From positions 1 through 64,000 of IMG/VR virus record IMGVR_UViG_3300023199_000204: a DNA stretch of 64,000 nt. One strand, written 5' to 3'. The notes under the pieces are model-generated. The model had not been told where the DNA came from. It saw only the letters and a list, made by a program, of their open reading frames with translations, and did no database searches. Below are positions 1-64,000 of the stretch, one piece after another. Position 1 is the stretch's first letter, and every line of letters starts with the position of its first letter. The translations under genes were made by a program, and so were the position numbers. Source of the stretch: a virus.

Positions 1-1
1 G

Positions 2-1117
2 CGTGAACTAGTTAAAGAAGCTATGGGCGAAGATATGCTATCATTAGAAGACGATCTTGATTCTGATTTAGGAGATTCCGATTTAGGGGATTCTGATTTA
101 GGGGATTCTGATTTAGGGGATTCTGAAGATTTTGAAGCAGAGCTTGATAAACTAATGTCAGAGGTTAGGGAGTTAAGTGGTGATGTTGATTCATTAGAAG
201 CGGATGTTGATGGAATTAAAGAAATGGAAGAAAAAGAGCCGTGGCATGGAGATCTTCAGGTTGAAGAAGAAGCAAATGATATGTCTCTAGACCAAGAGCT
301 TGCGGCTATGTTAGCTGATGATGGAGACGAAGAAGATAAAGAAGAAGACGAAGAAGATGAGTCAGATGCCAACGATAGTTTAGTTTCTTCTGCTTCAAAG
401 CGTCGTGCTTGGAGAGAAAAAGTAGCGGCAGAATATCAGCTTAAACTAAATCCTCAAACTACTGCTGATACCGATATGCCTCTTGCTCAAAGTGCAAACT
501 TGGGTCAATTATCAACAAGCCCATCTGATGATGGAGCTAAAGTTGAGGGATTGGTGGAGATGCACGAGAAGTTCTTGAGAGAGATTAATAGTCTACCTCA
601 GGTTCGCGAAGCTGTTGAGAAGATTACTTCTTTGATTAAATCTGGAAAACTAAATATTGCTGATCTAGATAATTCTGAAAAACTCAAGGCACTTGCTGTT
701 GATCCAGCTGCTGCGAAATATTACAAAGATTATTTTGGTCAAGCGGATCCGAAAAGCAGTGAGTTTGCCAATGAGCTAGTAAAAGAATTTGGTAAAAAGA
801 AAGTAGAGGCTAGCCTTGATGAGCAGAGACTAAAAATGCGTCGTGCTTATGATGTAGCCATTGATATGCAGGAAAAGGGAATGATTCCTGACACTGTATC
901 TTCTTTACATCAACAAGTTGATGAGCTTATAAATTTTAATGATAGCCAATTTGAAAGTTTCAAAAAAGCTGTTCAACTTGCTGGAAGGCCAACCAAAGTA
1001 GCTACAGCATCTCTAAAGGTTCCAGCAATGGAAGTAGGAATCAATGAGGATGGAGTGGCAAATAACACAACTACAGCTCCTGTTAATCTAGCGGGACAAC
1101 TTAAAAGCCTATGGTAA
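2..1117 (+). CDS. acidic phage protein, 5' end outside window
   Basis: The reading frame is open to the left edge, so the N-terminus is missing; the first ATG in the window is at 23 but nothing shows it is the true start. The visible part opens with tandem DSDLG repeats, then a very acidic stretch rich in E and D (to about residue 120), then a more balanced helical C-terminal half ending in LKSLW. No membrane segment or catalytic motif is visible. A hairpin terminator follows the stop. Strong acidity, predicted helix and a position upstream of the head genes would fit a scaffold or internal head protein, but I do not recognise the family, so that role is only a guess. Confidence 0.75.
   Translation, partial: RELVKEAMGEDMLSLEDDLDSDLGDSDLGDSDLGDSDLGDSEDFEAELDKLMSEVRELSGDVDSLEADVDGIKEMEEKEPWHGDLQVEEEANDMSLDQELAAMLADDGDEEDKEEDEEDESDANDSLVSSASKRRAWREKVAAEYQLKLNPQTTADTDMPLAQSANLGQLSTSPSDDGAKVEGLVEMHEKFLREINSLPQVREAVEKITSLIKSGKLNIADLDNSEKLKALAVDPAAAKYYKDYFGQADPKSSEFANELVKEFGKKKVEASLDEQRLKMRRAYDVAIDMQEKGMIPDTVSSLHQQVDELINFNDSQFESFKKAVQLAGRPTKVATASLKVPAMEVGINEDGVANNTTTAPVNLAGQLKSLW
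59..126 (+). repeat. 15-bp in-frame tandem repeat (DSDLG x4)
   Basis: Four copies of a 15-base unit (GATTCYGATTTAGGR) lie head to tail at 59-118, with a partial fifth to 126. Each unit encodes D-S-D-L-G. Copies 3 and 4 are identical and copies 1 and 2 differ by a base or two, which suggests recent slippage expansion inside the coding frame. Copy number probably varies between related phages. Confidence 0.9.
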
Positions 1118-1120
1118 TAT

Positions 1121-1155
1121 TTTGGGGCCCTGGAAAAATGCTATAGGGCCCCAAA
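1121..1155 (+). terminator. hairpin terminator-like inverted repeat
   Basis: TTTGGGGCCCT at 1121-1131 pairs perfectly with AGGGCCCCAAA at 1145-1155 (11 bp) across a 13-base loop, four bases after the stop of the acidic gene. A short T-rich stretch (TTTAT) follows but there is no long U-tract. It may end or attenuate transcription of the upstream gene, or protect an mRNA 3' end. Confidence 0.6.
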
Positions 1156-1173
1156 TTTATATCGGAGACCATA

Positions 1174-1347
1174 ATGAAACTTACAAAAAAAGAAATTAGA
1201 AGAGAAATATTAGATTTATCTTATCTTGGCCTTACAACAAATGATATAAGAGGCTATTTTGAGTTTTATAATTTTGAGATAGAAGAAGAGGAAGAAACTA
1301 AGTCTAAAACAAATAGACGATTAATTAATTCAAATAGAAAAAAATAA
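1174..1347 (+). CDS. small basic/acidic 57-residue protein
   Basis: A 57-codon frame with an ATG preceded by GGAG at good spacing. The product begins MKLTKKEIRR, has a predicted helical core, then an acidic run (EIEEEEE) and a lysine/arginine-rich tail ending NRKK. It lies between the hairpin at 1121-1155 and the next gene and ends 18 bases before the following ATG, so it is probably co-transcribed with it. I do not recognise the family. The ribosome binding site and tight packing argue that it is a real gene. Confidence 0.6.
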   Translation: MKLTKKEIRREILDLSYLGLTTNDIRGYFEFYNFEIEEEEETKSKTNRRLINSNRKK

Positions 1348-1365
1348 TTCTGTGGAGGATTCACA

Positions 1366-1830
1366 ATGACAAGTCTAAAACCACAATATGTGGATGAAAT
1401 CGTAGCTTCTATGGCAGAAATGCTAGGGGACAAGGATTTTATGTCACTTCATAAAAAAGCAGCTTTGGAGAAAGTTGCCAAAAGTACTCAAGAATATCTA
1501 TCAGCATATCAGGCAGCACAATCGCTAAATGAGGTTGAAACAATTCATAATGAGGTTCAGGCAACTAGAGGGTCTAGATCTCAGCAAGAGGAAGAGGCTC
1601 TTCATAATGCTTATCAGAGTGCGAAATCTCGTTTCTCTCCTGGTGAGAAACCAGTTCCTATTATGAGTGATGATGGTCAAGCGGCTGATGACGGAAAAGA
1701 GAATGTAGCAGCTGACTTTGCTCTTAAAAATCTTTCTGAAGTAGCTGACGCACTTGATAGCAACGGTTTTGAACATCTTGCTAATTTTATTGATGAGGCA
1801 ATGACAAAAATAGCTTCAAAAAAAAAATAA
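1366..1830 (+). CDS. helical protein ending in the LAD hairpin motif
   Basis: 154 residues, with GGAGG upstream of the ATG. The body is predicted helical, with a Q/E-rich coil around residues 55-90. The last 35 residues hold a motif found in several neighbours: ADALD, then G, then FIDEAMTKIA, fitting the pattern LAxxLDxxGxxxAAxxVD. The frame ends in a run of ten A bases (1818-1827) directly followed by TAA. A coherent 77-codon continuation lies in the -1 frame, so part of the product may be extended by frameshifting. No enzyme motif is visible. Its place upstream of the capsid gene suggests a head-assembly or internal head protein, by inference. Confidence 0.7.
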   Translation: MTSLKPQYVDEIVASMAEMLGDKDFMSLHKKAALEKVAKSTQEYLSAYQAAQSLNEVETIHNEVQATRGSRSQQEEEALHNAYQSAKSRFSPGEKPVPIMSDDGQAADDGKENVAADFALKNLSEVADALDSNGFEHLANFIDEAMTKIASKKK

Positions 1831-2060
1831 CAAAGTCTAAAGATGGCAAGCCTGGAAAATATAAAAACACAGGCGGTGCTCACCCACCACCCAAAAAGTG
1901 GTGGGACAAGATGTCTAAAGAGATTAAAAAAAATAATAAAGATTACTCTAAAGAGAGAATAAGAGAGACCGTGGGTGATATTTGGTATAATAAACTTAGT
2001 AATTCTAAGCGTTCTGAAATATATAAACGTCACGGAAAAAGCAAAAGCCCTAACAGGTAA
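1827..2060 (+). CDS. -1 frame continuation of the preceding gene (possible frameshift product)
   Basis: This frame has no start codon or ribosome binding site of its own near its 5' end, yet encodes a basic, gene-like sequence (KPGKYKNTGG, then KKWWDKM, then many K/R and aromatic residues) up to TAA at 2058-2060. It is entered by a -1 slip on the run of ten A bases at 1818-1827, which contains the A AAA AAA type of slippery heptamer. Either this is programmed -1 frameshifting, giving a long form of the 154-residue protein with a basic tail, or one A has been lost and the gene is broken. The neighbour at 18458 has the same architecture: motif, A-run, frame change. Confidence 0.5.
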   Translation: MTKSKDGKPGKYKNTGGAHPPPKKWWDKMSKEIKKNNKDYSKERIRETVGDIWYNKLSNSKRSEIYKRHGKSKSPNR

Positions 2061-2072
2061 GGGAGCATAACA

Positions 2073-2591
2073 GTGGTTCTTAAATATAGCGAAAAAAATA
2101 ACAATACTCTTGCTAATGCTATGGCAAGGGCTTTAAATGAAGATTTTGAAAAATTGGCAAAAACCAAATGTAAATGCGGCTGTTTTAACTGCTCTTGCGG
2201 CAAAGCCAAAAATAATGGAAAATGTCCTTGTAATTGTAAATCTTGTAAAAAAACAAAAGTGGCAGAGTTGGAAGATATATCTTATACTATTTTAAGATCA
2301 GCTGACTTATTAGACAAGGTTGGACACTATGATGCTGCTTTAAGTTTATCATATGCTTTAAAGAAATTGGCAGAGAATGGATGTAATTGCCCTGACTGTC
2401 CTGATGAAATTGAGGATATAGACTCAAAAGAAGATTTAGTATATGTAATAAGCAAGGCTTTATTTGATATTTCAGATACTTTAGATAAGCTTGGACACTT
2501 TGATGTTTCAGATAATGTTGATACTGCTCTTAAATCACTATCCGGAAAGAAATGTGATTGCGGGGGATCTTGTTGTAACGGCAACTCTTAA
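2073..2591 (+). CDS. cysteine-rich protein with two LAD hairpin motifs
   Basis: 172 residues from a GTG preceded by GGGAG. The N-terminus contains NEDFEKLAK (residues 22-30), matching the short N-terminal helix of other proteins here. Then come nine cysteines in residues 33-58 spaced CxC, CxxC and CxC, two helical hairpin motifs (about 73-100 and 130-157), three cysteines at 104-109 and four at 161-168. The 16 cysteines look metal-binding, in metallothionein or zinc-cluster style. Arranging metal clusters around helical hairpins is unusual, and I know of no named family. It lies among head-region genes. A role as an internal or metal-binding virion protein is inference. Confidence 0.7.
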   Translation: MVLKYSEKNNNTLANAMARALNEDFEKLAKTKCKCGCFNCSCGKAKNNGKCPCNCKSCKKTKVAELEDISYTILRSADLLDKVGHYDAALSLSYALKKLAENGCNCPDCPDEIEDIDSKEDLVYVISKALFDISDTLDKLGHFDVSDNVDTALKSLSGKKCDCGGSCCNGNS

Positions 2592-2602
2592 TAGGGGAGT
2601 TT

Positions 2603-3403
2603 ATGTCTAATATTAGCAAGTATATGGAAAATATAAAACTAGATGTTATTAAACTATATACTAAAGATAATTTAAGTTATAATGCTATAGCTAAAAAATT
2701 TAATGTAAGCCAACCCAGTATTAAAAAATATTTAATTAATTGGGGAGTTAAACAAAAACCAGTCTATGAACAAATGAGTTATGTATTACACGATAGACAA
2801 AAAGATGATAGGTGTTTTCCAAAAAATATTCTTAATTTATTAGAAGGTGGTTTGCTTGGTGATGGTGGAGTTTATAATACCAAACTTCAATCTTATTATC
2901 AGCACGGATGTATTAACAAAGATTATATAGATTTTTTAAAAACATATTTTAATAACAATGAAATTATAGCAAACATTTGCTCTATTGCCCCAAAAGGCAA
3001 AAGTGTTAAAAGATTTTATTGTCTAACAACCAGAAGTAGTTTATTTTTAAGGAATATTAGGAATAAGTGGTATAAAGGCAGTATTAAGATAGTTCCAGAA
3101 GATTTTGAATTATGTCCTTTATCATTAAAGCATTGGTGGATAGGTGATGGATATTTAAACCCTGATTGGGGATGGGCTACTATTGCTACGCAAAGTTTTA
3201 CAGAAAAAGAGAATATGTTTTTAAAAAATAAATTAAATAATATTACTGAACATTATATAACCTTACGTCCAAGTGGTAAAGCAGCTCCAGGTAAATTTCA
3301 TCTATATTTATCAAGAAAAGCAATAAATGATCTAATTAATTATATGGGAAGTTGTCCTGTAAAATCGTTTAAATACAAATGGAAGGTTAAAAATGGTATT
3401 TGA
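2603..3403 (+). CDS. LAGLIDADG homing endonuclease
   Basis: 266 residues, ATG preceded by GGGGAG. The N-terminus carries a helix-turn-helix (about residues 22-45: SYNAIAKKFNVSQPSIKKYL). Two LAGLIDADG helices follow, LEGGLLGDGG near residue 81 and HWWIGDGY near 173, both ending in the acidic residue that coordinates the catalytic metal. The two copies indicate a monomeric, pseudo-symmetric nuclease. Such enzymes cut a long specific site and drive copying of their own gene into phages lacking it. The gene is inserted between the Cys-rich gene and a decoration-like gene; its last codons overlap the next start and contain a GGAAGG that can serve it. Confidence 0.9.
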   Translation: MSNISKYMENIKLDVIKLYTKDNLSYNAIAKKFNVSQPSIKKYLINWGVKQKPVYEQMSYVLHDRQKDDRCFPKNILNLLEGGLLGDGGVYNTKLQSYYQHGCINKDYIDFLKTYFNNNEIIANICSIAPKGKSVKRFYCLTTRSSLFLRNIRNKWYKGSIKIVPEDFELCPLSLKHWWIGDGYLNPDWGWATIATQSFTEKENMFLKNKLNNITEHYITLRPSGKAAPGKFHLYLSRKAINDLINYMGSCPVKSFKYKWKVKNGI

Positions 3404-4088
3404 AATAATACAATCAGGAAATGCTTTACCATTTTTCTATAAACTGGATCCAACTGCTACATTTGAATCAGGGCAAATTGGTCAGCTTAAGCTTATAGGA
3501 AATGATATAGTTGTAGGATTATCTGACGGAACAGCTCCTTTGGGTATTATTGATGATGTAAGAACTACAGCTTTTTCGCAACCTGTTGCCGATGAAGTTG
3601 TAATTATTCAGGGAATAGATATTACTACAGACGGCTATAATACTTACAACGGAAGAGATTCCATAGGTCCACTAGATAATTCCCCAGTTATTGGGTCAAG
3701 CTTTACTTCAGATTATCCAGATGTATCTTTAATCACAACCAATGGAAATTTAATTTTACCAGCCGGGGCAGAGCTTAATTATGATGCCGATGGAGATGGA
3801 ATAAAAGAATCTGTAAGAATGACAGTTAGTTATGTTTATCATGTGGCTGATTTACCTGGTGGAGATACTACATTAGGAAGTGGAAAAGTCACTATTTGGT
3901 TTCAAAGAGGAATTTTTGCTACGGATCAGTATGATACTACTGCCAAATATCCTTTAAACGCAGTATTATTTGTTAATTCTGAAGGAAAGCTTACCACAAG
4001 TCAAACCACTCCTGAACATCCAGGAGTTGCGATGGTTACAGGTCCTCCGGGAGCTACGATAAACACTTTAGAGTTCCTATGGCTATAA
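3393..4088 (+). CDS. decoration-like head protein, paralogue of 11062-11703
   Basis: 231 residues, starting inside the end of the endonuclease gene. The sequence is beta-rich and glycine-rich without membrane segments. It shares with the protein at 11062-11703 an N-terminal QSGN element, the segment GKVTxWxxxG, and GKLT about 40 residues later. It ends VTGPPGATINTLEFLWL. Small beta proteins of this kind next to the major capsid gene are usually capsid decoration or vertex proteins. The assignment rests on context and paralogy, not on a recognised family. It contains one DGY triplet. Confidence 0.6.
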   Translation: MVFEIIQSGNALPFFYKLDPTATFESGQIGQLKLIGNDIVVGLSDGTAPLGIIDDVRTTAFSQPVADEVVIIQGIDITTDGYNTYNGRDSIGPLDNSPVIGSSFTSDYPDVSLITTNGNLILPAGAELNYDADGDGIKESVRMTVSYVYHVADLPGGDTTLGSGKVTIWFQRGIFATDQYDTTAKYPLNAVLFVNSEGKLTTSQTTPEHPGVAMVTGPPGATINTLEFLWL

Positions 4089-5152
4089 ATAATTATTCTT
4101 TAAATGCTAAAAGTCCAAAATGGACTAAAGAAGAAATTGAAAAATTAAAATCTGTTTATAGAGATTACACTTATAAAGATCTAAGTATTATTTTTGATAG
4201 AAGTGTAGAGGCAATTTCACAAAAACTTAGTAGTCTTGGTTATAGTAAATATAATAAATGGACTGAAGAGGAAATAAACTTACTTAAAAAAAAATATAAT
4301 ACAAGTTCTACTGAACAGCTTATAATATTGTTTCCTGCTCATACTTTAGGAAGTATTAATAAAAAGGCAGAAAAATATAATTTAAAACGTCAAAATATAA
4401 AAAGACCAAAATGGACAGATGATGAAATTGGCACCATCCAAATAATGTATGAAAAAGGGTTTTCAGTTTCAGAAATTTCAAAAAAAATTAATAGAAGTGA
4501 AATAGTAGTAAATATTGAAATTGGTTCTTATAAAGCAAAACTTAAGAAATGGACAGCACAAGAAGAAAAAATATTATTAGATAATTATAAAACTTTATCT
4601 TATAAAGAAATTTCAAATCTTCTATCTAACAAAAGTTTAAGTCAAGTTAAAAAGTATGGTAAAAAGCTTAATCTTAACAAAATTGATCCAAGAGGTGTTT
4701 GGACGGCTGAGGAAGAAAAACTTTTAATTGAAAAATATTCTATTTCAACTATAGAAGAGCTTATGAATATTTTTAAAAACAAAGCTAAGTCTCAAATATC
4801 TAAAAAAGCAAAGCATTTGAGATTAAGAAAAACTAAGAAGACATTATCTAGATGTTTTAGAACAAAAATAGATAATTATAATGATATAGTTAAAATTTAC
4901 ACTTCTTCGCGGCAACGTTGGCGTAAAATAGTTTTAAAAAGAGATAATTATACTTGTGTTGATTGTAATTTAAAAGACATTACTGGTTTAATATTACAAA
5001 TTCATCATATTATTCCTGTAAGAAGTTGTAGTAGTAAAGAACAGATTATAGATATTAAAAATGGTATTACTCTGTGTATAGATTGTCATAATAAAGTGAC
5101 AGGTAGAGAGTATAAATTTATAGAAAAGTATCAAAACTTAGTTGAGTTATAA
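4079..5152 (+). CDS. HNH homing endonuclease with five Myb/SANT-like repeats
   Basis: 357 residues, starting in the stop region of the upstream gene (10-base overlap). Five helix-turn-helix units each begin with a W-T-x-E/D-E motif, near residues 14, 61, 112, 159 and 209, in the manner of Myb/SANT DNA-binding repeats, and would read a long target. The C-terminus is an HNH nuclease: CVDC near residue 292, IHHIIPV with the catalytic histidine pair, and LCIDCHNK with the zinc ligands and third histidine. All key residues are present, so it should be active. It is free-standing, not inside an intron. Confidence 0.88.
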   Translation: MAINNYSLNAKSPKWTKEEIEKLKSVYRDYTYKDLSIIFDRSVEAISQKLSSLGYSKYNKWTEEEINLLKKKYNTSSTEQLIILFPAHTLGSINKKAEKYNLKRQNIKRPKWTDDEIGTIQIMYEKGFSVSEISKKINRSEIVVNIEIGSYKAKLKKWTAQEEKILLDNYKTLSYKEISNLLSNKSLSQVKKYGKKLNLNKIDPRGVWTAEEEKLLIEKYSISTIEELMNIFKNKAKSQISKKAKHLRLRKTKKTLSRCFRTKIDNYNDIVKIYTSSRQRWRKIVLKRDNYTCVDCNLKDITGLILQIHHIIPVRSCSSKEQIIDIKNGITLCIDCHNKVTGREYKFIEKYQNLVEL

Positions 5153-5167
5153 GCCTAGGAGGAATAA

Positions 5168-5569
5168 ATGTCTTTTTCAAAAGAAGATAAAGCTGCTTGG
5201 AACAACAGCGAAATAATGCAGGAGTTTGAAAAAATTGCTGCGGAAATGGAAATTTTTAATGGACCTCCTGAGGAGGCATATCTTCCAATCAAAAATGCTG
5301 ATGACGATTGGGAAGATGAAATTAATGATGATGTTGAAAACAAAAATATTGAAGCGGAAAATAAGAAAGAGGATTTTTTAAAAATAGCAGAATTTGAAAA
5401 AAACTTGCTAGAAAAAAAGAAAACAGTAGATGATAAATTAATCAATGATTTGCGAACCTTGTCCGAAAAATTAATTTCAAAAAGAAAAATTGAGGCAGCA
5501 TATAAAGTGGAGAGGGCCATTTTAGATATTGAGGCACATCTTCAGACGGAGGAAAATAATGACATTTAA
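5168..5569 (+). CDS. small acidic protein with N-terminal tag and LAD-like hairpin
   Basis: 133 residues, GGAGG upstream. Residues 14-26 read SEIMQEFEKIAAE, one of the clearest copies of the short N-terminal helix found in several neighbouring proteins. The middle is acidic (DDDWEDEINDD) and has a second FLKIAEFEK. Residues 91-121 form a divergent copy of the helical hairpin (LSEKL, then EAAYKVERAI) that lacks the usual D and G. It overlaps the next gene by 11 bases, implying coupled translation and a shared pathway. No catalytic motif is visible. I infer a small internal head protein or cargo adaptor. Confidence 0.7.
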   Translation: MSFSKEDKAAWNNSEIMQEFEKIAAEMEIFNGPPEEAYLPIKNADDDWEDEINDDVENKNIEAENKKEDFLKIAEFEKNLLEKKKTVDDKLINDLRTLSEKLISKRKIEAAYKVERAILDIEAHLQTEENNDI

Positions 5570-8500
5570 TTATAGTGGAACAAGTGTTATGGAAGAATTG
5601 GAGAAAATTGCTATAGAAAAAAAATGGCTAACTGTAGAGGCAGGTCCAGACGCAGGTTTAATTAAATCAATTCAGCAGCAAATGAATGAGTTGGTTGGAA
5701 GATTACATAAACCAATGCCTCCTCAATATAATGTATTTCCTCTTGATGTTGATGGTGTTTTTGGACCAAAATCGACAAAAGGTATTAGAGGAATTATGCT
5801 TGTTGCCCAAGATGCTGTTAAAAACACTCCTAATAGACATATGCCTCAACACAGAGAGTTAATTACTGGTATAAGTGAAATGAGCAGGGGGACTCCAGAC
5901 GCTCTTTTAACTGGTCTTAAATATTTAAATAAATATTTTTATGAGAATTGGGGAGAGAAAATTAAACAAAAGGAGCCTCAAATTAAACTTCCTGAATGGG
6001 CAAAAAATAAGCCAGCACCAGTGGGAGATGGAACTGATGAGCCAGACTGGGAGGCACCTGCCGATGATGAAAAAAAATCTTGTTTACATAGCGAAGAGTG
6101 TCCACCAGGTCAGCGTTGTTATCAAGGATATTGCGAAGAATATATGGAAGAAAGCCCAATTAAAGGGGCGTCAAATAAAACTAACTTGGAGAAAATTGCT
6201 ATGAATCCTCGCGAATGGTTTAACAGCTTAGACTACAACACTCAGAGCAGAGTGAGAAGAAAAGTATATGAATTAATGAAAGGAAGAGGTTTTGATCAGG
6301 AAGGGGCTCTTGGAATGGTAATGAGACAAATGAATCCTCCTGAACCAAAACAAAAGCCTCCTCTTAAACAAGAGTGGCCTGATACGCCTGATTTTAATCC
6401 AGATGATTTTTTACGAGAAGTGGAAAGGGGTGTTCAGGAACAATATCCTTCTTTTAAAATGACCTCTTCTGTTATAAACAGTTTGGTTTCTCTTGCCAAT
6501 GATTTAGATGATATGGGAGCAAAAGAGGCTTCTTTTTCTGTTGATAATCAAATTAAGATATATAAAGAAGCTCTTGATAAGCTTTATGATGTAACTGGAG
6601 AAACTGGAGAGCAACTTATTGAAAAAGCACATCCCGGCGGAGGTCCAACAATTGCTCCTTCAAAAGAAGAGGGTGGCAAAGTTGAGACAGTTGTTGAGGA
6701 GCAGAAAAAATCAATTGACAAGGCGACCAAAAAGCCAACTGGAAAATATGCTCAAACAGTGTCAAAACTAATTGCTTTGGCAAATAAGCTTGAAGATGAA
6801 GGGAATGTTAAAGCCGCATTACAAGTGGATGAGTCAATACGGGAAATGAGGGCCTTGCTCCCTTTTTCAAATAGGAGTTCAGTAATTGAGGCAGCTGGCT
6901 CCGAGGACAAAAAAGCCTCGGTTGTTAAGAAAGGTTTTAGTCTTACGGAGACATTGGAAACAGATATAAATGATTATGCTATAGTTCTTGGAATAATGTA
7001 TAAACTGAATCAAGAGCAAAGACCATTGTATTCAGGAGCTTATAAAAACCTTAAAAACCTTTTGTTGAAATATTTATCTAAAGCTAAATATTATGAAAAT
7101 TATTCAAAACAAAGTAATGCCAAAAACTATCACCAATTAATTATATACTATAATAATTTAGAACGGTTTACTAAAAAAATTGTTGATAATTCTGGGACTA
7201 TGTCAGATATGGGAATGTTTTCTATAAGATTAGCATCTCATTTAAGAAGTATTCAAGAAGGGTTAGTTTATCTTGGGAAAGCTATGGATTCATTTGATTA
7301 TACTACTTCACCAAAAAAAGCTCTTGAGCCTCTTTCTGGAAATTCAAGACAAAGGGCAATAAAATCTTATTTAAAAGATCTTAAAACACTAGAAAATTTA
7401 ATACAAACTCAAGATCCAGTAAAAGTTGGTAAAATTTTAAATGGCGGTCTCAAGGCTATAGACCAGCTAGAGAAATGGATTGAAAAAAGAAGATATAATC
7501 TTACAGTTACTGATGGAAACGATAGTTATATTGGTGATAAACTTGAATTGCCTCATATTACACAGTTAAGAAATTATATTTCTAAGTTACAGAAGGGTTT
7601 AGGAAAAACTTCTGGAATAAAGTTTTATAAATTTGTCAAAACTGCTCTTGATGGCGCACCACCAGTTGGCATTGGAGGCGGATCTGCCACTCCACGAAGA
7701 AGAACAAGAAGTGTTGTTAATAGGAAGCCAAAAGACCAACAAGTGGTTAAATTACAGAGGGCTCTTAAAAAAGCAAATTTTGATACTGGCAAAATAGATG
7801 GATATTGGGGAAAAAACACTGCTGCGGCTTTTAACGCAATGCTGGCAAAACTTGGGCAATCAAGGGGCAGAGCTTTCAAACAGTTTAGTGGTGATAAAAA
7901 ACCCAATCCAAAGGTTTTAAGATTTGGAATATATGCTGCCAATTTATATCAAAGAAAAGATATTCCAAAAGGAAGATTTTTTGTTCTTACTGATACTGGA
8001 GAAATAGATTTGCCATTATCTGCATTAAATAGTCCTTCTAGTTTTATTGGGGCTCTGGAACTAAATTCCGTTATAAGGAAAGATCTTTCGGCAGAGGAAA
8101 AGGTTAAAGCAGCCGAAAAAGTTTTAATATTTACTGCTAAGAAATTAAATCCTCCAGATAAAGCTCCATATGTTTTGGGCAGAGTTGAAGACTTAATGGA
8201 TCTAAGTTATATTGATAAAGCTAAAAATAATTTAAGGCTTTTGAATAAAGCATATGTTATGTTAAAACCGTTTGTCTTAAAAGTAAAAAACAAAGAAAAG
8301 GTTGATGAAAAATCTTTAAAACAGAATAAGTTAAAACCTTCTGTTAAAAGCCCTTCTGCTAAAAGAAGTGTTAAACAAAAATTAGAAAAAGCTATGTTAA
8401 AAATTATGCCTGAGCCTGGGCAACTAACAAGCCTTGAATCTTTTGAACGACTTGCTCAAGTAAATAATATGACTGCTAGAGAATATTATCCACTATTAAA

Positions 8501-8648
8501 AAGCAGAATTGTTGGTGTTATGAGATTTATGAAAAACAATAAATCACAGCTTGTTGCTGAGCTTGGTTCTGATGGATTTTTAGATAAGTGGTGGAAATTA
8601 GAAAGAGTAAGCCGTGATCTTGATAGGTTAAAAGCTGCTATCAGATAA
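5559..8648 (+). CDS. large multidomain protein with tag, LAD hairpins and PG-binding-like domains
   Basis: 1029 residues. An in-frame ATG lies 30 bases earlier, but GGAGG at 5549-5553 favours 5559. Parts in order: the N-terminal tag VMEELEKIAIE (10-20); a peptidoglycan-binding-like helical unit (about 35-75, with DVDGVFGPKS); a six-cysteine module (about 173-195, ECPPGQRC); hairpin motifs near 303-333 and 400-430; a long helical region; a second peptidoglycan-binding-like unit (about 727-765, KIDGYWGKNT); and a helical C-terminus. Size, wall-binding-like domains and position before the capsid gene suggest an internal virion protein ejected with the DNA, by inference. It shares the element LIEKAHP with the protein at 9590. 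Confidence 0.7.
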   Translation: MTFNYSGTSVMEELEKIAIEKKWLTVEAGPDAGLIKSIQQQMNELVGRLHKPMPPQYNVFPLDVDGVFGPKSTKGIRGIMLVAQDAVKNTPNRHMPQHRELITGISEMSRGTPDALLTGLKYLNKYFYENWGEKIKQKEPQIKLPEWAKNKPAPVGDGTDEPDWEAPADDEKKSCLHSEECPPGQRCYQGYCEEYMEESPIKGASNKTNLEKIAMNPREWFNSLDYNTQSRVRRKVYELMKGRGFDQEGALGMVMRQMNPPEPKQKPPLKQEWPDTPDFNPDDFLREVERGVQEQYPSFKMTSSVINSLVSLANDLDDMGAKEASFSVDNQIKIYKEALDKLYDVTGETGEQLIEKAHPGGGPTIAPSKEEGGKVETVVEEQKKSIDKATKKPTGKYAQTVSKLIALANKLEDEGNVKAALQVDESIREMRALLPFSNRSSVIEAAGSEDKKASVVKKGFSLTETLETDINDYAIVLGIMYKLNQEQRPLYSGAYKNLKNLLLKYLSKAKYYENYSKQSNAKNYHQLIIYYNNLERFTKKIVDNSGTMSDMGMFSIRLASHLRSIQEGLVYLGKAMDSFDYTTSPKKALEPLSGNSRQRAIKSYLKDLKTLENLIQTQDPVKVGKILNGGLKAIDQLEKWIEKRRYNLTVTDGNDSYIGDKLELPHITQLRNYISKLQKGLGKTSGIKFYKFVKTALDGAPPVGIGGGSATPRRRTRSVVNRKPKDQQVVKLQRALKKANFDTGKIDGYWGKNTAAAFNAMLAKLGQSRGRAFKQFSGDKKPNPKVLRFGIYAANLYQRKDIPKGRFFVLTDTGEIDLPLSALNSPSSFIGALELNSVIRKDLSAEEKVKAAEKVLIFTAKKLNPPDKAPYVLGRVEDLMDLSYIDKAKNNLRLLNKAYVMLKPFVLKVKNKEKVDEKSLKQNKLKPSVKSPSAKRSVKQKLEKAMLKIMPEPGQLTSLESFERLAQVNNMTAREYYPLLKSRIVGVMRFMKNNKSQLVAELGSDGFLDKWWKLERVSRDLDRLKAAIR

Positions 8649-8663
8649 AGGTGGGAGAATTTA

Positions 8664-9593
8664 ATGATGACACTTTCTCTACGAGAGGAACGACAACTGT
8701 TGCCACTGTTGGTTAAAGAAGCCGCCATACCTGAATTTCTTGGCGGCTTTTTAAAAACAATAAAAGATAAGACATCATTTCTGTCAAAACCTTTTGAGAG
8801 TTTTTTGGGAACAGTTGGAATTATTGTTGTTGGCAGAATAAGCAAAATTCTGGGATTTCTGGCTTTAATTGGCGAATATTACGGCTTTGGATTAAGTTCT
8901 ATTGGAAAAATGATAGATACTTCTTTAGGATTTAATACCGGGAAACCAAAAATATCTTTATCTGATATAAAAAAAACAGCAAAAGGTGTTATTGACACCA
9001 TTGCTAAAAAAATTGGTTTAAAAGAGGCGGAATTTAAAAACGAATATCTTTTATCAAAGCGGGCAGGGCTTGGAACATTTTTGGGACAAATTTTTAGAGC
9101 AAAGAGATTAAGTTTTGTTAGTATTTTATATGGTTTTATAAGAACATTTGTTAAAGGTTTAATTGCTGCTGGGCTTATTGGTGGTTTAGCTTCTATGACT
9201 GGTCAAAGACCAGCGCCTCCAGTGGGCGGGAAGTCAAAAAGTCTTACAGGGAAATTACAATACTATAAAAATGTTTCTAACAATGTTGAAGATACTTTAA
9301 TAAAATTCCTAAACGCAGAAATAGCAAACTTTTCAAGAGCCTTCGAAGCACAAAAGGGGAGACCATTAAAAGGCTCTTCTGAATTACAAAAAGTATTATA
9401 TAATATAGAAATATTAAATTATGGGAAAAATATTTCTGATTTAAATTTAAGAGATGCTTTTATTGGTCCAGATGTTAAAACTTTGGCAAAAAAGATTTTA
9501 CCAAAAGTTAATTATCAGCCTTTAGCTTCTTCTTCTTCTACAAAAAAAACAAAAGAACTTTTAAAACTTTTAAACGAGGTGAAAAAAAAATGA
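8664..9593 (+). CDS. putative membrane-active protein, unknown family
   Basis: 309 residues, GGTGGGAG upstream; a second ATG follows immediately. Two hydrophobic stretches (about residues 48-75 and 150-180, the latter glycine- and alanine-rich, ending in GGLASMTGQ) could span or insert into a membrane. The C-terminal 110 residues are helical and lysine-rich. It ends four bases into the next start codon (ATGA overlap), so the two are translated together. It lies between two proteins carrying the N-terminal tag but has no clear tag itself. A role in membrane passage of DNA is possible; I do not recognise the family. Confidence 0.6.
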   Translation: MMTLSLREERQLLPLLVKEAAIPEFLGGFLKTIKDKTSFLSKPFESFLGTVGIIVVGRISKILGFLALIGEYYGFGLSSIGKMIDTSLGFNTGKPKISLSDIKKTAKGVIDTIAKKIGLKEAEFKNEYLLSKRAGLGTFLGQIFRAKRLSFVSILYGFIRTFVKGLIAAGLIGGLASMTGQRPAPPVGGKSKSLTGKLQYYKNVSNNVEDTLIKFLNAEIANFSRAFEAQKGRPLKGSSELQKVLYNIEILNYGKNISDLNLRDAFIGPDVKTLAKKILPKVNYQPLASSSSTKKTKELLKLLNEVKKK

Positions 9594-10963
9594 CCGGACA
9601 ATGGCACGGTAGTGATGTTATGGCTGGCTTTGCCAAAATAGCTGCCGAATCTGGGCTCATTACCTCAGATTTTAATCCGGATAATAAAGATTTCCTTGGA
9701 AATCCAAGTGAAAAAACTCCGGTGAAAGATAAAACAAGGTATGAGCCAACAGAAGATTATAATAATAGATATAATAAAGAGGGTGAAAAGCTTATAGATA
9801 AAGCACATCCTAAAAATGTGGAAGTGGCCGACGCGATGGGCAAAGGTGGTCTCGTTGAAAACGAGAACCAGAGGCAAGAAAAAGATATTGAAGTGGCAAC
9901 AAGAATGCCAAGTGGAGCATTATTTGGAATTCACGCAGATTTAATTAATGATTTGGTAAAACTTGCTAACAAGCTAGATGATGTTGGAAATTATAAAGCA
10001 GCAAGTTTAGTTGATAAAACCATTAGGGAGGTTCGCGGTCTCCCTTTTGATAAAGGCCACTCCATACAGAAAGAAGCAGCTCTATTTGGTCTTGTAGCAC
10101 TAGTTGCTGGTTTAGCACTTCCTTGGATTGCGACAAAACTAAAATTTAGATCTCCTTATGCTAGAAAATCAGGATTAACAGGAAAGCTTGGTTGGATAAG
10201 TGCTGGTGTAGGACTACTTAACCTATTTGGATCTAAACTTACAAGTATCAAAGAAAATCTAAATACTGATTTACAAGATTTATATGATGTTTTGGAAAAA
10301 CTAGATACACCCTCTTCAAAAAAAGCTATAATGATATTAAAGCCACATTTAAATAAGTTTTCAAAAATTAATTTAAGCACAAAAGAGGGTGCGGCCCAGT
10401 TTTTAAATAACTTTCATAAACTAAGTCAGGCTTATCCACAGGTAGAGGCATTAATTAATAATATTATTATTGAATATCAAAGTAATTGGTTTGATAAGTT
10501 AAAAGGATATGTTGGAATGGATGTATTATCCAGATTTAAGGAAAAATATTCAGATTTTAAGACAACATATAAAGAGACACAAGCTTTGGTTAATAAAACT
10601 TTAAAGGTCGGTGGAAAATTAAACCGCAAAGCTATCTCTCTAGGGGGAGCAGCTTCTGGGACCAAACCTTTTTCTCCTAAAGTTATAAGTGATAAACCAA
10701 TTTACAGACTACAGAGATTATTATTTGAAAGTGGATTTAGAGGAAAGAAATGGGAAGGAAAAATTAGTGGAGAATTGGATCAGGCTACTGTAACTGCTGC
10801 CAAAGAACTGGAAAGTCTTTTAAACGCAGCAATGTCGAAAATGCTTAAAAAGAATAATAAAGACCCAGATTTTTTCAACAACTCTATTATAAAAGATGGA
10901 AAGTTAGTAGGCAATGTTAATTCTTTATATAAAGTTATTCAAATTGCTGAAAATATATCATAA
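9590..10963 (+). CDS. tagged virion protein with LAD hairpin, membrane segment and PG-binding-like domain
   Basis: 457 residues, starting in the ATGA overlap with the upstream gene, whose end supplies a purine-rich ribosome binding region. The N-terminal tag reads SDVMAGFAKIAAE (8-20). LIDKAHP near residue 65 matches the 5559 protein. The hairpin motif is near 117-147 (LANKLDDVG, then AASLVD). A hydrophobic segment at about 166-184 (LVALVAGLALPW) looks membrane-spanning. A peptidoglycan-binding-like unit lies near 368-405. It looks like a shorter relative of the 5559 protein with the same module order, consistent with a set of internal or ejected virion proteins. Function is inferred from architecture only. 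Confidence 0.7.
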   Translation: MTGQWHGSDVMAGFAKIAAESGLITSDFNPDNKDFLGNPSEKTPVKDKTRYEPTEDYNNRYNKEGEKLIDKAHPKNVEVADAMGKGGLVENENQRQEKDIEVATRMPSGALFGIHADLINDLVKLANKLDDVGNYKAASLVDKTIREVRGLPFDKGHSIQKEAALFGLVALVAGLALPWIATKLKFRSPYARKSGLTGKLGWISAGVGLLNLFGSKLTSIKENLNTDLQDLYDVLEKLDTPSSKKAIMILKPHLNKFSKINLSTKEGAAQFLNNFHKLSQAYPQVEALINNIIIEYQSNWFDKLKGYVGMDVLSRFKEKYSDFKTTYKETQALVNKTLKVGGKLNRKAISLGGAASGTKPFSPKVISDKPIYRLQRLLFESGFRGKKWEGKISGELDQATVTAAKELESLLNAAMSKMLKKNNKDPDFFNNSIIKDGKLVGNVNSLYKVIQIAENIS

Positions 10964-11061
10964 ACTACTAATATTTTATTATAATTTACGAAATCTCGAA
11001 TAATAACGGGATATAACGATCAAAGATACAATATAAATATATTTCTTTGGAGGAAATAAAA
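10964..11061 (+). promoter_or_regulatory. leader of the capsid decoration gene, possible promoter
   Basis: This 98-base AT-rich gap precedes the decoration and capsid genes, which should be very strongly expressed. It contains TATAAATA at 11032-11039, identical to the T4 late promoter core and suitably placed 22 bases before the start codon, and TTGGAGG at 11047-11053 as ribosome binding site. AACTACTAAT sits at its left edge. In AT-rich DNA an 8-base TATAAATA is expected by chance several times in this window, so the promoter call is weak. Confidence 0.3.
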
Positions 11062-11703
11062 ATGGCATTATACATCTACCAATCGGGCAATGAGCCCCTA
11101 GGTCAATTTGACGTTCTTGACTCATACCAGAGCAGCATTCTTGGTGGTGAGATTGGAACAGTATATGAGGCATCCAGAACTGTAACTGCTTCAGAAAAAG
11201 CCGCATACGACGTTCTTGACGGCTACACTAACACTACTGACGTAACTCGTGCTGGTGTTGCTAATAGAGTTAATACTAATGGACAGCGTCCACTATGGCT
11301 TCTTGATGAAGGAACTACAGGATATGGAACTCTTTTTGGTCAGGTAATTGGAACTCCTACAGGTCTTAGCACCTCTGGAACCAACCTTGGCCCACACACT
11401 TCTGCCGCAAGTGGTAAAGTCACCTGCTGGAATAAACCAGGTCTTTATGCAGTATCACTAGATGCTGTAAATACTGCTTCTGACGGAATTGTTCTTTCAA
11501 ACGTTTCTATGGATCCAGGTTTAGCATTACAACCGCTTAACAACGGTAAGCTAACCCCAACTGGTTCTTCAGGTGCTGTAAACGTAACTGTTGGACACTT
11601 CGTAGAGTTTGAAACTTCACCATTCTTGGTGACAACTCCACCTTCACTAGTTGGAGCCGCTGAAGCAGCAGAGAGAGCTGTATTTAACTTTTTAGCACTG
11701 TAA
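11062..11703 (+). CDS. capsid decoration-like protein upstream of the major capsid gene
   Basis: 213 residues. ATG at 11062 is chosen because GGAGG lies 8 bases upstream; an in-frame TTG at 11047 overlaps that site. The protein is beta-rich with a small-residue composition (G, T, S, A), and its codon use is richer in C-ending codons than the surroundings, like the capsid gene, which suggests high expression. QSGN at the N-terminus and the GKVTxW and GKLT segments pair it with the protein at 3393. A strong hairpin follows the stop, separating it from the capsid gene. I infer an abundant outer capsid or vertex protein. Confidence 0.65.
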   Translation: MALYIYQSGNEPLGQFDVLDSYQSSILGGEIGTVYEASRTVTASEKAAYDVLDGYTNTTDVTRAGVANRVNTNGQRPLWLLDEGTTGYGTLFGQVIGTPTGLSTSGTNLGPHTSAASGKVTCWNKPGLYAVSLDAVNTASDGIVLSNVSMDPGLALQPLNNGKLTPTGSSGAVNVTVGHFVEFETSPFLVTTPPSLVGAAEAAERAVFNFLAL

Positions 11704-11726
11704 TTTAAGAGAATAAGAGGATAATA

Positions 11727-11749
11727 TGGGGAGTTTAATAAACTCCCCA
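11727..11749 (+). terminator. hairpin terminator between decoration and capsid genes
   Basis: TGGGGAGTTT (11727-11736) pairs perfectly with AAACTCCCCA (11740-11749) over a three-base loop. An A-rich then T-rich tract (AAAAAAATTTTTT) follows at about 11755-11768. It probably terminates or stabilises the decoration mRNA and sets the ratio to the capsid gene, which has its own AGGAGG start at 11775-11780. Confidence 0.75.
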
Positions 11750-11790
11750 AATCCTAAAAAAATTTTTTCACATAGGAGGACAAAGATACT

Positions 11791-12822
11791 ATGTCTTTAT
11801 TTAGTACACATGGAAAGGGAGGCGAGCTTAATGTTGGTTCAACTCGCGATGCCCTTCAACAAATTGTAAAATATGCAACTATTTTAGAAGATTTGCAGCC
11901 AGCAAATACTGCTTTGGCTCAGAGACCCTCATTTTCTGATCAACAGAGAGATGAGCTAGTAAAAAGAGCACTTTTAACCACAGAGGGCAAAATTGCTTTA
12001 GGTCAGGCAATGGCTAACCCCATTAGAAAGAACCTTGATTATCAAGGGGTAGGAAGAAGAGTTCTTGTTGTAGACCCGTTACCACAGGGAGCACTCCCAG
12101 TTTACGAGCGTGACATTGATGTTGCTGCTACTGTTGTTTCAAGCAATGGTTCAGCACCTGAGAGTCGCGTATTCGGTGACAGGGTAACTATTCCTGAGTT
12201 TGAAGTTGTTTCAAACCCGACAGTAAGAATTGCTGAAGTTCGCAGACGTAGATTCAACGTCATTGACCGTGCCCAGCAGAAAGCTCGCCAAGAAATCCAG
12301 GCTCAAGAGGATGCCAACATCTTCTCAGCTCTTGATTTCGCAGCTGACTCAACTCTTGGTGGTGAAAACACTGCTCAGGACATTGCGGACGCTGGTCTTC
12401 TAAAGCGCGACCTTTCTGAAATTAAGGTTCAGGTTGATCGTTGGGACCTTGTAACCACAAAATTCCTTATGAATATCGTTGAATACAATGATATCCTAAA
12501 CTGGGCAACTGGTGGCGGACAAGGAACTGGTGGTGGCGAGGTTGATCCTGTCACTATGCGTGAAATCCTACAGACTGGTCTTTATGCCCATCTTTGGGGT
12601 GCTGACATCATCGTTTCAAAGGTTGTTCCTCAGGGAACTGTCTTCGGTGTTGCCGATCCTGAGTTTATTGGTGTAATGCCTGTAAGACAGGATATTGAAG
12701 TACTTCCTGCAGACGAGCCTAAACAGTTAAAACTTGGCTGGGTAGTAAACGAAATTATTGGTGTTGGCATTGTCAACTCCCGTGGTTGTGCTGTTGGTCG
12801 TAAATCAGTAGCTGTTGGCTAA
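11791..12822 (+). CDS. major capsid protein (HK97 fold expected)
   Basis: 343 residues, AGGAGG upstream. The N-terminal arm is followed by a region with LVVDPLPQGALPVYERD, a positively charged segment (EVRRRRFNVIDRAQQKA) and a long helix, then a C-terminal part ending VGRKSVAVG. Length, layout, placement after a decoration gene and before a strong terminator, and codon use biased toward C-ending codons all fit a major capsid protein forming the icosahedral shell. No separate protease or delta domain is visible in this frame. Family assignment is by pattern recognition, not by a search. Confidence 0.85.
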   Translation: MSLFSTHGKGGELNVGSTRDALQQIVKYATILEDLQPANTALAQRPSFSDQQRDELVKRALLTTEGKIALGQAMANPIRKNLDYQGVGRRVLVVDPLPQGALPVYERDIDVAATVVSSNGSAPESRVFGDRVTIPEFEVVSNPTVRIAEVRRRRFNVIDRAQQKARQEIQAQEDANIFSALDFAADSTLGGENTAQDIADAGLLKRDLSEIKVQVDRWDLVTTKFLMNIVEYNDILNWATGGGQGTGGGEVDPVTMREILQTGLYAHLWGADIIVSKVVPQGTVFGVADPEFIGVMPVRQDIEVLPADEPKQLKLGWVVNEIIGVGIVNSRGCAVGRKSVAVG

Positions 12823-12848
12823 ACTTAAAACTTAATAACTAATTAAAG

Positions 12849-12884
12849 GATAAAGGGGCTTTGTTCCCCTTTATCTTTTTTTTT
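12849..12884 (+). terminator. Rho-independent terminator after the capsid gene
   Basis: GATAAAGGGG (12849-12858) pairs with CCCCTTTATC (12866-12875) over a seven-base loop and is followed by a run of nine T bases (12876-12884). This is a canonical intrinsic terminator and should isolate the highly expressed capsid transcript from the accessory genes downstream. Confidence 0.92.
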
Positions 12885-12933
12885 GTCGATAAGAGCGACC
12901 CACACCAAATATAACTCGTTAGGAGGTTGGGTG

Positions 12934-13899
12934 ATGGGGAAAAGATTATTTACGAAAAGGGAATTATTAAGAAAATTGGTGGAATTTTCTAAAAAGGTAA
13001 ATAAGAGTAGAATTTCAAAAACCGATTTAGACAAAGATAAAGCATTTCCATCTTCGGCAACATATAAGAGATATTTTGGTAGTTGGAGCAATGCTTTAAA
13101 GTTAGCTAAATTAAAATCTGGAATAATTACTGGAAGACCACAGGATAAGGAGATAATAATTCCAGACAAAGCGTTAGATATAATAAATGGAGAATTATTA
13201 GGTGATGGCTCAATGCCTTTAGGCGGGGAATATAAAAGCAATGCTTATTTTGAGCATTCAACAGCGAATATAGATTATGGAAAATATTTATATAATAAGC
13301 TTAAAAATTATGTTCCATTATTAAATTCCTCATATTGCCCTAAAAGAAATAAGAGATGTAATATTCAATTTAGAACAAGAAGTAGGGTTAATATTGCTTG
13401 GACTAAAATTAGAAACAAATGGTATATTAATGGAAAAAAAATAATACCAAATGATTTAATTCTCACAAAAGAGGTTTGTCTTCATTGGTATTTAGGTGAC
13501 GGATACAGTGAGGATAAGACTTGTAAATTTTCTACTTGTGGATTTACTAAAAAAGAGAACGAAAAATTATGCGAACTATTGTTAAACATTGGCTTTAAAT
13601 CAAACATTAATAAAAGAAGCGGTGGTTATTATATTATAAGAATGAGAAGAAGCAGTTCATTTAAATTTTTAGATTGGTTAGGTCCTTGTCCAGCGAAAGG
13701 ATATGAGCATAGATGGAATATTGGAGAAAAATCCAAGTTATTAACTAAAAAAGATTTAGAAACAGCATTTAAGAAATTTAATAAATCGGTTACAAGAAAA
13801 GAGTTTGATGCTGATAAAGATGTTCCTTCGTCTATAACAGCTATTAGATTATTTGGAAGTTGGAATAAGGCAAAGGAATTTTATTATGAAAATAAGTGA
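12934..13899 (+). CDS. LAGLIDADG homing endonuclease flanked by HE-associated repeats
   Basis: 321 residues from the ATG at 12934, which follows AGGAGG; upstream in-frame starts lie in the terminator. The N-terminal 55 residues form a homing-endonuclease-associated helical repeat (PF18780 type, ending TYKRYFGSWSNAL). Two LAGLIDADG motifs follow, INGELLGDGS and LHWYLGDGY, both with the catalytic acid. A second associated repeat sits at the C-terminus (IRLFGSWNKAK). The gene should be active. It lies just past the capsid terminator, so the capsid gene or its 3' flank is the likely target. It overlaps the decayed gene downstream by 14 bases. Confidence 0.88.
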   Translation: MGKRLFTKRELLRKLVEFSKKVNKSRISKTDLDKDKAFPSSATYKRYFGSWSNALKLAKLKSGIITGRPQDKEIIIPDKALDIINGELLGDGSMPLGGEYKSNAYFEHSTANIDYGKYLYNKLKNYVPLLNSSYCPKRNKRCNIQFRTRSRVNIAWTKIRNKWYINGKKIIPNDLILTKEVCLHWYLGDGYSEDKTCKFSTCGFTKKENEKLCELLLNIGFKSNINKRSGGYYIIRMRRSSSFKFLDWLGPCPAKGYEHRWNIGEKSKLLTKKDLETAFKKFNKSVTRKEFDADKDVPSSITAIRLFGSWNKAKEFYYENK

Positions 13900-15024
13900 T
13901 AAGGAATTGATGTTAGACCTAATGAGGGTTAAAAACATTGTTAATAAAATTCCAAGTCAAGCAGATTATATAAAATATGGAAAATATTCCAAAAACACTT
14001 ATATTTCACGAAAACCCTGGTCTAAATGGAACGAGAGTTTGTTTTTATTTTCTAACACCAACAATCTTAATGAAGTTAAAAAGATATCAAATGATGATTT
14101 AATATCTAATTTAAAAAAGCTATATATTAAATTAGGTCGTGTTCCCAAAAAAGACGATTTAAGGATAAGTGAAGGTTCATTATATAGTATGAATGCTTAT
14201 CGCAGGGCATTTGGAGATTTGGCGACAGCTCTAACTTCTGCTAATTTAAAACCAAATTAAATAAAAGGGATTCAAAAGGATGAAATAATAAAAGATATTA
14301 AAAATGTATATTCTTCTTTGGGCACAACACCAAGTTTTAGAATATAGGAAGCTTTCAAAAATAGGATATAGTTTTCCAACAATAAGAGAAAGGTTTGGAT
14401 CTTGGACCAAAGCTTTAATTGCGTCAGGCATCCCAATAATAAACGCAGGAAAAGCTAATAAAGAGTTTATTCTTATTGAGCTAAATAAATGGTATAATAA
14501 AAATAATAATGATGTTAATTGCTTATCTTATTGGACTTTAAGGAAGGCAAAAGCTGCCCGAGAATTTATATTCAGCCCTAGAACAATTAAAAATAATTTT
14601 GATGGAATGTCTTGGGAAGATATAATGAAGAAAATAGATATTAATTATGAAACTCAAGACCCGTTTGTTAAAAAAATATTGTTATATTGGAAAAGATAAT
14701 AATATATATGTTTCTTTGCTTGAATTAAAGACAGGTAATCATTTATTTTATCTAGTAAATAATAACAAGATAAAAGATTACGAATATGAAGCAAAAGTTT
14801 GTAAAGAAAAAAGCTGGACCTGTGATTTTTTAATATTTTGTAATTCTGGAAATAAGGTTTGGTTGGAAATTGACGGAATGAGAAAAAATAGAAAATATCC
14901 ATATTTATTAGGAGAAAATAACAAAATTGAATATTATAAAATTAACAATTTTGATTATGCTATTTTATCTTATAATAACAGGGATTTAATAAAATCTATT
15001 AATTCACTTTTAGGAGTAATATGA
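13886..15024 (+). pseudogene. decayed HE-repeat nuclease (stop plus two frameshifts)
   Basis: Three frames read in order make one protein. 13886-14260 encodes two HE-associated repeats (ending YRRAFGDLATAL) and stops at TAA. The same frame continues coherently to about 14335, with a repeat start reading DEIIKDIKNVYSSLGTTPS. A +1 change within TTTT near 14335 leads to YRKLSKIGYSF and IRERFGSW (to 14699). Another +1 change in seven A bases near 14666 leads to the C-terminal nuclease-like part, with CDFLIF, then VWLEIDGMRKN, a likely PD-(D/E)XK or Vsr-like core. Removing one T and one A restores a single frame except for the TAA at 14258. The gene looks dead in this genome. Confidence 0.75.
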
Positions 15025-15773
15025 CTTTTATAGACAGATATAGTTGGAAATGCTTACTTGGTCCTCAATCAAAAGACATTAAAGAAAATAAATTACTATC
15101 AACTTGGAGGGTTAGAAATAAAACTCATATAGTTTTATTTGAGCCGTTAGAGGATACTAATATATTAGAGAACTATATTCCATTAAGTTTTTATTATATT
15201 GAATTAGAAGATTTAAATAAAATAAAAAAAGTATATAAGGTAAAATCTACGAAAGTAAATACTACCTGTATAGATTTAACAAAAATAGATGATTTGAAAA
15301 AAAGAAAATATAAAAGTTTGAGAAGAAAAATTAATTCTTGTAAAGAGTATAATTTAGAAATATTAGATGATTATAAATCCATAAATGATTTATATGAGAT
15401 GATTAAGATATGGAATGCTGATAGTGGTGATAAATATTTTAGGAATTTCTCTGGTAAAAACAAATATTTTTATTCTTCTGGGTTTCACAAAGATTGTATT
15501 AATTCATTTTGTTATGATAAGGGTAAATTAGTAGCATTTGGGTCTTTATCTCCAAATAATAATGGAAATTCATCATTTATAATTGGAAAAGCATTAAATT
15601 ACAAATATAACGGTTTATCTGAATTTTTAGATTTTTCATTATATAAGAAAGCTATAAGGCAAGGAGTTAAAGTAGTTAACCTCGGGGCAAGTTATTCCAC
15701 TGGAATTAAAAACTATAAAAATAAGTGGTTTGGTTCATTTGAAAAGTTTTGTTATGAAGGAAAGATATTATGA
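15021..15773 (+). CDS. GNAT/DUF2156-like acyltransferase-fold protein
   Basis: 250 residues, starting in an ATGA overlap with the decayed nuclease frame. The C-terminal half reads like the GNAT or FemAB-type acyltransferase fold: LVAFGSLSP, then a strand and a Gly-Lys-rich turn (IIGKALNYKYNGLSEF), then VVNLGASYSTGIKNYKNKW, a layout seen in DUF2156 and lysyl-transferase C-terminal domains. The N-terminus has K-R-rich helices (KSLRRKINSCKE). The substrate is unknown. It is coupled to a DNA methyltransferase fusion downstream, which raises the possibility of a base-modification role (Mu Mom also has a GNAT-like fold), but that is speculation. It could instead be simple accessory cargo. Confidence 0.55.
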   Translation: MTFIDRYSWKCLLGPQSKDIKENKLLSTWRVRNKTHIVLFEPLEDTNILENYIPLSFYYIELEDLNKIKKVYKVKSTKVNTTCIDLTKIDDLKKRKYKSLRRKINSCKEYNLEILDDYKSINDLYEMIKIWNADSGDKYFRNFSGKNKYFYSSGFHKDCINSFCYDKGKLVAFGSLSPNNNGNSSFIIGKALNYKYNGLSEFLDFSLYKKAIRQGVKVVNLGASYSTGIKNYKNKWFGSFEKFCYEGKIL

Positions 15774-15841
15774 GCGACTTTAATAAAAAATGTAGCTGTT
15801 GTGGAGATTTTTATAATACAAGGGGAAGTAAAGGCAAGTGA
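15770..15841 (+). CDS. 23-residue Cys peptide coupled to the methyltransferase fusion
   Basis: ATG overlaps the upstream TGA (ATGA) and the frame ends at TGA 15839-15841, which overlaps the next GTG start (GTGA). The peptide reads MSDFNKKCSCCGDFYNTRG, then SKGK, with a CxCC zinc-knuckle-like cluster. Either it is a tiny coupled peptide or it is the true N-terminus of the following 837-residue protein, cut off by a one-base change. No slippery run precedes the stop. Confidence 0.4.
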   Translation: MSDFNKKCSCCGDFYNTRGSKGK

Positions 15842-18351
15842 GAAAAAAAACAACGGCTGAGTTTATAAGCGATGCGATAAAAGTTCATAAAGGTAAATAT
15901 GATTATAGTAAAACAAATTATATTTCATGTAAAAATAAAGTGGAAATAATTTGCTCTATTCACGGAGAGTTTTTTCAAACAGCGAGCGACCATCTATCAG
16001 GGCATGGTTGTAAAAAATGTAAATTCGATAAATTAAATAAATTAAGAAAGGTAAATTTAAAAGAATTTCTTGAAAGAGCAAGAAAATCTCATAACAATTT
16101 TTATGATTATTCTCTAATAGAGAAAATATATGATTGTAATAATGATAAGTTAAAAATTATATGTCCCATACACAGAATATTTTATCAAACGGCATCTTCA
16201 CATATGTCAGGAATAGGATGTAAAGAATGCTATTATGATAATGTTAGAAAAAATCCTCCAAATCCTACTATTACTTTTGATGAATTTTTAGAAAGAGCAA
16301 AAAAGATATTTAGAAATAAATATAAGTATAAAAACTATGAAAATATTTCTTCAAAAATAACAATAATTTGTCCTATACATGGAGAATATGAGCAATTACC
16401 ATATAGTCATTTAAAAAGTAAAGGATGTGTTAAATGTAGAGGAACTGTAAATAATCTTAAAGTATTTATTAGCAAGGCAAATAATATACATAATTTTAGA
16501 TATGATTATAGCAAATCAGCTTATTCTGGAAATGAAGAGTTAATAACAATAATTTGCCCTATACATGGTGAATTTGAACAGATAGCGAGAACTCATTTAA
16601 GTGGCTCAGGATGTAGATTTTGTTATGGAAAACGTAAAAAAACTACTAAAAAATTTATAAAAGAAGTAATGGAAGTTCATGGGAACAAATATGATTACAG
16701 TAAAGTAGATTATCAAAATTGGAAAACAAAAGTTAAAATAATATGCCCTACTCACGGAGAATTTTTCCAAAGGGCTCGACTTCATCTAAAAGGAGCTAAT
16801 TGTCCCAGATGTGCTAATTCTTTTAGAAAGACTACCAAAGAGTTTGTTAAAGAAGTAATGGAAGTTCATGGAAATACATATAATTATAGTAAAACAAAAT
16901 ATATAAATTCTTATACTAAAATAATAATTATATGTTCTACTCACGGAGAATTTAAACAGAACCCAAGAGTTCATTTAAGGGGATCAGGTTGTAGAATTTG
17001 TAATTTATTTAAGGTTTCTAAAATATCTCAAGATTGGCTTGATAATTTCAAAGGAATAGAAAAAGAGGTTCCTATTACCGTTGGTAAAAATAGATTTATA
17101 GTTGATGGATTTAATAAAAATACAAATACTATATATGAGTTTGATGGAGACTTTTGGCATGGAAATCCAGATGTTTTTAACCTTAATGATAAAAATAAAA
17201 CTGCCAAAATGACTTTTAAAAAGCTTAATGAAAAGACATTAAGAAAAAGAAATGTCTTAATTAATGCTGGTTATAATCTTTTATATATATGGGAAAATGA
17301 TTGGAATAAAATTAAAGGAAGTAAAATGGAAAAATATAATAACGCAATTGAAGTGGATGGAAATAAATTAACAAAAAAATATATAGAGAGTTTAGATGAC
17401 AAACAAAGAGAAAAATTAATAGCCCCTATTTTTCATTATTTTAGAATTAATGGCTTTCAATATCCCGATGATGAGAATAAAATAAAAAAAGATTATAAAA
17501 GGCTTAAAGAAAAAGAATTTGATAAAAATATTACTGAATTATATAATAACGCAAGTTTAGCTACTTATATTTGTAAATATTTTTGTAAAAGTTTTTATAA
17601 AACTACAAGTAGAGGAAAACCACATATGATTGATGTTTTTAATGATGATAAATTATTAAGAAAAGTTATTAAAAATAGATTGGGTTTAAATTGGTATAAA
17701 CAAAAAGGAGAAGATGATGTAGAGGCTTTTACGATTTCATTTAAGCAAATAATCCAAGGAATTCGTTCTAGTAGGCTAGTTCCTATGATTTCTATGTTTA
17801 AGCCTAGCATCGCAAAGTTCATATATCAAAAATATAGTAATTATGGAGATACTATTCTAGATTACTCTGCTGGTTTTGGCGGAAGAATGCTTGGTGCTTC
17901 TGTTTTAGATAGAAGATATATCGGAATAGATCCACTAACTTCTTTTGAAATTAATGATATTATCAAATATCTTCAAATTGAAAACTGTTATTTAATAAAA
18001 GGCATTTCTGAAGAAATATATTTAAAGCATAATTCCATAGATCTATCTTTTTCAAGCCCTCCTTACTATGATCTTGAATATTATTCTAACGATAATACTC
18101 AGGCATATAATAAAGGTGAGAATTATTTTTATAATGTATATTGGAGAAAAACATTAGAAAACTCCTATAAAATGCTTAAAAAGGGAAAAATTTTCGCTGT
18201 AAATGTAAAAGACCAGCCAAAAATGGTTGAAATGGCTGGTGATTTTTTCACATATAAGGAAAAAATTGGCTTGAGAACCATAAGATCTCATCTGAACAAA
18301 AAAAATATAGATCCTACCAAATATGAATATATCTACATATTCGAAAAATAA
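15838..18351 (+). CDS. zinc-finger/Vsr-like endonuclease fused to DNA methyltransferase
   Basis: 837 residues from a GTG. Six treble-clef repeats of the DUF723 type fill residues 3-386, each with YDYS, then IICxxHGEF, then GCxxC. A Vsr/EDxHD-like nuclease domain follows (about 390-495: VDGF, then YEFDGDFWHGNP, then GYNLLYIWENDW), with its acidic residues intact. From about 505 to the end is a class I methyltransferase of the FKPSIAK type: ILDYSAGFGGR (SAM motif I, near 674) and SFSSPPYYD (motif IV SPPY, near 739), as in N4-cytosine or N6-adenine DNA methylases. One chain thus joins sequence recognition, cutting and base methylation. It is coupled to the upstream genes and ends the accessory island. 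Confidence 0.82.
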   Translation: MRKKTTAEFISDAIKVHKGKYDYSKTNYISCKNKVEIICSIHGEFFQTASDHLSGHGCKKCKFDKLNKLRKVNLKEFLERARKSHNNFYDYSLIEKIYDCNNDKLKIICPIHRIFYQTASSHMSGIGCKECYYDNVRKNPPNPTITFDEFLERAKKIFRNKYKYKNYENISSKITIICPIHGEYEQLPYSHLKSKGCVKCRGTVNNLKVFISKANNIHNFRYDYSKSAYSGNEELITIICPIHGEFEQIARTHLSGSGCRFCYGKRKKTTKKFIKEVMEVHGNKYDYSKVDYQNWKTKVKIICPTHGEFFQRARLHLKGANCPRCANSFRKTTKEFVKEVMEVHGNTYNYSKTKYINSYTKIIIICSTHGEFKQNPRVHLRGSGCRICNLFKVSKISQDWLDNFKGIEKEVPITVGKNRFIVDGFNKNTNTIYEFDGDFWHGNPDVFNLNDKNKTAKMTFKKLNEKTLRKRNVLINAGYNLLYIWENDWNKIKGSKMEKYNNAIEVDGNKLTKKYIESLDDKQREKLIAPIFHYFRINGFQYPDDENKIKKDYKRLKEKEFDKNITELYNNASLATYICKYFCKSFYKTTSRGKPHMIDVFNDDKLLRKVIKNRLGLNWYKQKGEDDVEAFTISFKQIIQGIRSSRLVPMISMFKPSIAKFIYQKYSNYGDTILDYSAGFGGRMLGASVLDRRYIGIDPLTSFEINDIIKYLQIENCYLIKGISEEIYLKHNSIDLSFSSPPYYDLEYYSNDNTQAYNKGENYFYNVYWRKTLENSYKMLKKGKIFAVNVKDQPKMVEMAGDFFTYKEKIGLRTIRSHLNKKNIDPTKYEYIYIFEK

Positions 18352-18457
18352 CCCACCCCGCCTAAATCTACCTACCAATCACTTATCCATTATCTTTTCT
18401 TTCCAAATATACTAATTAATAACAATTACTAATAGATAGTTATTTCGGAGGAAAAAG
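18352..18457 (+). promoter_or_regulatory. almost G-free leader before the LAD-motif gene
   Basis: This 106-base gap begins with a C-rich stretch (CCCACCCCGCC) and contains only one G in its first 80 or so bases. It carries AATTACTAAT at 18424-18433 and an AATAAC/GTTATT inverted repeat, then CGGAGG just before the ATG. A pyrimidine-rich, unstructured leader after the accessory island may mark where the original gene order resumes. No clear promoter is visible. Confidence 0.3.
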
Positions 18458-18589
18458 ATGTCTAAAAAGATTAAAAACCTTATTATGTTGGCGGACTCTC
18501 TTGATAAAGAAGGGAAGTTTGCTGATGCTGATTATATTGATAATTTAATTCACTCCTTTGCGGCAAAAAGTCCGCCAAAAAAAATATAA
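18458..18589 (+). CDS. 43-residue protein consisting of one LAD hairpin motif
   Basis: ATG with GGAGG upstream. Nearly the whole peptide is one copy of the helical hairpin seen in the head-region proteins: LADSLDKEGKFADADYID at residues 11-28, then LIHSFAAKSPPKKI. The frame ends just after eight A bases (about 18577-18584). In the +1 frame a DUF6582-like sequence continues without a start of its own, so this is probably the N-terminal part of a longer protein, reached by frameshifting or before a one-base gain. It is the clearest sign that the motif is a separable module. Confidence 0.65.
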   Translation: MSKKIKNLIMLADSLDKEGKFADADYIDNLIHSFAAKSPPKKI

Positions 18590-19019
18590 ACAAACTGGGG
18601 CAAAAAATAAAAGTGATTATGCTGACCCAAAAAATTATAAATATCCCATACATACGGAGAAGAATGTAAGGTCTGCTCTATCATATTTTAGTCAGTCCAA
18701 AAATTACAATAAATATTCTCCAAGTGAGAGAGGCTCTATTTGGTCAAAAATCAAACGAGCAGCTAAAAAGTATAATATTAAACTCGATCCAAAGAACGAT
18801 CCTCCTTGGGGCAAAAAGTCTAAAACAGCAAAATTAAACCAAGAGATGGTAGATTTATTAGCTGGCTCTGGGCTTTGTATTAATGGACAAGACACATTTA
18901 ATAAATATTTAGATTTCTTAAATACACTAGATGATAATGAATTATCTGTTTTTAAATTCAGACTACAGCCATTTTCTGGCTCTAGTAGTGGGGAATCATA
19001 TGATACAAGCCTCAACTAA
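18558..19019 (+). CDS. DUF6582-like protein lacking its own start
   Basis: The only start-like codon near the 5' end is a TTG at 18558 without a ribosome binding site. Gene-like sequence begins at about 18585 with YKQTGAKNKSDYADPKN, then KYPIHTEKNVRSALSYF and a basic helix (WSKIKRAAKKYNI), the pattern of DUF6582-type domains found beside phage head genes. The C-terminal part is unremarkable. Removing one A from the eight-A run would join it in frame to the 43-residue hairpin upstream. I annotate it as the downstream half of a frameshifted or frameshift-dependent gene. Function is unknown. Confidence 0.55.
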   Translation: MRQKVRQKKYKQTGAKNKSDYADPKNYKYPIHTEKNVRSALSYFSQSKNYNKYSPSERGSIWSKIKRAAKKYNIKLDPKNDPPWGKKSKTAKLNQEMVDLLAGSGLCINGQDTFNKYLDFLNTLDDNELSVFKFRLQPFSGSSSGESYDTSLN

Positions 19020-19080
19020 TCAAAATCTATCAATATTTGGGTATTTTTAATAGCAGTATATTAATATAGGAGCCTTTTAA

Positions 19081-19368
19081 ATGAGTAGATGGGATTATTT
19101 TAACGAAATTACAGTAACAGAAACGAGCTTTCCTAGTTCTGCTCAAGTTGATTTTAATTTTCACACGGTTGGATTTAATTTAATAAATCAAGGGTCTGAA
19201 ATTATTGAATATTCTTTTGATGGGACCAATGTTCATGGTCAATTAGATGCTTCTGGAGATACAGTAGAGGCTGATTTTATCAGCAGAATAGTAAATAAAA
19301 TATGGTTCCGCGTGTCTTCTGGGATTTCTCAAGTTAGAGTCGAAGGATGGGGGAGTTCAGGAGGATGA
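19081..19368 (+). CDS. single beta-domain protein (copy 1 of 4)
   Basis: 95 residues, with AGGAG upstream of the ATG. It is a single all-beta domain: MSRWDYFNEITVTETSFPSS at the start, EYSFDGTNVHG in the middle, VNKIWFRVSSG and VEGWG at the end. The same domain opens the next protein and occurs twice in the protein at 21648. Such small repeated beta sandwiches next to a fibre gene could form a collar, a fibre anchor or an outer virion patch. No family name comes to mind. It ends three bases before the next ATG, so the pair is coupled. Confidence 0.7.
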   Translation: MSRWDYFNEITVTETSFPSSAQVDFNFHTVGFNLINQGSEIIEYSFDGTNVHGQLDASGDTVEADFISRIVNKIWFRVSSGISQVRVEGWGSSGG

Positions 19369-19371
19369 TTA

Positions 19372-21648
19372 ATGTCTAAATGGGACCATTATAGTGTAAT
19401 CGAAGTAACAGACGCAAGTTTTCCTTCCATTCCGCAAGTTTCTTTTAAATTTAATTCAAAAGGATTTAAGCTTGTTAATATTGGCGAGACAGAAGTTGTT
19501 TATTCTTTCGATGGGACAAATGTTCATGGAAAATTAAATCCTAATGATAATTCAGTAATACGAGAATTTCCTGACAGAATCGTTAATAAAATTTGGTTTA
19601 TAAGTTCTTCTTCTGGATATGTTAGAATTTCTGGCTGGGGGGCTGGTGGGGTAATATCTCAAGGAATTGGGTCTTCTTCTGGTGAAGACAGTAGCTCAAG
19701 CGATAATATTATAGAAGTACCTTTATTTGATGTAAATTATTCTTTGGAAAACGGAGTTGACTATTTAAATCCAGTATTAACTATCAACGGCATAACCGAG
19801 ACGCCTGTATTTAGATACAAGGGTGGCGATGCTTCGGCCAGTGGTTTGCCCGCATGGGGCTATGGACCCGATTTGGATTTTGCTTCTGCTGGTGATGACC
19901 CTACCTATAACGACGGTTCCCCTTTGCTTGGCGCCAATGACGATAGCGTTAAGTTCAACAATGGTGATTTTTTCCGCTATGACGCTTCGACAACATTCGC
20001 GGATATAACCTCCGAAGATATTGTGATGGAAATGGTGGTCGTTAGGGGAGGCTTGGGCGGTATATTTTCAAAGCGTGATAGCTCCAATCATGGCTGGGTT
20101 ATTCAGGACGAAACAAACGATATTCGCCTTCTATTAAGTGACCCCGACGGTGATAACGTTTCCATCATTACGAACGCGCTAGCGGCTGGCCAGTGGATAC
20201 ACCTAATGTTTTTTGTGGACCGTAGCAACGTTATTGGTGGAGCGGTTTATATTAATGGTACGAACGAGACACTTACTATTATTGGCTCTATCACAGACAT
20301 AGGTACGCTCGTAACATCGGCGAATCTTGCCGTAGGCGCTTTGCGTTTCGACGGTGTGCTAAAATCTCTCGCCAATGTCGCCTACGTCGCCATGTGGAAA
20401 CGCGACGCTTGGCTCGATACTCACCTACAAGCGGCGGTAGCAAAAGAACGCTTTGCGAAACTAACGGGTGTATGGCCCCAAAGGGCCACGGGTACAAAAG
20501 TTCCAACGGTAATGACCAGAACTACCACGGCCTATTCTGAAAAGATTGAAGCCGATGGAACAAGAAGGCTTTACTACGTAGGAATGAATTGGCCGCGCGT
20601 GGTTTCAAGGCCCGATGCTAACGGAGATATAGTAACGGGATACTTGGCGGAGCCTGCAACGACTAACCTTATTGGCTACAGCGAATATTTTAATAATTGG
20701 TCAAAGGGTAACTGTACCATAAGCAGCGATGCTCTAGTAGGGCCTACGGGACAAAGTACAGCGGATGAACTACACGAATCAGGTTCGTTTACAAGTAGCA
20801 ATGCAGCGGTGGGCAGAACAGCAAGTTTAACGGATGGAACGACATACACATTTTCTTGCTGGGTTAAAGCAGCTGGTAGAAGTTGGGTGCGCCTTGCAGC
20901 AATATCGGCTCCAACGGCTACGGCATACTTTGACGTAACAAACGGGATTGTTGGCACAACAAGCGGCACCACCGCTGCAGGAATGGAGTCTTGGGGGGAC
21001 GGCTGGTATCGATGCTGGATTACATATGCCGCTACAGGTACGGCAGGAAGAGTACATAATATCGTTCCAGCCGAGGACGACAACGATCCTGTGTACGATA
21101 GTCTTGATGACCACTCGCTTTCACTTTACGGCGCCCAAGTGGTAGCAGGTGCTGTCCCTTCTAGCTACATCATTACAGTCTCGTCGGCAGTCGCCACGCG
21201 TACCGCCGATAACCTTTACTACAAGGGCGATGACGGGAACATTAATGCGGATGGGAAGGGTTCTGTATACGTCGAAGCTTTGCCCCCTGTGTCTACGGCT
21301 GGAACACATTTGGTAAATCTCAACGATGGAGGTAGCGCTAGCGACCGTATCTTTACGATTATCGATAGTTCTGGTTTCTTTGCCGCCGATAGTCGCGCAA
21401 GTGGGGGCAACGATGGCGTAGTAGACTCGACAATCAACGCGCTTGACGGTGTATCTCACTCGGTAATGGTGAAGTGGAAAGCGAATTCACTGCAATTGTT
21501 TGTTGATGGAACATCGGAGGGCACTGTCGACACGTCGGTGGATATCCCCGATGACCTTGATCGCATAGCAATTGGTGAGGCAGAAGCAGGTGCTGTACGG
21601 CTTGACGGCATAGTCCAACGCGTGAAAATCAACAAGGATGATTCATAA
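19372..21648 (+). CDS. fibre/receptor-binding protein with LamG-like and CBM-like domains
   Basis: 758 residues. Residues 1-95 repeat the beta domain of the upstream gene and probably anchor the protein. A serine-rich linker (SSSGEDSSSSDN, about 103-115) follows. The body looks like a concanavalin/LamG-type domain (about 180-360), a carbohydrate-binding-like domain (about 430-610, with NLIGYSEYFNNW and YTFSCWVKAAG), and a second LamG-like domain to the end. This is typical of tail fibres that bind surface sugars. Bases from about 19795 to the stop are much richer in G+C than the N-terminal part, so the body was probably acquired recently by recombination in the linker region. Confidence 0.75.
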   Translation: MSKWDHYSVIEVTDASFPSIPQVSFKFNSKGFKLVNIGETEVVYSFDGTNVHGKLNPNDNSVIREFPDRIVNKIWFISSSSGYVRISGWGAGGVISQGIGSSSGEDSSSSDNIIEVPLFDVNYSLENGVDYLNPVLTINGITETPVFRYKGGDASASGLPAWGYGPDLDFASAGDDPTYNDGSPLLGANDDSVKFNNGDFFRYDASTTFADITSEDIVMEMVVVRGGLGGIFSKRDSSNHGWVIQDETNDIRLLLSDPDGDNVSIITNALAAGQWIHLMFFVDRSNVIGGAVYINGTNETLTIIGSITDIGTLVTSANLAVGALRFDGVLKSLANVAYVAMWKRDAWLDTHLQAAVAKERFAKLTGVWPQRATGTKVPTVMTRTTTAYSEKIEADGTRRLYYVGMNWPRVVSRPDANGDIVTGYLAEPATTNLIGYSEYFNNWSKGNCTISSDALVGPTGQSTADELHESGSFTSSNAAVGRTASLTDGTTYTFSCWVKAAGRSWVRLAAISAPTATAYFDVTNGIVGTTSGTTAAGMESWGDGWYRCWITYAATGTAGRVHNIVPAEDDNDPVYDSLDDHSLSLYGAQVVAGAVPSSYIITVSSAVATRTADNLYYKGDDGNINADGKGSVYVEALPPVSTAGTHLVNLNDGGSASDRIFTIIDSSGFFAADSRASGGNDGVVDSTINALDGVSHSVMVKWKANSLQLFVDGTSEGTVDTSVDIPDDLDRIAIGEAEAGAVRLDGIVQRVKINKDDS
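19795..21647. other. G+C-rich segment, probably horizontally acquired fibre body
   Basis: By hand count 20581-20640 is 53% G+C, against 27% in 22321-22380. The change occurs within about one line near 19795 and again exactly at the stop codon near 21647. Codon choice also shifts (many GCG, CGC and GGC). The segment equals the receptor-binding body of one fibre gene, while its N-terminal anchor domain keeps the local composition. Confidence 0.8.
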
Positions 21649-22217
21649 TGAGTACAAAATGGAACTACTTTGAAAAAATAACAGTTTCAGAAACTTCTTT
21701 TCCAACAAATCCTCAAACTACTTTTGAGTTTCACGGACAAGGAGTTGTATTTTATAATGAAGGTGGCGTTGATGTAGAGTATTCACTTGATGGAGTTAAT
21801 ATTCACGGCATTGTGCCCGCTACAACTAAACTACAATTTAACTACAGAAATGTAAATAAGATATGGTTTCAAACCGCTTCTGGCTCTCCTGTCATAAGAG
21901 TTGAAGGATGGGCGGATACGGAAGCAACTCAAAAGGGTGATTTTTTCAATGATGTAGAAATCAATTCAAATATCTTCCCAGAGTCCCCTCAAGTTGTTTT
22001 TGGATTTATAACCCGAGGGTTTAAGCTAAAAAACACAGGGGCTTCAATTATTGAATATTCTTTTGATGGAAGTAATCTAGGCGGAACATTGAATCCTGCT
22101 GATAATACCATTGAAAGATTTTTTGAAGATAGAATGGCAACAAAAATTTGGTTTAGAAGCCCTGTTAGTTCAGGAACCGTAGAGACAGAGGGCTGGGGCA
22201 ATTCAAGAATTCAATAA
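21648..22217 (+). CDS. two-copy beta-domain protein (copies 3 and 4)
   Basis: 189 residues, ATG overlapping the fibre stop (TAATG). It contains two tandem copies of the domain at 19081: residues 1-90 (KWNYFEKITVSETSFP, then VNKIWFQTASG, then VEGWAD) and 98-189 (FPESPQVVFGF, then IEYSFDGSN, then TKIWFRS, then EGWG). The strict repetition and its place right after the fibre suggest a multi-domain partner that shares a docking geometry with the fibre N-terminus. Base composition returns to the AT-rich norm. Confidence 0.7.
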   Translation: MSTKWNYFEKITVSETSFPTNPQTTFEFHGQGVVFYNEGGVDVEYSLDGVNIHGIVPATTKLQFNYRNVNKIWFQTASGSPVIRVEGWADTEATQKGDFFNDVEINSNIFPESPQVVFGFITRGFKLKNTGASIIEYSFDGSNLGGTLNPADNTIERFFEDRMATKIWFRSPVSSGTVETEGWGNSRIQ

Positions 22218-22252
22218 TAAAAATTGCTAAAATACTTATGGAGTAAATAAAA

Positions 22253-22576
22253 ATGTTTAAAAGGGTAGGGGATTTGAAAATAGACATAGATGAAAAAACT
22301 ATGGAAGAGGTTCAGGAAAAAACTCTTGAATTAATGGAATTAATAAAAGAACAATCAAAAACTGTAGATGGTGGTTCTATTGTTAAGGCTTCTGATGGTA
22401 CAACTTACAAAGTAGGTGGGCATTATTTTCCCGAAGAGGAAGTTGATCAGGATAAAGATTCTGATGAGTTAGGAAGCAACAATCGCCCTAAAATATTTGG
22501 TAGTATAAAAAGTAAAAATCAAAATACCAACGGTTATGTTATAACTACTTGGACAAGGAGTGTTGATGAAAGATGA
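22253..22576 (+). CDS. small hypothetical protein
   Basis: 107 residues with GGAG-like bases upstream of the ATG. The N-terminal half is a predicted helix (TMEEVQEKTLELMELIKEQ) followed by a short beta region (DGTTYKVGGHYF) and an acidic patch. No membrane segment, cysteine motif or known family is visible. It overlaps the next gene by 11 bases, implying coupled expression among three small genes (to 23088). Confidence 0.6.
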   Translation: MFKRVGDLKIDIDEKTMEEVQEKTLELMELIKEQSKTVDGGSIVKASDGTTYKVGGHYFPEEEVDQDKDSDELGSNNRPKIFGSIKSKNQNTNGYVITTWTRSVDER

Positions 22577-22841
22577 GAAAGAAATTAGAAAGTTAATGTT
22601 AGAACGGGCAGCAAGAATGGGTTGTAAAGAAGATTTACAGCAAACGTTTGATAAATGGGATAGGGCTATTTTACTTGCCCCAGAAAGTGAAAAAGTCGAA
22701 ATGTCTCGTGCTGCCATACTAGAAGTACAGGCGTTATTGGATATTCATCCAGAAACAGGTGATGGTTTAACCATAAATGGAGAAGTTATTACTGAGGCCG
22801 CAAAAGAAGGGGAAAGATGGAAATCCTGGGGAAGTAAATAA
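22566..22841 (+). CDS. small helical hypothetical protein
   Basis: 91 residues from the ATG at 22566, chosen because AGGAG lies about six bases upstream; GTG and TTG codons just before it are too close. It is predicted helical (EIRKLMLERAARMG and WDRAILLAPESEKVEMSRAA) with a short loop (GDGLTINGE). No recognised family. Overlap with the upstream stop suggests one transcript. Confidence 0.55.
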   Translation: MKDEKEIRKLMLERAARMGCKEDLQQTFDKWDRAILLAPESEKVEMSRAAILEVQALLDIHPETGDGLTINGEVITEAAKEGERWKSWGSK

Positions 22842-22851
22842 GGAGAGTTGT

Positions 22852-23088
22852 ATGAGTAAAATACTTAATAGCAATGATAATGATTTTCTTTGCTCTGTTG
22901 GCGAAGCCATACAGGTATATGAAGGTAAAGTTAAAATTGGTTTTATGAAGTTTTTAATAGACCCTAATTATGACTATTTAGTCAGTGATTGGAAAATAGT
23001 TAAGGGTAAAATTAAGCAAGAAGGTAATTTAGTTAAGGTTGAAGGGACAGGAAAGGTTGTTATTCTAAATTGTCAAATAACAAATTAA
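22852..23088 (+). CDS. small beta-rich hypothetical protein
   Basis: 78 residues, AGGAGAG upstream of the ATG. It has alternating beta segments (IQVYEGKVKIGFMKFLI, then KIVKGKIKQEGNLVKVEGTG) without charged clusters or cysteine pairs. It sits just before a zinc-ribbon endonuclease gene whose GTG starts two bases after this stop. The endonuclease probably inserted between this gene and the cold-shock gene. Function is unknown. Confidence 0.55.
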   Translation: MSKILNSNDNDFLCSVGEAIQVYEGKVKIGFMKFLIDPNYDYLVSDWKIVKGKIKQEGNLVKVEGTGKVVILNCQITN

Positions 23089-23089
23089 A

Positions 23090-24421
23090 GTGAAAAAGAA
23101 ATATTTGAGCGAATATGATAAAATAAATTGTTGGGATTATGATAAAAACAAAAATTTAGATCCTAGTAAATTAACTTACGGGAGCCATAAGTTAGCGTGG
23201 TGGAAATGTAATAAATGTGACCAATCTTATAAAAAATCTATTAAAGAACAATTAAAACACAAATTATGTCCGTTTTGTTCTAATAAAAAAGTATATGAAG
23301 GCAATTGCCTTTTAAATTTATATCCAGAAATATCAAAAGAGTGGGATTATAATAAAAATGATTTAAAACCAAATAATGTAGTTTCTGGAAGTAATAGAAA
23401 AGTATGGTGGAAGTGTAGTAAATGTAATCAAGAGTGGGAAGCACCTATTTTTAAAAGAACTCTTTATAATTATGGATGCCCATACTGTTCAAATAGAAAA
23501 GTCTCTAAAAAAAATTGCTTATCTAGCACTAACCCAGAATTATTAAAAGAGTGGTGGTATGAAAAAAATATTATTAAGCCACATAATATAACAGCAGGCA
23601 GTGGAAAAAAAGTTTGGTGGAAGTGCTTAAATTGTAAAGAAAAATATAAAATAATTATACATAGAAAAGTAAGCGGAAGAGGTTGCCCATATTGCATAAA
23701 TATAAAAATTTCTAAAAAAAATTGTTTATCAGCAACACATCCCGAAATAGCAAGTGAATGGAATTATGATAAAAACCGTTTAACACCAGATGATGTAGTT
23801 TCAGGAAGCAACAAAAAAGTATGGTGGAAATGTAATAAGTGTAATCAAGAATGGAGCACTAAAATTCAACATAGGACATTATCTAACAGCAACTGTCCTT
23901 TTTGTAGCAACCAGAAAGTATATAATGGAAACTGTTTAGAGACTTTATATCCTGATGTAGCAAAAGAATGGAATTATAATAAAAATGATTTAACACCAAA
24001 AGATGTAGTTTATGGTAGCAATAAGAAAGTATGGTGGATATGTAAAAATAGCCACGAATGGAAAACTGATGTCTATAGTAGAACTATTAGCAAAACATTA
24101 TGTAAAAAATGTAGTAATAATGTTTCAAAGACATCTCAAAAATGGTTAAATAAAATGGAAGAAATATATGGAAAAATTGAAAGAGAATTTCCTATAAAAA
24201 CAAAAAAAAGAGTTTATAATGTTGATGGGTTTTCAAAAAAGCATAATATAATATTTTCTTACCACGGAAATTATTGGCACGGAAACCCAGAAATATATGA
24301 TTTAAATGAGTATAATAATGTAGCTAAAAAGACTTTTAGAGAGTTATATTTAGATACTTTAATTAGAGCACAATATTTAAAAGCTGAAGGGTATTGTGTT
24401 ATTGAAAAATGGGGTAAATAA
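23090..24421 (+). CDS. zinc-ribbon (DUF4379-type) Vsr-like endonuclease, active site altered
   Basis: 443 residues from a GTG that follows the upstream stop directly. Five zinc-ribbon repeats of the DUF4379 kind fill residues 1-345, each with KEWxYxKN, then GSxKKVWWKC, then CPxC. These would read DNA. The C-terminal 95 residues match the Vsr/EDxHD-like nuclease at 15838 (VDGF, YWHGNPEIYDLNE), but where that protein has YEFDGDFWHG this one reads FSYHGNYWHG. Acidic residues of the presumed active site are thus replaced by S, H and N, so cutting may be lost. Probably a decaying homing gene or a DNA-binding remnant. Confidence 0.8.
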   Translation: MKKKYLSEYDKINCWDYDKNKNLDPSKLTYGSHKLAWWKCNKCDQSYKKSIKEQLKHKLCPFCSNKKVYEGNCLLNLYPEISKEWDYNKNDLKPNNVVSGSNRKVWWKCSKCNQEWEAPIFKRTLYNYGCPYCSNRKVSKKNCLSSTNPELLKEWWYEKNIIKPHNITAGSGKKVWWKCLNCKEKYKIIIHRKVSGRGCPYCINIKISKKNCLSATHPEIASEWNYDKNRLTPDDVVSGSNKKVWWKCNKCNQEWSTKIQHRTLSNSNCPFCSNQKVYNGNCLETLYPDVAKEWNYNKNDLTPKDVVYGSNKKVWWICKNSHEWKTDVYSRTISKTLCKKCSNNVSKTSQKWLNKMEEIYGKIEREFPIKTKKRVYNVDGFSKKHNIIFSYHGNYWHGNPEIYDLNEYNNVAKKTFRELYLDTLIRAQYLKAEGYCVIEKWGK

Positions 24422-24451
24422 AGTTGCCTACTAAAAAGGAGAAAGAGAAAT

Positions 24452-24679
24452 ATGGAAAAGAAAAATGGTAAGGTCTGCTGGTTTAATGGTAATTATGGTT
24501 TTATAACGCCAGATGATGGAAGTCAAGATTTATTTTGTCATTGGTCTAACATTGTTGATGAACCAGGGAAGTTTAAAACTTTGACTGCTGGTCAAAAAGT
24601 TTCTTATGTTCTAGGAACAAATGATAAAGGCCCTCAGGCAGAAAATATTGAAGTTTTTGGTGAATCAGAACTGGAATAA
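24452..24679 (+). CDS. cold-shock-domain protein
   Basis: 75 residues, AAAGGAG upstream. Residues 5-70 follow the cold-shock domain: GKVCWFNGNYGFI (RNP1-like), DLFCHWSNI (RNP2-like, usually DVFVHFS), then LTAGQKVSYVLGTNDKGPQA and an ENIEV strand. Such proteins bind single-stranded RNA or DNA and melt mRNA structure. Here it may assist translation of late mRNA or bind single-stranded DNA. Finding it inside a structural cluster is unusual. It ends right at the next start codon (TAAATG). Confidence 0.9.
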   Translation: MEKKNGKVCWFNGNYGFITPDDGSQDLFCHWSNIVDEPGKFKTLTAGQKVSYVLGTNDKGPQAENIEVFGESELE

Positions 24680-25111
24680 ATGAAAAAACATTCATTTTTA
24701 TTAAGAAATGTAACTAAAAGAGATATAAACCTAGGAGACTTAAGATTTAAAATCCCAGCGATGGGAGTTAAAAATCTTCTTTCTCCTAAATCTCACATAA
24801 CTGTTGAAGATCTGGCGAATTCAATTTCTTCAGGCTCTTTATCAAAATATTTGGGAAAAAGTTTAATTCATATTAAAAATTTATCTCGCGTTTCTCCAAA
24901 ATATAAAACAGAGTCAAAGGTCACCACAAAGGGTCTTAAAAGGTTAAAAACATCTGTAAAAGAAAAAGCTGAAGACTTATCAAAAGAGCTTGAAGAAATG
25001 ACTTTAATGGATGATGAAGAATATTTGAGAGAACTTTCTATGGTAGATGATATTAGTAAAGGTTCAGCTCCTTTGGTGAGGAAACAAAATGAAAAAAAGA
25101 CCAAAGATTAA
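24680..25111 (+). CDS. conserved-looking phage protein of unknown role
   Basis: 143 residues. The N-terminus (LRNVTKRDINLGDLRFKIPAMG, then LSPKSHITVEDLANSISSGSLSKYL) resembles a small protein common among large phage structural clusters, with a beta strand pair and a short helix setting up a repeated surface. The C-terminal 60 residues are charged and helical (EDLSKELEEM). No enzyme motif. It overlaps the HNH gene downstream by 23 bases, an overlap long enough to suggest a stable old pairing. Confidence 0.55.
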   Translation: MKKHSFLLRNVTKRDINLGDLRFKIPAMGVKNLLSPKSHITVEDLANSISSGSLSKYLGKSLIHIKNLSRVSPKYKTESKVTTKGLKRLKTSVKEKAEDLSKELEEMTLMDDEEYLRELSMVDDISKGSAPLVRKQNEKKTKD

Positions 25112-25400
25112 ATGTGAAATCTGCGGAAATGATAATAAAAGAATACTTCATAGGCATCATATAATACCGCGTCACGATCCACGTTCTACAAATTCTGATA
25201 ATAATTTAGCAATTTTGTGCCCAAATTGTCACTCTTCTGTTCATACAGGAGAGCTAATAATTATCGGAGTTTATAAAACGACCTCTGGCACAGAAGTTTT
25301 ATGGTTTAAAGAAGGGGATGAGCCACCTCTTCCAAAAAAAAATTGGAGAGTTAAAGAAAATCCATTGGTAATAACTTTAAAAAAAAAGGGAGTGAATTAG
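25089..25400 (+). CDS. HNH nuclease-like protein
   Basis: 103 residues. Residues 8-55 carry an intact HNH core: CEICG, LHRHHIIPRHDP with the paired histidines, NNLAILCPNCHSSVH with the asparagine, the CxxC and the last histidine. The rest is a short beta tail (GTEVLWFKEGDE). There is no extra DNA-reading domain, unlike the homing enzymes nearby, and it overlaps its neighbour, so it may be a resident phage HNH protein rather than a recent invader. It may act in DNA processing or as a small nicking enzyme. Confidence 0.8.
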   Translation: MKKRPKIKCEICGNDNKRILHRHHIIPRHDPRSTNSDNNLAILCPNCHSSVHTGELIIIGVYKTTSGTEVLWFKEGDEPPLPKKNWRVKENPLVITLKKKGVN

Positions 25401-25401
25401 A

Positions 25402-25812
25402 ATGAATAATATATCTATAGCATTTTATTATAGTCCTCATCTTAGGGATTTTTGGGATCAATTAATTAGATCTTTCTCTATAAATAATGCTTATGAAATA
25501 GGCGCACCTCTTAATGTTGAAATGGGTGGATGGAGTAGAATAGATGATATTAAAGACTTGCCAACTGAAAATAGAATATTTTTTTCCCCTAAAACATCTA
25601 AGTATTTTCCTGGAACGATAGAATTGTCAAATTTTGTTCATTTAGAGTCTGGTTTATATATTTTTGGATCAGATGACCATCATAATAAGCCTATTGTTTG
25701 CGACAACGTTGTTTATATTGATATGCCAAAAGAAAACAAGCCAATGTGGTCTGCCCAGACAGCTGCGATAGTTCTTTATGATCAGTGGAGACGGAATGGC
25801 GATAGTAGATAA
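25402..25812 (+). CDS. SPOUT/SpoU-like domain protein, tentative
   Basis: 136 residues. The C-terminal half reads like the knotted end of SpoU/TrmH RNA methyltransferases: YIFGSDD (like FGSE), then DNVVYIDMP (like the IPM motif), then SAQTAAIVLYDQWR (like the SLN-AAAIVLYE helix). The N-terminal half does not clearly match, and the protein is shorter than typical enzymes (about 150-250 residues). It might bind SAM and methylate tRNA or rRNA, or be a remodelled relative. It overlaps the next gene by 17 bases. Confidence 0.4.
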   Translation: MNNISIAFYYSPHLRDFWDQLIRSFSINNAYEIGAPLNVEMGGWSRIDDIKDLPTENRIFFSPKTSKYFPGTIELSNFVHLESGLYIFGSDDHHNKPIVCDNVVYIDMPKENKPMWSAQTAAIVLYDQWRRNGDSR

Positions 25813-27391
25813 TAGAACCCTTATAACTGCAAATGATACTGCTACAAATATTGATAATTTAACAGGCGGTGCCGCTGGAAGCCAAAATACAGAAACTTTC
25901 ATTGAAGGCTCAGCCTCTGTATCTGATAAAATATCTAACACTGTAGATGGACTTTTATACGATTTCGGGTCCGCTCAGGATTTTAGTAGTCAGCATTTTT
26001 ATATTTGGTGGAACGTAGCTACTGCCGGTAAATTAGATACTCTTGCAAATGGCGGAGTTAGAATTAGGTTCTGTGGAGCAACTGTTACTGATTGGTTTGA
26101 AAAATATATAGAAGGGAGCGATACTTACTCGGGCGGATTTAGAATGACAGTTATTGATATTGAAACTGCTCGTTCTGATGCCGTAGGAGGAACATTGGGA
26201 GGAATAAATGGAACTACCCCTGCAACTACAGCCATTAGATATGTAGGAGTTGTTTTTGATGTGGCTGCAATGATTAGTGGTAATGTTGATAATTGTTTTA
26301 TTGATGCAATGTGGAGACTTCCAGCAAGTACTCCAGGAATGTTAGTTGAGGGGCAAAATACAGGCTCTGTTGACTGGACCTGGTCTGACATTGTTGATGC
26401 GGCAGATGAAGGAGATCCTAATAAAGCCTGGGGGACAGCATTTAATCGTGACGGCGTTATTTTTATTAACACTCCAATTCGTTTTGGGGATACAGATGGC
26501 GTAACTCATGGTTTTTCTGATACAGATGCCATCGTAGGGTGGGAAAATCAGCTAGTTGATGCAAATTTTTATGGGTTAGAGGTTATTGGTGGAACAGGCA
26601 CTCAAAGTTTCCAATTAGGCACAAAAACAGGAACTGGTGACGACGCCGTAGGAACGCAGGGCGGGGTTATTTTATCATCTTCTTCTGGACCAAGATGGTA
26701 TTTTGATGCAGATGATTCTAATATTGATTCATGTAATATATATGGAACTTCATTTTTTCATGGAGATGATTTTCAACTAGATAATTCTAACAATGAAATA
26801 ATTAGTTGTGTTTTTTCAGATTGTTCCTCAGCAAGAGTTGATAATTCATTAATATTAAAATGTCGTATATTAGATTCAAATACTGCTGACGGAGTTGCTT
26901 TTATGACGACTGACGATCTCACAGATATTCGCAGATGTGAATTTATTTTCAGTGATGGGCATGCTATTGAATTAACAACTCCTAGGGTAGCTACTCAAAC
27001 ATCAAAAGGAAACTCTTTTACTGGCTTTGGTTCAACAGGAACCAATGATGCTGCTATATATAATAATACTGCTGGAGCAGTAACTATTCAGGTTACTGAT
27101 GGAGGGGATACTCCAACTTATAGAAACGGAACAAGTGCTTCTACAACAGTTGAAAATGCAGTTGATATTACAATAACAGTTGTTAAGGAGCCTTTAACTG
27201 TAGATAGACCCATTCTGTCAGATGCTGATAGAATATTACCAACACTTTCTATATCAGAACAAGGAGATATTCCTGTAATTTCAGCCACTTCTAGTGAGCA
27301 AAAGCCAACCATTAGCTCAACAAATCCAACCGGGAAACCAAAAATTTCCAAAACGTCCAACCTTAAACCAAAAATATCAAAAATTGAATAA
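25796..27391 (+). CDS. beta-helix structural protein (spike or fibre-like)
   Basis: 531 residues from the ATG at 25796, supported by GGAG about 8 bases before it; an in-frame ATG at 25778 lies inside the upstream gene without a site. The N-terminal 150 residues are beta-rich (DFGSAQDFSSQHFYIWW). Residues 200-420 show short repeated strands with N and D turns (ANFYGLEVIGG, DSCNIYGTSFFHG, NEIISCVFSDCSSA), typical of a right-handed beta-helix. The C-terminus is a P/K/S/T tail (KPKISKTSNLKPKISKIE). It is probably a virion appendage. Confidence 0.65.
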   Translation: MAIVDNRTLITANDTATNIDNLTGGAAGSQNTETFIEGSASVSDKISNTVDGLLYDFGSAQDFSSQHFYIWWNVATAGKLDTLANGGVRIRFCGATVTDWFEKYIEGSDTYSGGFRMTVIDIETARSDAVGGTLGGINGTTPATTAIRYVGVVFDVAAMISGNVDNCFIDAMWRLPASTPGMLVEGQNTGSVDWTWSDIVDAADEGDPNKAWGTAFNRDGVIFINTPIRFGDTDGVTHGFSDTDAIVGWENQLVDANFYGLEVIGGTGTQSFQLGTKTGTGDDAVGTQGGVILSSSSGPRWYFDADDSNIDSCNIYGTSFFHGDDFQLDNSNNEIISCVFSDCSSARVDNSLILKCRILDSNTADGVAFMTTDDLTDIRRCEFIFSDGHAIELTTPRVATQTSKGNSFTGFGSTGTNDAAIYNNTAGAVTIQVTDGGDTPTYRNGTSASTTVENAVDITITVVKEPLTVDRPILSDADRILPTLSISEQGDIPVISATSSEQKPTISSTNPTGKPKISKTSNLKPKISKIE

Positions 27392-27461
27392 AATTCAATA
27401 ATTATATTATTTTATATCAATAACTACTAAATTTTCACTATTAATAAAGAGGCACTAGTTT

Positions 27462-28164
27462 ATGATTAAGGACTATAAAGACATAATTGACTTAGCTGAA
27501 AACTTAGACAGTGAAGTTAAATATTCTCCTAGATATGGAGGGAGATTGTCTTTAACAATGAAGGGAAAGCACATTCCCACTTCTATAACGGAGTTTGAAT
27601 TCAACTTTATAAGAAACATAGTAAAAACTTATAAACTAAAATGTGGGTATGAATGTGCTACCGCATTTGGCATTTCGATGTTAGCCCCTGCTCTTGAAAT
27701 GAAAGAATATAATGGAAAAATAATAATAATTGATTGTTATTTGGAAGAAAAAGACGGTGAATTTTTTCCACAATAAAGATGTAAATACTGATTCTTGGGG
27801 ATATAAGTCAGCAAAGTTTTTACGAGATGCTGTTGGTCTTGATAACACTTGTTTTTTTAAAATTGGTTGGAGCCCAGATGATGTTTTAGAAAAATTATTG
27901 GAAAATTTAGATTTTCCAAATGAAAAACTAGATTATGTTTTTATAGACGCAGAGCATAAAACGGAGTGCGCAATAAAAGATATTAACGCTATCAAGTCGT
28001 ATCTAGCGGAAAAGTTTATAATATTTTTACACGATGTCCATTGCCTTGGTGGCATTAACGAGTACTTAATGAAAGAATTCGGAATGAAATATACGAAAGC
28101 CGAGGGGTGTGAATACCCTAGTGGGAAAGGATATAATTTAGCATATATTATAAATTTATTCTAG
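27462..28164 (+). pseudogene. SAM-dependent methyltransferase broken by one frameshift
   Basis: Two frames, 27462-27776 and a second to 28164, together encode a class I methyltransferase of the Methyltransf_24 type: CGYECATAFGISMLAPALE (SAM loop), IIIIDC, and later LDYVFIDAEHKTECAIKDI, then FIIFLHDVH. The first frame ends soon after TTTTTT near 27761-27766. Removing one T joins both as GEFFHNKDVNTDSWG. No strong ribosome binding site precedes it, and it has no link to its structural neighbours. It is probably accessory cargo, now inactive unless frameshifting occurs. The substrate is unknown; sugar or small-molecule O-methylation is common in this family. Confidence 0.7.
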
Positions 28165-28172
28165 GAGATTAA

Positions 28173-29324
28173 ATGTCAACACTTAAACTAACAATTACTG
28201 TATCAGATATAAGTGATGTAATTTCTTTATATGATAAGATACAAATTCAAAGGTCTGAATCGGGCCCACCATATTCAGATGCTGTTGATATAACATCTTC
28301 TGCTTCTACTTCCGCAACTCTTTCCAGTGAGTTAAATGGCCCATATAATATAAACGGGCAAACTTTATCTTTTAAAATAAATGGAGGCAACACTCAAACT
28401 TTAACCTTTACTTCATCAAACCCTGTTTCATCTACAGCGGCTGCTTCTGAATTTACGACATTTGCCTCTGGAGCCACAGCTTCTGGAGCACTTGGAAACT
28501 TTATTATGACAACTGCTTTGACTGGAACTGGTTCTTCTATAGAAGTAATAGGAGGAACTGCTTTAACTGAATTAGGATTTGATGCCGGAGATAAAGATAC
28601 GGGTGAAAACTCTGAAATAACTTTAGTTGCGAACACTTCAACTTATGAGTTCACTGACAGCAGTGGAAGTGAAAATTACTATTATAGAACAAGATACTAC
28701 AACTCTTCAACAGATGCTGTTAGCTGTTATTCTGATTGGATTCAAGGTGCTGACATAAGTGCTGATTTAGAAATTGGTGACGCTCCAATATACGCCTGGA
28801 CTCAAGATGAAATATGTGGAATTAATATATTGCTGAAACAGTTAAAAGCCAGACTAAAAAGTGATGGATTGGCAGAAACTATTGATGAGTATGGAAACAT
28901 AGAATTATCAAATTGTCCAATATTTACAGATGATGAATTAGTATGTTTCTTACAAAACAGTTTAAGTGAGTTTAATCAAACGCCACATTTTACTAGTTTT
29001 ACGTTTGCGGACCAGGTTATTTATGACAGATATGCTCATATTATTGTAGAAGGTGCTTTTATATTAGCAACAGGGGCACAAATGTTAATTGAAGCGGGAA
29101 GAGAGTTTACAATTACAGATAATGGAATTACTATGAATCCGCCACCATTATCTAATGTTCTAAATAATCAACTTGGACATTTTGTTACAAGGCACACACA
29201 AGCTTTAGAAAAGATTAAATGGAGTATTAAACCAAAACCAACGGGATTTGGAAGCTTCAGGGTACTTGCTTCAAATCCAAATTATCTTCGTCTACGGCAC
29301 CTAAGGCAAAGGAGAATTATATAG
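28173..29324 (+). CDS. virion structural protein with Ig/FN3-like N-terminus
   Basis: 383 residues, AGGAG upstream. The N-terminal 200 residues are beta-rich (LKLTITVSDISDV, then SGSENYYYRTRYYNSST), resembling FN3-type domains. The C-terminal 170 residues are helical (INILLKQLKARLKS, then FTDDELVCFLQNSLSEFNQTP, then MLIEAGREF) and end with a basic segment, LRLRHLRQRRII. This mixture fits a neck or baseplate-proximal structural protein. Its stop TAG overlaps the GTG of the endonuclease that follows by one base. Confidence 0.55.
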   Translation: MSTLKLTITVSDISDVISLYDKIQIQRSESGPPYSDAVDITSSASTSATLSSELNGPYNINGQTLSFKINGGNTQTLTFTSSNPVSSTAAASEFTTFASGATASGALGNFIMTTALTGTGSSIEVIGGTALTELGFDAGDKDTGENSEITLVANTSTYEFTDSSGSENYYYRTRYYNSSTDAVSCYSDWIQGADISADLEIGDAPIYAWTQDEICGINILLKQLKARLKSDGLAETIDEYGNIELSNCPIFTDDELVCFLQNSLSEFNQTPHFTSFTFADQVIYDRYAHIIVEGAFILATGAQMLIEAGREFTITDNGITMNPPPLSNVLNNQLGHFVTRHTQALEKIKWSIKPKPTGFGSFRVLASNPNYLRLRHLRQRRII

Positions 29325-30439
29325 TGAAAGAAGAGTGTCCAGTTTGCGGTAGAAAAAGTAAAACAAAAACAGGTGTAAGTAGTCATTTATTCAAATGTAA
29401 AGATGAAAAACATATAAATTATATAGAAAATATGAATAAAACTATAATAAATAATTTTTCTATAATGAAATCTCCATATGAATTAGATGTATATTGTTCT
29501 CCATATTATATTAGGAAGATATGGGATACAATTCCAGAAAATAAAGATAGAAAAAAATTAGCTAACTCTACATCTTTAAAAAAGCAGTGGAAAAAAGGAA
29601 CAAGGACTGTTCCAAAGGGATTAACTAATAAAAATTATAAATATAGTTTAAATCACAAACATACTATTAGTGAAACAGCCAAAAATACTATAATAGAATT
29701 ATTTAATTCCAATCTTACATCAAAAGAAATTTCTATTAAAGCCAGTTGTGATGTTAAAACTGTTATTCCTGTTTTTAGAAGATATTTTAGTGACGAAGAG
29801 GTAGATGAACGAATTAAGAGAATTTTAAAATTAGCAAGCATTAAATCTGGAGTGTCAAATAGTTTAAAGGTAAAGTTCCCTGAAAAATACAAAAATATTG
29901 TAAAAGAATTTAATGATACTAATGGGTTAAAAACAATAGCAGAAAAATATAAAACGGGAACAGGGGCAGTTAAGAAGATATGGATAGAAAAATTTGGAAA
30001 AAAGGCATATGAAGGCCGTCTTGCTATGATGTTAAAATTACAAAAAGAGAGGGCAGGGAAATCTCTTAAAAAGGCAAAATTCTTAGGTTCTAAAAATGAA
30101 AGACTATGTTATAGTCTTTTAAAAGAGAGTATAGAGTATAATGTAAAACATCACGATTATAGTGTAGTTCCCAGATTAGAAATAGATATAACAATTCCTG
30201 ATCTTAAAATCGCCATTTGTTGGGATGGAATAGGGCATAGGAAACCGGTTTTTGGGAAAAAGCCTTATAATAAAGTAGTTAAAAATGATAAAATAAGAAA
30301 ATTAATACTTGATAGAAAAAAATGGACACATATTTCTGTTGTTGATAATGGAAGTCATAACAAGGAATTTGTTAAAGAAAAAGTCAAAGATATTATAAAA
30401 ATTATAAATGATGGAAATCAACAGTATATTGAAATATAG
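29324..30439 (+). CDS. EDxHD/Vsr-like homing endonuclease with CCHC finger
   Basis: 371 residues from a GTG fused to the upstream TAG; AAGGAG inside the upstream gene serves it. Residues 5-25 form a CCHC zinc finger (CPVC, then H and C). Two helix-turn-helix-like units follow (about 125-155 and 200-230, with LKTIAEKYKTGTGAVKKIW). The C-terminal domain (about 245-350) has YNVKHHDYSVV, LEIDITIPDLKIAICWDGIGHR and THISVVD, a compact restriction-like core close to EDxHD enzymes such as I-Bth0305I. The acidic residues E-D and D-G are intact. The broken gene at 30784 is its close relative. Confidence 0.78.
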   Translation: MKEECPVCGRKSKTKTGVSSHLFKCKDEKHINYIENMNKTIINNFSIMKSPYELDVYCSPYYIRKIWDTIPENKDRKKLANSTSLKKQWKKGTRTVPKGLTNKNYKYSLNHKHTISETAKNTIIELFNSNLTSKEISIKASCDVKTVIPVFRRYFSDEEVDERIKRILKLASIKSGVSNSLKVKFPEKYKNIVKEFNDTNGLKTIAEKYKTGTGAVKKIWIEKFGKKAYEGRLAMMLKLQKERAGKSLKKAKFLGSKNERLCYSLLKESIEYNVKHHDYSVVPRLEIDITIPDLKIAICWDGIGHRKPVFGKKPYNKVVKNDKIRKLILDRKKWTHISVVDNGSHNKEFVKEKVKDIIKIINDGNQQYIEI

Positions 30440-30459
30440 CATCAGTTATAGAACTCTGG

Positions 30460-30549
30460 GTGCTGTGTATAATATTTTCCTTTGCTGCTGTTATTAGTTA
30501 CTTAACAGGACGGAGGAAATTTTCAAGAAAGGAGATAGAATGGTTTTAA
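30460..30549 (+). CDS. small single-TM protein, start uncertain
   Basis: A short frame with one strong membrane segment (LCIIFSFAAVISYL) followed by a positively charged tail (TGRRKFSRKEIEWF), so N-out, C-in is likely. It overlaps the next gene by 10 bases in the way real phage gene pairs do. The start is unclear: GTG at 30460 would cut the membrane segment short. The coherent frame extends to an ATA at 30436 right after the endonuclease stop, suggesting that insertion of the endonuclease removed the original start. Possible roles are a lysis or membrane-anchored accessory protein. Confidence 0.4.
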   Translation: MLCIIFSFAAVISYLTGRRKFSRKEIEWF

Positions 30550-30794
30550 AGAAAAATATAGCATATATAGGAATTAAAGAACCTGCGACAGTCGAAGAAG
30601 TTAATGTTGAAATTTGCGGGCTTAAAACAGTAATAATGACCGCACAGGAAATGATTGCCAGGCTTGAGCAGGCAGTTGCTCTGATGGAAATGGACAAAAA
30701 GAAAAAACAAGCTGAAGAGCAGGAGCCAGAAAATGAATTACAAAGCGAAGGCAAATTAGAGGAGATGCGTTCAGAAACTAAAGATGGTTCCTAA
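30540..30794 (+). CDS. small helical protein upstream of the zincin
   Basis: 84 residues, AAAGGAG upstream. A short beta start (NIAYIGIKEPATVEEVNVE) is followed by a helix rich in methionine, lysine and glutamate (MIARLEQAVALMEMDKKKKQ) and an acidic/basic tail. The last 62 bases of the frame also hold a diverged copy of the start of the zincin gene now at 31738, in another frame. The current C-terminus was therefore shaped by, or overlaps, the original zincin start. Function is unknown. Confidence 0.6.
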   Translation: MVLKKNIAYIGIKEPATVEEVNVEICGLKTVIMTAQEMIARLEQAVALMEMDKKKKQAEEQEPENELQSEGKLEEMRSETKDGS

Positions 30795-30816
30795 AAAAGA
30801 GAAAGAGTTTATAGAA
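30733..30816 (+). repeat. left copy of an 84-base direct repeat (relic zincin start)
   Basis: Aligned without gaps to 31738-31821, 65 of 84 positions match. In the zincin frame this copy reads MNYKAKAN, a TAG stop, RR, two residues, then QKLKM and KKEKEFIE. The right copy reads MNYQVKAK, Q, RR, two residues, then QKLKM and KKEKEFIE. Twenty of 28 residues agree, and many changes are synonymous. This copy overlaps the end of the upstream gene and the start of the broken endonuclease. Confidence 0.88.
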
Positions 30817-31754
30817 TTGTTTTATAGTAATATGTCTTTAAAAGATATGGAAAACACATATGGAGTTGACCAAAGGAAAATTAGAGGAATTTGGAGACAA
30901 AAATTCGGAAACGAGATGGTTAAAAATCGTGGCAAAAGTATAACTTCTAATAAAGTTAAGAATAGTAAAGAATTAAATAATGATATTATAAATAATATAT
31001 ACTTCCTTTCCGAAAAGCATAGTACAAAAGAGGTTGCTAAAAAACTTAATATATCCAAAAGTGTTGTTAATAAATATTTATCTAAAAATAAAAAAGTATT
31101 ATATAAAATTAAAGAGAGAAATATAGAGAACTCTCGTGTTAGAATGAAAGAGCTGAGGAAAAACAGTGTTAAACAACCTAAAACGCTAAGTGAAGGGAAA
31201 ATTGAATCCATAATTAAAGAGTTTAGTTCAAATTTACTGCTTATTGATATATCAAGAAAAAAATAATGTTTGTGTGAGCACAGTTTGTAATATATTTATT
31301 AATAAATATGGAAAAGATGCTCATATGGCGAGGGTAAAAAGATTAAAAGATATAAGAATTAAAAGAATTTTTAAGGCATTGGAGAAGGCAGGAAAGCTTG
31401 GTTCTAAACCAGAAAGAGAGTTTTATAAAAAAATAAATAGTAAACTTAATATTAATGTAAAACATCACGATTATGATTTAATACCTCCTTTTGAAATAGA
31501 TATTACAATTCCAAAATATAAAATTGCTATATTTTGGGATGGAATAGGACACTATAAACCTATTTTTGGTGAAAATATATTTAAGCAAGTTGTATATAGA
31601 GATAAATTTAAAAGAAAAAAAACTTAAAACATTGGGGTGGGGATACTTTTAAGTAAAAGATTTAAATAATAAAGTTAAAGAAGCATTTTTAAACAAACAA
31701 TTTAATAATTTACTTAAAAAATTTCCTATATTAAAAAATGAACTATCAGGTTAA
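30784..31754 (+). pseudogene. broken EDxHD-like homing endonuclease inserted in the zincin gene
   Basis: Starts MVPKKEKEFIE, borrowed from the target gene, then helix-turn-helix units (SLKDMENTYGVDQRKIRGIW and STKEVAKKLNISKSVVNKYL). The first frame stops at 31266 after seven A bases; removing one A continues as SRKNNVCVSTVCNIF in the next frame. That frame has LNINVKHHDYDLIPPFEIDI and IAIFWDGIGHYKPIF, matching the intact enzyme at 29324, and stops after eight A bases at 31627. A third frame continues with an internal TAA and ends LKNELSG at 31754, overlapping the zincin start. Two one-base gains and a stop make it inactive. Confidence 0.78.
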
Positions 31755-31821
31755 AGCAAAGCAAAGGCGATTAATTCAAAAACTAAAGATGGCTCTAAAA
31801 AAAGAAAAAGAGTTTATAGAA
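31738..31821 (+). repeat. right copy of the 84-base direct repeat (functional zincin start)
   Basis: Open copy of the repeat described at 30733-30816. It provides the first 28 codons of the zincin gene, without the stop codon present in the left copy. Its first bases also encode the last residues of the broken endonuclease (NELSG), so the endonuclease gene and the rebuilt target start overlap by 17 bases. Confidence 0.88.
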
Positions 31822-32217
31822 AAATGCGAAAAATATGATCGTAGACCAAATTTTATAGATGATGTTAAAGTTTCGTTTCAGCCTTTGGACGTATCAGCGA
31901 AAACAATTAATGGAGAGATAATTTTAAATGAGAGCCTTTTAGAAAAAGACTGGGTAGAGCAAATGAGGTATTTGTTACACGAATCTACCCACGTTTTACA
32001 ACAAGAAGCGGGACAAGTTAATGGAAAGGTTGATAAAGATAATTATCTTGATGACGAAAATGAACAAGAAGCTTTTCAAGCACAAATTTCTTTTCAAAAT
32101 AAACATGAAGGACCTGAAGAGGTTCAAGAATATATAGAAAACTTATTAGATCATCACGACATAAAAGGAAAGGAGAGAAAAGAGAAAGAAAAAATGCTAA
32201 CTGAAGAAGTTAAGTAA
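31738..32217 (+). CDS. zincin-type metalloprotease-like protein (HESTH)
   Basis: 159 residues. Conservation of the repeat supports the ATG at 31738; an internal ATG at 31789 is an alternative. LLHESTHVLQQEAG (about residues 80-93) is a zinc-binding HExxH motif with a QQ tail, as in DUF4157-like zincins. A downstream glutamate in ENEQEAFQAQ is a likely third ligand. The C-terminus is charged and helical. It is small for a protease (159 against usually 200 or more). It sits among virion genes, so possible jobs are cleaving a head or tail protein, or attacking the host envelope on entry. An endonuclease inserted in its 5' end. Confidence 0.72.
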   Translation: MNYQVKAKQRRLIQKLKMALKKEKEFIEKCEKYDRRPNFIDDVKVSFQPLDVSAKTINGEIILNESLLEKDWVEQMRYLLHESTHVLQQEAGQVNGKVDKDNYLDDENEQEAFQAQISFQNKHEGPEEVQEYIENLLDHHDIKGKERKEKEKMLTEEVK

Positions 32218-32228
32218 AATGGAGTAAA

Positions 32229-34241
32229 ATGGCACAATTTACCAATTTTTTTCCTACATTTGGGCAAACAGATATTCCTAAAACAACAACAGTTAGTTAT
32301 ACCATATTAACTGATGGCTACGATGGTGCTCAAATTGGAACACTTTCTACTATAATAGATGGCTATCAGGTAATAGAAAATGGAGCATTTGTTAATGGAT
32401 ATTCTGGGAATATATTTTCTAGTACTGGAAAATATGTTGTTGGAGTTTATCCAAAATCTCCTGATTTTCTAGGCGGAGCAAAGGCAATAAGTGTTGAACT
32501 AGAAGTTCTTGACTCGTATGGAAGTCTTGATGCCTATAGCTATACCTTTTATACAGCTGGATATGGAGTTGCTGAAGAGGTGGTGGAGAGCCCTCCTTTA
32601 ACAAACAGAGCTTGCCAGTATAAACCATTTTTTCCTTCTACAGATTTAGGATTGGTTGCCGCTTTAGATTCCGGAATAGGAACAGAGGTGGAACTAACCT
32701 GGAAACAAGCACATCCTTATGATGAAGATAATGTAGTTTACTATAATATAAGATTCAATACAGATAGATCGTTGGTTTTAAATAGTGATCCAATATTTAT
32801 TGTTTCTGATGTGGAAGCAACTATTGCTGGTTTATGTCCTGGAGATACGAATTATTTTAACTTAAAAGCAGTAGAGTTTGATCCTACATTACTTACAACT
32901 GATGGTATGACTCAGGGCGGAACAAATATGTTCTTTTACCCTGAAAGTGTGGTCGATTTAGAAGTTGCCATTGATGATTTATTGATTCCAGGATCTACGG
33001 ATGGATTTCCTGATTATGGAATTCTGGATATTGGAACAGAGCTTATTAGATATGTTTCTAAATCTGTAATTCCAGAAGGATTTGTTATATCCTCAAATGG
33101 AAGGGGCTATGGAGATACATTAGCTGAAGAACACTCAGAAAATGATCAAATTAAGTTATATTTTGGAATAGAGGACGGCAATACAATTGTGGTACAAGCC
33201 ACTCCAACTTTTACAAAGCCAAACGATCAAGTAACTTGGGTTAAAATTGATGGTTATGGAAATGATGGATATAGAGATGGTTATGATGGATATGATAAAG
33301 TTTATTCTGGTGGACCCAATGCCTATAGATTATTTGATGGATATGATGGATATTATAGGTATAGACAAGAAGAGTTTGATAATATAACAACAGATGGGAC
33401 CAATAATGATTCTTTAGGAGATTTTAAAAGATTTGATTATTGTGGCACTTATAGAAGATTATCTCCGGCAAGTTTTATGCAGGGTCAGTGTTCTGGGTCA
33501 TATTGGGGCGGAGTTCAGTTGAAAAATGGTAATAGGGTAAGAGTTCCTGATTTAACCACTCATATATTACAGAGAGAGGAGCTTCTTCTTGAGACTACAG
33601 GAGAGCCTTTTATTTTATTAAGAAGAATGTGGACAGGAATAAGATGTGCTTGTATGATGAGTAGAAGAGAGCATTCAGACGCAAGGTGCTCGATCTGCTA
33701 TGGCACAGGTTTTGTTCAAGGGTATACGCAATTCTTTAACCCAAGAAGACCAGATAGAAGAATTCTTGTAAGCATAGATCCTGCGACAGATGATGTACAA
33801 ATAGTGGATAGAGGTGGTTTGGAGCCAGTATACGAGCCAGATGGCTGGACACTACCATTTCCATCGATAAAAGACAGAGATGTTGTAATTAGGTTTAATG
33901 AGAATGGAACTGTTGAATATAGATATGAAGTTCTTAATGTAACTAGAGTTAGAAATGTTTTTAGTACCTCTGGTGCTCAAAAGATAAAATTTAAAAGATT
34001 TCCTGTTACAGATATAATATATCAATTCCCTATAGTTGGAGACACTTCTCCAGCACCAGAGGGTTTAACTACCTCTACTAATATTGCTCCAGGTTTACCT
34101 GCTCATAGTCACGATATTATTATACCTAATGGAGCAGATATAAATACTATAAGAATAGCAACATTGCTTTCTGAAGGGCACAACCATACAATTATCAATG
34201 GAGTTGTTATGCCTGTTCTAGGGCACACTCATACGATATAA
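32229..34241 (+). CDS. large neck/tail structural protein with Cys motif and HxH tail
   Basis: 670 residues, ATGGAG-type site upstream. The N-terminal 125 residues look like a cadherin-like beta sandwich, followed by an FN3-like domain (about 145-220). The middle holds a run of DGY triplets (residues about 345-375). Residues 470-495 hold a DnaJ-like zinc motif (CAC, then CSICYGTGFVQGY), a signature I associate with neck or head-completion proteins of large myoviruses. The last 45 residues contain three HxH motifs (HSH, HNH, HTH), like metal-binding points in phage fibres and spikes. It is clearly structural; its exact position in the virion is unknown. Confidence 0.65.
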   Translation: MAQFTNFFPTFGQTDIPKTTTVSYTILTDGYDGAQIGTLSTIIDGYQVIENGAFVNGYSGNIFSSTGKYVVGVYPKSPDFLGGAKAISVELEVLDSYGSLDAYSYTFYTAGYGVAEEVVESPPLTNRACQYKPFFPSTDLGLVAALDSGIGTEVELTWKQAHPYDEDNVVYYNIRFNTDRSLVLNSDPIFIVSDVEATIAGLCPGDTNYFNLKAVEFDPTLLTTDGMTQGGTNMFFYPESVVDLEVAIDDLLIPGSTDGFPDYGILDIGTELIRYVSKSVIPEGFVISSNGRGYGDTLAEEHSENDQIKLYFGIEDGNTIVVQATPTFTKPNDQVTWVKIDGYGNDGYRDGYDGYDKVYSGGPNAYRLFDGYDGYYRYRQEEFDNITTDGTNNDSLGDFKRFDYCGTYRRLSPASFMQGQCSGSYWGGVQLKNGNRVRVPDLTTHILQREELLLETTGEPFILLRRMWTGIRCACMMSRREHSDARCSICYGTGFVQGYTQFFNPRRPDRRILVSIDPATDDVQIVDRGGLEPVYEPDGWTLPFPSIKDRDVVIRFNENGTVEYRYEVLNVTRVRNVFSTSGAQKIKFKRFPVTDIIYQFPIVGDTSPAPEGLTTSTNIAPGLPAHSHDIIIPNGADINTIRIATLLSEGHNHTIINGVVMPVLGHTHTI

Positions 34242-34250
34242 AGGAAGAAA

Positions 34251-35303
34251 ATGAAAAGAACAAGTAAAGAAATAGAAAACAAAGTAGTTGAGATGTACAA
34301 AAGTGGTTTATCTTATAGAAAAATTTCAGAAATAACTGATATTAAATTACACGTAATAAGAAAAATAGTAAAACAAAGTGATACTATTGTATCTACACCA
34401 GGATTTAAAAAAAAATATAATTATGATGAAATCATAAATATTTATAAAAATGGAAAGACAATTAAAGAAGTATCGATTGCTACTGGGGCGTCATTCTCGT
34501 GTGTAACAAATATACTAAAATCTAAAAATGTGCCGTTACGCAGGAAAGTTAATTTTAATAAAGATGATATTGTAAATTTATATTTATCTGGGCATAGTAT
34601 AAAATTTATTTCTCAAAAATTAAAATTACCTAAAACTAATATAGCACGTAGAGTAAAAAGATATGGAATAAGTAGGTCAATTTCACAGGCGAAAAGAAAT
34701 GAGCAAATTAATCATAAATGTTTCAAAGAATACAATATTAACTCTGCTTACTGGGCTGGATTTTTAGCGGCAGATGGTAGCATTAGAAAGAAAGGGGGAG
34801 TTAGACTAGCACTTCAAAAACGCGATATTGGACATCTTAAAAAATTTGGTGAATTTATTAATTATAATAAAATTAAATTATACAGTAATACCCCCGAGAT
34901 TGTTTTTGGCTCAAAAGAAATAGAAAAAGATTTAGAGTTTAACTTTAACATAATAAATAATAAAGTTTATATTTTAAATCCCCCTTCACAAATTAATAAA
35001 AATTTTATTTCTCATTTCATAAGGGGCTATTTGGACGGAGATGGGTGTATTCACAAGACAAAGTGTAAAATAAGTTTCGCTGGAACATATATGATGCTTT
35101 GTTGGATAAAAGAAAATATTAAACTATTTGTGGAAGAAGCTAAAAACCCAAGTGTTTTGCCTCAAAAGCAATCTAAATATACTTATACATTGACTTTTAA
35201 TGGTAAGATTCAATCTAGAAAAATAGTTAAGTGGTTATATGAAGGTTCTACAGAAAACACAAGGTTAGATAGAAAATACGAGATAGCAAAAAATTATATG
35301 TGA
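34251..35303 (+). CDS. LAGLIDADG homing endonuclease with several HTH units
   Basis: 350 residues, AAAGGAAG upstream. Three helix-turn-helix units fill the first 140 residues (LSYRKISEITDIKLHVIRKI; TIKEVSIATGASFSCVTNIL; SIKFISQKLKLPKTNIARRV). The nuclease part has AYWAGFLAADGSI (about 163) and HFIRGYLDGDGCI (about 255), both with the catalytic aspartate. It belongs to the same subgroup as the three enzymes at 49-52 kb (YWAGF plus IRGYxDGDG). It should be active. It lies between a neck-type gene and a decayed sulfotransferase-like gene. Confidence 0.9.
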   Translation: MKRTSKEIENKVVEMYKSGLSYRKISEITDIKLHVIRKIVKQSDTIVSTPGFKKKYNYDEIINIYKNGKTIKEVSIATGASFSCVTNILKSKNVPLRRKVNFNKDDIVNLYLSGHSIKFISQKLKLPKTNIARRVKRYGISRSISQAKRNEQINHKCFKEYNINSAYWAGFLAADGSIRKKGGVRLALQKRDIGHLKKFGEFINYNKIKLYSNTPEIVFGSKEIEKDLEFNFNIINNKVYILNPPSQINKNFISHFIRGYLDGDGCIHKTKCKISFAGTYMMLCWIKENIKLFVEEAKNPSVLPQKQSKYTYTLTFNGKIQSRKIVKWLYEGSTENTRLDRKYEIAKNYM

Positions 35304-35307
35304 TTTA

Positions 35308-36082
35308 ATGAATATATTTCAAATGATAGGGTTAGAGAGAACTGGGACAAATTATTTACAATGGCTAATTGTAAATAATTTTAAAGACTGTATTATAATA
35401 GCGATAGGGAAGCATTCAGCACGCATGCCAACTCATTTAAGCCTTGGTGAAAAAGAGTTTATTGATTTTTTTCAATATAGAATATAAAAGTTATGCTTCA
35501 TATTTACATTGTAGTAAAAATATTAAAGACCCTGGTATATTAAAGAACGGAATTATTAAAATTCCAAGTAAATTTATTATATCAAGTTTAAAAGAAAATA
35601 GAAATAATATTAATTATATTATAAATGTTAGAGAGCCCATTGCTTGTGCATTGGGAATGAATAATGCTTAGAAATATAGAAAAATAATAGATAATATAAA
35701 ATCTTGGAATAAATTCTATTCAAAATGGCATATAATGATGAAAGACGCGGATAATTCGATATTTATAAAAAATGAAGATTGTATGCGTGATTATAAAAAA
35801 GAACTTATGAAAATAAAAGAAAAGTTCAATCTTGAAGTAATTAATAATGATTTTATTACGACTGATAAGGTTATAAACTTCTCTATGAGAGAAACTTCTT
35901 ACGAGAGTTGTAAAAAGGCGGCAGAGGGAAATAATTCAATTTATTCATTTAAGCCTCACACCAATGGTTTTGATAATAATTATTTTTTAGATAAAAAATA
36001 TTTAGCTAGGCTAAAAGAAAAAGAAATTAAAGAATTAGAAAATCTTATTAATAAAGAAGTTAAGAATATTTTTAAATACTAA
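35308..36082 (+). pseudogene. sulfotransferase-like P-loop gene, frameshifted and with a stop
   Basis: Begins MNIFQ, then MIGLERTGTNYLQWL, the P-loop of sulfotransferase-type enzymes that bind PAPS. The first frame ends at 35487 after seven T bases (35466-35472). Dropping one T gives FIDFFNIEYKSYASYLHC and continues to YIINVREPIA, the second PAPS-binding motif. A TAG at about 35669 interrupts the frame, after which it carries on in the same frame (IIDNIKSWNKFYSKWH) to 36082. The gene was probably accessory cargo, for modifying a carbohydrate or protein, and is now inactive. Confidence 0.7.
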
Positions 36083-36099
36083 TTTTAAGAGGTTTATAT

Positions 36100-38700
36100 A
36101 TGGCAACAAATTATCCAAACGCAATAGACGGATATTCTGAAATAAGAGAGGTTGTAGATAGGCGAGACGAGATTCTGGCATCGGACCATAATGATCTTCG
36201 CAGTGCTATTATATCTATTGAGCAAACTCTTGGACAAAATCCACAAGGACCGTTTGGAACCGTTGTGGAAAGACTCAATGACGCATATTCTAATATTGAA
36301 GCACATATCGCTGGTGATCCGCCAAGACACATTGACACAGTTATTGATAGTGTTGCTAGAACTGGTGCTCCTTATTCATTATCAATTGGGACTGTTGGTT
36401 CTCAATTAACTTCTTTACTAAGTAGTTTAAACTCTTCAACACTTTATTCTGGCAGTGGTGCGAATACACTTGCTGACGGATATGCTTTACCAGCATCATA
36501 TACGACAAGTGCTATAACTGAAATTATAAGAAGACTTGGGGCTACAGCCGGCTCTGCCGCTATTGGAGCGGATGCTGTTGTCGGATCTCCTTTTTCTTTA
36601 AGTTCTGGTTCTGTAGCTTCTCAAACATCTTCTTTATTAACAAATCTTAATAATACTTCTCTATATACTGGTGGAAGCAGCCCTTATTCTTTCGCAGATT
36701 CTTATGTTCTTGATGAATCATATTTGTCTAGTGGAGTAACCGAAATTGTAAGAAGATTGGGCTCAACTGTAGGGGCAGGTGCAATAGGAGTTGATATTGG
36801 TCCTATGTCAGTAATAAATGTTGCGTCTCCTAGCAATGATATTCAAGACCTATTGAATAATATTGATGCTTATGTAGATACACTTGGAAATGAAGTGACA
36901 ACCGCCAGAACGAGTCCATATTATGGAGCTTTTGATAAATTAGATGATAGGATAGATGTTACTGATGGTTATTTAAACACTTTTGTATCTGTTGGAAATA
37001 CTGGAAAAATGTATACCAGTTTAACAGATGCTATAACTGATTTAAATAACGCCAATGGGGGAACCATAATAGTTGAACCAAATTATTCTTTTACAGTGAC
37101 TACTACTGCCGCAACCCACCCGCCGGCTATTGTAAAGCCAATTAAAATAATAGCTCTTGGTTCTGCTATAATAACTAATTCAAAGGGAAGCGGAGCAGAC
37201 GGATTATTTAAATTTCAATCAGGAAGTGGTGGTTCGGGATTGTTTGGATTGAGTATAGTTGAAGGTGGAACACCTTCGCCAACTGCTATTACTATTGATG
37301 TTAAAAATATTACAATTGAGGATTGTGATATAACTGGTCAAGTTTCGGTTGCCAATGGCGGAGGAATTACTAGAGCATATTTTAGAAATAGTGATTTTTT
37401 GGGAAGTGGTACGCCAAGCGGCAATGCTGCTATTGATTGCTATGGAACTGTCACAGATTTAAAAGTAGAAAATTGTTTTATATCTCCAGGTTCAGAATCA
37501 ATAGCATTTAGGCACCACAATGGAAGATCAGTTCAACTATCTAATTGTTATTTCTCTGCTGGACCTGCTACAGCAATTGATGCTACTGGCGGGGGCTTAA
37601 CTGTTGAAAGAAGTTCTATTGTTTTAACAGCGTTGAATTCTACTAATAAGGGAATAGTTTTTGATAGCCCAAGAGGCAGTTATACAAGAAATATTATTAA
37701 AGATGTAGAAATATATGCTGTGTCAAGTATCACAAATTCAGTTTTAAAGTTATCTGGAGAGGCTTTGGCTCAAAATATTAAAGTTAATTTAGGTGACGCA
37801 ATAGGAAATTATTCTGGATCGTCTGATCAAAATCCAATACAGATTTTAGATAGTGCTATTTTGGATGGGCTAGATTTAGTTGGAGTTAATTTACCAAATT
37901 CCACGGATGATGGGTTTGAAATTGGTGCTAATGAGCCTATAATTATGTTAGATGGATCTGATGGATATAATCAACCAGCTCAACCAGCTACACTTAGAAA
38001 TTCTATAATTTCAGATATGGATGATGGGTTATCTTATGGCACTAGTGCAGTAACTATAATAGGCAGTGTTGGAACTGGAGGGGCCGGAGAGGCGGCCACT
38101 CATTTAAAAAATCCAATATTAATCGAAAATGTAACAGTAATAGGTACTGGTAGAAATGATAATACTAACTATCTAAAGGTCTCTTATGTTGCTAACTTGC
38201 CCGATCATGCTGTTATTAGAAACTGTTTATTTGAGGGAGGCCTTTGGGCATATGGAATAAATGCCGTTGATGCCGACCATTTAGTAATATCAGGAAACAG
38301 ATTTAATTTTAATACTAGTGATGAAGATAGAATTATATCTGCTATTATTTTAACAGGAAATGATGCCAACTCACCAGAGGGATGCTCTATAGAGAATAAT
38401 GAAATCGATGTATACAGGACAGGTGCAAGTGGACAATATATTTTTTGGTTAAATCAAACTTCTGGAACCTCTGGAGATGAAGCAAGATATAACAGAATAT
38501 GTAATAATAAAGTGAGAGTATTTAATAAAACATTTACAACAATGTCTATGATGGTTATAAATAATATAAGGGACTCAATTATTCAAGGAAATATGTTATA
38601 TAAAGGAAATGCCTCAAACGTAGGTTTTAGTTTTCCAGGGACAGAGGTAAATATAGTGCCTGCGGCAGCAAGCATAACTGATCAAAATGTGGTAAGTTAA
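36100..38700 (+). CDS. long fibre/spike protein with beta-helix
   Basis: 866 residues, AGAGG upstream. The N-terminal 85 residues (ILASDHNDLRSAIISIEQTL, then PQGPFGTVVERL) match the start of the 1513-residue protein downstream and look like a shared virion-attachment domain. Two repeat blocks follow (LSIGTVGSQLTSLL and LSSGSVASQTSSLL), then a long right-handed beta-helix region (about 330-830) with many short strands and N/D/G turns. Four DGY triplets occur. It is typical of a tail spike or fibre, perhaps with polysaccharide-degrading activity, but I see no clear catalytic pattern. Confidence 0.75.
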   Translation: MATNYPNAIDGYSEIREVVDRRDEILASDHNDLRSAIISIEQTLGQNPQGPFGTVVERLNDAYSNIEAHIAGDPPRHIDTVIDSVARTGAPYSLSIGTVGSQLTSLLSSLNSSTLYSGSGANTLADGYALPASYTTSAITEIIRRLGATAGSAAIGADAVVGSPFSLSSGSVASQTSSLLTNLNNTSLYTGGSSPYSFADSYVLDESYLSSGVTEIVRRLGSTVGAGAIGVDIGPMSVINVASPSNDIQDLLNNIDAYVDTLGNEVTTARTSPYYGAFDKLDDRIDVTDGYLNTFVSVGNTGKMYTSLTDAITDLNNANGGTIIVEPNYSFTVTTTAATHPPAIVKPIKIIALGSAIITNSKGSGADGLFKFQSGSGGSGLFGLSIVEGGTPSPTAITIDVKNITIEDCDITGQVSVANGGGITRAYFRNSDFLGSGTPSGNAAIDCYGTVTDLKVENCFISPGSESIAFRHHNGRSVQLSNCYFSAGPATAIDATGGGLTVERSSIVLTALNSTNKGIVFDSPRGSYTRNIIKDVEIYAVSSITNSVLKLSGEALAQNIKVNLGDAIGNYSGSSDQNPIQILDSAILDGLDLVGVNLPNSTDDGFEIGANEPIIMLDGSDGYNQPAQPATLRNSIISDMDDGLSYGTSAVTIIGSVGTGGAGEAATHLKNPILIENVTVIGTGRNDNTNYLKVSYVANLPDHAVIRNCLFEGGLWAYGINAVDADHLVISGNRFNFNTSDEDRIISAIILTGNDANSPEGCSIENNEIDVYRTGASGQYIFWLNQTSGTSGDEARYNRICNNKVRVFNKTFTTMSMMVINNIRDSIIQGNMLYKGNASNVGFSFPGTEVNIVPAAASITDQNVVS

Positions 38701-38702
38701 AA

Positions 38703-38768
38703 ATGAGAATATTAAAATATTTATTACTGCTTTTGTTAAAAAGTTACAAAAGGAAAAAAAATGATTGA
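38703..38768 (+). CDS. possible 21-residue membrane peptide
   Basis: A tiny frame (MRILKYLLLLLLKSYKRKKND) with a hydrophobic leucine run and basic tail, two bases after the fibre stop and overlapping the next start by eight bases. No good ribosome binding site is visible. It could be a small membrane or leader peptide, or chance in an AT-rich gap. Confidence 0.22.
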   Translation: MRILKYLLLLLLKSYKRKKND

Positions 38769-39024
38769 AAATGAAGAAAAAATTAAAAGATCTAGAAAAT
38801 GGGTTTTAGCTTTAATGGTGATAATTATCGCAACAGTGGCTGCTTTTGTTCCGCCCCTATTAAGTACTTGGGTTTTTAAAGATACTAGTCGTGTAGTAAT
38901 ATTGACAGGAACAGAATGGGTTTCAGTTATTACTTTAGTCACTGGAGCTTACATAGGCGGTAATGTGTGGCAACGCAAGGTTGAAATAGAGAACGGAAAA
39001 ACTAAAGAAAATGCGGAAGCATAG
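38761..39024 (+). CDS. two-TM holin-like protein
   Basis: 87 residues, AAAAGG upstream. A charged N-terminus (EEKIKRSRK) precedes a membrane segment at about 13-36 (WVLALMVIIIATVAAFVPPLL). A second, weaker one at about 52-68 (WVSVITLVTGAYIGG) is followed by a charged C-terminus. Size and topology fit class II holins, which perforate the inner membrane, but many small phage membrane proteins look alike. It lies between two fibre genes, not next to an obvious endolysin. Confidence 0.45.
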   Translation: MIENEEKIKRSRKWVLALMVIIIATVAAFVPPLLSTWVFKDTSRVVILTGTEWVSVITLVTGAYIGGNVWQRKVEIENGKTKENAEA

Positions 39025-39035
39025 TGGAGGAATAA

Positions 39036-42000
39036 ATGGGAGATAGCACATATCCAAGTCAAATAGACAACGACCAAAATCTACCGAGGGTAGATGACAA
39101 TATAAGTGAAATTGGTGGAGAGGCTATTAACTCTGTCAGGAGTGCTGTATTTGCTATCGAAGAAGCTTTGGGTATAGAGCCGCAAGGGACTGCGACAGAC
39201 TTAGCAACAAGGCTCGATGCTTCTTTAAATTCAGATGGAACATTAAAAGCTTCAGCCCTTTCTACTGTCGGATTAGTAACTCTTCCTATTACAAATAGTC
39301 AGGTCGCAACGAACGCAGGCATAGTTGAATCAAAGCTTGATTTAAACTATAATACCACATATTTGAAAACAAGGATAGAAGAAGTAAATACGTTTGCTCT
39401 TTCTATTAATGAAGCGTTACTTAGTGATATTGCTAATCTTAATCAGCACGTTGGTCATCCTGGGGTTTTTGGCAGGCATCAAACCTCAGACATTGATGGG
39501 TATATTTCCCCTTATGCTTCATTGAATCTTCAAGGAATTGTTAATGACCTATACACAAGAATTACTAATCATATTGGTGATTTAATAGATGCTCACGACG
39601 CTAGTGCTATATCTGTTGTTCAGGCAAATCTACAATCAATATCTGCCGATGATGTTCAAGAGGCAATAGAAGCCCTAGATTTAGCTCAACTTGTAGAGGT
39701 GATTAAACATAGGGACCAAAACCATAGCAATGGAATTAATAATGACTCAAATGTAAATCTTATTGGTGAAAATCATTCTACTACTTCAGTATCATCTGCG
39801 GCACTAAATTCGTTTAATAGTGGAACAAGAACTATTCAATTTTCTTCTGTCCCTGCTGGAATAAGCTCTGTTAAAAGATATGATAGAATTGATGTGACTG
39901 TTGGTGGAAATACTTATAGAAGAAATATTAAATCAGTAAATACCGCAACTGCCGCCATAGAGGTGTTTAGAGAACTTCCTGTCGGTGGCGCTGGAACTGC
40001 TGTAATTTATCAAAGTTCTGAGGAAACATCAGCAGACTCGCAACTTAAATTAGCATTAAGGCAGCCAAATGTTTCATCAACAGGCGGCTCTGTTATTCAG
40101 TTAATTCACCCATCTTCACCATATATATTGAGCAGTGGATGTGATCCAAGGTTATTGAGTTCAGCAGCCAGTGATATTAAAATTAGATGGGCTACGGGCG
40201 AAACTGCTGATATTGATGTAAATACAGCAATTCAAACTTATCCAGTAGCAAGTTCTTTGCAAAGCACCTGGACTGTTGAAAACCTAGTGATTGCCCTCAA
40301 TGAAACATTTAGATCTGAAACACTAGGATATCACTATCCTCTAATCGCATTTGTTCATAATGGAGAGATTGGAATAGCTTTTGATGAAGCTGATGGATAC
40401 ATTGAAGCTGTCGCCCCAACTTCAAATAGTGCTTGGTCGGCACTAGGATTTAGCGGCACCGAAAAAGTTGACGCATTAGAAAATAGAAACTTTTATATTG
40501 ATGGATATGAATTTTCTGGAATAAGAAAAATAATAGATGCTAATGGAGAAACCACTGGTTCTAGCAATGTAAGCAGCATTGATGTTGATTTGGTTTCAGC
40601 GGGAATTGTTGCTAGTGGATTAGTGAGAGTATCAAACAGTGTTGCTGATGATGGGACATATGTTTATGATGCTATTACTACGTCTACATTAACTATAAAC
40701 GAACACCCTATTTTTACTTCGGATTCTAGCGTTGATATTAAAATTTATTCCGATTATTTTAGTGTTCCCACAACTCCTGTAAATAGAACTCTGTTTGAGC
40801 TTTTTATTGACGGGTATGAATTAGGTGAGGCTGAGTTAAGAGGAATTCCCAGAGCAGAATATATTAATGCTGGAGGAACTCCAGACAATCCAGAAATATT
40901 TTTTGATATAATCTCTGTTTCAAGAAACTTCTCTGCTTCCGAAAAAAGAATTAGATTTGAGGATAATTCTGGTGTAAAAACAGCCCAGCTTGGTTCAAGA
41001 GGCTCCGGATTATTATTGTCAACTTCTGGAGAAACTGTTACTTTACCGACAACAACTGCTGAAGGATATAAATTTAAACTTTATGATCTTAATGGTATTG
41101 ATTACGTGGAATTAATGGTAGCATACAGTAGCTATGCGACCGTCACTAACGACAATGCCATTGATGTCGAGATATATGATAGAATTAGCGAAGATAAGTT
41201 TTTACTTTTGGGAACTGTACTTCACGACAAAACTTCTTTTAAACATCTATTTGATAGAAGACTTTTAGGTAGTGTCGGCAGAAAAGATGTAAGGACTGAT
41301 TATACAAGAGATTATGTTTCCTATCCTCGTTCTTTAATGAGAGGGAATGGAGTTATATATGGATGTGTAGTAGAAAATCCGACAGGAGATTTATATATTT
41401 CTGGCGGGCAAGTAGTTGTTGATGGTCAGATATTTAATATAGAGAGAACTGTATTCTTTGTTCCAGAAGACGCATTGGTTTCAACATATAATGTTTTTAT
41501 TGACTCTGACGGAACCCCTAGATTGTTAAAGGATGACCAACACGTTAGTGGTCAACTAACAACCCCCTCTGTTGCTGAAATTATAGCAAGCAATGATAAG
41601 ACAATTATTGCTCAAGTTGAAGTTAATGCCGGAAATTCTGTAACAGCTATTAATGATTTTAGAAGATTTGTTAATAATCTTGATAATAAAGTTGATTTAT
41701 TTGTTGAAGAAAACAGCATAACTCACGGTTCTTTTGCTTCTATAGACGCAGCTTTAAATTATGCTGATATAGCAGTCGGTGATAATCAACCATTGTCTAG
41801 GGTGTTGAGAATTAAAGGAGATATAAGTATTACATCTAATGTTATTTTATCTAGTAATTTAACTATTGAAGGAGATTGTGGAGGCTCACAAACTACTCAA
41901 ACAGGATCAAGGCTTTCCTTTAATGGCTCAGGATATTTAACTCTTGGAAATAATAATACTTTAAGAAATTTAAATCTATATTCTGAAACCACTAATTTCA

Positions 42001-43577
42001 GTGGCTTAGTTAGAGCAACAGGTAAAGATGATATTTTAATAGAAAATTGTAGTTTTCAATACTCAACTTATGATCCCTCAAATACTGGTATATCTTTATT
42101 AACATCTGGAACAAATATTAATGTTAATAAATGCTCCTTTGCAAATACTGGTTCTTCTATATCTTGCGTTGGTGCTAATCAAGTAATATTTAAAAATAAT
42201 GTATTTGATGATATAGCATTAGCGGTATTATCAGTCGATTCATATGATATGATTATATCAAATAATGTTGTTGATACAAGCAATGTTTACTCAGTGTCTC
42301 CGTATCTAATAAAGCTCCAAAACTGTGGAAGAATTAATATAAGTGATAATATTTTATCAACAGATGCTACGTCAGCAGAAACGGGAGCAATGATACGTCT
42401 TCAAACAACGAGTAACCGAGTTAATATTGAAAACAATATTTTAATGAATACAGATGTTAATTCACAAGGGTTTTCAAAAGGAATTTGGATGGAGGGGTCT
42501 GTTATAGGAGACCACTTTTTTAATATTGTTTCAAATAATCAACTACACTTCTTTTTTGGAACAGCTCCATCTATAGCAATTGATATAGATGCAGGAGATA
42601 ACATATCGGTGTTAAATAATAAAGTATTTAATGCTGCAAGGGCACTTGATATGTTTGACTGTCAATTCTCTACTGTCTCAGGGAATACCCTAAATACTTG
42701 GTTTTCTTCAGAAACAACTGTTAAAATTGATGCCACTACCCCTCTGTTATCTGGAGCATTTAATAATTTAATTAATAATCAAATTGCTTCGTCTAATGTA
42801 GCTCCGAATGCCGAGTTGGTCGAGATAACAGATATTGGGTTTGGAAACACTATATCTGGAAATCTATTTTGTCACTTATTTGCAGTTATTTCTTCAGCAG
42901 CTCTATTATCATGTGCTGCCGATGTGACTCAAATTACTAATAATATTTTTAATGGAGGGATATATAGTACAGCTTCTCCTTTGGTGTATTCAGGTAGTAA
43001 CGGAATGGTAGCTTATAATAATTTGAATCAAATTACTGCAGTTCCAGCAGCAGGGCACACAGATGTTGATGGCTACAGCGCTGATACTATGAATTTAGGA
43101 ACGGAATATAATACATTTATACCGTTAAATCGAGCTAAAAGAAACCATGCCGCATCAGACTGGGAATTTACAGTTGGAGTTGTAACAAATAAAGTATTTC
43201 TTATTGCAACTACTTCCAGCGGAACTCCCAATAATCATTTGTTAATAGAATTTACTCAAGCCGATCTTATGCCATCTAAAACAAATAACTCAATCGAATT
43301 AGTTAAAGTTGAAGTTAGATGTGCGGCAACATTATCGGCAGGTTTAGATTTAGAATTAGTAAAATCAGAATTTAGCTTTGCCGGCAGCGGCGGGTCAACT
43401 ATTGTTTCTGTAACTAATCCAGTTGGCGGCTACGGCTACGGCCCAGAAACAGTTACCTTGACTCCAGCAAGCAGAAAGTTTTTAGGTCCAGATGAATCAT
43501 TCGCTGTTAGGGCAATCTCTCAAGTTGCATCAGTAAATAATATATATGGAGTTATGGTTTATTGGAAATTAAATTAA
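39036..43577 (+). CDS. very long fibre/appendage protein (1513 residues)
   Basis: GGAGG upstream. The N-terminal domain (INSVRSAVFAIEEALG, then EPQGTATDLATRL) matches the anchor of the fibre at 36100. A long central region alternates coiled-coil-like stretches and beta domains. From about residue 900 a beta-helix region appears (ILIENCSFQYST, INVNKCSFANTG, VIFKNNVFDDIA and more), ending in a compact C-terminal beta domain (YGVMVYWKLN). Five DGY triplets occur. It is one intact frame with many A and T runs, which makes the homopolymer breaks in nearby accessory genes notable. It is probably the main long fibre. Confidence 0.75.
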   Translation: MGDSTYPSQIDNDQNLPRVDDNISEIGGEAINSVRSAVFAIEEALGIEPQGTATDLATRLDASLNSDGTLKASALSTVGLVTLPITNSQVATNAGIVESKLDLNYNTTYLKTRIEEVNTFALSINEALLSDIANLNQHVGHPGVFGRHQTSDIDGYISPYASLNLQGIVNDLYTRITNHIGDLIDAHDASAISVVQANLQSISADDVQEAIEALDLAQLVEVIKHRDQNHSNGINNDSNVNLIGENHSTTSVSSAALNSFNSGTRTIQFSSVPAGISSVKRYDRIDVTVGGNTYRRNIKSVNTATAAIEVFRELPVGGAGTAVIYQSSEETSADSQLKLALRQPNVSSTGGSVIQLIHPSSPYILSSGCDPRLLSSAASDIKIRWATGETADIDVNTAIQTYPVASSLQSTWTVENLVIALNETFRSETLGYHYPLIAFVHNGEIGIAFDEADGYIEAVAPTSNSAWSALGFSGTEKVDALENRNFYIDGYEFSGIRKIIDANGETTGSSNVSSIDVDLVSAGIVASGLVRVSNSVADDGTYVYDAITTSTLTINEHPIFTSDSSVDIKIYSDYFSVPTTPVNRTLFELFIDGYELGEAELRGIPRAEYINAGGTPDNPEIFFDIISVSRNFSASEKRIRFEDNSGVKTAQLGSRGSGLLLSTSGETVTLPTTTAEGYKFKLYDLNGIDYVELMVAYSSYATVTNDNAIDVEIYDRISEDKFLLLGTVLHDKTSFKHLFDRRLLGSVGRKDVRTDYTRDYVSYPRSLMRGNGVIYGCVVENPTGDLYISGGQVVVDGQIFNIERTVFFVPEDALVSTYNVFIDSDGTPRLLKDDQHVSGQLTTPSVAEIIASNDKTIIAQVEVNAGNSVTAINDFRRFVNNLDNKVDLFVEENSITHGSFASIDAALNYADIAVGDNQPLSRVLRIKGDISITSNVILSSNLTIEGDCGGSQTTQTGSRLSFNGSGYLTLGNNNTLRNLNLYSETTNFSGLVRATGKDDILIENCSFQYSTYDPSNTGISLLTSGTNINVNKCSFANTGSSISCVGANQVIFKNNVFDDIALAVLSVDSYDMIISNNVVDTSNVYSVSPYLIKLQNCGRINISDNILSTDATSAETGAMIRLQTTSNRVNIENNILMNTDVNSQGFSKGIWMEGSVIGDHFFNIVSNNQLHFFFGTAPSIAIDIDAGDNISVLNNKVFNAARALDMFDCQFSTVSGNTLNTWFSSETTVKIDATTPLLSGAFNNLINNQIASSNVAPNAELVEITDIGFGNTISGNLFCHLFAVISSAALLSCAADVTQITNNIFNGGIYSTASPLVYSGSNGMVAYNNLNQITAVPAAGHTDVDGYSADTMNLGTEYNTFIPLNRAKRNHAASDWEFTVGVVTNKVFLIATTSSGTPNNHLLIEFTQADLMPSKTNNSIELVKVEVRCAATLSAGLDLELVKSEFSFAGSGGSTIVSVTNPVGGYGYGPETVTLTPASRKFLGPDESFAVRAISQVASVNNIYGVMVYWKLN

Positions 43578-43587
43578 AAGGATAGAT

Positions 43588-44097
43588 ATGAATAAAGAAA
43601 AATCAGGAATAGATTTATTAAAAGAAATAAATGAAAAATTAGATTTGCTCAATAAAAGATTAGAAATAGTTGAGCAAAATAGCAAAATAATGCTTAACAC
43701 AAGAGGAGCGGTTGAACAACCAAAAGAGTTTAAGCCCTCAATTGCCCCAACCCCGAAACCCATTGAAAAGAAGCCAAGAATTATTAATGATCACAGGGAG
43801 TTGAAAAGAGATGATAAAGGGACAGAGTTTAAAGGAGTGAAAGGAAAAACTAAGGTTATAGGCAAAATTAAAAAAGATAATAAGTTTGTTGCTGGGGTTA
43901 TGATAAAAGTTTTTGATTCACAGAAAAATTTAGTTAAACAAACAAAAACAAATAGGGCTGGCGAATGGATGTCTTTTCTTCCCGAAGGCACATATAGTGC
44001 GATATATAGCTTAAAAGATATGATTAATGCAAAAGTTAATTTTAATGTAACTGCTGGGAATAGCATAGTTAGAGTTCCACAACCAAAGGAGATTTAA
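43588..44097 (+). CDS. coiled-coil plus CnaB-like protein
   Basis: 169 residues, AAAGGATAG upstream. Residues 5-40 form a coiled coil (IDLLKEINEKLDLLNKRLEI), residues 45-65 a proline-rich linker (PSIAPTPKPIEKKP), and residues 88-165 a carboxypeptidase-regulatory/CnaB-like beta sandwich (VIGKIKKDNKFVAGVMIKVFD, then NRAGEWMSFLPEGTYSAI). A fibre accessory, hinge or baseplate attachment protein is likely. The HNH gene follows directly at its stop codon. Confidence 0.65.
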   Translation: MNKEKSGIDLLKEINEKLDLLNKRLEIVEQNSKIMLNTRGAVEQPKEFKPSIAPTPKPIEKKPRIINDHRELKRDDKGTEFKGVKGKTKVIGKIKKDNKFVAGVMIKVFDSQKNLVKQTKTNRAGEWMSFLPEGTYSAIYSLKDMINAKVNFNVTAGNSIVRVPQPKEI

Positions 44098-45090
44098 GTG
44101 ATAGAATGTAATAGATGCCGTAGAAATAGAAAACACAAAGCAAAAGGAATGTGTCTTTCTTGTTATTCTGGATCTTTATATAAAAAAATAATTTGCTCAA
44201 ATTGTAAAAATAAAAGAAGACAGTTTAGAAAAAGTTCTTCATTGTGCTCTAAATGTTTTAAACACTTATCTAAATTTAAATGTAAAAATTGTAATAGCAA
44301 AATACATTTTGAAAATGGATTTTGTAAATTTTGTTACATACCTCCAGAGAAAACTTGTAATAGTTGCTATAAAGTCGGTATTCTTAAATCTAATTTATGC
44401 TCTAAATGTTATAATAAAAAATATTATTCTAAAAATATTGGAAAATGCGAAATATGTAAAAAAGAAAAAAACATATTTAACCATAGTGGTAAATATATAT
44501 GTTCAAAATGTAATCATAGGAATATAAGAACTATATCTATTTGTAAAATATGTTCAAAAGAGAAGGTTATATATAAAGACGACAAGTGTAAATATTGTTG
44601 CGTGAAGGTTGGGAAATGTAAAAAATGTAATATAATAAGAAAATTATTTTATGATAATAAAACAGTATGTAGATTATGTTATTATCCTCCTAAAAGAGAA
44701 TGTTATTTTTGTAATAAATATGGAATAATATCAAAAATAAAAGATGGCAAATATATGTGTAATAAATGCTATAATTCTCAACCAGAAAGAATAGCTATTT
44801 TACAAAATAACAGAGCAAGTAGGGGAAATATTTCAGGAAGTGAGTGGTTATATATAATGAATTCTACAAATTGGAAATGTTTTTATTGTGAGCAAAAGTT
44901 GAACAAGAATAATAGAACTGTTGATCATATTATTCCTATAATAAAAGGCGGTTCTAATAGTATAGATAACTTAGTTCCTTCTTGTAATATATGTAATTCA
45001 AGCAAGAACGCCCAAAATGTATTTAAATGGCTTAAAATAAAAAATATTGAATTGACGGAAGAAAAATTAAAAACCCTTGGAGTTAAGTAA
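44098..45090 (+). CDS. HNH endonuclease armed with many CxxC zinc knuckles
   Basis: 330 residues from a GTG directly after the upstream TAA. The first 235 residues are a chain of small cysteine pairs (CNRC, CLSC, CSNC, CSKC, CKNC, CKFC and so on), about sixteen in all, forming successive zinc ribbons that presumably read DNA. The C-terminus is an intact HNH core: CFYCEQKL, TVDHIIPIIKGG, NLVPSCNICNSSKN. It ends with GGAG inside its last codons, serving the following gene, whose ATG overlaps its TAA by one base. It looks active. Confidence 0.87.
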   Translation: MIECNRCRRNRKHKAKGMCLSCYSGSLYKKIICSNCKNKRRQFRKSSSLCSKCFKHLSKFKCKNCNSKIHFENGFCKFCYIPPEKTCNSCYKVGILKSNLCSKCYNKKYYSKNIGKCEICKKEKNIFNHSGKYICSKCNHRNIRTISICKICSKEKVIYKDDKCKYCCVKVGKCKKCNIIRKLFYDNKTVCRLCYYPPKRECYFCNKYGIISKIKDGKYMCNKCYNSQPERIAILQNNRASRGNISGSEWLYIMNSTNWKCFYCEQKLNKNNRTVDHIIPIIKGGSNSIDNLVPSCNICNSSKNAQNVFKWLKIKNIELTEEKLKTLGVK

Positions 45091-45872
45091 TGAGTACATC
45101 GCACAGAGTATATAGTGATCTTTTTCAAGAAGCTAATTTTGTAAATCAGACGGCTGTATCTCAAGGGAAAAATTTACTTATAGATGTTATTAGAGAATCG
45201 TTTAAAAAAGATACATTTTATCGCTATACTCACGACGCCTTTGGTTTCCCTTTAACACCGGATTTAACAGCTCTTCCTCCAGATATTCAAGAGGAAAGAA
45301 CAACAAGAATATATATAGGAGATGTATATCGTTATGATAAAAGATTTAATCCTTCAATAACAGTTAGACATTCTTCGGGAAAATATAAGCCAATATCTAT
45401 TAATCAAAATCATACCACTAAATATAGATTGGATTTGGTAATTGATGGATATGGAAATAGATCATATATTAGGGTTCCGACACATAGGGTCATTACTGGA
45501 GCTTGGGAACAAACATTTGAAGTTAAAATAACTTCAGAAAGCACACAGGACCGCGAAGAATTGACGGATATTGTGACAGGGTATTTACAAGGTGTTGTTC
45601 GTCAAGAACTGTATGAGGCTGGACTTTTTGTTAGAGGAGTGAGTATGAGTTCTGAAACTGAAGAAGATTGGGCTAATGATAAGTTATATATACAGAGTAG
45701 TAGTCTGGAAACATATTCAGAATGGCGTAGGCACCTTCCAATAAATAGTGTAATTGAAACACTTAATTTTTGTTTTAACTATGGTATTTTAGGAAGTGGC
45801 AACTTTGCTTTAGACAGTATTATGGTTCATACTGAAGATAATACAATCAGTTATGAAGTTCCAGTCACTTAA
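45090..45872 (+). CDS. probable tail completion/terminator or sheath-proximal protein
   Basis: 260 residues, GGAG supplied by the upstream endonuclease end. The body has beta strands (TTRIYIGDVYRYDKRFNPSITVRHSSGKYKPI) and a helix (REELTDIVTGYLQGVVRQELYEAG), then VIETLNFCFNYG. The position immediately upstream of the sheath gene and the mix of beta sheet and one long helix recall tail-completion or tail-terminator proteins that cap the tube and sheath. I cannot name a family from memory. Its stop overlaps the stop of the convergent minus-strand gene by four bases. Confidence 0.5.
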   Translation: MSTSHRVYSDLFQEANFVNQTAVSQGKNLLIDVIRESFKKDTFYRYTHDAFGFPLTPDLTALPPDIQEERTTRIYIGDVYRYDKRFNPSITVRHSSGKYKPISINQNHTTKYRLDLVIDGYGNRSYIRVPTHRVITGAWEQTFEVKITSESTQDREELTDIVTGYLQGVVRQELYEAGLFVRGVSMSSETEEDWANDKLYIQSSSLETYSEWRRHLPINSVIETLNFCFNYGILGSGNFALDSIMVHTEDNTISYEVPVT

Positions 45873-46360
45873 TTTTTAATCCATTCTCTCATAGCACAGC
45901 AGTTTTTACATAAAAGATCATAGTTTTTAAGAGTGTCTCTCATTTTTTTTAAAGACATCCCTTTAAGTTTACTTCTAGTATATTTTTTTCCGTTGTAGAA
46001 TTCATATATTATATAAGGATATGATAAATTACAATCTTCACAACTACCACCTCTTTCTATAATAATTTCTTCCAAATTTTCATTAAATTTTATATCTTTT
46101 ACTTTGTTTTGGCATTCAATACAATAGCTATATGGAGTTCCACTTTTTCTTATATAAAATTCTTTAATATTCTTTCTATTTAAGCACCTAGCACAAAAAG
46201 CCTCATCTTTTTTTAAATTTACAATATAGCTTCTAGAGTTTCCTCCCTTATATTCTGAACAAGAAAGGCAAAATTTTCTACTGGATAATTCCAGTACCTC
46301 TCCAGCTTTGTCTTTGATTTTATTAGGAAATTCTTTATTACAGTTTTTACATTTTATCAT
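45869..46360 (-). CDS. degenerate HNH-type zinc protein on the minus strand
   Basis: 163 residues, the only minus-strand gene in the window, with GAGGAC before its ATG. Cysteine pairs CKNC, CLSC, CARC, CIEC, CEDC and CKNC form three zinc sites. The C-terminal layout (GGSCEDCNLSYP, then YDLLCKNCCAMREW) is that of phage HNH proteins, but the usual FHH is replaced by EFYNG and the CxNCH by CKNCC. The catalytic histidines are therefore missing. It may be a dead homing enzyme or a DNA-binding repressor-like remnant. It converges on the tail-completion gene and is divergent from the sheath gene. Confidence 0.7.
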   Translation of the reverse strand: MIKCKNCNKEFPNKIKDKAGEVLELSSRKFCLSCSEYKGGNSRSYIVNLKKDEAFCARCLNRKNIKEFYIRKSGTPYSYCIECQNKVKDIKFNENLEEIIIERGGSCEDCNLSYPYIIYEFYNGKKYTRSKLKGMSLKKMRDTLKNYDLLCKNCCAMREWIKN

Positions 46361-46550
46361 TTTGTCCTCAAATATATTTAGATTTATTGATAGTTACTTA
46401 TTTATCTGTCAATCTAAAATGGTTGAAGTTTTATTATCTATCAATAAAACATTATATCAATGATGCTAAAAATTTTCAATAAAGTCTTGAAATCATATGT
46501 TTTAAGCTATTGTGGGCATCGTCAAATATATATATTTTGGAGGATTTCAA
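46361..46550. promoter_or_regulatory. divergent intergenic region before the sheath gene
   Basis: At 190 bases this is the longest gap in the window. It should hold promoters for both the minus-strand gene and the sheath operon. TTGAAA at about 46484 and TATTGT 15 bases later form a weak promoter-like pair; ATAGTTA occurs near 46390; TTTGGAGG precedes the sheath ATG. No strong hairpin or tRNA is visible. Confidence 0.35.
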
Positions 46551-49094
46551 ATGCCTAATATTCCTGGAGTACAAGGTCCATTAATACCATCTGTAGTGAC
46601 GAGGGTAAGGGTAAGATCAAGGGCTCTATCAATTCCTGGGGGATTGAGAGTTTTATGTTTAGTTGGCGAAGGTCGTCGCGAGGAGGTTCTTGTAGATTCT
46701 GCTCAAGGGGGCGGTGCCGATGGATTTGTGCCAGATTTTTCTCAATTAGCCACTGATGGTTATGGAAGATTTTTCCGTCTGGCAAACACCAGCATAGTTT
46801 CAAACAGAACATCTCTTTTATTAAACGGATCAGAATTAAGACTTTTAGAAGAAGCTCTTGATGGAAACAGCTTCTCATCAAGTTATGACGCAAGAATTGA
46901 TATTTCTACAGGTCAAATAGAGCTTCAAAGTGCTTCTATTGTTGATCAGGGCGGAATATTATATTCAGAAAGCTCAGGAAACACCGGTGATGGTTATTTA
47001 TCAGCAATAAATCTTACAGATTCTAATGCTCCTGCGGAAACTTGGACAATTAGGTGTACTAGTGTTTTAAAAGACAGTTATGGTGCTCCTATAAGAGAGC
47101 AAGCTACATTTATAGCCTCAGGTTCAGTTAGCGGACAATTAGTAGACTCATATGGTCAGCCATTTACTTGGAAAAGTGATGGAGCCGCCGTAGATAATGG
47201 AATTTTGTCTTTTGCTATATATAATCCTTCTCCTAGTCAGCCTCACGATGTAGGCGACAGATACTCTATTCAGGTTTCTAGTAAGGTGTTACAGGAAAGA
47301 GATACTTTAGAAGCCAGATATATTGCTGAAGCAGATTTGCTTGATCCTCAAACATTTACAGAGCCAGAAAAACTTTATATTAAGCACGGACAGCCCGATT
47401 TGGAAAATACATTATCTTTTGCCGCGCAATTGGCTTTTGAAAATGGAGCAACAAGTGTTCTGGCTGTTCAGGCGAAACCAGCATTGCCAAGAAGAACTAG
47501 TGAAATTGTTCTTCCTGCTCAAAATTCACTAACAGGCGAAACTGGTGCTGATGGTGGTTCTGATCCAGATGATTTAATTTTTCCAATCACTGCTCCAGGA
47601 AAACCAGGAGCTGATTCAGAAGTTCATTTCTTTATTATAAATGCTGATGGGTCAGAGGACCAAATATTCCCTAATAAAGTTTCATTTTATGATCCTGATA
47701 TTACGACCGCATTTTCCACTTATGAAGATACTGGCGTAAGTGCTGATTTACTAACTGAATTTATGGCTCCAGGCTCAAGTGGAACTCCATATAGCTATAC
47801 TGTTGTAAGTGATGATAAAATTGAAGATACTGGAATTGATGGGTATATTTCACCAATTGGTGTTGGCTCAACAGCATTTTTTACAGCCTCTTCTGCCTCA
47901 TTTACAAGTGAAGCAGTAACTGATGGAAAATATATTGATGTCGTAAATACTGGAACTGCTAATCTTGGCAGATGGGAAATTACAGAGGTTGTAAGTGCCA
48001 CAACTGTAAGAATTTCAAGAGATTCTGGATTTTTTGCTACCGAAACAGATTTAAAATGGCAGCTATTACTTCCTGGAGAATCATCTTATAGAGTTTTATT
48101 TACAACTGATTTAGCTTTAGCTTCGGGCAAAGGTTTAAGAGTTAGTTATATAGATGAGAAAGATGAAGACTTTTTTGATGCTAACTGGGCAGTGGCTCTT
48201 GATACTTTAGAGACTCAAGATTTACAGATTCTTGGTCTATATCCTAGTCAAACATTTTCAGCAATTCAGCAGGCTGGTCGTGTCCACGTGGAGAGAATGT
48301 CTTCAACATTCTATAAGAGAGAGCGTGTGCTCTTCACAGGTGCTTTGGATGGTTTAACGACTGATAATGTGCTCGGCGTATCCAACGCGGCTGTAGAGAA
48401 TATAGGAATTCTTGAGGGCATTCAGGGTGATTCTGCCGAAGAGATATTAGATGGAAATATCGAAGATTTGACAGATTACAGTGTTGTAAATAGCTTTGGA
48501 GACAGCTTTAGAGTTGCGTATTTCTATCCAGATCAAGCTATTAGGGTTGTTAATGGAACAGCAACCACAATTCCAGGGTATTGGATTTCAGCCGCTGCGG
48601 CAGGAAGAATGTCAGGAGAGCCTAATATTGCTCAGCCTCTAACAAATAAGGTATTATCTGGAATAACAATTCTAAACAGTCGTCAATATAAAGAAACCGT
48701 TCTTGCTTCTCTTGGAGATGATGGAATTATTGTATGTCAGCCAGTTACAGGCGGCGTGAGAGTTATTCACGGAATTACAACTTCTCAAAGTGGAAACCCA
48801 GAAGATGAAGAACTATCAATCGTGTTCATTCGTGATCATATCGCGAGAACTATGAGAGATACATTTAGAGAGTTTATCGGGCAACCAGAAGATCCTACAC
48901 TAATTCCTTCTTTAACTGCCAAAGCAATTTCGCTACTTAATGCTTTTGTCTCTCAAAACTTGATTACTGCTTATAGAAACCTATCTGTATCCAGAGATGA
49001 TGTAGAGCCAAGACAATACAATATCGTGGTTGAAGTCCAACCTAACTATCCAGTTAACTGGATATTCTGTGATGTGAGCGTAGGACTCTTTTAA
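46551..49094 (+). CDS. tail sheath protein
   Basis: 847 residues. ATG at 46551 is chosen for TTTGGAGG upstream; an in-frame GTG-type start at 46512 has no site. The N-terminus (MPNIPGVQGPLIPSVVTRVR, then LVGEGRREEV) and C-terminus (IVFIRDHIARTMRDTFREF, then LLNAFVSQNLITAYRNLSV, then VNWIFCDVSVGLF) follow the pattern of contractile-tail sheath proteins, whose conserved C-terminal domain packs round the tube. It is larger than the T4 sheath (about 660 residues), with inserted central beta domains that would decorate the outside. Two tube genes follow, supporting the call. Confidence 0.88.
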   Translation: MPNIPGVQGPLIPSVVTRVRVRSRALSIPGGLRVLCLVGEGRREEVLVDSAQGGGADGFVPDFSQLATDGYGRFFRLANTSIVSNRTSLLLNGSELRLLEEALDGNSFSSSYDARIDISTGQIELQSASIVDQGGILYSESSGNTGDGYLSAINLTDSNAPAETWTIRCTSVLKDSYGAPIREQATFIASGSVSGQLVDSYGQPFTWKSDGAAVDNGILSFAIYNPSPSQPHDVGDRYSIQVSSKVLQERDTLEARYIAEADLLDPQTFTEPEKLYIKHGQPDLENTLSFAAQLAFENGATSVLAVQAKPALPRRTSEIVLPAQNSLTGETGADGGSDPDDLIFPITAPGKPGADSEVHFFIINADGSEDQIFPNKVSFYDPDITTAFSTYEDTGVSADLLTEFMAPGSSGTPYSYTVVSDDKIEDTGIDGYISPIGVGSTAFFTASSASFTSEAVTDGKYIDVVNTGTANLGRWEITEVVSATTVRISRDSGFFATETDLKWQLLLPGESSYRVLFTTDLALASGKGLRVSYIDEKDEDFFDANWAVALDTLETQDLQILGLYPSQTFSAIQQAGRVHVERMSSTFYKRERVLFTGALDGLTTDNVLGVSNAAVENIGILEGIQGDSAEEILDGNIEDLTDYSVVNSFGDSFRVAYFYPDQAIRVVNGTATTIPGYWISAAAAGRMSGEPNIAQPLTNKVLSGITILNSRQYKETVLASLGDDGIIVCQPVTGGVRVIHGITTSQSGNPEDEELSIVFIRDHIARTMRDTFREFIGQPEDPTLIPSLTAKAISLLNAFVSQNLITAYRNLSVSRDDVEPRQYNIVVEVQPNYPVNWIFCDVSVGLF

Positions 49095-49113
49095 TAAGTA
49101 TGGGAAATAATTA

Positions 49114-50100
49114 ATGAAATTAGATGAAGAAATAACTGAAAGACACACTGCTAAGGAAAAAATTAATTATGGATTAATATTTGAGGAATATTTAAATGGA
49201 AAAACTGCTAATTTCTTAATTAATAAATATAATATTTCAAGAAAACAATTTTTTAAAAAATCAAAAGAATTTAATATAAAAAAACAAACCAAACTGCGTT
49301 CAGAATTATTTTTAGAGAATACTGCTGAGACTTATTATTGGGCAGGATTTATAGCTGCCGATGGCAATATAAGCAAATGTGGAAAAAGAATATCTATACA
49401 ATTAAAACTAGATGATTTATCACATTTGCAGAAATTAAGTCTTTGGTCTGGGGCAAAAACTTTATATTTTAGAGAGACTATAAAAAATAACAAAATTATT
49501 AAATCCTGTTGTTTAAACTTAAATTCAAAATCAGCAGTTACGGCAATATTTAAGTTAAATATAATTCCTAATAAAACAAGAATATTACTTCCCCCTCCTA
49601 AAACCATATATAGTTGGCATTATATTAGAGGGTATTTTGATGGAGACGGTTCAATAAGTTGGCATAAGTCAAATAATAAAGCAAGAATTTATTTAGCATC
49701 AGGTTCTTTAAAGTTATTAAAATGGATAAAAAATAAAATATCTTTTATCGAAGGAGTTGGTAATCCAAAAATTACTTATAAACTTGATAAAAACTCAAAT
49801 AATAAAACATATTGTCTAGAATATATGGGTTTTCAAACAATTAATATACTTAACAAGATATATGAAAATTCTAATAAAACAATAAGGCTTGATAGAAAAT
49901 ATAATAGATTTATTGATTATAAACAAAGAATGTTAAACCAGATTAGGAATAAAGAAGAAAAAGATAATAAAATTTTAATTCGTAATATGGAAATTGTTAA
50001 TTTATATAATTCTTTAAATATAAAAATGAAGGATTTGGCGGACAGATTTAATTTATCGCGAGCATCTATAAGCAATATAATAGCAAAAAATGAAGCGTAA
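49114..50100 (+). CDS. LAGLIDADG homing endonuclease (first of a tandem pair)
   Basis: 328 residues, with weak GGGA upstream. An N-terminal helix-turn-helix (TANFLINKYNISRKQFFKKS) precedes YYWAGFIAADGNI (about 71) and HYIRGYFDGDGSI (about 168), both catalytic aspartates intact. An additional C-terminal helix-turn-helix (KMKDLADRFNLSRASISNII) is unusual for the family. The stop overlaps the start of a second endonuclease by 11 bases. Both lie between the sheath and the first tube gene. Confidence 0.9.
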   Translation: MKLDEEITERHTAKEKINYGLIFEEYLNGKTANFLINKYNISRKQFFKKSKEFNIKKQTKLRSELFLENTAETYYWAGFIAADGNISKCGKRISIQLKLDDLSHLQKLSLWSGAKTLYFRETIKNNKIIKSCCLNLNSKSAVTAIFKLNIIPNKTRILLPPPKTIYSWHYIRGYFDGDGSISWHKSNNKARIYLASGSLKLLKWIKNKISFIEGVGNPKITYKLDKNSNNKTYCLEYMGFQTINILNKIYENSNKTIRLDRKYNRFIDYKQRMLNQIRNKEEKDNKILIRNMEIVNLYNSLNIKMKDLADRFNLSRASISNIIAKNEA

Positions 50101-50896
50101 ATCACCAGGTTGTAAAGGCTTTGATTTAAATTACGAAGCTATTTCCAAAGAGTATTTGAGCGGAGGTAGTTTAAAAGATTTGGCAGAAAAATATAATGTA
50201 TCTAAATGGACGTTATTGGATAATTTTAAGAAACTTGGAGTTAGAAAAAATACTAAAAGATATTTAGATAAAACGAAGTTTGATACTTATACACCAGAAA
50301 GCTGTTATTGGGCAGGTTTTATAGGGGCAGACGGGTGGATAAATAACAATGGATATTTGGGTATTGAAATAAAACAAACAGATAAAAACCATTTAGAGAA
50401 AATTAAAAGATTTTTGAGTAGCAATGCTGATATAAATTTTAGAGAAAGGAATAAATTTAGTTCTGTTCAAAAATCAGCGTATATTCAGTTTAATTCAAGA
50501 TATTTAATAAACAGTCTAGAATATAACTTTAATATAATCCCAAAAAAATCATTAATACTTCAACCTCCAAATATACCAGAAAATATGATAAGACATTATA
50601 TTAGGGGCTATTTTGATGGTGATGGCTCTCTAGGGTGGCACAAACACAATAAAAATCCTAGAGTTACAATATGTTCAGGTTCAATTAAGTTTTTAAAAAC
50701 GATATTTAATGAAATAAAACGTAATATTAACTCAACAGGAAATCCTAAAATTATAAAGCGAAGGCATTCTAACACTTGTACGGTAGAATTTATGGGTAAG
50801 CAGTGTTATGATATTCTTGATTGGTTATATGAGGATGCTGAATATTATTTAGATAGGAAATATAAAAGGTATTTAAAATATAAATCCAAAAGGTGA
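50090..50896 (+). CDS. LAGLIDADG homing endonuclease (second of a tandem pair)
   Basis: 268 residues, starting inside the end of the preceding endonuclease gene. N-terminal helix-turn-helix (SLKDLAEKYNVSKWTLLDNF); nuclease motifs CYWAGFIGADGWI (about 72) and HYIRGYFDGDGSL (about 168). It is closer in sequence to the enzyme at 51498 than to its tandem neighbour (shared PxxxIRHYIRGYFDGDG and a YxxLDRKYKxY ending). Its last codons contain AAAAGGTGA, the probable ribosome binding site of the tube gene that starts three bases later. Confidence 0.9.
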   Translation: MKRKSPGCKGFDLNYEAISKEYLSGGSLKDLAEKYNVSKWTLLDNFKKLGVRKNTKRYLDKTKFDTYTPESCYWAGFIGADGWINNNGYLGIEIKQTDKNHLEKIKRFLSSNADINFRERNKFSSVQKSAYIQFNSRYLINSLEYNFNIIPKKSLILQPPNIPENMIRHYIRGYFDGDGSLGWHKHNKNPRVTICSGSIKFLKTIFNEIKRNINSTGNPKIIKRRHSNTCTVEFMGKQCYDILDWLYEDAEYYLDRKYKRYLKYKSKR

Positions 50897-50899
50897 TTA

Positions 50900-51490
50900 A
50901 TGGCTTATCCTAGGACAGGAACTTTATTACAACGACCTCAGATAAACGCAACTCTTTCCACCCAACTGGTAATAAAGGTGGGAAGGATCACAGTTGGTGC
51001 CATTCAAAGGTTACAAATAACTCAAAGAAGAGAGCACCAGGTTTGGGAAGAAATAGGAACTGACGGGATAGTTGAAATTCATCCAAAGGGGGCGGCAAAA
51101 ATTTCTTTATCAGTTGAAAGGGTTGTTTTTGATAATTTAAGATTAACAGAATCTTTCGGAAGGGGTTTTGTTAATATACAATCTCAGAGATTTCCATTTG
51201 ATATTGAAGTAATTGATTTGTCGCTTTCTGATGAAATAGGAAATGACTCCATTCTTCACGTTTTTCATAATTGTTGGTTTAGTGAGTACTCTCCAACAAT
51301 AAGTGCTGATAGTTTTGTTATTTCTGAAAGAGCAAATATTTTATGTGAAAGAGTAACCTCTTCTCAAAATAGTATCAGTATGGTTAATGGAGGCTTAAGA
51401 GGAATTTCTGTTGAATATGATACTATGGAGAGAGCAACAGATACAATAGGCAGACCTGGAAGATTTGATCCTACCGGTAATCTAACATAA
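50900..51490 (+). CDS. tail tube protein, copy 1
   Basis: 196 residues. The sequence (STQLVIKVGRITVGAIQRLQI, then EEIGTDGIVEIHPKG, then LRGISVEYDTMERATDT) matches the paralogue at 52264 along its length and has the all-beta layout of contractile-tail tube proteins. Being near the sheath and just before the chaperone genes is the normal order. Its ribosome binding site lies within the upstream endonuclease. Having two tube-like proteins suggests that one forms the tube and the other an initiator, terminator or decorated variant. Confidence 0.78.
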   Translation: MAYPRTGTLLQRPQINATLSTQLVIKVGRITVGAIQRLQITQRREHQVWEEIGTDGIVEIHPKGAAKISLSVERVVFDNLRLTESFGRGFVNIQSQRFPFDIEVIDLSLSDEIGNDSILHVFHNCWFSEYSPTISADSFVISERANILCERVTSSQNSISMVNGGLRGISVEYDTMERATDTIGRPGRFDPTGNLT

Positions 51491-51497
51491 GAAAATA

Positions 51498-52262
51498 ATG
51501 ATTGAATTAGACATTGAAGAAATAAAAGATCTATATACAAATAAAGGGAAATCAATTCAAAAAATAGCGGATATATTAAAGTGTAATTATGGAACTATTA
51601 GGAATAGAATGATTTTAAATAATATTAATATCAGATCACAAACATCAATTAACTTTAATGCTAAACACAAATATTTTGATTTTTTAAATGAAAAAAGTTG
51701 TTATTGGGCAGGATTTATAGCTGCTGACGGCAATGTTTATAAAAATATTTTAAGTATTCAGCTAAAAGAAGATGATAAAAATCATCTCAAAAAGTTTAAA
51801 AATAATCTTGATATAAAATCTAAGATACTATTTCACAATGGGACTTGTAGTATTAAAATAAGGTCTAATTTATTAATAAATAGCCTTAATAATAATTTTT
51901 CTATTACGCCTAATAAATCTTTAACTTTACAGCCTCCAGATAATATGCCAAAAAACATGATTAGACATTATATAAGAGGATATTTTGATGGAGACGGACA
52001 TATAGGATATAATAATTTCCGTAAAGTATTTGTTTCAGAACTATATTCTGGTTCATATGATATATTAAAGTGGATTTTAGATAATATTAAAAATAACTTT
52101 AATACCAAGGCAACAGTTAGAAAAAGAAAGAATAAAAATCTTTATAGATTTGGCTTTTCAGGAAATTTGGCAAACAAGTTTTTAGATTACATTTATGAAG
52201 ATACTAATATCTATTTAGATAGGAAATACAAAAAATATATTAACATAATGGAGGCTATATAA
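51498..52262 (+). CDS. LAGLIDADG homing endonuclease between the two tube genes
   Basis: 254 residues, no strong site of its own (AAGAAAATAATG). Helix-turn-helix SIQKIADILKCNYGTIRNRM; nuclease motifs CYWAGFIAADGNV (about 69) and HYIRGYFDGDGHI (about 161), with both acids intact. It ends with a YLDRKYKKYINIM segment and carries GGAGG in its last codons, serving the second tube gene two bases later. It probably derives from the same ancestor as the enzyme at 50090 by local spread or a separate homing event. Confidence 0.9.
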   Translation: MIELDIEEIKDLYTNKGKSIQKIADILKCNYGTIRNRMILNNINIRSQTSINFNAKHKYFDFLNEKSCYWAGFIAADGNVYKNILSIQLKEDDKNHLKKFKNNLDIKSKILFHNGTCSIKIRSNLLINSLNNNFSITPNKSLTLQPPDNMPKNMIRHYIRGYFDGDGHIGYNNFRKVFVSELYSGSYDILKWILDNIKNNFNTKATVRKRKNKNLYRFGFSGNLANKFLDYIYEDTNIYLDRKYKKYINIMEAI

Positions 52263-52263
52263 T

Positions 52264-52893
52264 ATGGCTCAGTATCCCACTACAGGCTCTAAATTAGAGT
52301 CAAACATACAAACTGGATTATCTACGCAGATAATTATCAAGGTTGGAACTGAAACTGTTGGAGCAATTCAGAGACTTCAAATTCAGCAGGAAAGGAGTTT
52401 AGAGAGGGTCAAGGAAGTTGGAACAGATGGTGTTTTGGAAATTGTTCCAAGACAACCAACAACTCATCAGGCACAAATAGAAAGAATTGTTTTTGATAGA
52501 TTACATCTTCCAGAAGCTTTTGCCAGAGGTTTTATCAACATTAAATCTCAGCTTCTTACATTTGATATTTTGGTCATCGATAGGACCAATGGAGAAAATG
52601 AAGGTGCGGTTTCTCACAAACTTACTGGATGTTGGTTTGCTAGTTTAAGTGCTACATATCAAGCTGATAATTTTATTATTTCAGAAAGTGGAACCATTTG
52701 GATTGAAGATATAAGCTCAACTCTTGGCTCAAGTGAAGCAAATGCTGCTCAGGGCGGAAGTCGTGGGATTAATTTTCAGATTAATCAGAGAGAAAGATCT
52801 ACTGACCGTGGTTCAGGAGGCTCAGGCGGAGCTGGAGGTTTTAGAGGCACAATGGATGTTGCTAATCTAATCAATGCGAGTTTCGAGAATTAA
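52264..52893 (+). CDS. tail tube protein, copy 2
   Basis: 209 residues, GGAGG inside the upstream endonuclease end. It matches copy 1: STQIIIKVGTETVGAIQRLQI, VKEVGTDGVLEIVPRQ, FARGFINIKSQLLTFDI, and a C-terminal Gly/Ser/Arg-rich segment (RGSGGSGGAGGFRG) absent from copy 1. The longer glycine-rich tail may project into the lumen or outside. A strong terminator follows, closing the sheath-tube unit, which fits very high expression. Confidence 0.8.
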   Translation: MAQYPTTGSKLESNIQTGLSTQIIIKVGTETVGAIQRLQIQQERSLERVKEVGTDGVLEIVPRQPTTHQAQIERIVFDRLHLPEAFARGFINIKSQLLTFDILVIDRTNGENEGAVSHKLTGCWFASLSATYQADNFIISESGTIWIEDISSTLGSSEANAAQGGSRGINFQINQRERSTDRGSGGSGGAGGFRGTMDVANLINASFEN

Positions 52894-52912
52894 TTTAGAT
52901 TGTTTATTAAAC

Positions 52913-52934
52913 GGGGAGAGAACTCTCCCCTTTT
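52913..52934 (+). terminator. terminator after the second tube gene
   Basis: GGGGAGAG (52913-52920) pairs with CTCTCCCC (52923-52930) and is followed by TTTT. The hairpin is compact and GC-rich in an AT-rich setting. An AATAGTTA/TAACTATT inverted repeat at about 52941-52962 follows and could be a regulatory site. Confidence 0.8.
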
Positions 52935-53006
52935 CCTTCCAATAGTTAAACTTATAACTATTAAATAAAACCTACCCAATACCTTGGGAAAGGCAGAGGT
53001 GTGATT

Positions 53007-53459
53007 ATGACAGAGATTAAACATAGCACTTTTGGCTCCTCAAAGGGTCATTCCAAAGAAAAGCAAAATCCTCAACAGCAAATAAAAGAAGCTGATCTGG
53101 GCTCATTAATTGAACTTGGATGTATTAAAGAGGATGTTGTGATTGGAAACCTTAGTTTTAAAATGAGAAGCTTAAGTTCTACAGAAAGACTAATGGCCGC
53201 TGATTATATTGATGAATATGCGGACGTGGAGAAACTATTTAGTTTTAATAAAATGATTTTATCAATGGCAATTGACAGTGTAAATGGAACCCCTTTGGAA
53301 AACTTTTACGATGGTCCAGATAATTTAGATGTTTTAAGCAAAAGAATGGAGGTAATGGGGAAATTACAGTCTCCAGTTATAGCTGTTCTTTTAGAGGCAT
53401 ATGATAAAATTACTGACAGATGTGATGCTCAATTTAATGTTGAACAAGTAAAAAAATAG
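53007..53459 (+). CDS. tail assembly chaperone, short (G-type) product
   Basis: 150 residues from the ATG at 53007, with AGAGGTG upstream; GTG at 53001 is possible. The middle (VVIGNLSFKMRSLSSTERLMAADY) resembles the N-terminal domain of tail assembly chaperones, which hold the tape measure while the tube polymerises. It ends GTA AAA AAA TAG, with a slippery A AAA AAA heptamer directly before the stop, as expected for the shorter of two products. Its position between the tube and tape measure genes is the standard place for this pair. Confidence 0.8.
   Translation: MTEIKHSTFGSSKGHSKEKQNPQQQIKEADLGSLIELGCIKEDVVIGNLSFKMRSLSSTERLMAADYIDEYADVEKLFSFNKMILSMAIDSVNGTPLENFYDGPDNLDVLSKRMEVMGKLQSPVIAVLLEAYDKITDRCDAQFNVEQVKK
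53450..53456 (+). other. programmed -1 frameshift site (A AAA AAA)
   Basis: Seven A bases directly before TAG. A -1 slip continues as ATA GCA ACT, encoding IATGSWHRLRWKLCKIF and then the downstream chaperone frame without interruption. Frameshifting at this point is a conserved feature of the chaperone pair in long-tailed phages. No obvious downstream pseudoknot was resolved by eye. Confidence 0.8.
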
Positions 53460-53905
53460 CAACTGGGTCGTGGCATCGGCTCAGATGGAAATTATGTAAA
53501 ATCTTTCAGGTGCCAGTCGATGACAAGATATTTCAAAAAATCAACGACGCTCAGTGGGCTTGGTATCAAACCCAAATTATTGAAGATGAGACAGAAAGAT
53601 TTGAGTTACAAAGAGATATAACTGAATATGGAGCAATGTTTGTAAACCCAGATGCCGTTCGTCAAGTAAGAGAAAATCGTGATAATGTTTACGAAACTTC
53701 AGAAGAAGATTTTGATGCTATGCTTAAAGAAACATTTGGTAGAGGAATTCCTAAGGTTGAAAATAAAGAAATGTCAATTAAAGATTTTAAGAAAAGCTTA
53801 CAAGATGAAATTAAAAAAGATAAGAAAAAGAAAGTTAATCAAAGTGAAATAGAACAATATTTAAATATGGATTTAGATTTGGTTAATTTCATTCCATATA
53901 AATGA
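53456..53905 (+). CDS. tail assembly chaperone, frameshift extension (T-type)
   Basis: No independent start: the frame is read after the -1 slip at 53450-53456. It encodes GSWHRLRWKLCKIFQVPVDD, then NDAQWAWYQTQIIEDE, a signature of the extension domain of tail assembly chaperones (H-x-L-R-W, then QW-W--Q), followed by a lysine-rich helical end. The fused product (300 residues from 53007) would bind the tape measure and recruit tube subunits. An ATG-less GTG at 53510 lies within the frame but has no good site. Confidence 0.82.
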   Translation: MATGSWHRLRWKLCKIFQVPVDDKIFQKINDAQWAWYQTQIIEDETERFELQRDITEYGAMFVNPDAVRQVRENRDNVYETSEEDFDAMLKETFGRGIPKVENKEMSIKDFKKSLQDEIKKDKKKKVNQSEIEQYLNMDLDLVNFIPYK

Positions 53906-53912
53906 GGTTTAA

Positions 53913-55997
53913 ATGGCTGATGATCCCAAGGTGATAAGTGAAAAAGATGTTGAAGGAGTAAAAAAATACGACGATGCTAATAAAAATCTTAATAAAACCT
54001 TGGATAAAACCAAGGAAAGCCTTGATGGTGTCAAAAAAAGTGCTGATGGCACCAAGCTAAGTAAAATAGAACTTGCCGAAAACGCCAAAAAATTAAAAGA
54101 TGAGGCAGATAAACTTAATATTAGTCTTGATGGCATTAAAGATAGGTTAGCTAATGCTTCAGAAGGGGCTGAAAGTCTTGGAAGAAAAATTGCTTTAAAA
54201 CTAACCAGCTCTATGTCCAAATATGCTGAAATTGCTGGTGTGGCTGGAAGCAAAACTATTCAAAGTTTGGTTATTCCCACAAATGAAGCGGGGGCGGCTG
54301 TTGATCATTTGTTTGGCAAATATGGAAAATTATTAGCTCCTCTTAAAAGAGTTGAAACTTATTTAAGATCTCTTTATCAAACCCAGGCATTGGCGAGACA
54401 GGCAGCAATTCTTCACGGTGACTCAATTGATAAGGCAAACGAGTTTGCTGGAAAGTATGCTCAAGGTCTAAGAAAATCAGCATTGGCAACAGGGCTAACT
54501 GCCAAAGAAATTTACGGAATGAATCAAACTATGAAAGATGTTCCTGGAGCATTAGCTCCAACAACCCGTGGGTTGGAAGATATATTGGGTGCTCAAGTTA
54601 GAATGATTCAGCCATCAGCGGCTCTTGCCACGACTATGAAAGCTTTTGGAATGTCAGCGGCAGAAGCTGGGACATTCGGCAGAGAAGCATTTTTATCATT
54701 TAACCAAACTGCTGAACAAACAATTAAGCAGATGGGTTTTATCGCTCAAGCGTCAAAAGAAACAAATGCCCCAATGTCTGTTGCCAGAGAGCAAATAGTT
54801 AGTGCCAGCAAAAGCCTTGCTATTTTTGGTCGTGGAAGTTCTGTTGCTGCCAATATGTGGACAACTTTTGCTCGAACATTAAGAGAAAGCAGAGTTCCTT
54901 TACAAAATATTGGTCAAATTGTTTCCAATTTAACTCAAGGATTGGCAAATATGTCAATTCAAAACAGAGCTTTTATTTCTATGATGAGTGGTTTAGGAAG
55001 AGGAGCAACTGCCCTTGGAGGAGGTCTTCAGCTTGAGCTAGCGATGAGGAGCCCAAGAGGTATGCAGAGAAATCTACAAGCTCTAACAAGGTCTCTTTCT
55101 AGATTTGGTGGTGGAAGAATTATAACTCTTCAGCAAGCGGCAAATGATCCAAGATTAGAAATGCAGTTTATGATTCAAAGACAAATGTTAAGAAAGCTAA
55201 CAGGAGTTTCTGGCCGTGAGCAACAAAACAGAATTCTTGAAGTTCTAAGAAAAGTTCGTCAAGGCGGAATGTCTCAGCTTGAAGGAAGTAGGGCTTTAAA
55301 AGATGCTTTTCAGGCTGGCAGAACAATTCAACAAAAGAGCCTCACCGCTTTACAAAGAATTGAACAACTGTTAAGAGCAGCCATAGGTAAAAGATCAGAC
55401 GCCATTGGCGCTGCTGCTGATAGAACGGTTGCTAAATCACTAGATAGGGTTAGTGGTGCCGCAGGGCAAGGTGTATTAAGTGCTAGAGATTTTAATAATG
55501 CCATTTCTCGAATTGGTGCCGCTATGAGAAATGTTCCAAGAAACATTAAATATACCAGTGATAGTTTAGGTCCAAGTCGTTTTTCATTAGGTTCGTTAGC
55601 TCAGATATTTAAAAGAGAGGCGGTAGTTCCTAGATTAAACTTAACGACTCCATCACAACAGCCTAGTATGGCAGCAACACCTTTGCTTAGAGCTATTCAG
55701 GGAAATCAAGCAAGAAGAACAAGTCAAAACGCAATGATGCCGATATTAAAGGCAATTGAAAATAATGTAAAGAATGATCAAACTTCAGTAAGAAGGGACG
55801 CAACTCTTCCAAACAATCCTCTTTCTGTTTTAACTCCACAGGCACAAAAAGAACAAAAAAATTTAGAGCTAGTGGTTAAAATTGTAAGCAACTTAAATGA
55901 TCCTGATTTAAAATCTTCTATTGAAAATGTTGTTCAGAATCACTTAGTTAAAAAAATAAATTCCTTAGCACCTTTAGGAATAACCAATAATAAATAG
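53913..55997 (+). CDS. tape measure protein
   Basis: 694 residues, GAGG upstream. A charged coiled-coil N-terminus (NKNLNKTLDKTKESLDGVKK) and long helices rich in A, Q, S and L follow, with a hydrophobic middle (ALGGGLQLELAM) and a basic C-terminal half. The place after the chaperone pair and before baseplate genes, and a wholly helical make-up, support a tape measure that sets tail length and passes through the tube. At 694 residues it predicts a tail of roughly 100 nm (about 0.15 nm per residue, a rule of thumb). Confidence 0.8.
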   Translation: MADDPKVISEKDVEGVKKYDDANKNLNKTLDKTKESLDGVKKSADGTKLSKIELAENAKKLKDEADKLNISLDGIKDRLANASEGAESLGRKIALKLTSSMSKYAEIAGVAGSKTIQSLVIPTNEAGAAVDHLFGKYGKLLAPLKRVETYLRSLYQTQALARQAAILHGDSIDKANEFAGKYAQGLRKSALATGLTAKEIYGMNQTMKDVPGALAPTTRGLEDILGAQVRMIQPSAALATTMKAFGMSAAEAGTFGREAFLSFNQTAEQTIKQMGFIAQASKETNAPMSVAREQIVSASKSLAIFGRGSSVAANMWTTFARTLRESRVPLQNIGQIVSNLTQGLANMSIQNRAFISMMSGLGRGATALGGGLQLELAMRSPRGMQRNLQALTRSLSRFGGGRIITLQQAANDPRLEMQFMIQRQMLRKLTGVSGREQQNRILEVLRKVRQGGMSQLEGSRALKDAFQAGRTIQQKSLTALQRIEQLLRAAIGKRSDAIGAAADRTVAKSLDRVSGAAGQGVLSARDFNNAISRIGAAMRNVPRNIKYTSDSLGPSRFSLGSLAQIFKREAVVPRLNLTTPSQQPSMAATPLLRAIQGNQARRTSQNAMMPILKAIENNVKNDQTSVRRDATLPNNPLSVLTPQAQKEQKNLELVVKIVSNLNDPDLKSSIENVVQNHLVKKINSLAPLGITNNK

Positions 55998-56007
55998 GAG
56001 AATATAA

Positions 56008-56838
56008 ATGGCTTTTGATAACAGGGCTCGGTTAGAGCCAAGAGATTTGCCTATTAATGATACTATAGATAATAGTAAAGCATCAGTTAGAATAGGAGAT
56101 TATGAATCTCCATCAATTTTACAACTTAATCCAAATATTAAGGATGGTAAAAGAGATAGGCAGCTCATAATTTGGAGAGTTCCACAACTTGGGTTTGTTC
56201 CTATGTATATTAATCCACAACAAATGAGATTACAAGAGAAAAAAGTTATTCAAAAGCAAAGAACTAAGGGCGGATATGTAATTCAATATTGGGGAGAGGA
56301 GCTTCCTATAATAACCTTAGAGGGTTCAACTGGTGCTTCAGGAATTGAAGGTATTAATATTTTAAGAAAAGTGTATAGGGCTGAACAAAATGCTTTTCAA
56401 CAAGTATCTCAGACATTAGCAGATAGATTACAATCATTTACTGTTGGAGGGACCCTGGCAAACTTAATTGGAGCAGGAGCGGAACAAAATACAGGAAATG
56501 CTATTGCTCAGGTAGGCGCAAGTTTATTTGGAGGTTCGGCAAATCCTCCTTTGCTTCCAACACTTGGTTCTTTAGCAGTTTCAGTTGAGCTTTTCCACCA
56601 GGGTTGGGTATTTAAAGGATATTTTAATGAATTTTCAATTACAGAGTCAGTTACACAGGGTGTTGGGGTATTTAATTATAGTATGACATTTACAGTATTA
56701 GATAGAAGGGGAACGAGAACTAATTTTATGCCCTGGCATAGATCTCCAGCAACTCTTGACTCAGAATCAGAAAATCCACTTGCTTATTTCAAATCTAATG
56801 CTGATTCTACGCCACCAAGTTTTGGCGGGGAGGAATAA
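56008..56838 (+). CDS. baseplate/tube-adaptor protein
   Basis: 276 residues, AGGAG upstream. PMYINPQQMRLQEKKVIQKQ, then GGYVIQYWGEELPIITLEG (about 65-105), and a later beta part (SVELFHQGWVFKGYFNEFSI, FNYSMTFTVLDRRGTRTNF) resemble the distal tube/hub adaptor class just downstream of tape measures. It probably joins the tube end to the hub. It ends in an overlap (TAATG) with the hub gene, consistent with assembly as a complex. Confidence 0.65.
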   Translation: MAFDNRARLEPRDLPINDTIDNSKASVRIGDYESPSILQLNPNIKDGKRDRQLIIWRVPQLGFVPMYINPQQMRLQEKKVIQKQRTKGGYVIQYWGEELPIITLEGSTGASGIEGINILRKVYRAEQNAFQQVSQTLADRLQSFTVGGTLANLIGAGAEQNTGNAIAQVGASLFGGSANPPLLPTLGSLAVSVELFHQGWVFKGYFNEFSITESVTQGVGVFNYSMTFTVLDRRGTRTNFMPWHRSPATLDSESENPLAYFKSNADSTPPSFGGEE

Positions 56839-59800
56839 TGACAGTTTTTGTTTCCACACAAGCGGGTCTTGGCGATGGATTAAATAGTGTATTAAATGAG
56901 TTTGGAAAATCCGTGGGCATTCCGGGTTTTCCAGAACCAGGGGTTTCTTCAAACACTCCAGATATTCAAAGGTTAAAAGATTTTGCTGGAGGAATATTAT
57001 CTAAATTAAGGGGCGAGACGCCAGTAGAAAAGTTTGATCCAAATTATGTCGGAACAGGAAGACAACTTGTTGTTGGTGGCAATATTCAGCAAGGAAAAAC
57101 ATCTCCTTTGGAAGAGGGAAATGTAAGACAAGTTTATTCTCAAACTCCCAATATAAGTATTATTGTAAAAAAACGACCTTTTTCTTCTCTTAAAAATTTA
57201 TATGATCCTAAGCTAATGGATCCCGCAGAAAAGTGGCTTTTAAGAGCTACGAAGAGACTTATTTCAAGAAAATGCTCTATAATGGCAGATTATGAAAGAC
57301 TAAATAAAATAGATGTGGCGTTTAGTAATAATAAAGATACGAGCCAGATTATATCAGCTTTGTTTGCTCAAGCAGCAGAGCTTGATGGTGATATTAATTC
57401 ATTTACCTCTGCTACAATTTTAGAAAAATCAGTTCAGGATAGAAGACCAGTAGCCATAAGCACATATTTTACCAATCAATCACTTCCTGTTTTAGAGGAG
57501 TTAGGTCCGGGAACAGGAGTTTTTGAAATCACTACAATCTCCAACCTTAACACAAATCTAGATCTTGACGGTAATGGAAACGCTAGTTTTAATTTAGAAG
57601 ATCCTTATCATATATTATTTGTAACCGAAGAGGATATTGAGTCAGCAATAAGAGACACTGCGTTGTCAAATTTTGTTGATTCTTTAAACCAAGCATCTGC
57701 TTCAAGTTTAGCAACTGCTCAAATGAGAGATTCTTTACTATCTGAATCAAGAAGATCAAAGAGCCAAAGTGCTATCAGTTTTACTGTTAATATCGGTGGT
57801 AAAAAGCCCGTAACTGCTGTAATAGATTCGCTTGGTTTTGAAATTTCTCCAGATAATCTTGAAGATGTTCCAGAAGCACAAGCTTTAGACTCTGATGATC
57901 AGTCATCTTTTGAAGCAATCTATAATCTTTTAGAAACATATAGTCAGGCAACTAATAAAACTATTTTATCAGGTTTTAATAATATAAATGGAAAAGATAT
58001 TAAAGAACAGATAAAATATACTAGAAGTAAAATGAGATTATATTATTTAGGTAAGTATTTAATTCAACCAATGGACACTATCCATATGTATATTGATGGA
58101 GGAACGAGAAGAAATAACGAAGGGAATGATATAAATAACAACCTAAATAATGATCCAATTAGCATTGCTGGAAATATTTTAGGACTACAAGATGAAGCTC
58201 AAATTGATAATTCCTTATTAAGAGTTGAATGGGAAAATGAAGCAAAGGGGCTGATGAAGTTTGAGGATTTTAAAAAATTACGCTCTTTACAAACAAGTGG
58301 TGAAGGAGCAGGATTTCACGTTTTTGGAGGAATAGTGGGCAAAGTAACAGATAAGTATGATGCCGAGTCTGGAAAATATAGTATGTCAGTTAGTGTTCAA
58401 TCAAATATGGAATGGCTTAGAATTTCTAGATATAATGCTCAACCTTCTTTAGATCAAACTCAAGGAATCGTTTATGATCCGCTAACTCCTTTTAAAATTA
58501 ACACAGACCCTGCTACTGGATTACCCACAGGAAAGCCAGAGCTTCTCGATGCTAATTTAAGAAGGCTTGGAAGCAGTGCTTGTAAGTTATATTTCAATAA
58601 TGGTCCGTCTCTAGGTTCAGAAGTTACAAGTGTTGAAGATATGAATCAAGATGTTAGACCCCTAGGGGGCAATCTTATTGCTTTATACCAGCACGCTCCT
58701 GGCTTAGTTTATCGTTGGAAAGAAGGAATTATGACGGCGGTATATGATATGCAGACAACTGATCCTTTAAATAGAACCCGTGTTGATAATAGACAACTAA
58801 GGAGAGATGTTGGTTTTTTTGCTAGTCATACTGCTTTTGATAATATGGATGCGGCAAATATAATTAGTGTAATGGTTACGGGTTTTCCTTACAACCCTTC
58901 TACATTTGTTCAGTCTGCTATTCAAACAGGAGCTTTCGTTCCAGACACAACATTAAACAGCAAAACTGATTTCTTTTCCACATTTTTGGAGATTCAGAGA
59001 TCTGTAAATTATGTTCACGGTTCTTTTCAACCATTTCGGTCTTTTAATACTGACCCCGCTGATCTTGCCAATGCTATAAGATTTCAAAGACAGCTTACTG
59101 GAAAATCAAATAAGCTCACTCAATTGAGAAATCAAGAAGCAACTATATTGGACAGAATAAGAATTTTGGTTCAGGACGCCAAAGTTTCTGATGTAGCTAG
59201 AACACAGCTTACAAATTTAAATATCACAAGAGAGAAAATAACAAAAGCAGAAGAGGAATTTTCCAGTCTTGTTAAAACTAGTGGTAAAGAGCAGGAGCAA
59301 AATATTATTAGAGTTGCTGGTGATGATATTACCTTTGATTTAGAGTTTTTAGATTCTGACGACAGGGTTAGATTATTTGGCGATAGAATGATACACGCTG
59401 TTTTAAGAAGAAGAGAAGATGTAATTAACAACAGAGATAAAAACTATTTAATTATATCTGATGAATATGATAAAGATTTTGATATTCAGGCATTTGCTTT
59501 AAGATTAAGAGAACAAAGCCCAGATTTATTTAAAAGTGATTGGCAATCAGTTTATCAGCTTTGCCAGACTGTGGCAAATACGTTGAACTTCGAGTTTTTC
59601 GCAAACACCCAAGGTCATTTGGAATTTAGACCGCCTCAATATAATAGAACTCCTGTCTCTGTTTTAGAGGCAATGTTTAGATTATCAAGTACAGCTGGCA
59701 TTAAAGTATATCCAGATTTTCTATCAAGTTTGTTTGAAGGAAGGGAGAGAAATCTAGTAAAAGATATAGAAATATTAGAGTGGCAAATAAGATTAAAAGC

Positions 59801-61544
59801 AGCTTTGCTTGGAGCATCTAGTGATTCTGATGTTCAAGACATTGTTTTTAAAAAATCGGGCTCTGAACTTTTATTTCTTTCACAAGAGCTTGATGCTATA
59901 AGAGCCGCTGCTAAGGATAGAGCACAGTTCTCTAAGCAAAGGTTAGGTTTGTTAGAGGTAATTAGAGGAGCGAACGCAAGTGCCCAGTTGCTTAACTTTA
60001 CTAATGAAGGTTTATTTTCTGTCAAATCACAAATTAATTTACAAAGAAGATTAAATCCAAAAGTAGATGCTAGTAGTACAAATATAATTGGAAAAATAAG
60101 TGCTGAAGGAAACGAAGGGTTTTATAACACTACTAGGAAGAAATTAGTAAACCTTACAGGAAGACAACTTAGAAATTTCCCTGAATTTAATGATGCGAAA
60201 ATTGGAGCTTCAAGGAATGGTCAAACTACTCCTGCTACTGATGTTGCTAGAATTATTTCTGACATCTCTGGTTTTATAAGTAGAAGGTCTAGATTATTAA
60301 GAACTCTAGAGAAAGTTCTTGAGCAAAGTATTGAAATAGGACAAATTTCAGAAGGTGGAAAGCTAAGTTTAGGTGGATTTAGAAGTCCAGATTTAAGTGA
60401 TTTTACTTCTGGAGCATTTAGCAAACTAGTTCAAGATGATACTAAAAACACTTTGGGTCATTTATCAGGATCTAGATTTGTAATAAGAGATGACGTAGTA
60501 AAAGATTTTACATTTGAAGAAGCACCTCCTGCTATAACAACTGTTTCTGTTAGTGGCACCGATCCTATAGTTGGAGAACCCAATGGAGGAATTGCTGGCG
60601 GAATGCCTCTTTACCTAGCTTATGGGGTAGATTTTGATTCTTGGAGACAATATGGTTGGAGGGCGGAAAAGCCGTTTAATAAACCATTTTTCTGGAGTGC
60701 TGAATTACAATGTGCCTCATACGCTGTAATGTTACTTTCAAGACAAAGAGCAGATATTTTAAAAGGTAATATTACTGTTATGGGTAATGAGTTTTATCAA
60801 CTTGGAGATGTTGTTTATGTTGTTGATAGGCAAATGTTATACTATGTTCACGGAATAAGTCATCAGATAGGGTATGACAACTCATTTAGCACATCTTTAA
60901 CTTTAAGATACGGTCATCCTCCTGGAGAATATATTCCAACCCCACTTGATGTTATTGGAAAAGGATTAACAACCAAGGCTGGCTCACAGAGTGCCTATCG
61001 CATAAGAAGAGAAAGACCAAGAAATGATTTTGTTCTTGGGGTTGTGAAATTTGATGCAGAACTGGATAGTGATAATCCATTAGCAGGGTCGCACGGAGCA
61101 AGAAACTTTAATATACTTAAAAATGCCGCCATAGCAGCCAAAAAAGACATAGATCCTAATGATACTACGAATAGTCCTAGAATATATGTTGTAGGGTTTG
61201 GATCAGAAGATATGAGCAGTAAGGTCAACAATGTTAAAAGTTGGTTCTTAAATCCAGAGAGACCAGGTGCTTCAAGTGGAATAGGAATTCCGTCACCTTT
61301 TTCATTATTGTCTGGATCAGGAAATGATTTAGCAAAATATAAAATCTCATCAGCTTTATTAAACACACAGTTGGTAAGACAGTGTTTGCCTAAAAATGAA
61401 TTAAATCCTGAAGAATTAGAGGCAATAAGGAAAGGGATTGTTGCTGATGAACAATCTTTCTTTTTTGATGAAATGTTAAATACAGTGGTTGAAATTAGAT
61501 TAAGACTCCCTCCAGCAGGTGGTTGGACTAGGAGTAATCAATGA
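56838..61544 (+). CDS. large baseplate hub protein
   Basis: 1568 residues, start overlapping the upstream stop. The C-terminal quarter (about 1280-1420: WSAELQCASYAVMLLSRQRAD, GNEFYQLGDVVYVVDRQMLYYV, STSLTLRYGHPPGEY) matches the strand order of gp27/gpD-type hub domains. The N-terminal 450 residues include a similar set (PISIAGNILGL, then EGAGFHVFGGIVGKVTDKYD). A long helical region (about 740-1130) is inserted. It is far larger than the T4 hub (about 390 residues), implying extra domains on the baseplate. It ends in an ATGA overlap with the spike gene. Confidence 0.7.
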   Translation: MTVFVSTQAGLGDGLNSVLNEFGKSVGIPGFPEPGVSSNTPDIQRLKDFAGGILSKLRGETPVEKFDPNYVGTGRQLVVGGNIQQGKTSPLEEGNVRQVYSQTPNISIIVKKRPFSSLKNLYDPKLMDPAEKWLLRATKRLISRKCSIMADYERLNKIDVAFSNNKDTSQIISALFAQAAELDGDINSFTSATILEKSVQDRRPVAISTYFTNQSLPVLEELGPGTGVFEITTISNLNTNLDLDGNGNASFNLEDPYHILFVTEEDIESAIRDTALSNFVDSLNQASASSLATAQMRDSLLSESRRSKSQSAISFTVNIGGKKPVTAVIDSLGFEISPDNLEDVPEAQALDSDDQSSFEAIYNLLETYSQATNKTILSGFNNINGKDIKEQIKYTRSKMRLYYLGKYLIQPMDTIHMYIDGGTRRNNEGNDINNNLNNDPISIAGNILGLQDEAQIDNSLLRVEWENEAKGLMKFEDFKKLRSLQTSGEGAGFHVFGGIVGKVTDKYDAESGKYSMSVSVQSNMEWLRISRYNAQPSLDQTQGIVYDPLTPFKINTDPATGLPTGKPELLDANLRRLGSSACKLYFNNGPSLGSEVTSVEDMNQDVRPLGGNLIALYQHAPGLVYRWKEGIMTAVYDMQTTDPLNRTRVDNRQLRRDVGFFASHTAFDNMDAANIISVMVTGFPYNPSTFVQSAIQTGAFVPDTTLNSKTDFFSTFLEIQRSVNYVHGSFQPFRSFNTDPADLANAIRFQRQLTGKSNKLTQLRNQEATILDRIRILVQDAKVSDVARTQLTNLNITREKITKAEEEFSSLVKTSGKEQEQNIIRVAGDDITFDLEFLDSDDRVRLFGDRMIHAVLRRREDVINNRDKNYLIISDEYDKDFDIQAFALRLREQSPDLFKSDWQSVYQLCQTVANTLNFEFFANTQGHLEFRPPQYNRTPVSVLEAMFRLSSTAGIKVYPDFLSSLFEGRERNLVKDIEILEWQIRLKAALLGASSDSDVQDIVFKKSGSELLFLSQELDAIRAAAKDRAQFSKQRLGLLEVIRGANASAQLLNFTNEGLFSVKSQINLQRRLNPKVDASSTNIIGKISAEGNEGFYNTTRKKLVNLTGRQLRNFPEFNDAKIGASRNGQTTPATDVARIISDISGFISRRSRLLRTLEKVLEQSIEIGQISEGGKLSLGGFRSPDLSDFTSGAFSKLVQDDTKNTLGHLSGSRFVIRDDVVKDFTFEEAPPAITTVSVSGTDPIVGEPNGGIAGGMPLYLAYGVDFDSWRQYGWRAEKPFNKPFFWSAELQCASYAVMLLSRQRADILKGNITVMGNEFYQLGDVVYVVDRQMLYYVHGISHQIGYDNSFSTSLTLRYGHPPGEYIPTPLDVIGKGLTTKAGSQSAYRIRRERPRNDFVLGVVKFDAELDSDNPLAGSHGARNFNILKNAAIAAKKDIDPNDTTNSPRIYVVGFGSEDMSSKVNNVKSWFLNPERPGASSGIGIPSPFSLLSGSGNDLAKYKISSALLNTQLVRQCLPKNELNPEELEAIRKGIVADEQSFFFDEMLNTVVEIRLRLPPAGGWTRSNQ

Positions 61545-63745
61545 ATTATGTTAGCAATCTCATTAGGTTGGCAGTTATAACAAATGTTGATCACGATGGT
61601 GGAATTGTAAGCACAAGATGGCTTGACCAAACAGCTTTACCTGGACCAGATGTTCCTGTTCCCCATCCCTTTGCTGGAAAGGGCGGGGAAGGAATTTTTA
61701 TAGCTCCAAAGCCTGGAAACATTATAGCTTTAGATGTATCTGCTCACGAAAGATATATCCCTGTATCTATTCTTCCTTTAAGAGCCTATTATCAAGATTT
61801 AAACTCTATTTCTGAAATAGGTTTTGATGAAATAGAATTTCCTCAACTTGATAATGGAGAAATTGTTATTCAAGGTTCTACTGGAGGTCAATTTAGGTTT
61901 GATAATGATGGTGAGGTTTCTATTAAAAATGCTTTTTCTGAAGGAATATCTTTTGGTGGAGACGATGATAGCTCTCACAGATGTTCAATCTATATAGGAA
62001 CTCCTGTAGATTATAAAGTAGACCAAACTGGCTTAAGTGCTTCTGGATTGGTAAGAAGAGATGTGCGAATAGAATCTTCGGAGAGAGACTTTGTTGATTT
62101 TCTTACTGAGATTAGTTCCGAACAAAGCCTCGAAGAAATTGGATGGGATCCAAGCAAAAAAGTAAGTTTTATAACAAGGTCCTCGTCTGCTGAGGTAAAG
62201 GGCAAGGCGCAAAATAGAAAGTTTAGAAATCCTGGTTTAATTGAAAAAAGAAATATTATACTTGAATATGGCAGAGATTGGGATTTTGGAACTTATCAGG
62301 AAGAACTTGATAGGCTTACAACTTCTCAAGTTACTCTAAACGAACTTGATGATAGAAGGGAAAGAAGAAGCAATTCGTTAAGTTTATCTTTGGCATTTCC
62401 TAATGAATTAATGGAAGTAATTAGTGGAACGGTAGTTGATATTTTTGGAAACCCAATTGATATTAATAGAGTTGCTATCGAAGCTCCAAGAGGCAAAGAT
62501 AGGGAATTTCTTAATGATATTTTGGAAAAAATGCGTCATACAATGGCATATCATATGGAAATTAATGCTAGAAAGGGGTGGGATTATAGGGCGAGAAATA
62601 CATTTGCTGACCGACCAGACCCTCCTATATTTACTGTTCCTGATATATTTAGCTCTGCGAACAATGCTAGAGACAGAAGTAAATTTTCTTTAGATATTGA
62701 TAAAGAAGGGCAGCTTAAAATAAATGTTCCGGCATCGTCAGAAACTGGAAATATATCATTTTTAACCAGAAATGAAAACTCTAGTACTATTGAAGTTGAT
62801 GATAATGGAAATCCTAAAAAGAATGTTAGAGATGATTTTAGAGGATTGCATAGAAATATAAAAAATCAAGATATATTTTTGGACCAAGTTGGTCCTGGTG
62901 GAATTAAAGTTTTAGGGACCTCTGTCAAAAATAGATTAAGTGGGAATAAATCAAGTTGGATAGATCCAGATCCAACAGACAGTTCCTCTTCTACGGGAGA
63001 AAGGAAAGAGTTGCCCGAGTTTATTGAAGCCGGAACTGCTTTTCACAACATAACTCAAACAGCTGCTCTTTTATTAAGAAGCAATTTAAATCAAACAGCA
63101 ACTGGTGAGTTAAATGAGGACGATGCTGCTCCTTCTGAAGGGGCAGTTTTGAAAGAGATTAACTCTAGAACCCCAAGTAACGAAAATCCTTCTCCTAATG
63201 CGGGAGGAAGAAGTTTACAATTAAATTTGGATGGAAGTATAGAAACATCTATAGGTGCGAACACATCAGATAGAATTTCTTGGATGTTAGATACGGCAGG
63301 AGCGCTTATTGCTAGAATAGGAAGGGATAAATCTGGGCGAAGTGCTATAATTCAAACAGATGGCGAAATTGCTTTAGAGATTGGGGGATTTGATTATATA
63401 GGGGAGGATGGAACAGATGAAGTTGATACGAGATTTGTGGGAAGAGGTAAAGATAGGACTATTTCTTTACCTTCTGACCCTAATAGATTTAAAAGTGGAA
63501 AGTTTGTCATAAGGGTTAGAAGATCCAATGGTGAGCAAACTGGACCTGATGTAGATAAAGAAGATCATTTAATTATAATTGAACAAACAGGAATAACTAT
63601 TCACTCTGCCGGAAGGATGAATTTCATAAGTGAAATGGACACTGTAATAAAAAGTGGCAGCAGGGTGGTAATAGATGCTCCAAAAGTTCAAATTTATGAG
63701 CAAAATCCAAGATACTTCTCAAGATCAGGCAGAAGAATATCGTAA
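61541..63745 (+). CDS. baseplate spike protein with OB-fold N-terminus
   Basis: 734 residues, ATGA overlap with the hub gene. Residues 5-85 (LIRLAVITNVDHDGGIVSTRW, then GGEGIFIAPKPGNIIALDV) look like the OB-fold of gp5/gpV/VgrG-type spikes. The middle is mixed, with a long helix and beta strands. The C-terminal 130 residues (SIGANTSDRISWML, IIEQTGITIHSAGRMNFI, VVIDAPKVQIYEQ) have the repeating beta pattern of a triple-stranded beta-helix tip. No lysozyme domain is visible. An 11-base tandem repeat overlaps its stop codon. Confidence 0.72.
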   Translation: MNYVSNLIRLAVITNVDHDGGIVSTRWLDQTALPGPDVPVPHPFAGKGGEGIFIAPKPGNIIALDVSAHERYIPVSILPLRAYYQDLNSISEIGFDEIEFPQLDNGEIVIQGSTGGQFRFDNDGEVSIKNAFSEGISFGGDDDSSHRCSIYIGTPVDYKVDQTGLSASGLVRRDVRIESSERDFVDFLTEISSEQSLEEIGWDPSKKVSFITRSSSAEVKGKAQNRKFRNPGLIEKRNIILEYGRDWDFGTYQEELDRLTTSQVTLNELDDRRERRSNSLSLSLAFPNELMEVISGTVVDIFGNPIDINRVAIEAPRGKDREFLNDILEKMRHTMAYHMEINARKGWDYRARNTFADRPDPPIFTVPDIFSSANNARDRSKFSLDIDKEGQLKINVPASSETGNISFLTRNENSSTIEVDDNGNPKKNVRDDFRGLHRNIKNQDIFLDQVGPGGIKVLGTSVKNRLSGNKSSWIDPDPTDSSSSTGERKELPEFIEAGTAFHNITQTAALLLRSNLNQTATGELNEDDAAPSEGAVLKEINSRTPSNENPSPNAGGRSLQLNLDGSIETSIGANTSDRISWMLDTAGALIARIGRDKSGRSAIIQTDGEIALEIGGFDYIGEDGTDEVDTRFVGRGKDRTISLPSDPNRFKSGKFVIRVRRSNGEQTGPDVDKEDHLIIIEQTGITIHSAGRMNFISEMDTVIKSGSRVVIDAPKVQIYEQNPRYFSRSGRRIS

Positions 63746-63767
63746 GAATATCGAAAGAATATCGTAA
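63735..63767 (+). repeat. 11-bp tandem repeat across a stop codon
   Basis: Three copies of GAATATCGWAA lie at 63735-63745, 63746-63756 and 63757-63767; copies 1 and 3 are identical. Copy 1 contains the TAA stop of the spike gene. It looks like slippage in the short gap before the next gene. Confidence 0.85.
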
Positions 63768-63776
63768 GGAGATATA

Positions 63777-64000
63777 ATGGCACAAGATACACTTCCGGTT
63801 CAAATACCATTTCCGGAGGAAGGCGAACAGCCAAAAACATATTCTGAACAATTATCGCAACTTAACTGTGTTTGTTCAGGAGGGGCAATAATTAGTCCAA
63901 TAACACTTCCTAGTGCTACAGTTAATTTAGGAGATATTATTGCTGATCATTCTAGAGTATTATCTAATTTTGCCTCAGCCTACAGTGTAATTACAATAAT
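63777..64000 (+). CDS. baseplate-region protein, 3' end outside window
   Basis: ATG preceded by AAGGAG and still open at the right edge (74 codons plus two bases visible). The visible part begins MAQDTLPVQIPFPEEGEQ, then a short Cys pair (NCVCSGG) and a beta/helix mix (LPSATVNLGDIIADHSRVLS). It follows the spike gene and is probably another baseplate or fibre-attachment component, but too little is visible to name it. Confidence 0.7.
   Translation, partial: MAQDTLPVQIPFPEEGEQPKTYSEQLSQLNCVCSGGAIISPITLPSATVNLGDIIADHSRVLSNFASAYSVITI

Follow-up and report, generated by a model that had tools for sequence, protein, structure and literature searches.

A module of 30 residues, predicted to fold as a two-helix hairpin and with the consensus LvkLAdxLDxxGxxxeADxvDxiI, is present in eight copies in six genes (1366-18589) of the window, which covers the initial 64 kb of an IMG/VR virus record of 316,473 bases. 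The repeated motif is real and, in the searches made, it is restricted to phages of one kind, namely relatives of Bacillus phage G that are giant and for the most part uncultured. The module is undescribed; no published description of it was found in the open-licence literature. We propose, giving it slightly less than an even chance, that the hairpin is a docking tag that would recruit proteins to the virion during assembly, probably to the prohead interior.

Hairpin copies and their specificity

A first-pass annotation of this DNA had claimed eight copies, all of which were located. Leave-one-out profiles searched against the six-frame ORFs of the window recovered six of them (E 0.0024 to 3e-9); used alone, these profiles did not recover the copies of genes 1366 and 5168 among the same ORFs, and both are supported through their orthologues. 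For gene 1366, orthologous copies exist in loci L017, L004, and L002; for gene 5168, a profile built from ten orthologues aligns with that of the hairpin in 30 of 33 columns (hhalign, P 7e-7). The copies are as follows:

1717..1815, + strand: C-terminal hairpin copy of gene 1366-1830 (profile A2, whole record, E 1e-11, A2 including this very copy; orthologous copies in L002, L004, and L017)
2274..2375, + strand: hairpin copy 1 of gene 2073-2591 (leave-one-out E 0.0024; whole-record profile match)
2448..2543, + strand: hairpin copy 2 of gene 2073-2591 (leave-one-out E 1e-4; whole-record profile match)
5447..5545, + strand: C-terminal hairpin copy of gene 5168-5569, divergent (A6, the orthologue profile, compared with A5, the hairpin profile: P 7e-7)
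6468..6569, + strand: hairpin copy 1 of gene 5559-8648 (leave-one-out E 0.001; whole-record profile match)
6756..6851, + strand: hairpin copy 2 of gene 5559-8648 (leave-one-out E 1e-5; whole-record profile match)
9938..10036, + strand: hairpin copy of gene 9590-10963 (leave-one-out E 3e-9; whole-record profile match)
18470..18562, + strand: hairpin copy making up most of the 43-residue ORF 18458-18589 (leave-one-out E 4.5e-6; AlphaFold2 model with two helices)

In gene 5559-8648, the second hairpin lies about 96 residues past the first one, and the same spacing is found in five orthologues. Searching the whole record with a profile gave seven copies, all within 1.7-18.6 kb of the 316 kb, the divergent 5168 copy not being detected. 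One should bear in mind that the record is probably a fragment: profile searches for the terminase and portal families that its relatives carry found no match in it, and the ORF at which, or inside which, it begins is similar to the C-terminal part of a protease fusion. Copy counts drawn from the record are probably lower bounds.

Among 2,492 viral proteins, the profile search found 208 hairpin domains at E<1e-3, a number that is not an unbiased frequency because the viral loci were partly picked for containing copies. Block-shuffled or reversed versions of those 2,492 proteins gave no hairpin match at E<0.1, and 566 cellular proteins gave none at E<0.01; these controls are evidence of specificity, not of prevalence. 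We also searched a degenerate DNA pattern of the hairpin in 257 billion bases of cellular genomes and in viral contigs. The cellular genomes contained 61 pattern stretches, none of which held up by profile, the one match being weak (E 0.017); in viral contigs, 63 of the 64 stretches had profile matches. A tblastn search of the consensus hairpin against 50,697 phage records returned nothing convincing. The first-pass annotation had raised the danger that such a profile would hit helical proteins at random; this is excluded by the shuffled, reversed, and cellular controls, together with cellular loci that have no convincing match.

AlphaFold2, given the 18458 product and 61 other copies, placed helices at residues 3-17 and 21-36 with a mean pLDDT of 88.5 (about 97 in the core), a model that supports the two-helix hairpin reading, as a prediction. 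Seven positions are at least 90% conserved across the 62 divergent copies, namely L8, A12, L15, D16, G19, A24, and D28. The hairpin itself had no significant Pfam or PHROG match in the proteins scanned, and Foldseek found nothing at E<=0.001 in the PDB or BFVD, as expected at 43 residues. PDB profile matches were mainly designed TPR and helical proteins, for which we rejected homology, the scores being weak or summed over repeats; no scaffolding protein was listed among these matches. The AlphaFold2 model of the two-hairpin segment of gene 5559, built from six sequences, has a pLDDT of 55 and is uninformative on the pairing of the hairpins. No conserved cleavage site was found in or after the hairpin.

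The head block and a second N-terminal module

Five of the six tagged genes had been placed before the capsid gene, and the coordinates agree. Gene order is alike in close relatives and runs from the acidic C-terminal part of a protease fusion through 1366, 2073, a 231-residue protein, 5168, 5559, 8664, 9590, and a decoration-like protein to the capsid. The following features of this block are relevant here:

23..1117, + strand: acidic ORF truncated by the record start, like the C-terminal part of the protease fusion and a candidate docking partner (gene order and C-terminal end both similar)
6606..6884, + strand: KAHP-hairpin region of gene 5559, common with gene 9590 (blastp 44%, 97 residues, E 4e-17)
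9782..10066, + strand: KAHP-hairpin region of gene 9590, common with gene 5559 (blastp and profile comparison)
11791..12822, + strand: major capsid protein (phrog_2522, E 5e-76; phage G gp27, 53% identity, residues 48-317)

The counterpart of the acidic ORF in L087 (12302-16456) encodes 1385 residues, of which 132-229 form a head maturation protease domain; in relatives, the head maturation protease lies just upstream of the tagged genes, with terminase and portal nearby. We infer that the acidic part of the protease fusion may be a scaffold.

The tagged proteins had also been described as otherwise unrelated, which fails for 5559 and 9590. These two share 97 residues at 44% identity, align over 228 columns when compared as profiles (E 4e-27), start with the same N-terminal module (see below), and have a weak collinear match in a peptidoglycan-binding-like region (P 0.02); judging by these alignments, they are paralogues.

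A second module, SEVMxEFxKIAxE (also SxVMxEFxKIAxE), starts proteins 5168, 5559, and 9590:

5204..5248, + strand: N-module SEIMQEFEKIAAE of gene 5168-5569, with A-A-E (N-module profile E 8e-8)
5580..5627, + strand: N-module SVMEELEKIAIE of gene 5559-8648, with A-I-E (N-module profile E 2e-7)
9608..9658, + strand: N-module SDVMAGFAKIAAE of gene 9590-10963, with A-A-E followed by S (N-module profile E 3e-7)

Among N-terminal segments, the N-module profile found 54 cases in 34 loci, a count that is descriptive because the profile was iterated on the same loci; internal control segments gave no match at E<0.01. As 5559 and 9590 are paralogous, the independent recurrence of the N-module is that between 5168 and the 5559/9590 pair. 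The SPN3US prohead protease cleaves after A-X-E, with S preferred next, and the N-terminal segments ending in A-x-E on head-block proteins, in a lineage with a head protease, are reminiscent of its propeptides (PMC10052503). They differ in that the site is putative and kept in about half of the distinct N-modules, the likeness being one of motif, and for this reason we regard the N-module A-x-E as a lead to a prohead-protease cleavage site. An N-terminal extension of the capsid protein was considered as a further bearer of the N-module and is unsupported (profile comparison, P 0.021). As a side observation, a short LxKxA-like motif is commoner at the N-terminus of untagged head-region proteins than internally (0.32 vs. 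0.16), and is too degenerate to claim.

Spread among phages and modularity

We searched 80 loci around related capsid genes with an iterated profile and found 64 hairpin copies, 58 of them distinct, in 29 loci. In these capsid-flanking loci, 57 of the 58 copies are upstream of the capsid gene and on the same strand, the single downstream one being the 18458 copy. Copies also occur far from the capsid gene in other lineage members, many tagged genes lying tens of kb from the head genes, and there are up to 19 hairpin copies in one 223-kb relative. No copy was found in phage G, mycobacteriophage I3, Rhodococcus phage E3, or Erwinia phage pEa_SNUABM_2, nor in several large records with related capsid proteins (G008, G010); since phage G has a capsid protein 53% identical and no copy, the tag is not required for such heads. 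One terminase family is present in 16 and one portal family in 17 of the 27 tested records of tag-bearing contigs, and tag-bearing records without these families are often short. A single lineage for all tag-bearing phages is likely, not proven, because G020, in spite of being a 223-kb record, has no capsid, terminase, or portal match.

Single-linkage BLAST grouping (E 1e-10, 60% coverage) gave 98 tagged protein families, a threshold-dependent number that would fall with more sensitive clustering. The tag is N-terminal in 66 families, C-terminal in 11, and internal in 18, and three families have 60 residues or fewer. A separate domain can start after the tag, be it LysM, PilZ, LysM with a cell-wall hydrolase, an EF-hand, or a zinc ribbon; after the tag of L093:14730-15125, an 88-position family spans residues 43-130, and in L232:14148-14654 the tag precedes a hydrophobic, lipoprotein-like stretch. 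Recognised domains are few among the 93 tagged families scanned, and none belongs to a replication or nucleotide-metabolism family; their commonest theme is cell-wall-related (LysM, peptidoglycan-binding, hydrolase), which is a description from tagged proteins only, not an enrichment.

The first-pass annotation had called the hairpin a movable module. The 98 families and the domain boundaries right after the tag strongly bear out this part of the claim; the 43-residue gene, which had been taken as a nearly bare hairpin, is probably a longer protein with a broken frame. Indeed, ORF 18458 stops just past a run of eight A, and it is overlapped in another frame by a DUF6582 ORF whose sole listed start is a TTG within ORF 18458:

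18558..19019, + strand: out-of-frame continuation with the DUF6582 domain, probable body of the tagged protein (Pfam PF20223, E 2.9e-17)
18577..18584, + strand: A8 run, point at which the frame of the tag and that of DUF6582 diverge (sequence)

Probably, the 43-residue ORF encodes the N-terminal tag of one DUF6582 protein whose frame changed at the homopolymer, the simplest reading being a change at the A8 run that is either a sequencing or assembly error or real. No relative bearing the DUF6582 body of 18458 was found among the loci examined. Free-standing hairpins are essentially unproven, since another of the families of 60 residues or fewer, that of L214, is truncated at the edge of its locus and has 209 aa in L232, and since the copy of the window is probably frame-broken.

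Tagged small genes form arrays away from the head genes in relatives. In marine-type relatives, N-terminal tags on unrelated proteins have a similarity of 0.53 within vs. 0.43 between genomes (0 of 2000 shuffles), and of up to 0.74 within vs. 0.50 between genomes; this likeness fits partner co-evolution or recent copying, because label shuffling ignores genome relatedness and recent duplication. The window and its closest relatives have no within-genome tag likeness (0.25 within vs. 0.30 between for the window). From these comparisons, the core copies look old and fixed, and the accessory copies look recently exchanged.

A proposed docking role and its alternatives

As we picture it, the hairpin would bind a common phage-encoded partner during virion assembly, and this binding would bring otherwise different proteins into the particle, most likely the prohead. 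Within the pre-capsid block, a few structural proteins may have carried the hairpin for long as a fixed part, and three of these proteins also start with a helix that ends in A-x-E, a possible site for the prohead protease. In many relatives, small accessory proteins may have gained the hairpin at their N-terminus; these would travel inside the virion and might also enter the host. The likeliest partner would be the protease/scaffold-like polyprotein whose gene lies immediately upstream, with the capsid protein as the alternative.

Read from the genes and domains, a docking or packaging role, which the first-pass annotation had suggested for the head interior, fits the capsid block, the nearby head protease, the cell-wall domains, and the lack of replication enzymes among the recognised domains. 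It is supported by the 98 families, by domains starting right after the tag, by the placement in the capsid block, by A-x-E in all three N-modules of the window, and by alike tags in accessory arrays. Against it stand, most strongly, the tagged genes that lie far from head genes in relatives, and further the N-modules lacking A-x-E (about half of the distinct ones), the hairpin with its want of a conserved cleavage site, the core copies without within-genome likeness, and phage G, which has no copy. A broader version, somewhat unlikely in our estimation, would be a lineage-wide address system of phage-G-like giant phages, in which one folded hairpin directs about 10-20 different proteins of each genome to the virion, cell-wall enzymes and possible effectors aimed at the host among them; it would be a freely reusable loading tag of tailed phages.

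In phage T4, the capsid targeting sequence is a short peptide that lies at the N-terminus and is taken off by the head protease. For internal proteins, it is credited to Mullaney and Black (1996, as cited in PMC10052503). The hairpin is likewise a short segment common to different proteins near head genes, for which we propose prohead entry, and in the window it is accompanied by an N-terminal helix with a possible protease site. The 98 families carry such a segment on otherwise different proteins of one phage, and in 66 of the 98 it is N-terminal, the core copies of the window being internal or C-terminal. Unlike the T4 peptide, however, the hairpin would be a folded two-helix module that can sit at either end of a protein or inside it, it lacks a conserved cleavage site, and its role is proposed from sequence. 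P22-type scaffolding proteins have a helix-turn-helix coat-binding end, to which the C-terminal copies of the hairpin, with their proposed docking to a part of the head, are similar; here, many non-scaffold proteins bear the hairpin, and the likeness is one of description. A virion-targeting tag would be of a kind known from T4, and, if the proposed function is true, the novelty would lie in its being folded, independent of position, and widely reused.

Giant phages carry many internal proteins, and the choice of cargo is known in few models. If the hairpin is such a tag, virion cargo would become predictable from sequence in uncultured phages, candidate injected proteins would be flagged among otherwise unannotated genes, and a possible loading tag for protein delivery would become available. 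Even under another role, about 100 mostly unannotated families gain a common testable domain missed by Pfam and PHROG scans.

The main rival to docking is a general interaction hairpin, spread by duplication, that would form a four-helix bundle with another hairpin or bind assorted partners and would have no virion-specific meaning. It draws on the geometry of a single TPR-like hairpin, on the several proteins with two copies, and on the scattering of tagged genes in some genomes. The resemblance to TPR-like hairpins covers the two-helix geometry and some positions (LAxxLxxxGxxxxA), and designed TPR proteins weakly match the seed profile; the module differs in being a single unit, with one or two separated copies per protein and not a tandem array, in its conserved LD and D positions, and in having no significant fold match, and TPR family models had no match in Pfam scans of tagged proteins. 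Unlike common interaction repeats, moreover, the hairpin is found in phages of one kind and at no cellular loci, and its placement around the capsid gene is strong in the group of the window; we judge this rival unlikely.

The LysM, peptidoglycan-binding, and hydrolase domains of tagged proteins and of gene 5559 would also suit a virion tag for the tail or neck, loading cell-wall-active and other proteins on the injection apparatus and not the head. This we hold to be quite unlikely, as the core tagged genes follow the protease and precede the capsid gene, outside the tail block, which is downstream, and the window has no hairpin copy beyond 18589. Highly unlikely, in our view, is a localisation signal acting within the infected cell, for example at a replication or assembly site or a membrane, on proteins that are not packaged; small tagged genes in arrays away from head genes and the lipoprotein-like stretch of L232:14148-14654 speak for it, but hairpins are also part of head-block proteins. 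Ordinary paralogy or chance, i.e., duplication remnants or generic helices with no common function, is barely credible, for although 5559 and 9590 are paralogous and convergence is possible for short helical motifs, the shuffled and reversed controls gave no match and those seven columns stay at least 90% conserved over 62 divergent copies.

N-terminal sequences of head-region proteins

In this lineage, the major capsid protein is extended at its N-terminus by about 47 highly conserved residues (window 11791-11935), which include LNASxVxDALxQIVKYASI and precede the point where the match to gp27 of Bacillus phage G begins. Among the head-region proteins of the relatives that do not carry the two-helix hairpin tag, a hydrophobic-x-K/R-x-A pattern is commoner in the first 40 residues than internally (0.32 vs. 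0.16).

Sequences accompanying the hairpin tag

In one protein of a related viral locus (L232:14148-14654, − strand), a hydrophobic stretch lies directly behind the tag and ends in a lipobox-like GASGC; by its sequence, it looks as if a lipoprotein signal had been placed behind the tag. A further short segment, KIAADRNYRxxK, recurs near N-termini or behind tags, its carriers being small proteins in tagged arrays of other related loci:
L233:1010-1237
L096:1508-1864
L172:597-1370

In the window, the two-hairpin product of the gene at 2073-2591 is unusually rich in cysteine, with the stretches CKCGCFNCSCG, CPCNCKSC, and CDCGGSCC.

A probable frame change, possible insertions, and endonuclease-like ORFs

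At 18458-19019 of the window, a DUF6582 ORF overlaps the hairpin ORF in a different frame, the overlap lying around the A8 run; the two ORFs are probably a single protein with a frame change, be it erroneous or real. In four related records (G002, G027, G028, and G041), the open frames with portal matches are unusually long (937-1421 aa), and the match is in two pieces in the first three, a pattern as expected from inteins or insertions. Many ORFs resembling homing or HNH-type endonucleases, assigned by eye, are interspersed among the structural genes of the window.

Endonuclease-like ORFs of the window (by-eye reading)
Starts: 2603, 4079, 12883, 23090, 34251, 44098, 49114, 50090, 51498

Follow-up and report, generated by a model that had tools for sequence, protein, structure and literature searches.

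What role might a short common N-terminus play in proteins encoded next to a phage's capsid gene? The window analysed here, positions 1 to 64,000 of the virus record IMGVR_UViG_3300023199_000204, raises this question through a sequence-only reading, in which four likely internal head proteins share a short N-terminal helix with the core EKIAxE, similar in character to the capsid-targeting sequence (CTS) of T4, and also carry a hairpin motif, the two looking together like a two-part code for loading proteins into the head. All four peptides are present in the sequence, and the positions attached to them are those of gene starts: NEDFEKLAK is residues 22-30 of the 2073-2591 protein, EIMQEFEKIAAE residues 15-26 of F1 (5168-5569), VMEELEKIAIE residues 10-20 of F2 if the ATG at 5559 is the start (the longest open reading frame begins with TTG at 5529), and DVMAGFAKIAAE residues 9-20 of F3 (9590-10963).

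The major capsid protein is 53% identical to gp27 of phage G over 79% of the query, a homology expected of a phage G-like head module. Scans with PHROG, Pfam and NCBIfam named with any strength only this protein and the peptidoglycan-binding domain of F2 (27.9 bits against a cut-off of 23). The portal and protease of phage G and the portal of one relative, used as queries, found no match in the contig; it starts just before the capsid module, so the portal and protease genes may lie beyond its end. PHROG 18299, a head maturation protease, has a matching gene in phage G and in one relative (L096); gp19 of phage G and the product of L096 857-4885 contain a protease domain. Relatives were reached via the capsid gene. 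Single-sequence searches found none for F3 in IMG/VR, nor for F2 and F3 in a phage collection, and Foldseek with the low-confidence F3 model gave nothing meaningful.

Table 1. Features of the head module, with window coordinates; profile E values of the F1, F2 and F3 elements are from the contig-wide search.
Feature	Coordinates	Strand	Evidence
Second-type N-terminal element VDEIVASMAEMLGDKDFMSLHKKAALEKVAK, 1366 protein	1387..1485	+	Relatives-only profile, E 6e-8
Hairpin, 1366 protein	1732..1821	+	
Possible diverged second-type N-terminus, 2073 protein, includes NEDFEKLAK	2112..2168	+	Aligned; profile E 3.2, not significant
Hairpin 1, 2073 protein	2289..2378	+	
Hairpin 2, 2073 protein	2460..2549	+	
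F1, 133 aa: N-terminal element, acidic linker, degenerate hairpin	5168..5569	+	Orthologue alignment; hairpin hhalign
F1 N-terminal element NNSEIMQEFEKIAAEMEIFN	5201..5260	+	Profile E 1.4e-9; helix 15-26 in AF2 model
Predicted protease site FEKIA, F1	5225..5239	+	LxKxA motif
F2, 1029 aa: N-terminal element, hairpins, peptidoglycan-binding domain (about 7734-7829)	5559..8648	+	PF01471, hairpins
F2 N-terminal element GTSVMEELEKIAIEKKWLT	5577..5633	+	Profile E 2.9e-8
Predicted protease site LEKIA, F2 residues 14-18	5598..5612	+	LxKxA motif
Hairpin 1, F2	6483..6572	+	
Hairpin 2, F2	6768..6854	+	
Predicted protease site FVKTA, about 30 residues before F2 peptidoglycan-binding domain	7632..7646	+	LxKxA motif
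Hydrophobic head-module protein with N-terminal LVKEA site	8664..9593	+	Relatives' alignment
Predicted protease site LVKEA, 8664 protein	8709..8723	+	LxKxA motif, relatives' alignment
F3, 457 aa: N-terminal element, AHP/GGLVE module, hairpin, hydrophobic segment, C-terminal folded part	9590..10963	+	Orthologue alignment, AF2
F3 N-terminal element HGSDVMAGFAKIAAESGLITS	9605..9667	+	Profile E 6.6e-10; helix 9-20 in AF2 model
Predicted protease site FAKIA, F3 residues 14-18	9629..9643	+	LxKxA motif
Hairpin, F3	9953..10042	+	
Predicted protease site IQKEA, between F3 hairpin and C-terminal half	10064..10078	+	Orthologues, AF2 linker, split genes
Probable decoration protein	11047..11703	+	Inferred from gene order, before capsid gene as phage G gp26
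Major capsid protein, HK97 type	11791..12822	+	PHROG 2522, E 5e-76
IVKYA, N-terminal arm of major capsid protein	11863..11877	+	

In a clade of uncultured jumbophages, three to four protein families of the head locus, some of them with further modules in common, begin with a conserved helix of about 20 residues, which is kept across dozens of related phages. The capsid proteins of this clade are homologous to that of phage G. In the window the element opens F1, F2 and F3, whose genes lie directly 5' of the major capsid gene (11791), with the consensus [FW]xxS[ED][VI]MxE[FL]x[KR]IAx[EK]xG[LW][IV]. The proposed EKIAxE core is there, but the true signature is longer, with an anchor S[ED][VI]MxE[FL] preceding KIA; and the helix belongs to three of the four proteins, since the profile of this first type has no match in the 2073 protein, which we rejected as a carrier. 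Searched against the whole 316-kb contig, a profile of 26 rows, the window's own three elements among them, matched at these three gene starts and nowhere else.

Family-specific profiles gave 50 matches at E<0.01 among 1,531 proteins (window, relatives and outgroups), all beginning in the first 40 residues, a position like that of the T4 CTS (about 10-20 residues). The F2 profile recognizes F1 (9.9e-5) and F3 (1.6e-3), and the F3 profile recognizes F1 (5.4e-5). Because one-family profiles thus find other families, with 50 of 50 matches N-terminal and none in shuffled proteins, the likeness exceeds chance. Ten relatives, covering about 3 Mb, gave 20 matches at E<0.05; 18 of them are no further than about 10 kb from the capsid gene, and of the other two, one is in an F3 orthologue at a rearranged position. 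A protein of a different kind (L024, 4614-6263) starts with the element as well.

The core of the element, [LF]xKIA, exemplifies a wider motif, [LIF]-x-K-x-A. Proteins encoded upstream of the capsid gene are strongly enriched in this motif; elsewhere the enrichment is weak or absent. When residue pairs were ranked by over-representation in a non-redundant set of 262 such proteins from relatives, K.A came first (1003 versus 652 expected), and it still holds rank 1 in 20 of 20 draws of one protein per homology cluster, so that repeat counting of homologous proteins was rejected as the cause. L.K.A occurs there 226 times against 55.5 expected, and the variants L.R.A and V.K.A at 1.4 and 1.0 times expectation. 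With hairpins and elements masked, 201 LxKxA sites remain against 46, a 4.4-fold excess that led us to reject the hairpin as its source. The head proteins of the window contain 19 sites (5.1 expected), a count reached in 0 of 2000 shuffles, and its other proteins 8 (11.4 expected). Control regions gave 53 versus 48, portal/terminase regions 92 versus 50, and proteins downstream of the capsid gene a mild excess of 40 versus 27; the upstream proteins of a more distant relative, Tunturi_5, have no excess (3 versus 5.0), and in single relatives the rank of K.A ranges from 1 to 284. Site density peaks at residues 16-30 (16.5 per 1000 aa); it is about 3 both for residues 46-100 and past residue 200, with 4.8 for residues 101-200.

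Known protease motifs served as controls. A blind ranking of residue pairs in six T4 head-core proteins put I.E and L.E at ranks 1 and 2 of 654, and (L/I)-x-E is the known motif of the gp21 protease (PMC9026906). For SPN3US the known motif is recovered weakly, A.E taking rank 56 of 996, and 12 of 232 in propeptides. As a specificity of prohead proteases LxKxA is apparently undescribed; a literature search for the motif by name found no paper.

In orthologues, KxA keeps a constant position relative to the conserved domain that follows it, and 0-27 unrelated residues precede it. The family of the 8664 protein has a [KR][EQR][AG] column in 9/9 relatives, preceded by 0 to about 20 unrelated residues; the capsid site keeps K[YF]A in every relative shown whose capsid protein has the N-terminal arm. 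Within F3, where the element ranks among the most conserved stretches of the family, the IQKEA position reads [LI]x[KR][ET]A in six of eight orthologues. The AF2 model has a linker of low pLDDT at residues 150-212, between the hairpin and the C-terminal part, and the two halves are separate genes in some relatives. There the C-terminal half lacks the element, so it must reach its place otherwise.

The hairpin occurs in all four proteins of the sequence-only reading, in degenerate form in F1 (hhalign 96.8% against the F3 hairpin), but the pairing is not strict, because hairpins also accompany a different N-terminus in the 1366 and 2073 proteins. Of the proposed two-part code, the element is confined to N-termini and shared by several head-module proteins that have little else in common beyond one or two modules; the hairpin assorts independently of it. 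Lying N-terminal to the second predicted cut site, the F3 hairpin may belong to a removed piece and not be a second mark for sorting that stays on the mature protein. The hairpin itself often begins with LxKxA.

We propose, with a probability of roughly 0.6, that the element serves as a propeptide for capsid targeting, following the logic of T4 and not its sequence, and that LxKxA is a predicted prohead-protease site. The S[ED][VI]MxE[FL] half would bind the scaffold or core in the growing prohead and so load the protein; the head-maturation protease would then cut the element at KxA, or two residues later, and further LxKxA sites behind it could also be cut, freeing the mature protein. Hydrophobic and peptidoglycan-binding parts are present in some of these proteins, which are therefore probably ejected with the DNA, aiding its passage through the host envelope. 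The idea of a T4-like helix ending in a protease site gains from the LxKxA excess, but the motif is not the (L/I)-x-E of T4: the core [LF]xKIAxE has no L or I two residues before E.

It is possible, though unlikely, that the same propeptide is cut two residues further, after K-x-A-x-E/A/G, with EKIAxE read as A-x-E↓ in the register of SPN3US, whose protease motif is A-X-E (PMC10052503). Each of the three window elements has a literal A-x-E (AAE, AIE, AAE); two residues after the motif A, E is enriched 2.0-fold and D 1.6-fold, and the measured cut of phage G, RVALA↓Q, has the same register. The acidic preference is modest, however, and E is not fixed in relatives, the fixed positions being K and A; proline is depleted immediately following A (7 versus 16) but shows no shortage three positions on (23 versus 16), which fits a cut after A.

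We find it improbable that the element is an uncleaved helix docking onto scaffold, portal or capsid lining, with LxKxA as a binding motif and no protease site. Proline is depleted across all eight residues preceding A, so that many LxKxA sites lie at or near helix ends, and the element is helical in both AF2 models (F1 and F3), as such a helix would be. Some sites, however, are in predicted linkers or close behind start codons; orthologues retain the site and not the residues ahead of it, and the identical statistic recovers a protease motif in T4. Processing is moreover known for such a head: N-terminal sequencing of the phage G capsid protein revealed the loss of 27 residues, from 282 to 255 (PMC5646251).

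Plain paralogy, in which F1, F2 and F3 stem from one duplicated gene and their common N-terminus has no special sorting role, accounts for part of the F2/F3 likeness because the two have further modules in common (the hairpin and, read from the sequence, an LI(E/D)KAHP region) and F1 shares the hairpin with F3, but as a full explanation it is equally improbable, given that the common modules are joined by linkers of unlike sequence and length, that few stretches of F3 are conserved as well as the element, which is N-terminal wherever matched and also opens another kind of protein, and that hairpin proteins with a different N-terminus exist.

Returning to the capsid-targeting propeptide, the broader proposal that the prohead protease of this phage G-related jumbophage clade cuts at [LIF]-x-K-x-A↓, and that the clade uses two or more interchangeable N-terminal tags for loading that end in this site, seems to us evenly poised. 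If it is true, sequence alone could be enough to read off the head and ejection proteins of such uncultured phages, mature ends included. The filling of giant-phage heads with host-acting proteins is known in few models (T4, P1, phiKZ, SPN3US); a sequence-readable tag and cut motif would flag head or ejected proteins in many uncultured jumbophages, LxKxA would supply a testable protease specificity, and the element is a possible new tag for loading very large capsids with cargo. Six proteins were enough for the blind residue-pair test to recover the T4 motif, and it may expose protease motifs in other phages, given enough genomes.

One of the closest known systems is the head module of phage G: it has the gene order decoration-capsid, a homologous capsid protein and LxKxA-type sites in the region with the portal and protease genes (portal, gp19, gp20). 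Unlike here, the whole genome of phage G, the nearest isolate by capsid protein, lacks the N-terminal element, and the capsid cut of phage G falls after Ala27 (VALA↓Q), with Ala at P1 and no Lys at P3. The T4 CTS, carried by IPI-IPIII and Alt and cut by gp21 at (L/I)-x-E (PMC9026906, PMC5694885), is likewise a short N-terminal stretch, shared in T4 by several internal head proteins, with a targeting half followed by a protease half, as predicted here; the element, known here from sequence, differs in its residues, its predicted LxKxA site and the further sites deeper in the protein. The propeptides of SPN3US and phiKZ are also N-terminal and have several sites, in jumbophage heads full of ejected proteins, and the SPN3US paralogues gp53 and gp54 have their first 15 residues in common (PMC5694885); they are cut at A-X-E and S/A/G-X-E, with Glu at P1, whereas Lys and Ala are fixed here. 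Finally, the N-terminal 30 residues of phage P1 DarB are enough to send a reporter into the head (PMC9024508); the P1 Dar proteins yielded no common consensus, whereas here a single consensus is common to the proteins.

The IMG/VR virus record examined is 316,473 bp long, and its initial 64 kb make up the window. The major capsid protein encoded there shares 53% identity with Bacillus phage G gp27 across 79% of its own length. Directly upstream of the capsid gene lie those of F1, F2 and F3 (133, 1029 and 457 residues), head-module proteins that share a conserved N-terminal helix of about 20 residues, [FW]xxS[ED][VI]MxE[FL]x[KR]IAx[EK]xG[LW][IV]. A six-frame search of the entire contig with a profile of this element yields three matches and no more, which fall where F1, F2 and F3 begin. 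The sequence-only reading had placed an EKIAxE-type helix on four proteins; all four peptides are present in the sequence, but the profile leaves the protein at 2073 unmatched, and the observation thus holds for three of the four. Gene order in phage G and Tunturi_5 points to the small protein at 11047 as the likely decoration protein and to the acidic one at 23 as the likely scaffold; the portal and protease of phage G and the portal of a relative are not recognised in the contig. Many ORFs between the structural genes resemble homing endonucleases, by which the structural modules seem heavily invaded.

Positions of the features in the window.
Feature	Positions	Basis
F1	5168-5569	element profile
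F2	5559-8648	element profile
F3	9590-10963	element profile
Major capsid protein	11791-12822	PHROG 2522, E 5e-76
Second-type element (hairpin protein 1366)	1387-1485	alignment and profile
Possible second-type element (2073)	2112-2168	alignment and profile
Conserved module of F3 (residues ~68-100)	9791-9889	
Seventh, weaker hairpin match	18479-18565	E 0.001
LAGLIDADG/HNH-like ORFs	2603-3403, 4079-5152, 12883-13899, 34251-35303, 49114-50896, 51498-52262	by eye
DGY-rich	32229-34241, 36100-38700, 39036-43577, 46512-49094	

Eighty loci of relatives were retrieved via the capsid gene. Profiles made per family recognise the window's other families, and in 1,531 proteins all 50 matches of these family-specific profiles at E<0.01 start within the first 40 residues, with zero matches in shuffled proteins; the likeness exceeds both chance and orthology. 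In ten relatives (134 to 459 kb), 18 of the 20 element matches (E<0.05) lie within ~10 kb of the capsid gene. One of the two far matches is a genuine N-terminal copy, on the F3 orthologue of a rearranged genome; the other is internal and due to chance. Loci L082 and L110 belong to one relative, where the capsid gene's neighbours are mostly on the opposite strand and the F3 orthologue lies ~26 kb off on the other strand. Phage G, Tunturi_5, Rctr197k, LR745208 and Myrna all lack the element, which is thus owned by a clade of phage G-related uncultured phages. The refuting condition named in the sequence-only reading, an equal frequency in replication proteins, left the observation standing.

The core of the element, [LF]xKIA, belongs to a head-wide motif. 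When all residue pairs are ranked by their excess over what the composition of each protein predicts, K.A comes first in 262 non-redundant proteins upstream of the capsid gene (1003 vs 652 expected) and is outside the top pairs in 321 downstream ones. In the upstream set, L precedes the K by two positions 226 times (vs 87), and I, T or E stands between K and A. Observed/expected ratios reach 4.1 for L.K.A, 3.3 for F.K.A and 2.7 for I.K.A, while L.R.A, V.K.A and shifted spacings stay at or below 1.8. Since some hairpins begin with LxKxA, hairpins and elements were masked; 201 sites vs 46 persist, so the hairpins do not explain the excess. With one protein per homology cluster, K.A keeps the top rank in all 20 draws, and there are 46 sites vs 18 upstream and 40 vs 27 downstream. 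The window's head proteins hold 19 sites (5.1 expected; none of 2,000 shuffles reaches 19) and its non-head proteins 8 (11.4 expected); the relatives' portal and terminase regions give 92 vs 50, control regions 53 vs 48. The tripeptide DGY is ~8-fold over-represented in window proteins (26 vs 3.2) and in relatives' proteins downstream of the capsid gene (143 vs 18), but not in control regions, nor is YGD.

Applied to T4 gp67, gp68, gp21, gp22, gp23 and gp24, the pair ranking puts I.E and L.E at ranks 1 and 2 of 654; the known gp21 site is (L/I)-x-E (PMC9026906). It works weakly on SPN3US, and in single relatives the rank of K.A spans 1 to 284, so that it is supportive of a protease site, not proof. 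Searches of an open-access library found no description of LxKxA as a prohead-protease motif. Site density peaks at residues 16-30. In the family of the hydrophobic 8664 protein (8664-9593), KxA (or KxG) is fixed before the conserved domain, preceded by 0 to ~20 unrelated residues; a second head-module family shows the same pattern with a few to ~27. In F3 the hairpin is joined to the folded C-terminal part by a linker modelled at low confidence (residues 150-212), which holds a second site, IQKEA; the two halves of F3 are separate adjacent genes in three relatives (L024, L025, L028), where the C-terminal half lacks the element, a caution for targeting. Matches to a head maturation protease family come from phage G gp19 and from a 1342-residue protein of a relative.

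Between its element and hairpin, F3 carries a module, LI(E/D)xAHP...GGLVEN..xQ.K.I, also found in L024, L018 and L025 and in some relatives part of a separate small gene. F2 has a cysteine-rich stretch at residues ~173-200 (SCLHSEECPPGQRCYQGYCEEY), and the 2073 protein CxC-rich ones. The weaker hairpin match falls in a 49-residue open frame just ahead of ORF 18558. Near the portal region of one relative, a 2718-residue protein (L095, 4462-12618) matches an ATP-dependent DNA ligase family.

The N-terminus of 2073 aligns loosely with that of 1366, whose second-type element, ~ADEIxxAMAxxLGDxxFxxLFxKxA, is present in relatives; its profile finds 1366 (E 6e-8) and, without significance, 2073 (E 3.2). 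Both element types lead into KxA.

The fixed positions of the motif are K and A. Proline is depleted right after A (7 vs 16) but shows no deficit three residues after it (23 vs 16), which favours a cut after A. Cleavage two residues further downstream would fit the literal A-x-E of the window's elements and the phage G capsid protein, which loses 27 residues by N-terminal sequencing (PMC5646251) and is hence cut after Ala27, RVALA|QAMANP.

The head-loading role proposed by the sequence-only reading is partly supported and can be sharpened into a testable model of tag and cut site: the first half of the element would target the protein to the prohead core, a protease would then cut at KxA, and the mature proteins would remain in the head. 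F2 has a peptidoglycan-binding domain, and hydrophobic stretches can be read in the sequences of F3 and the 8664 protein; these features suggest ejection and passage through the envelope.

In the T4 capsid targeting sequence, the first part is needed for targeting and the last for processing (PMC9026906). The element would work likewise, although it is not of the T4 type, as it departs from the gp21 motif; its working may also be likened to that of the P1 DarB signal (PMC9024508).
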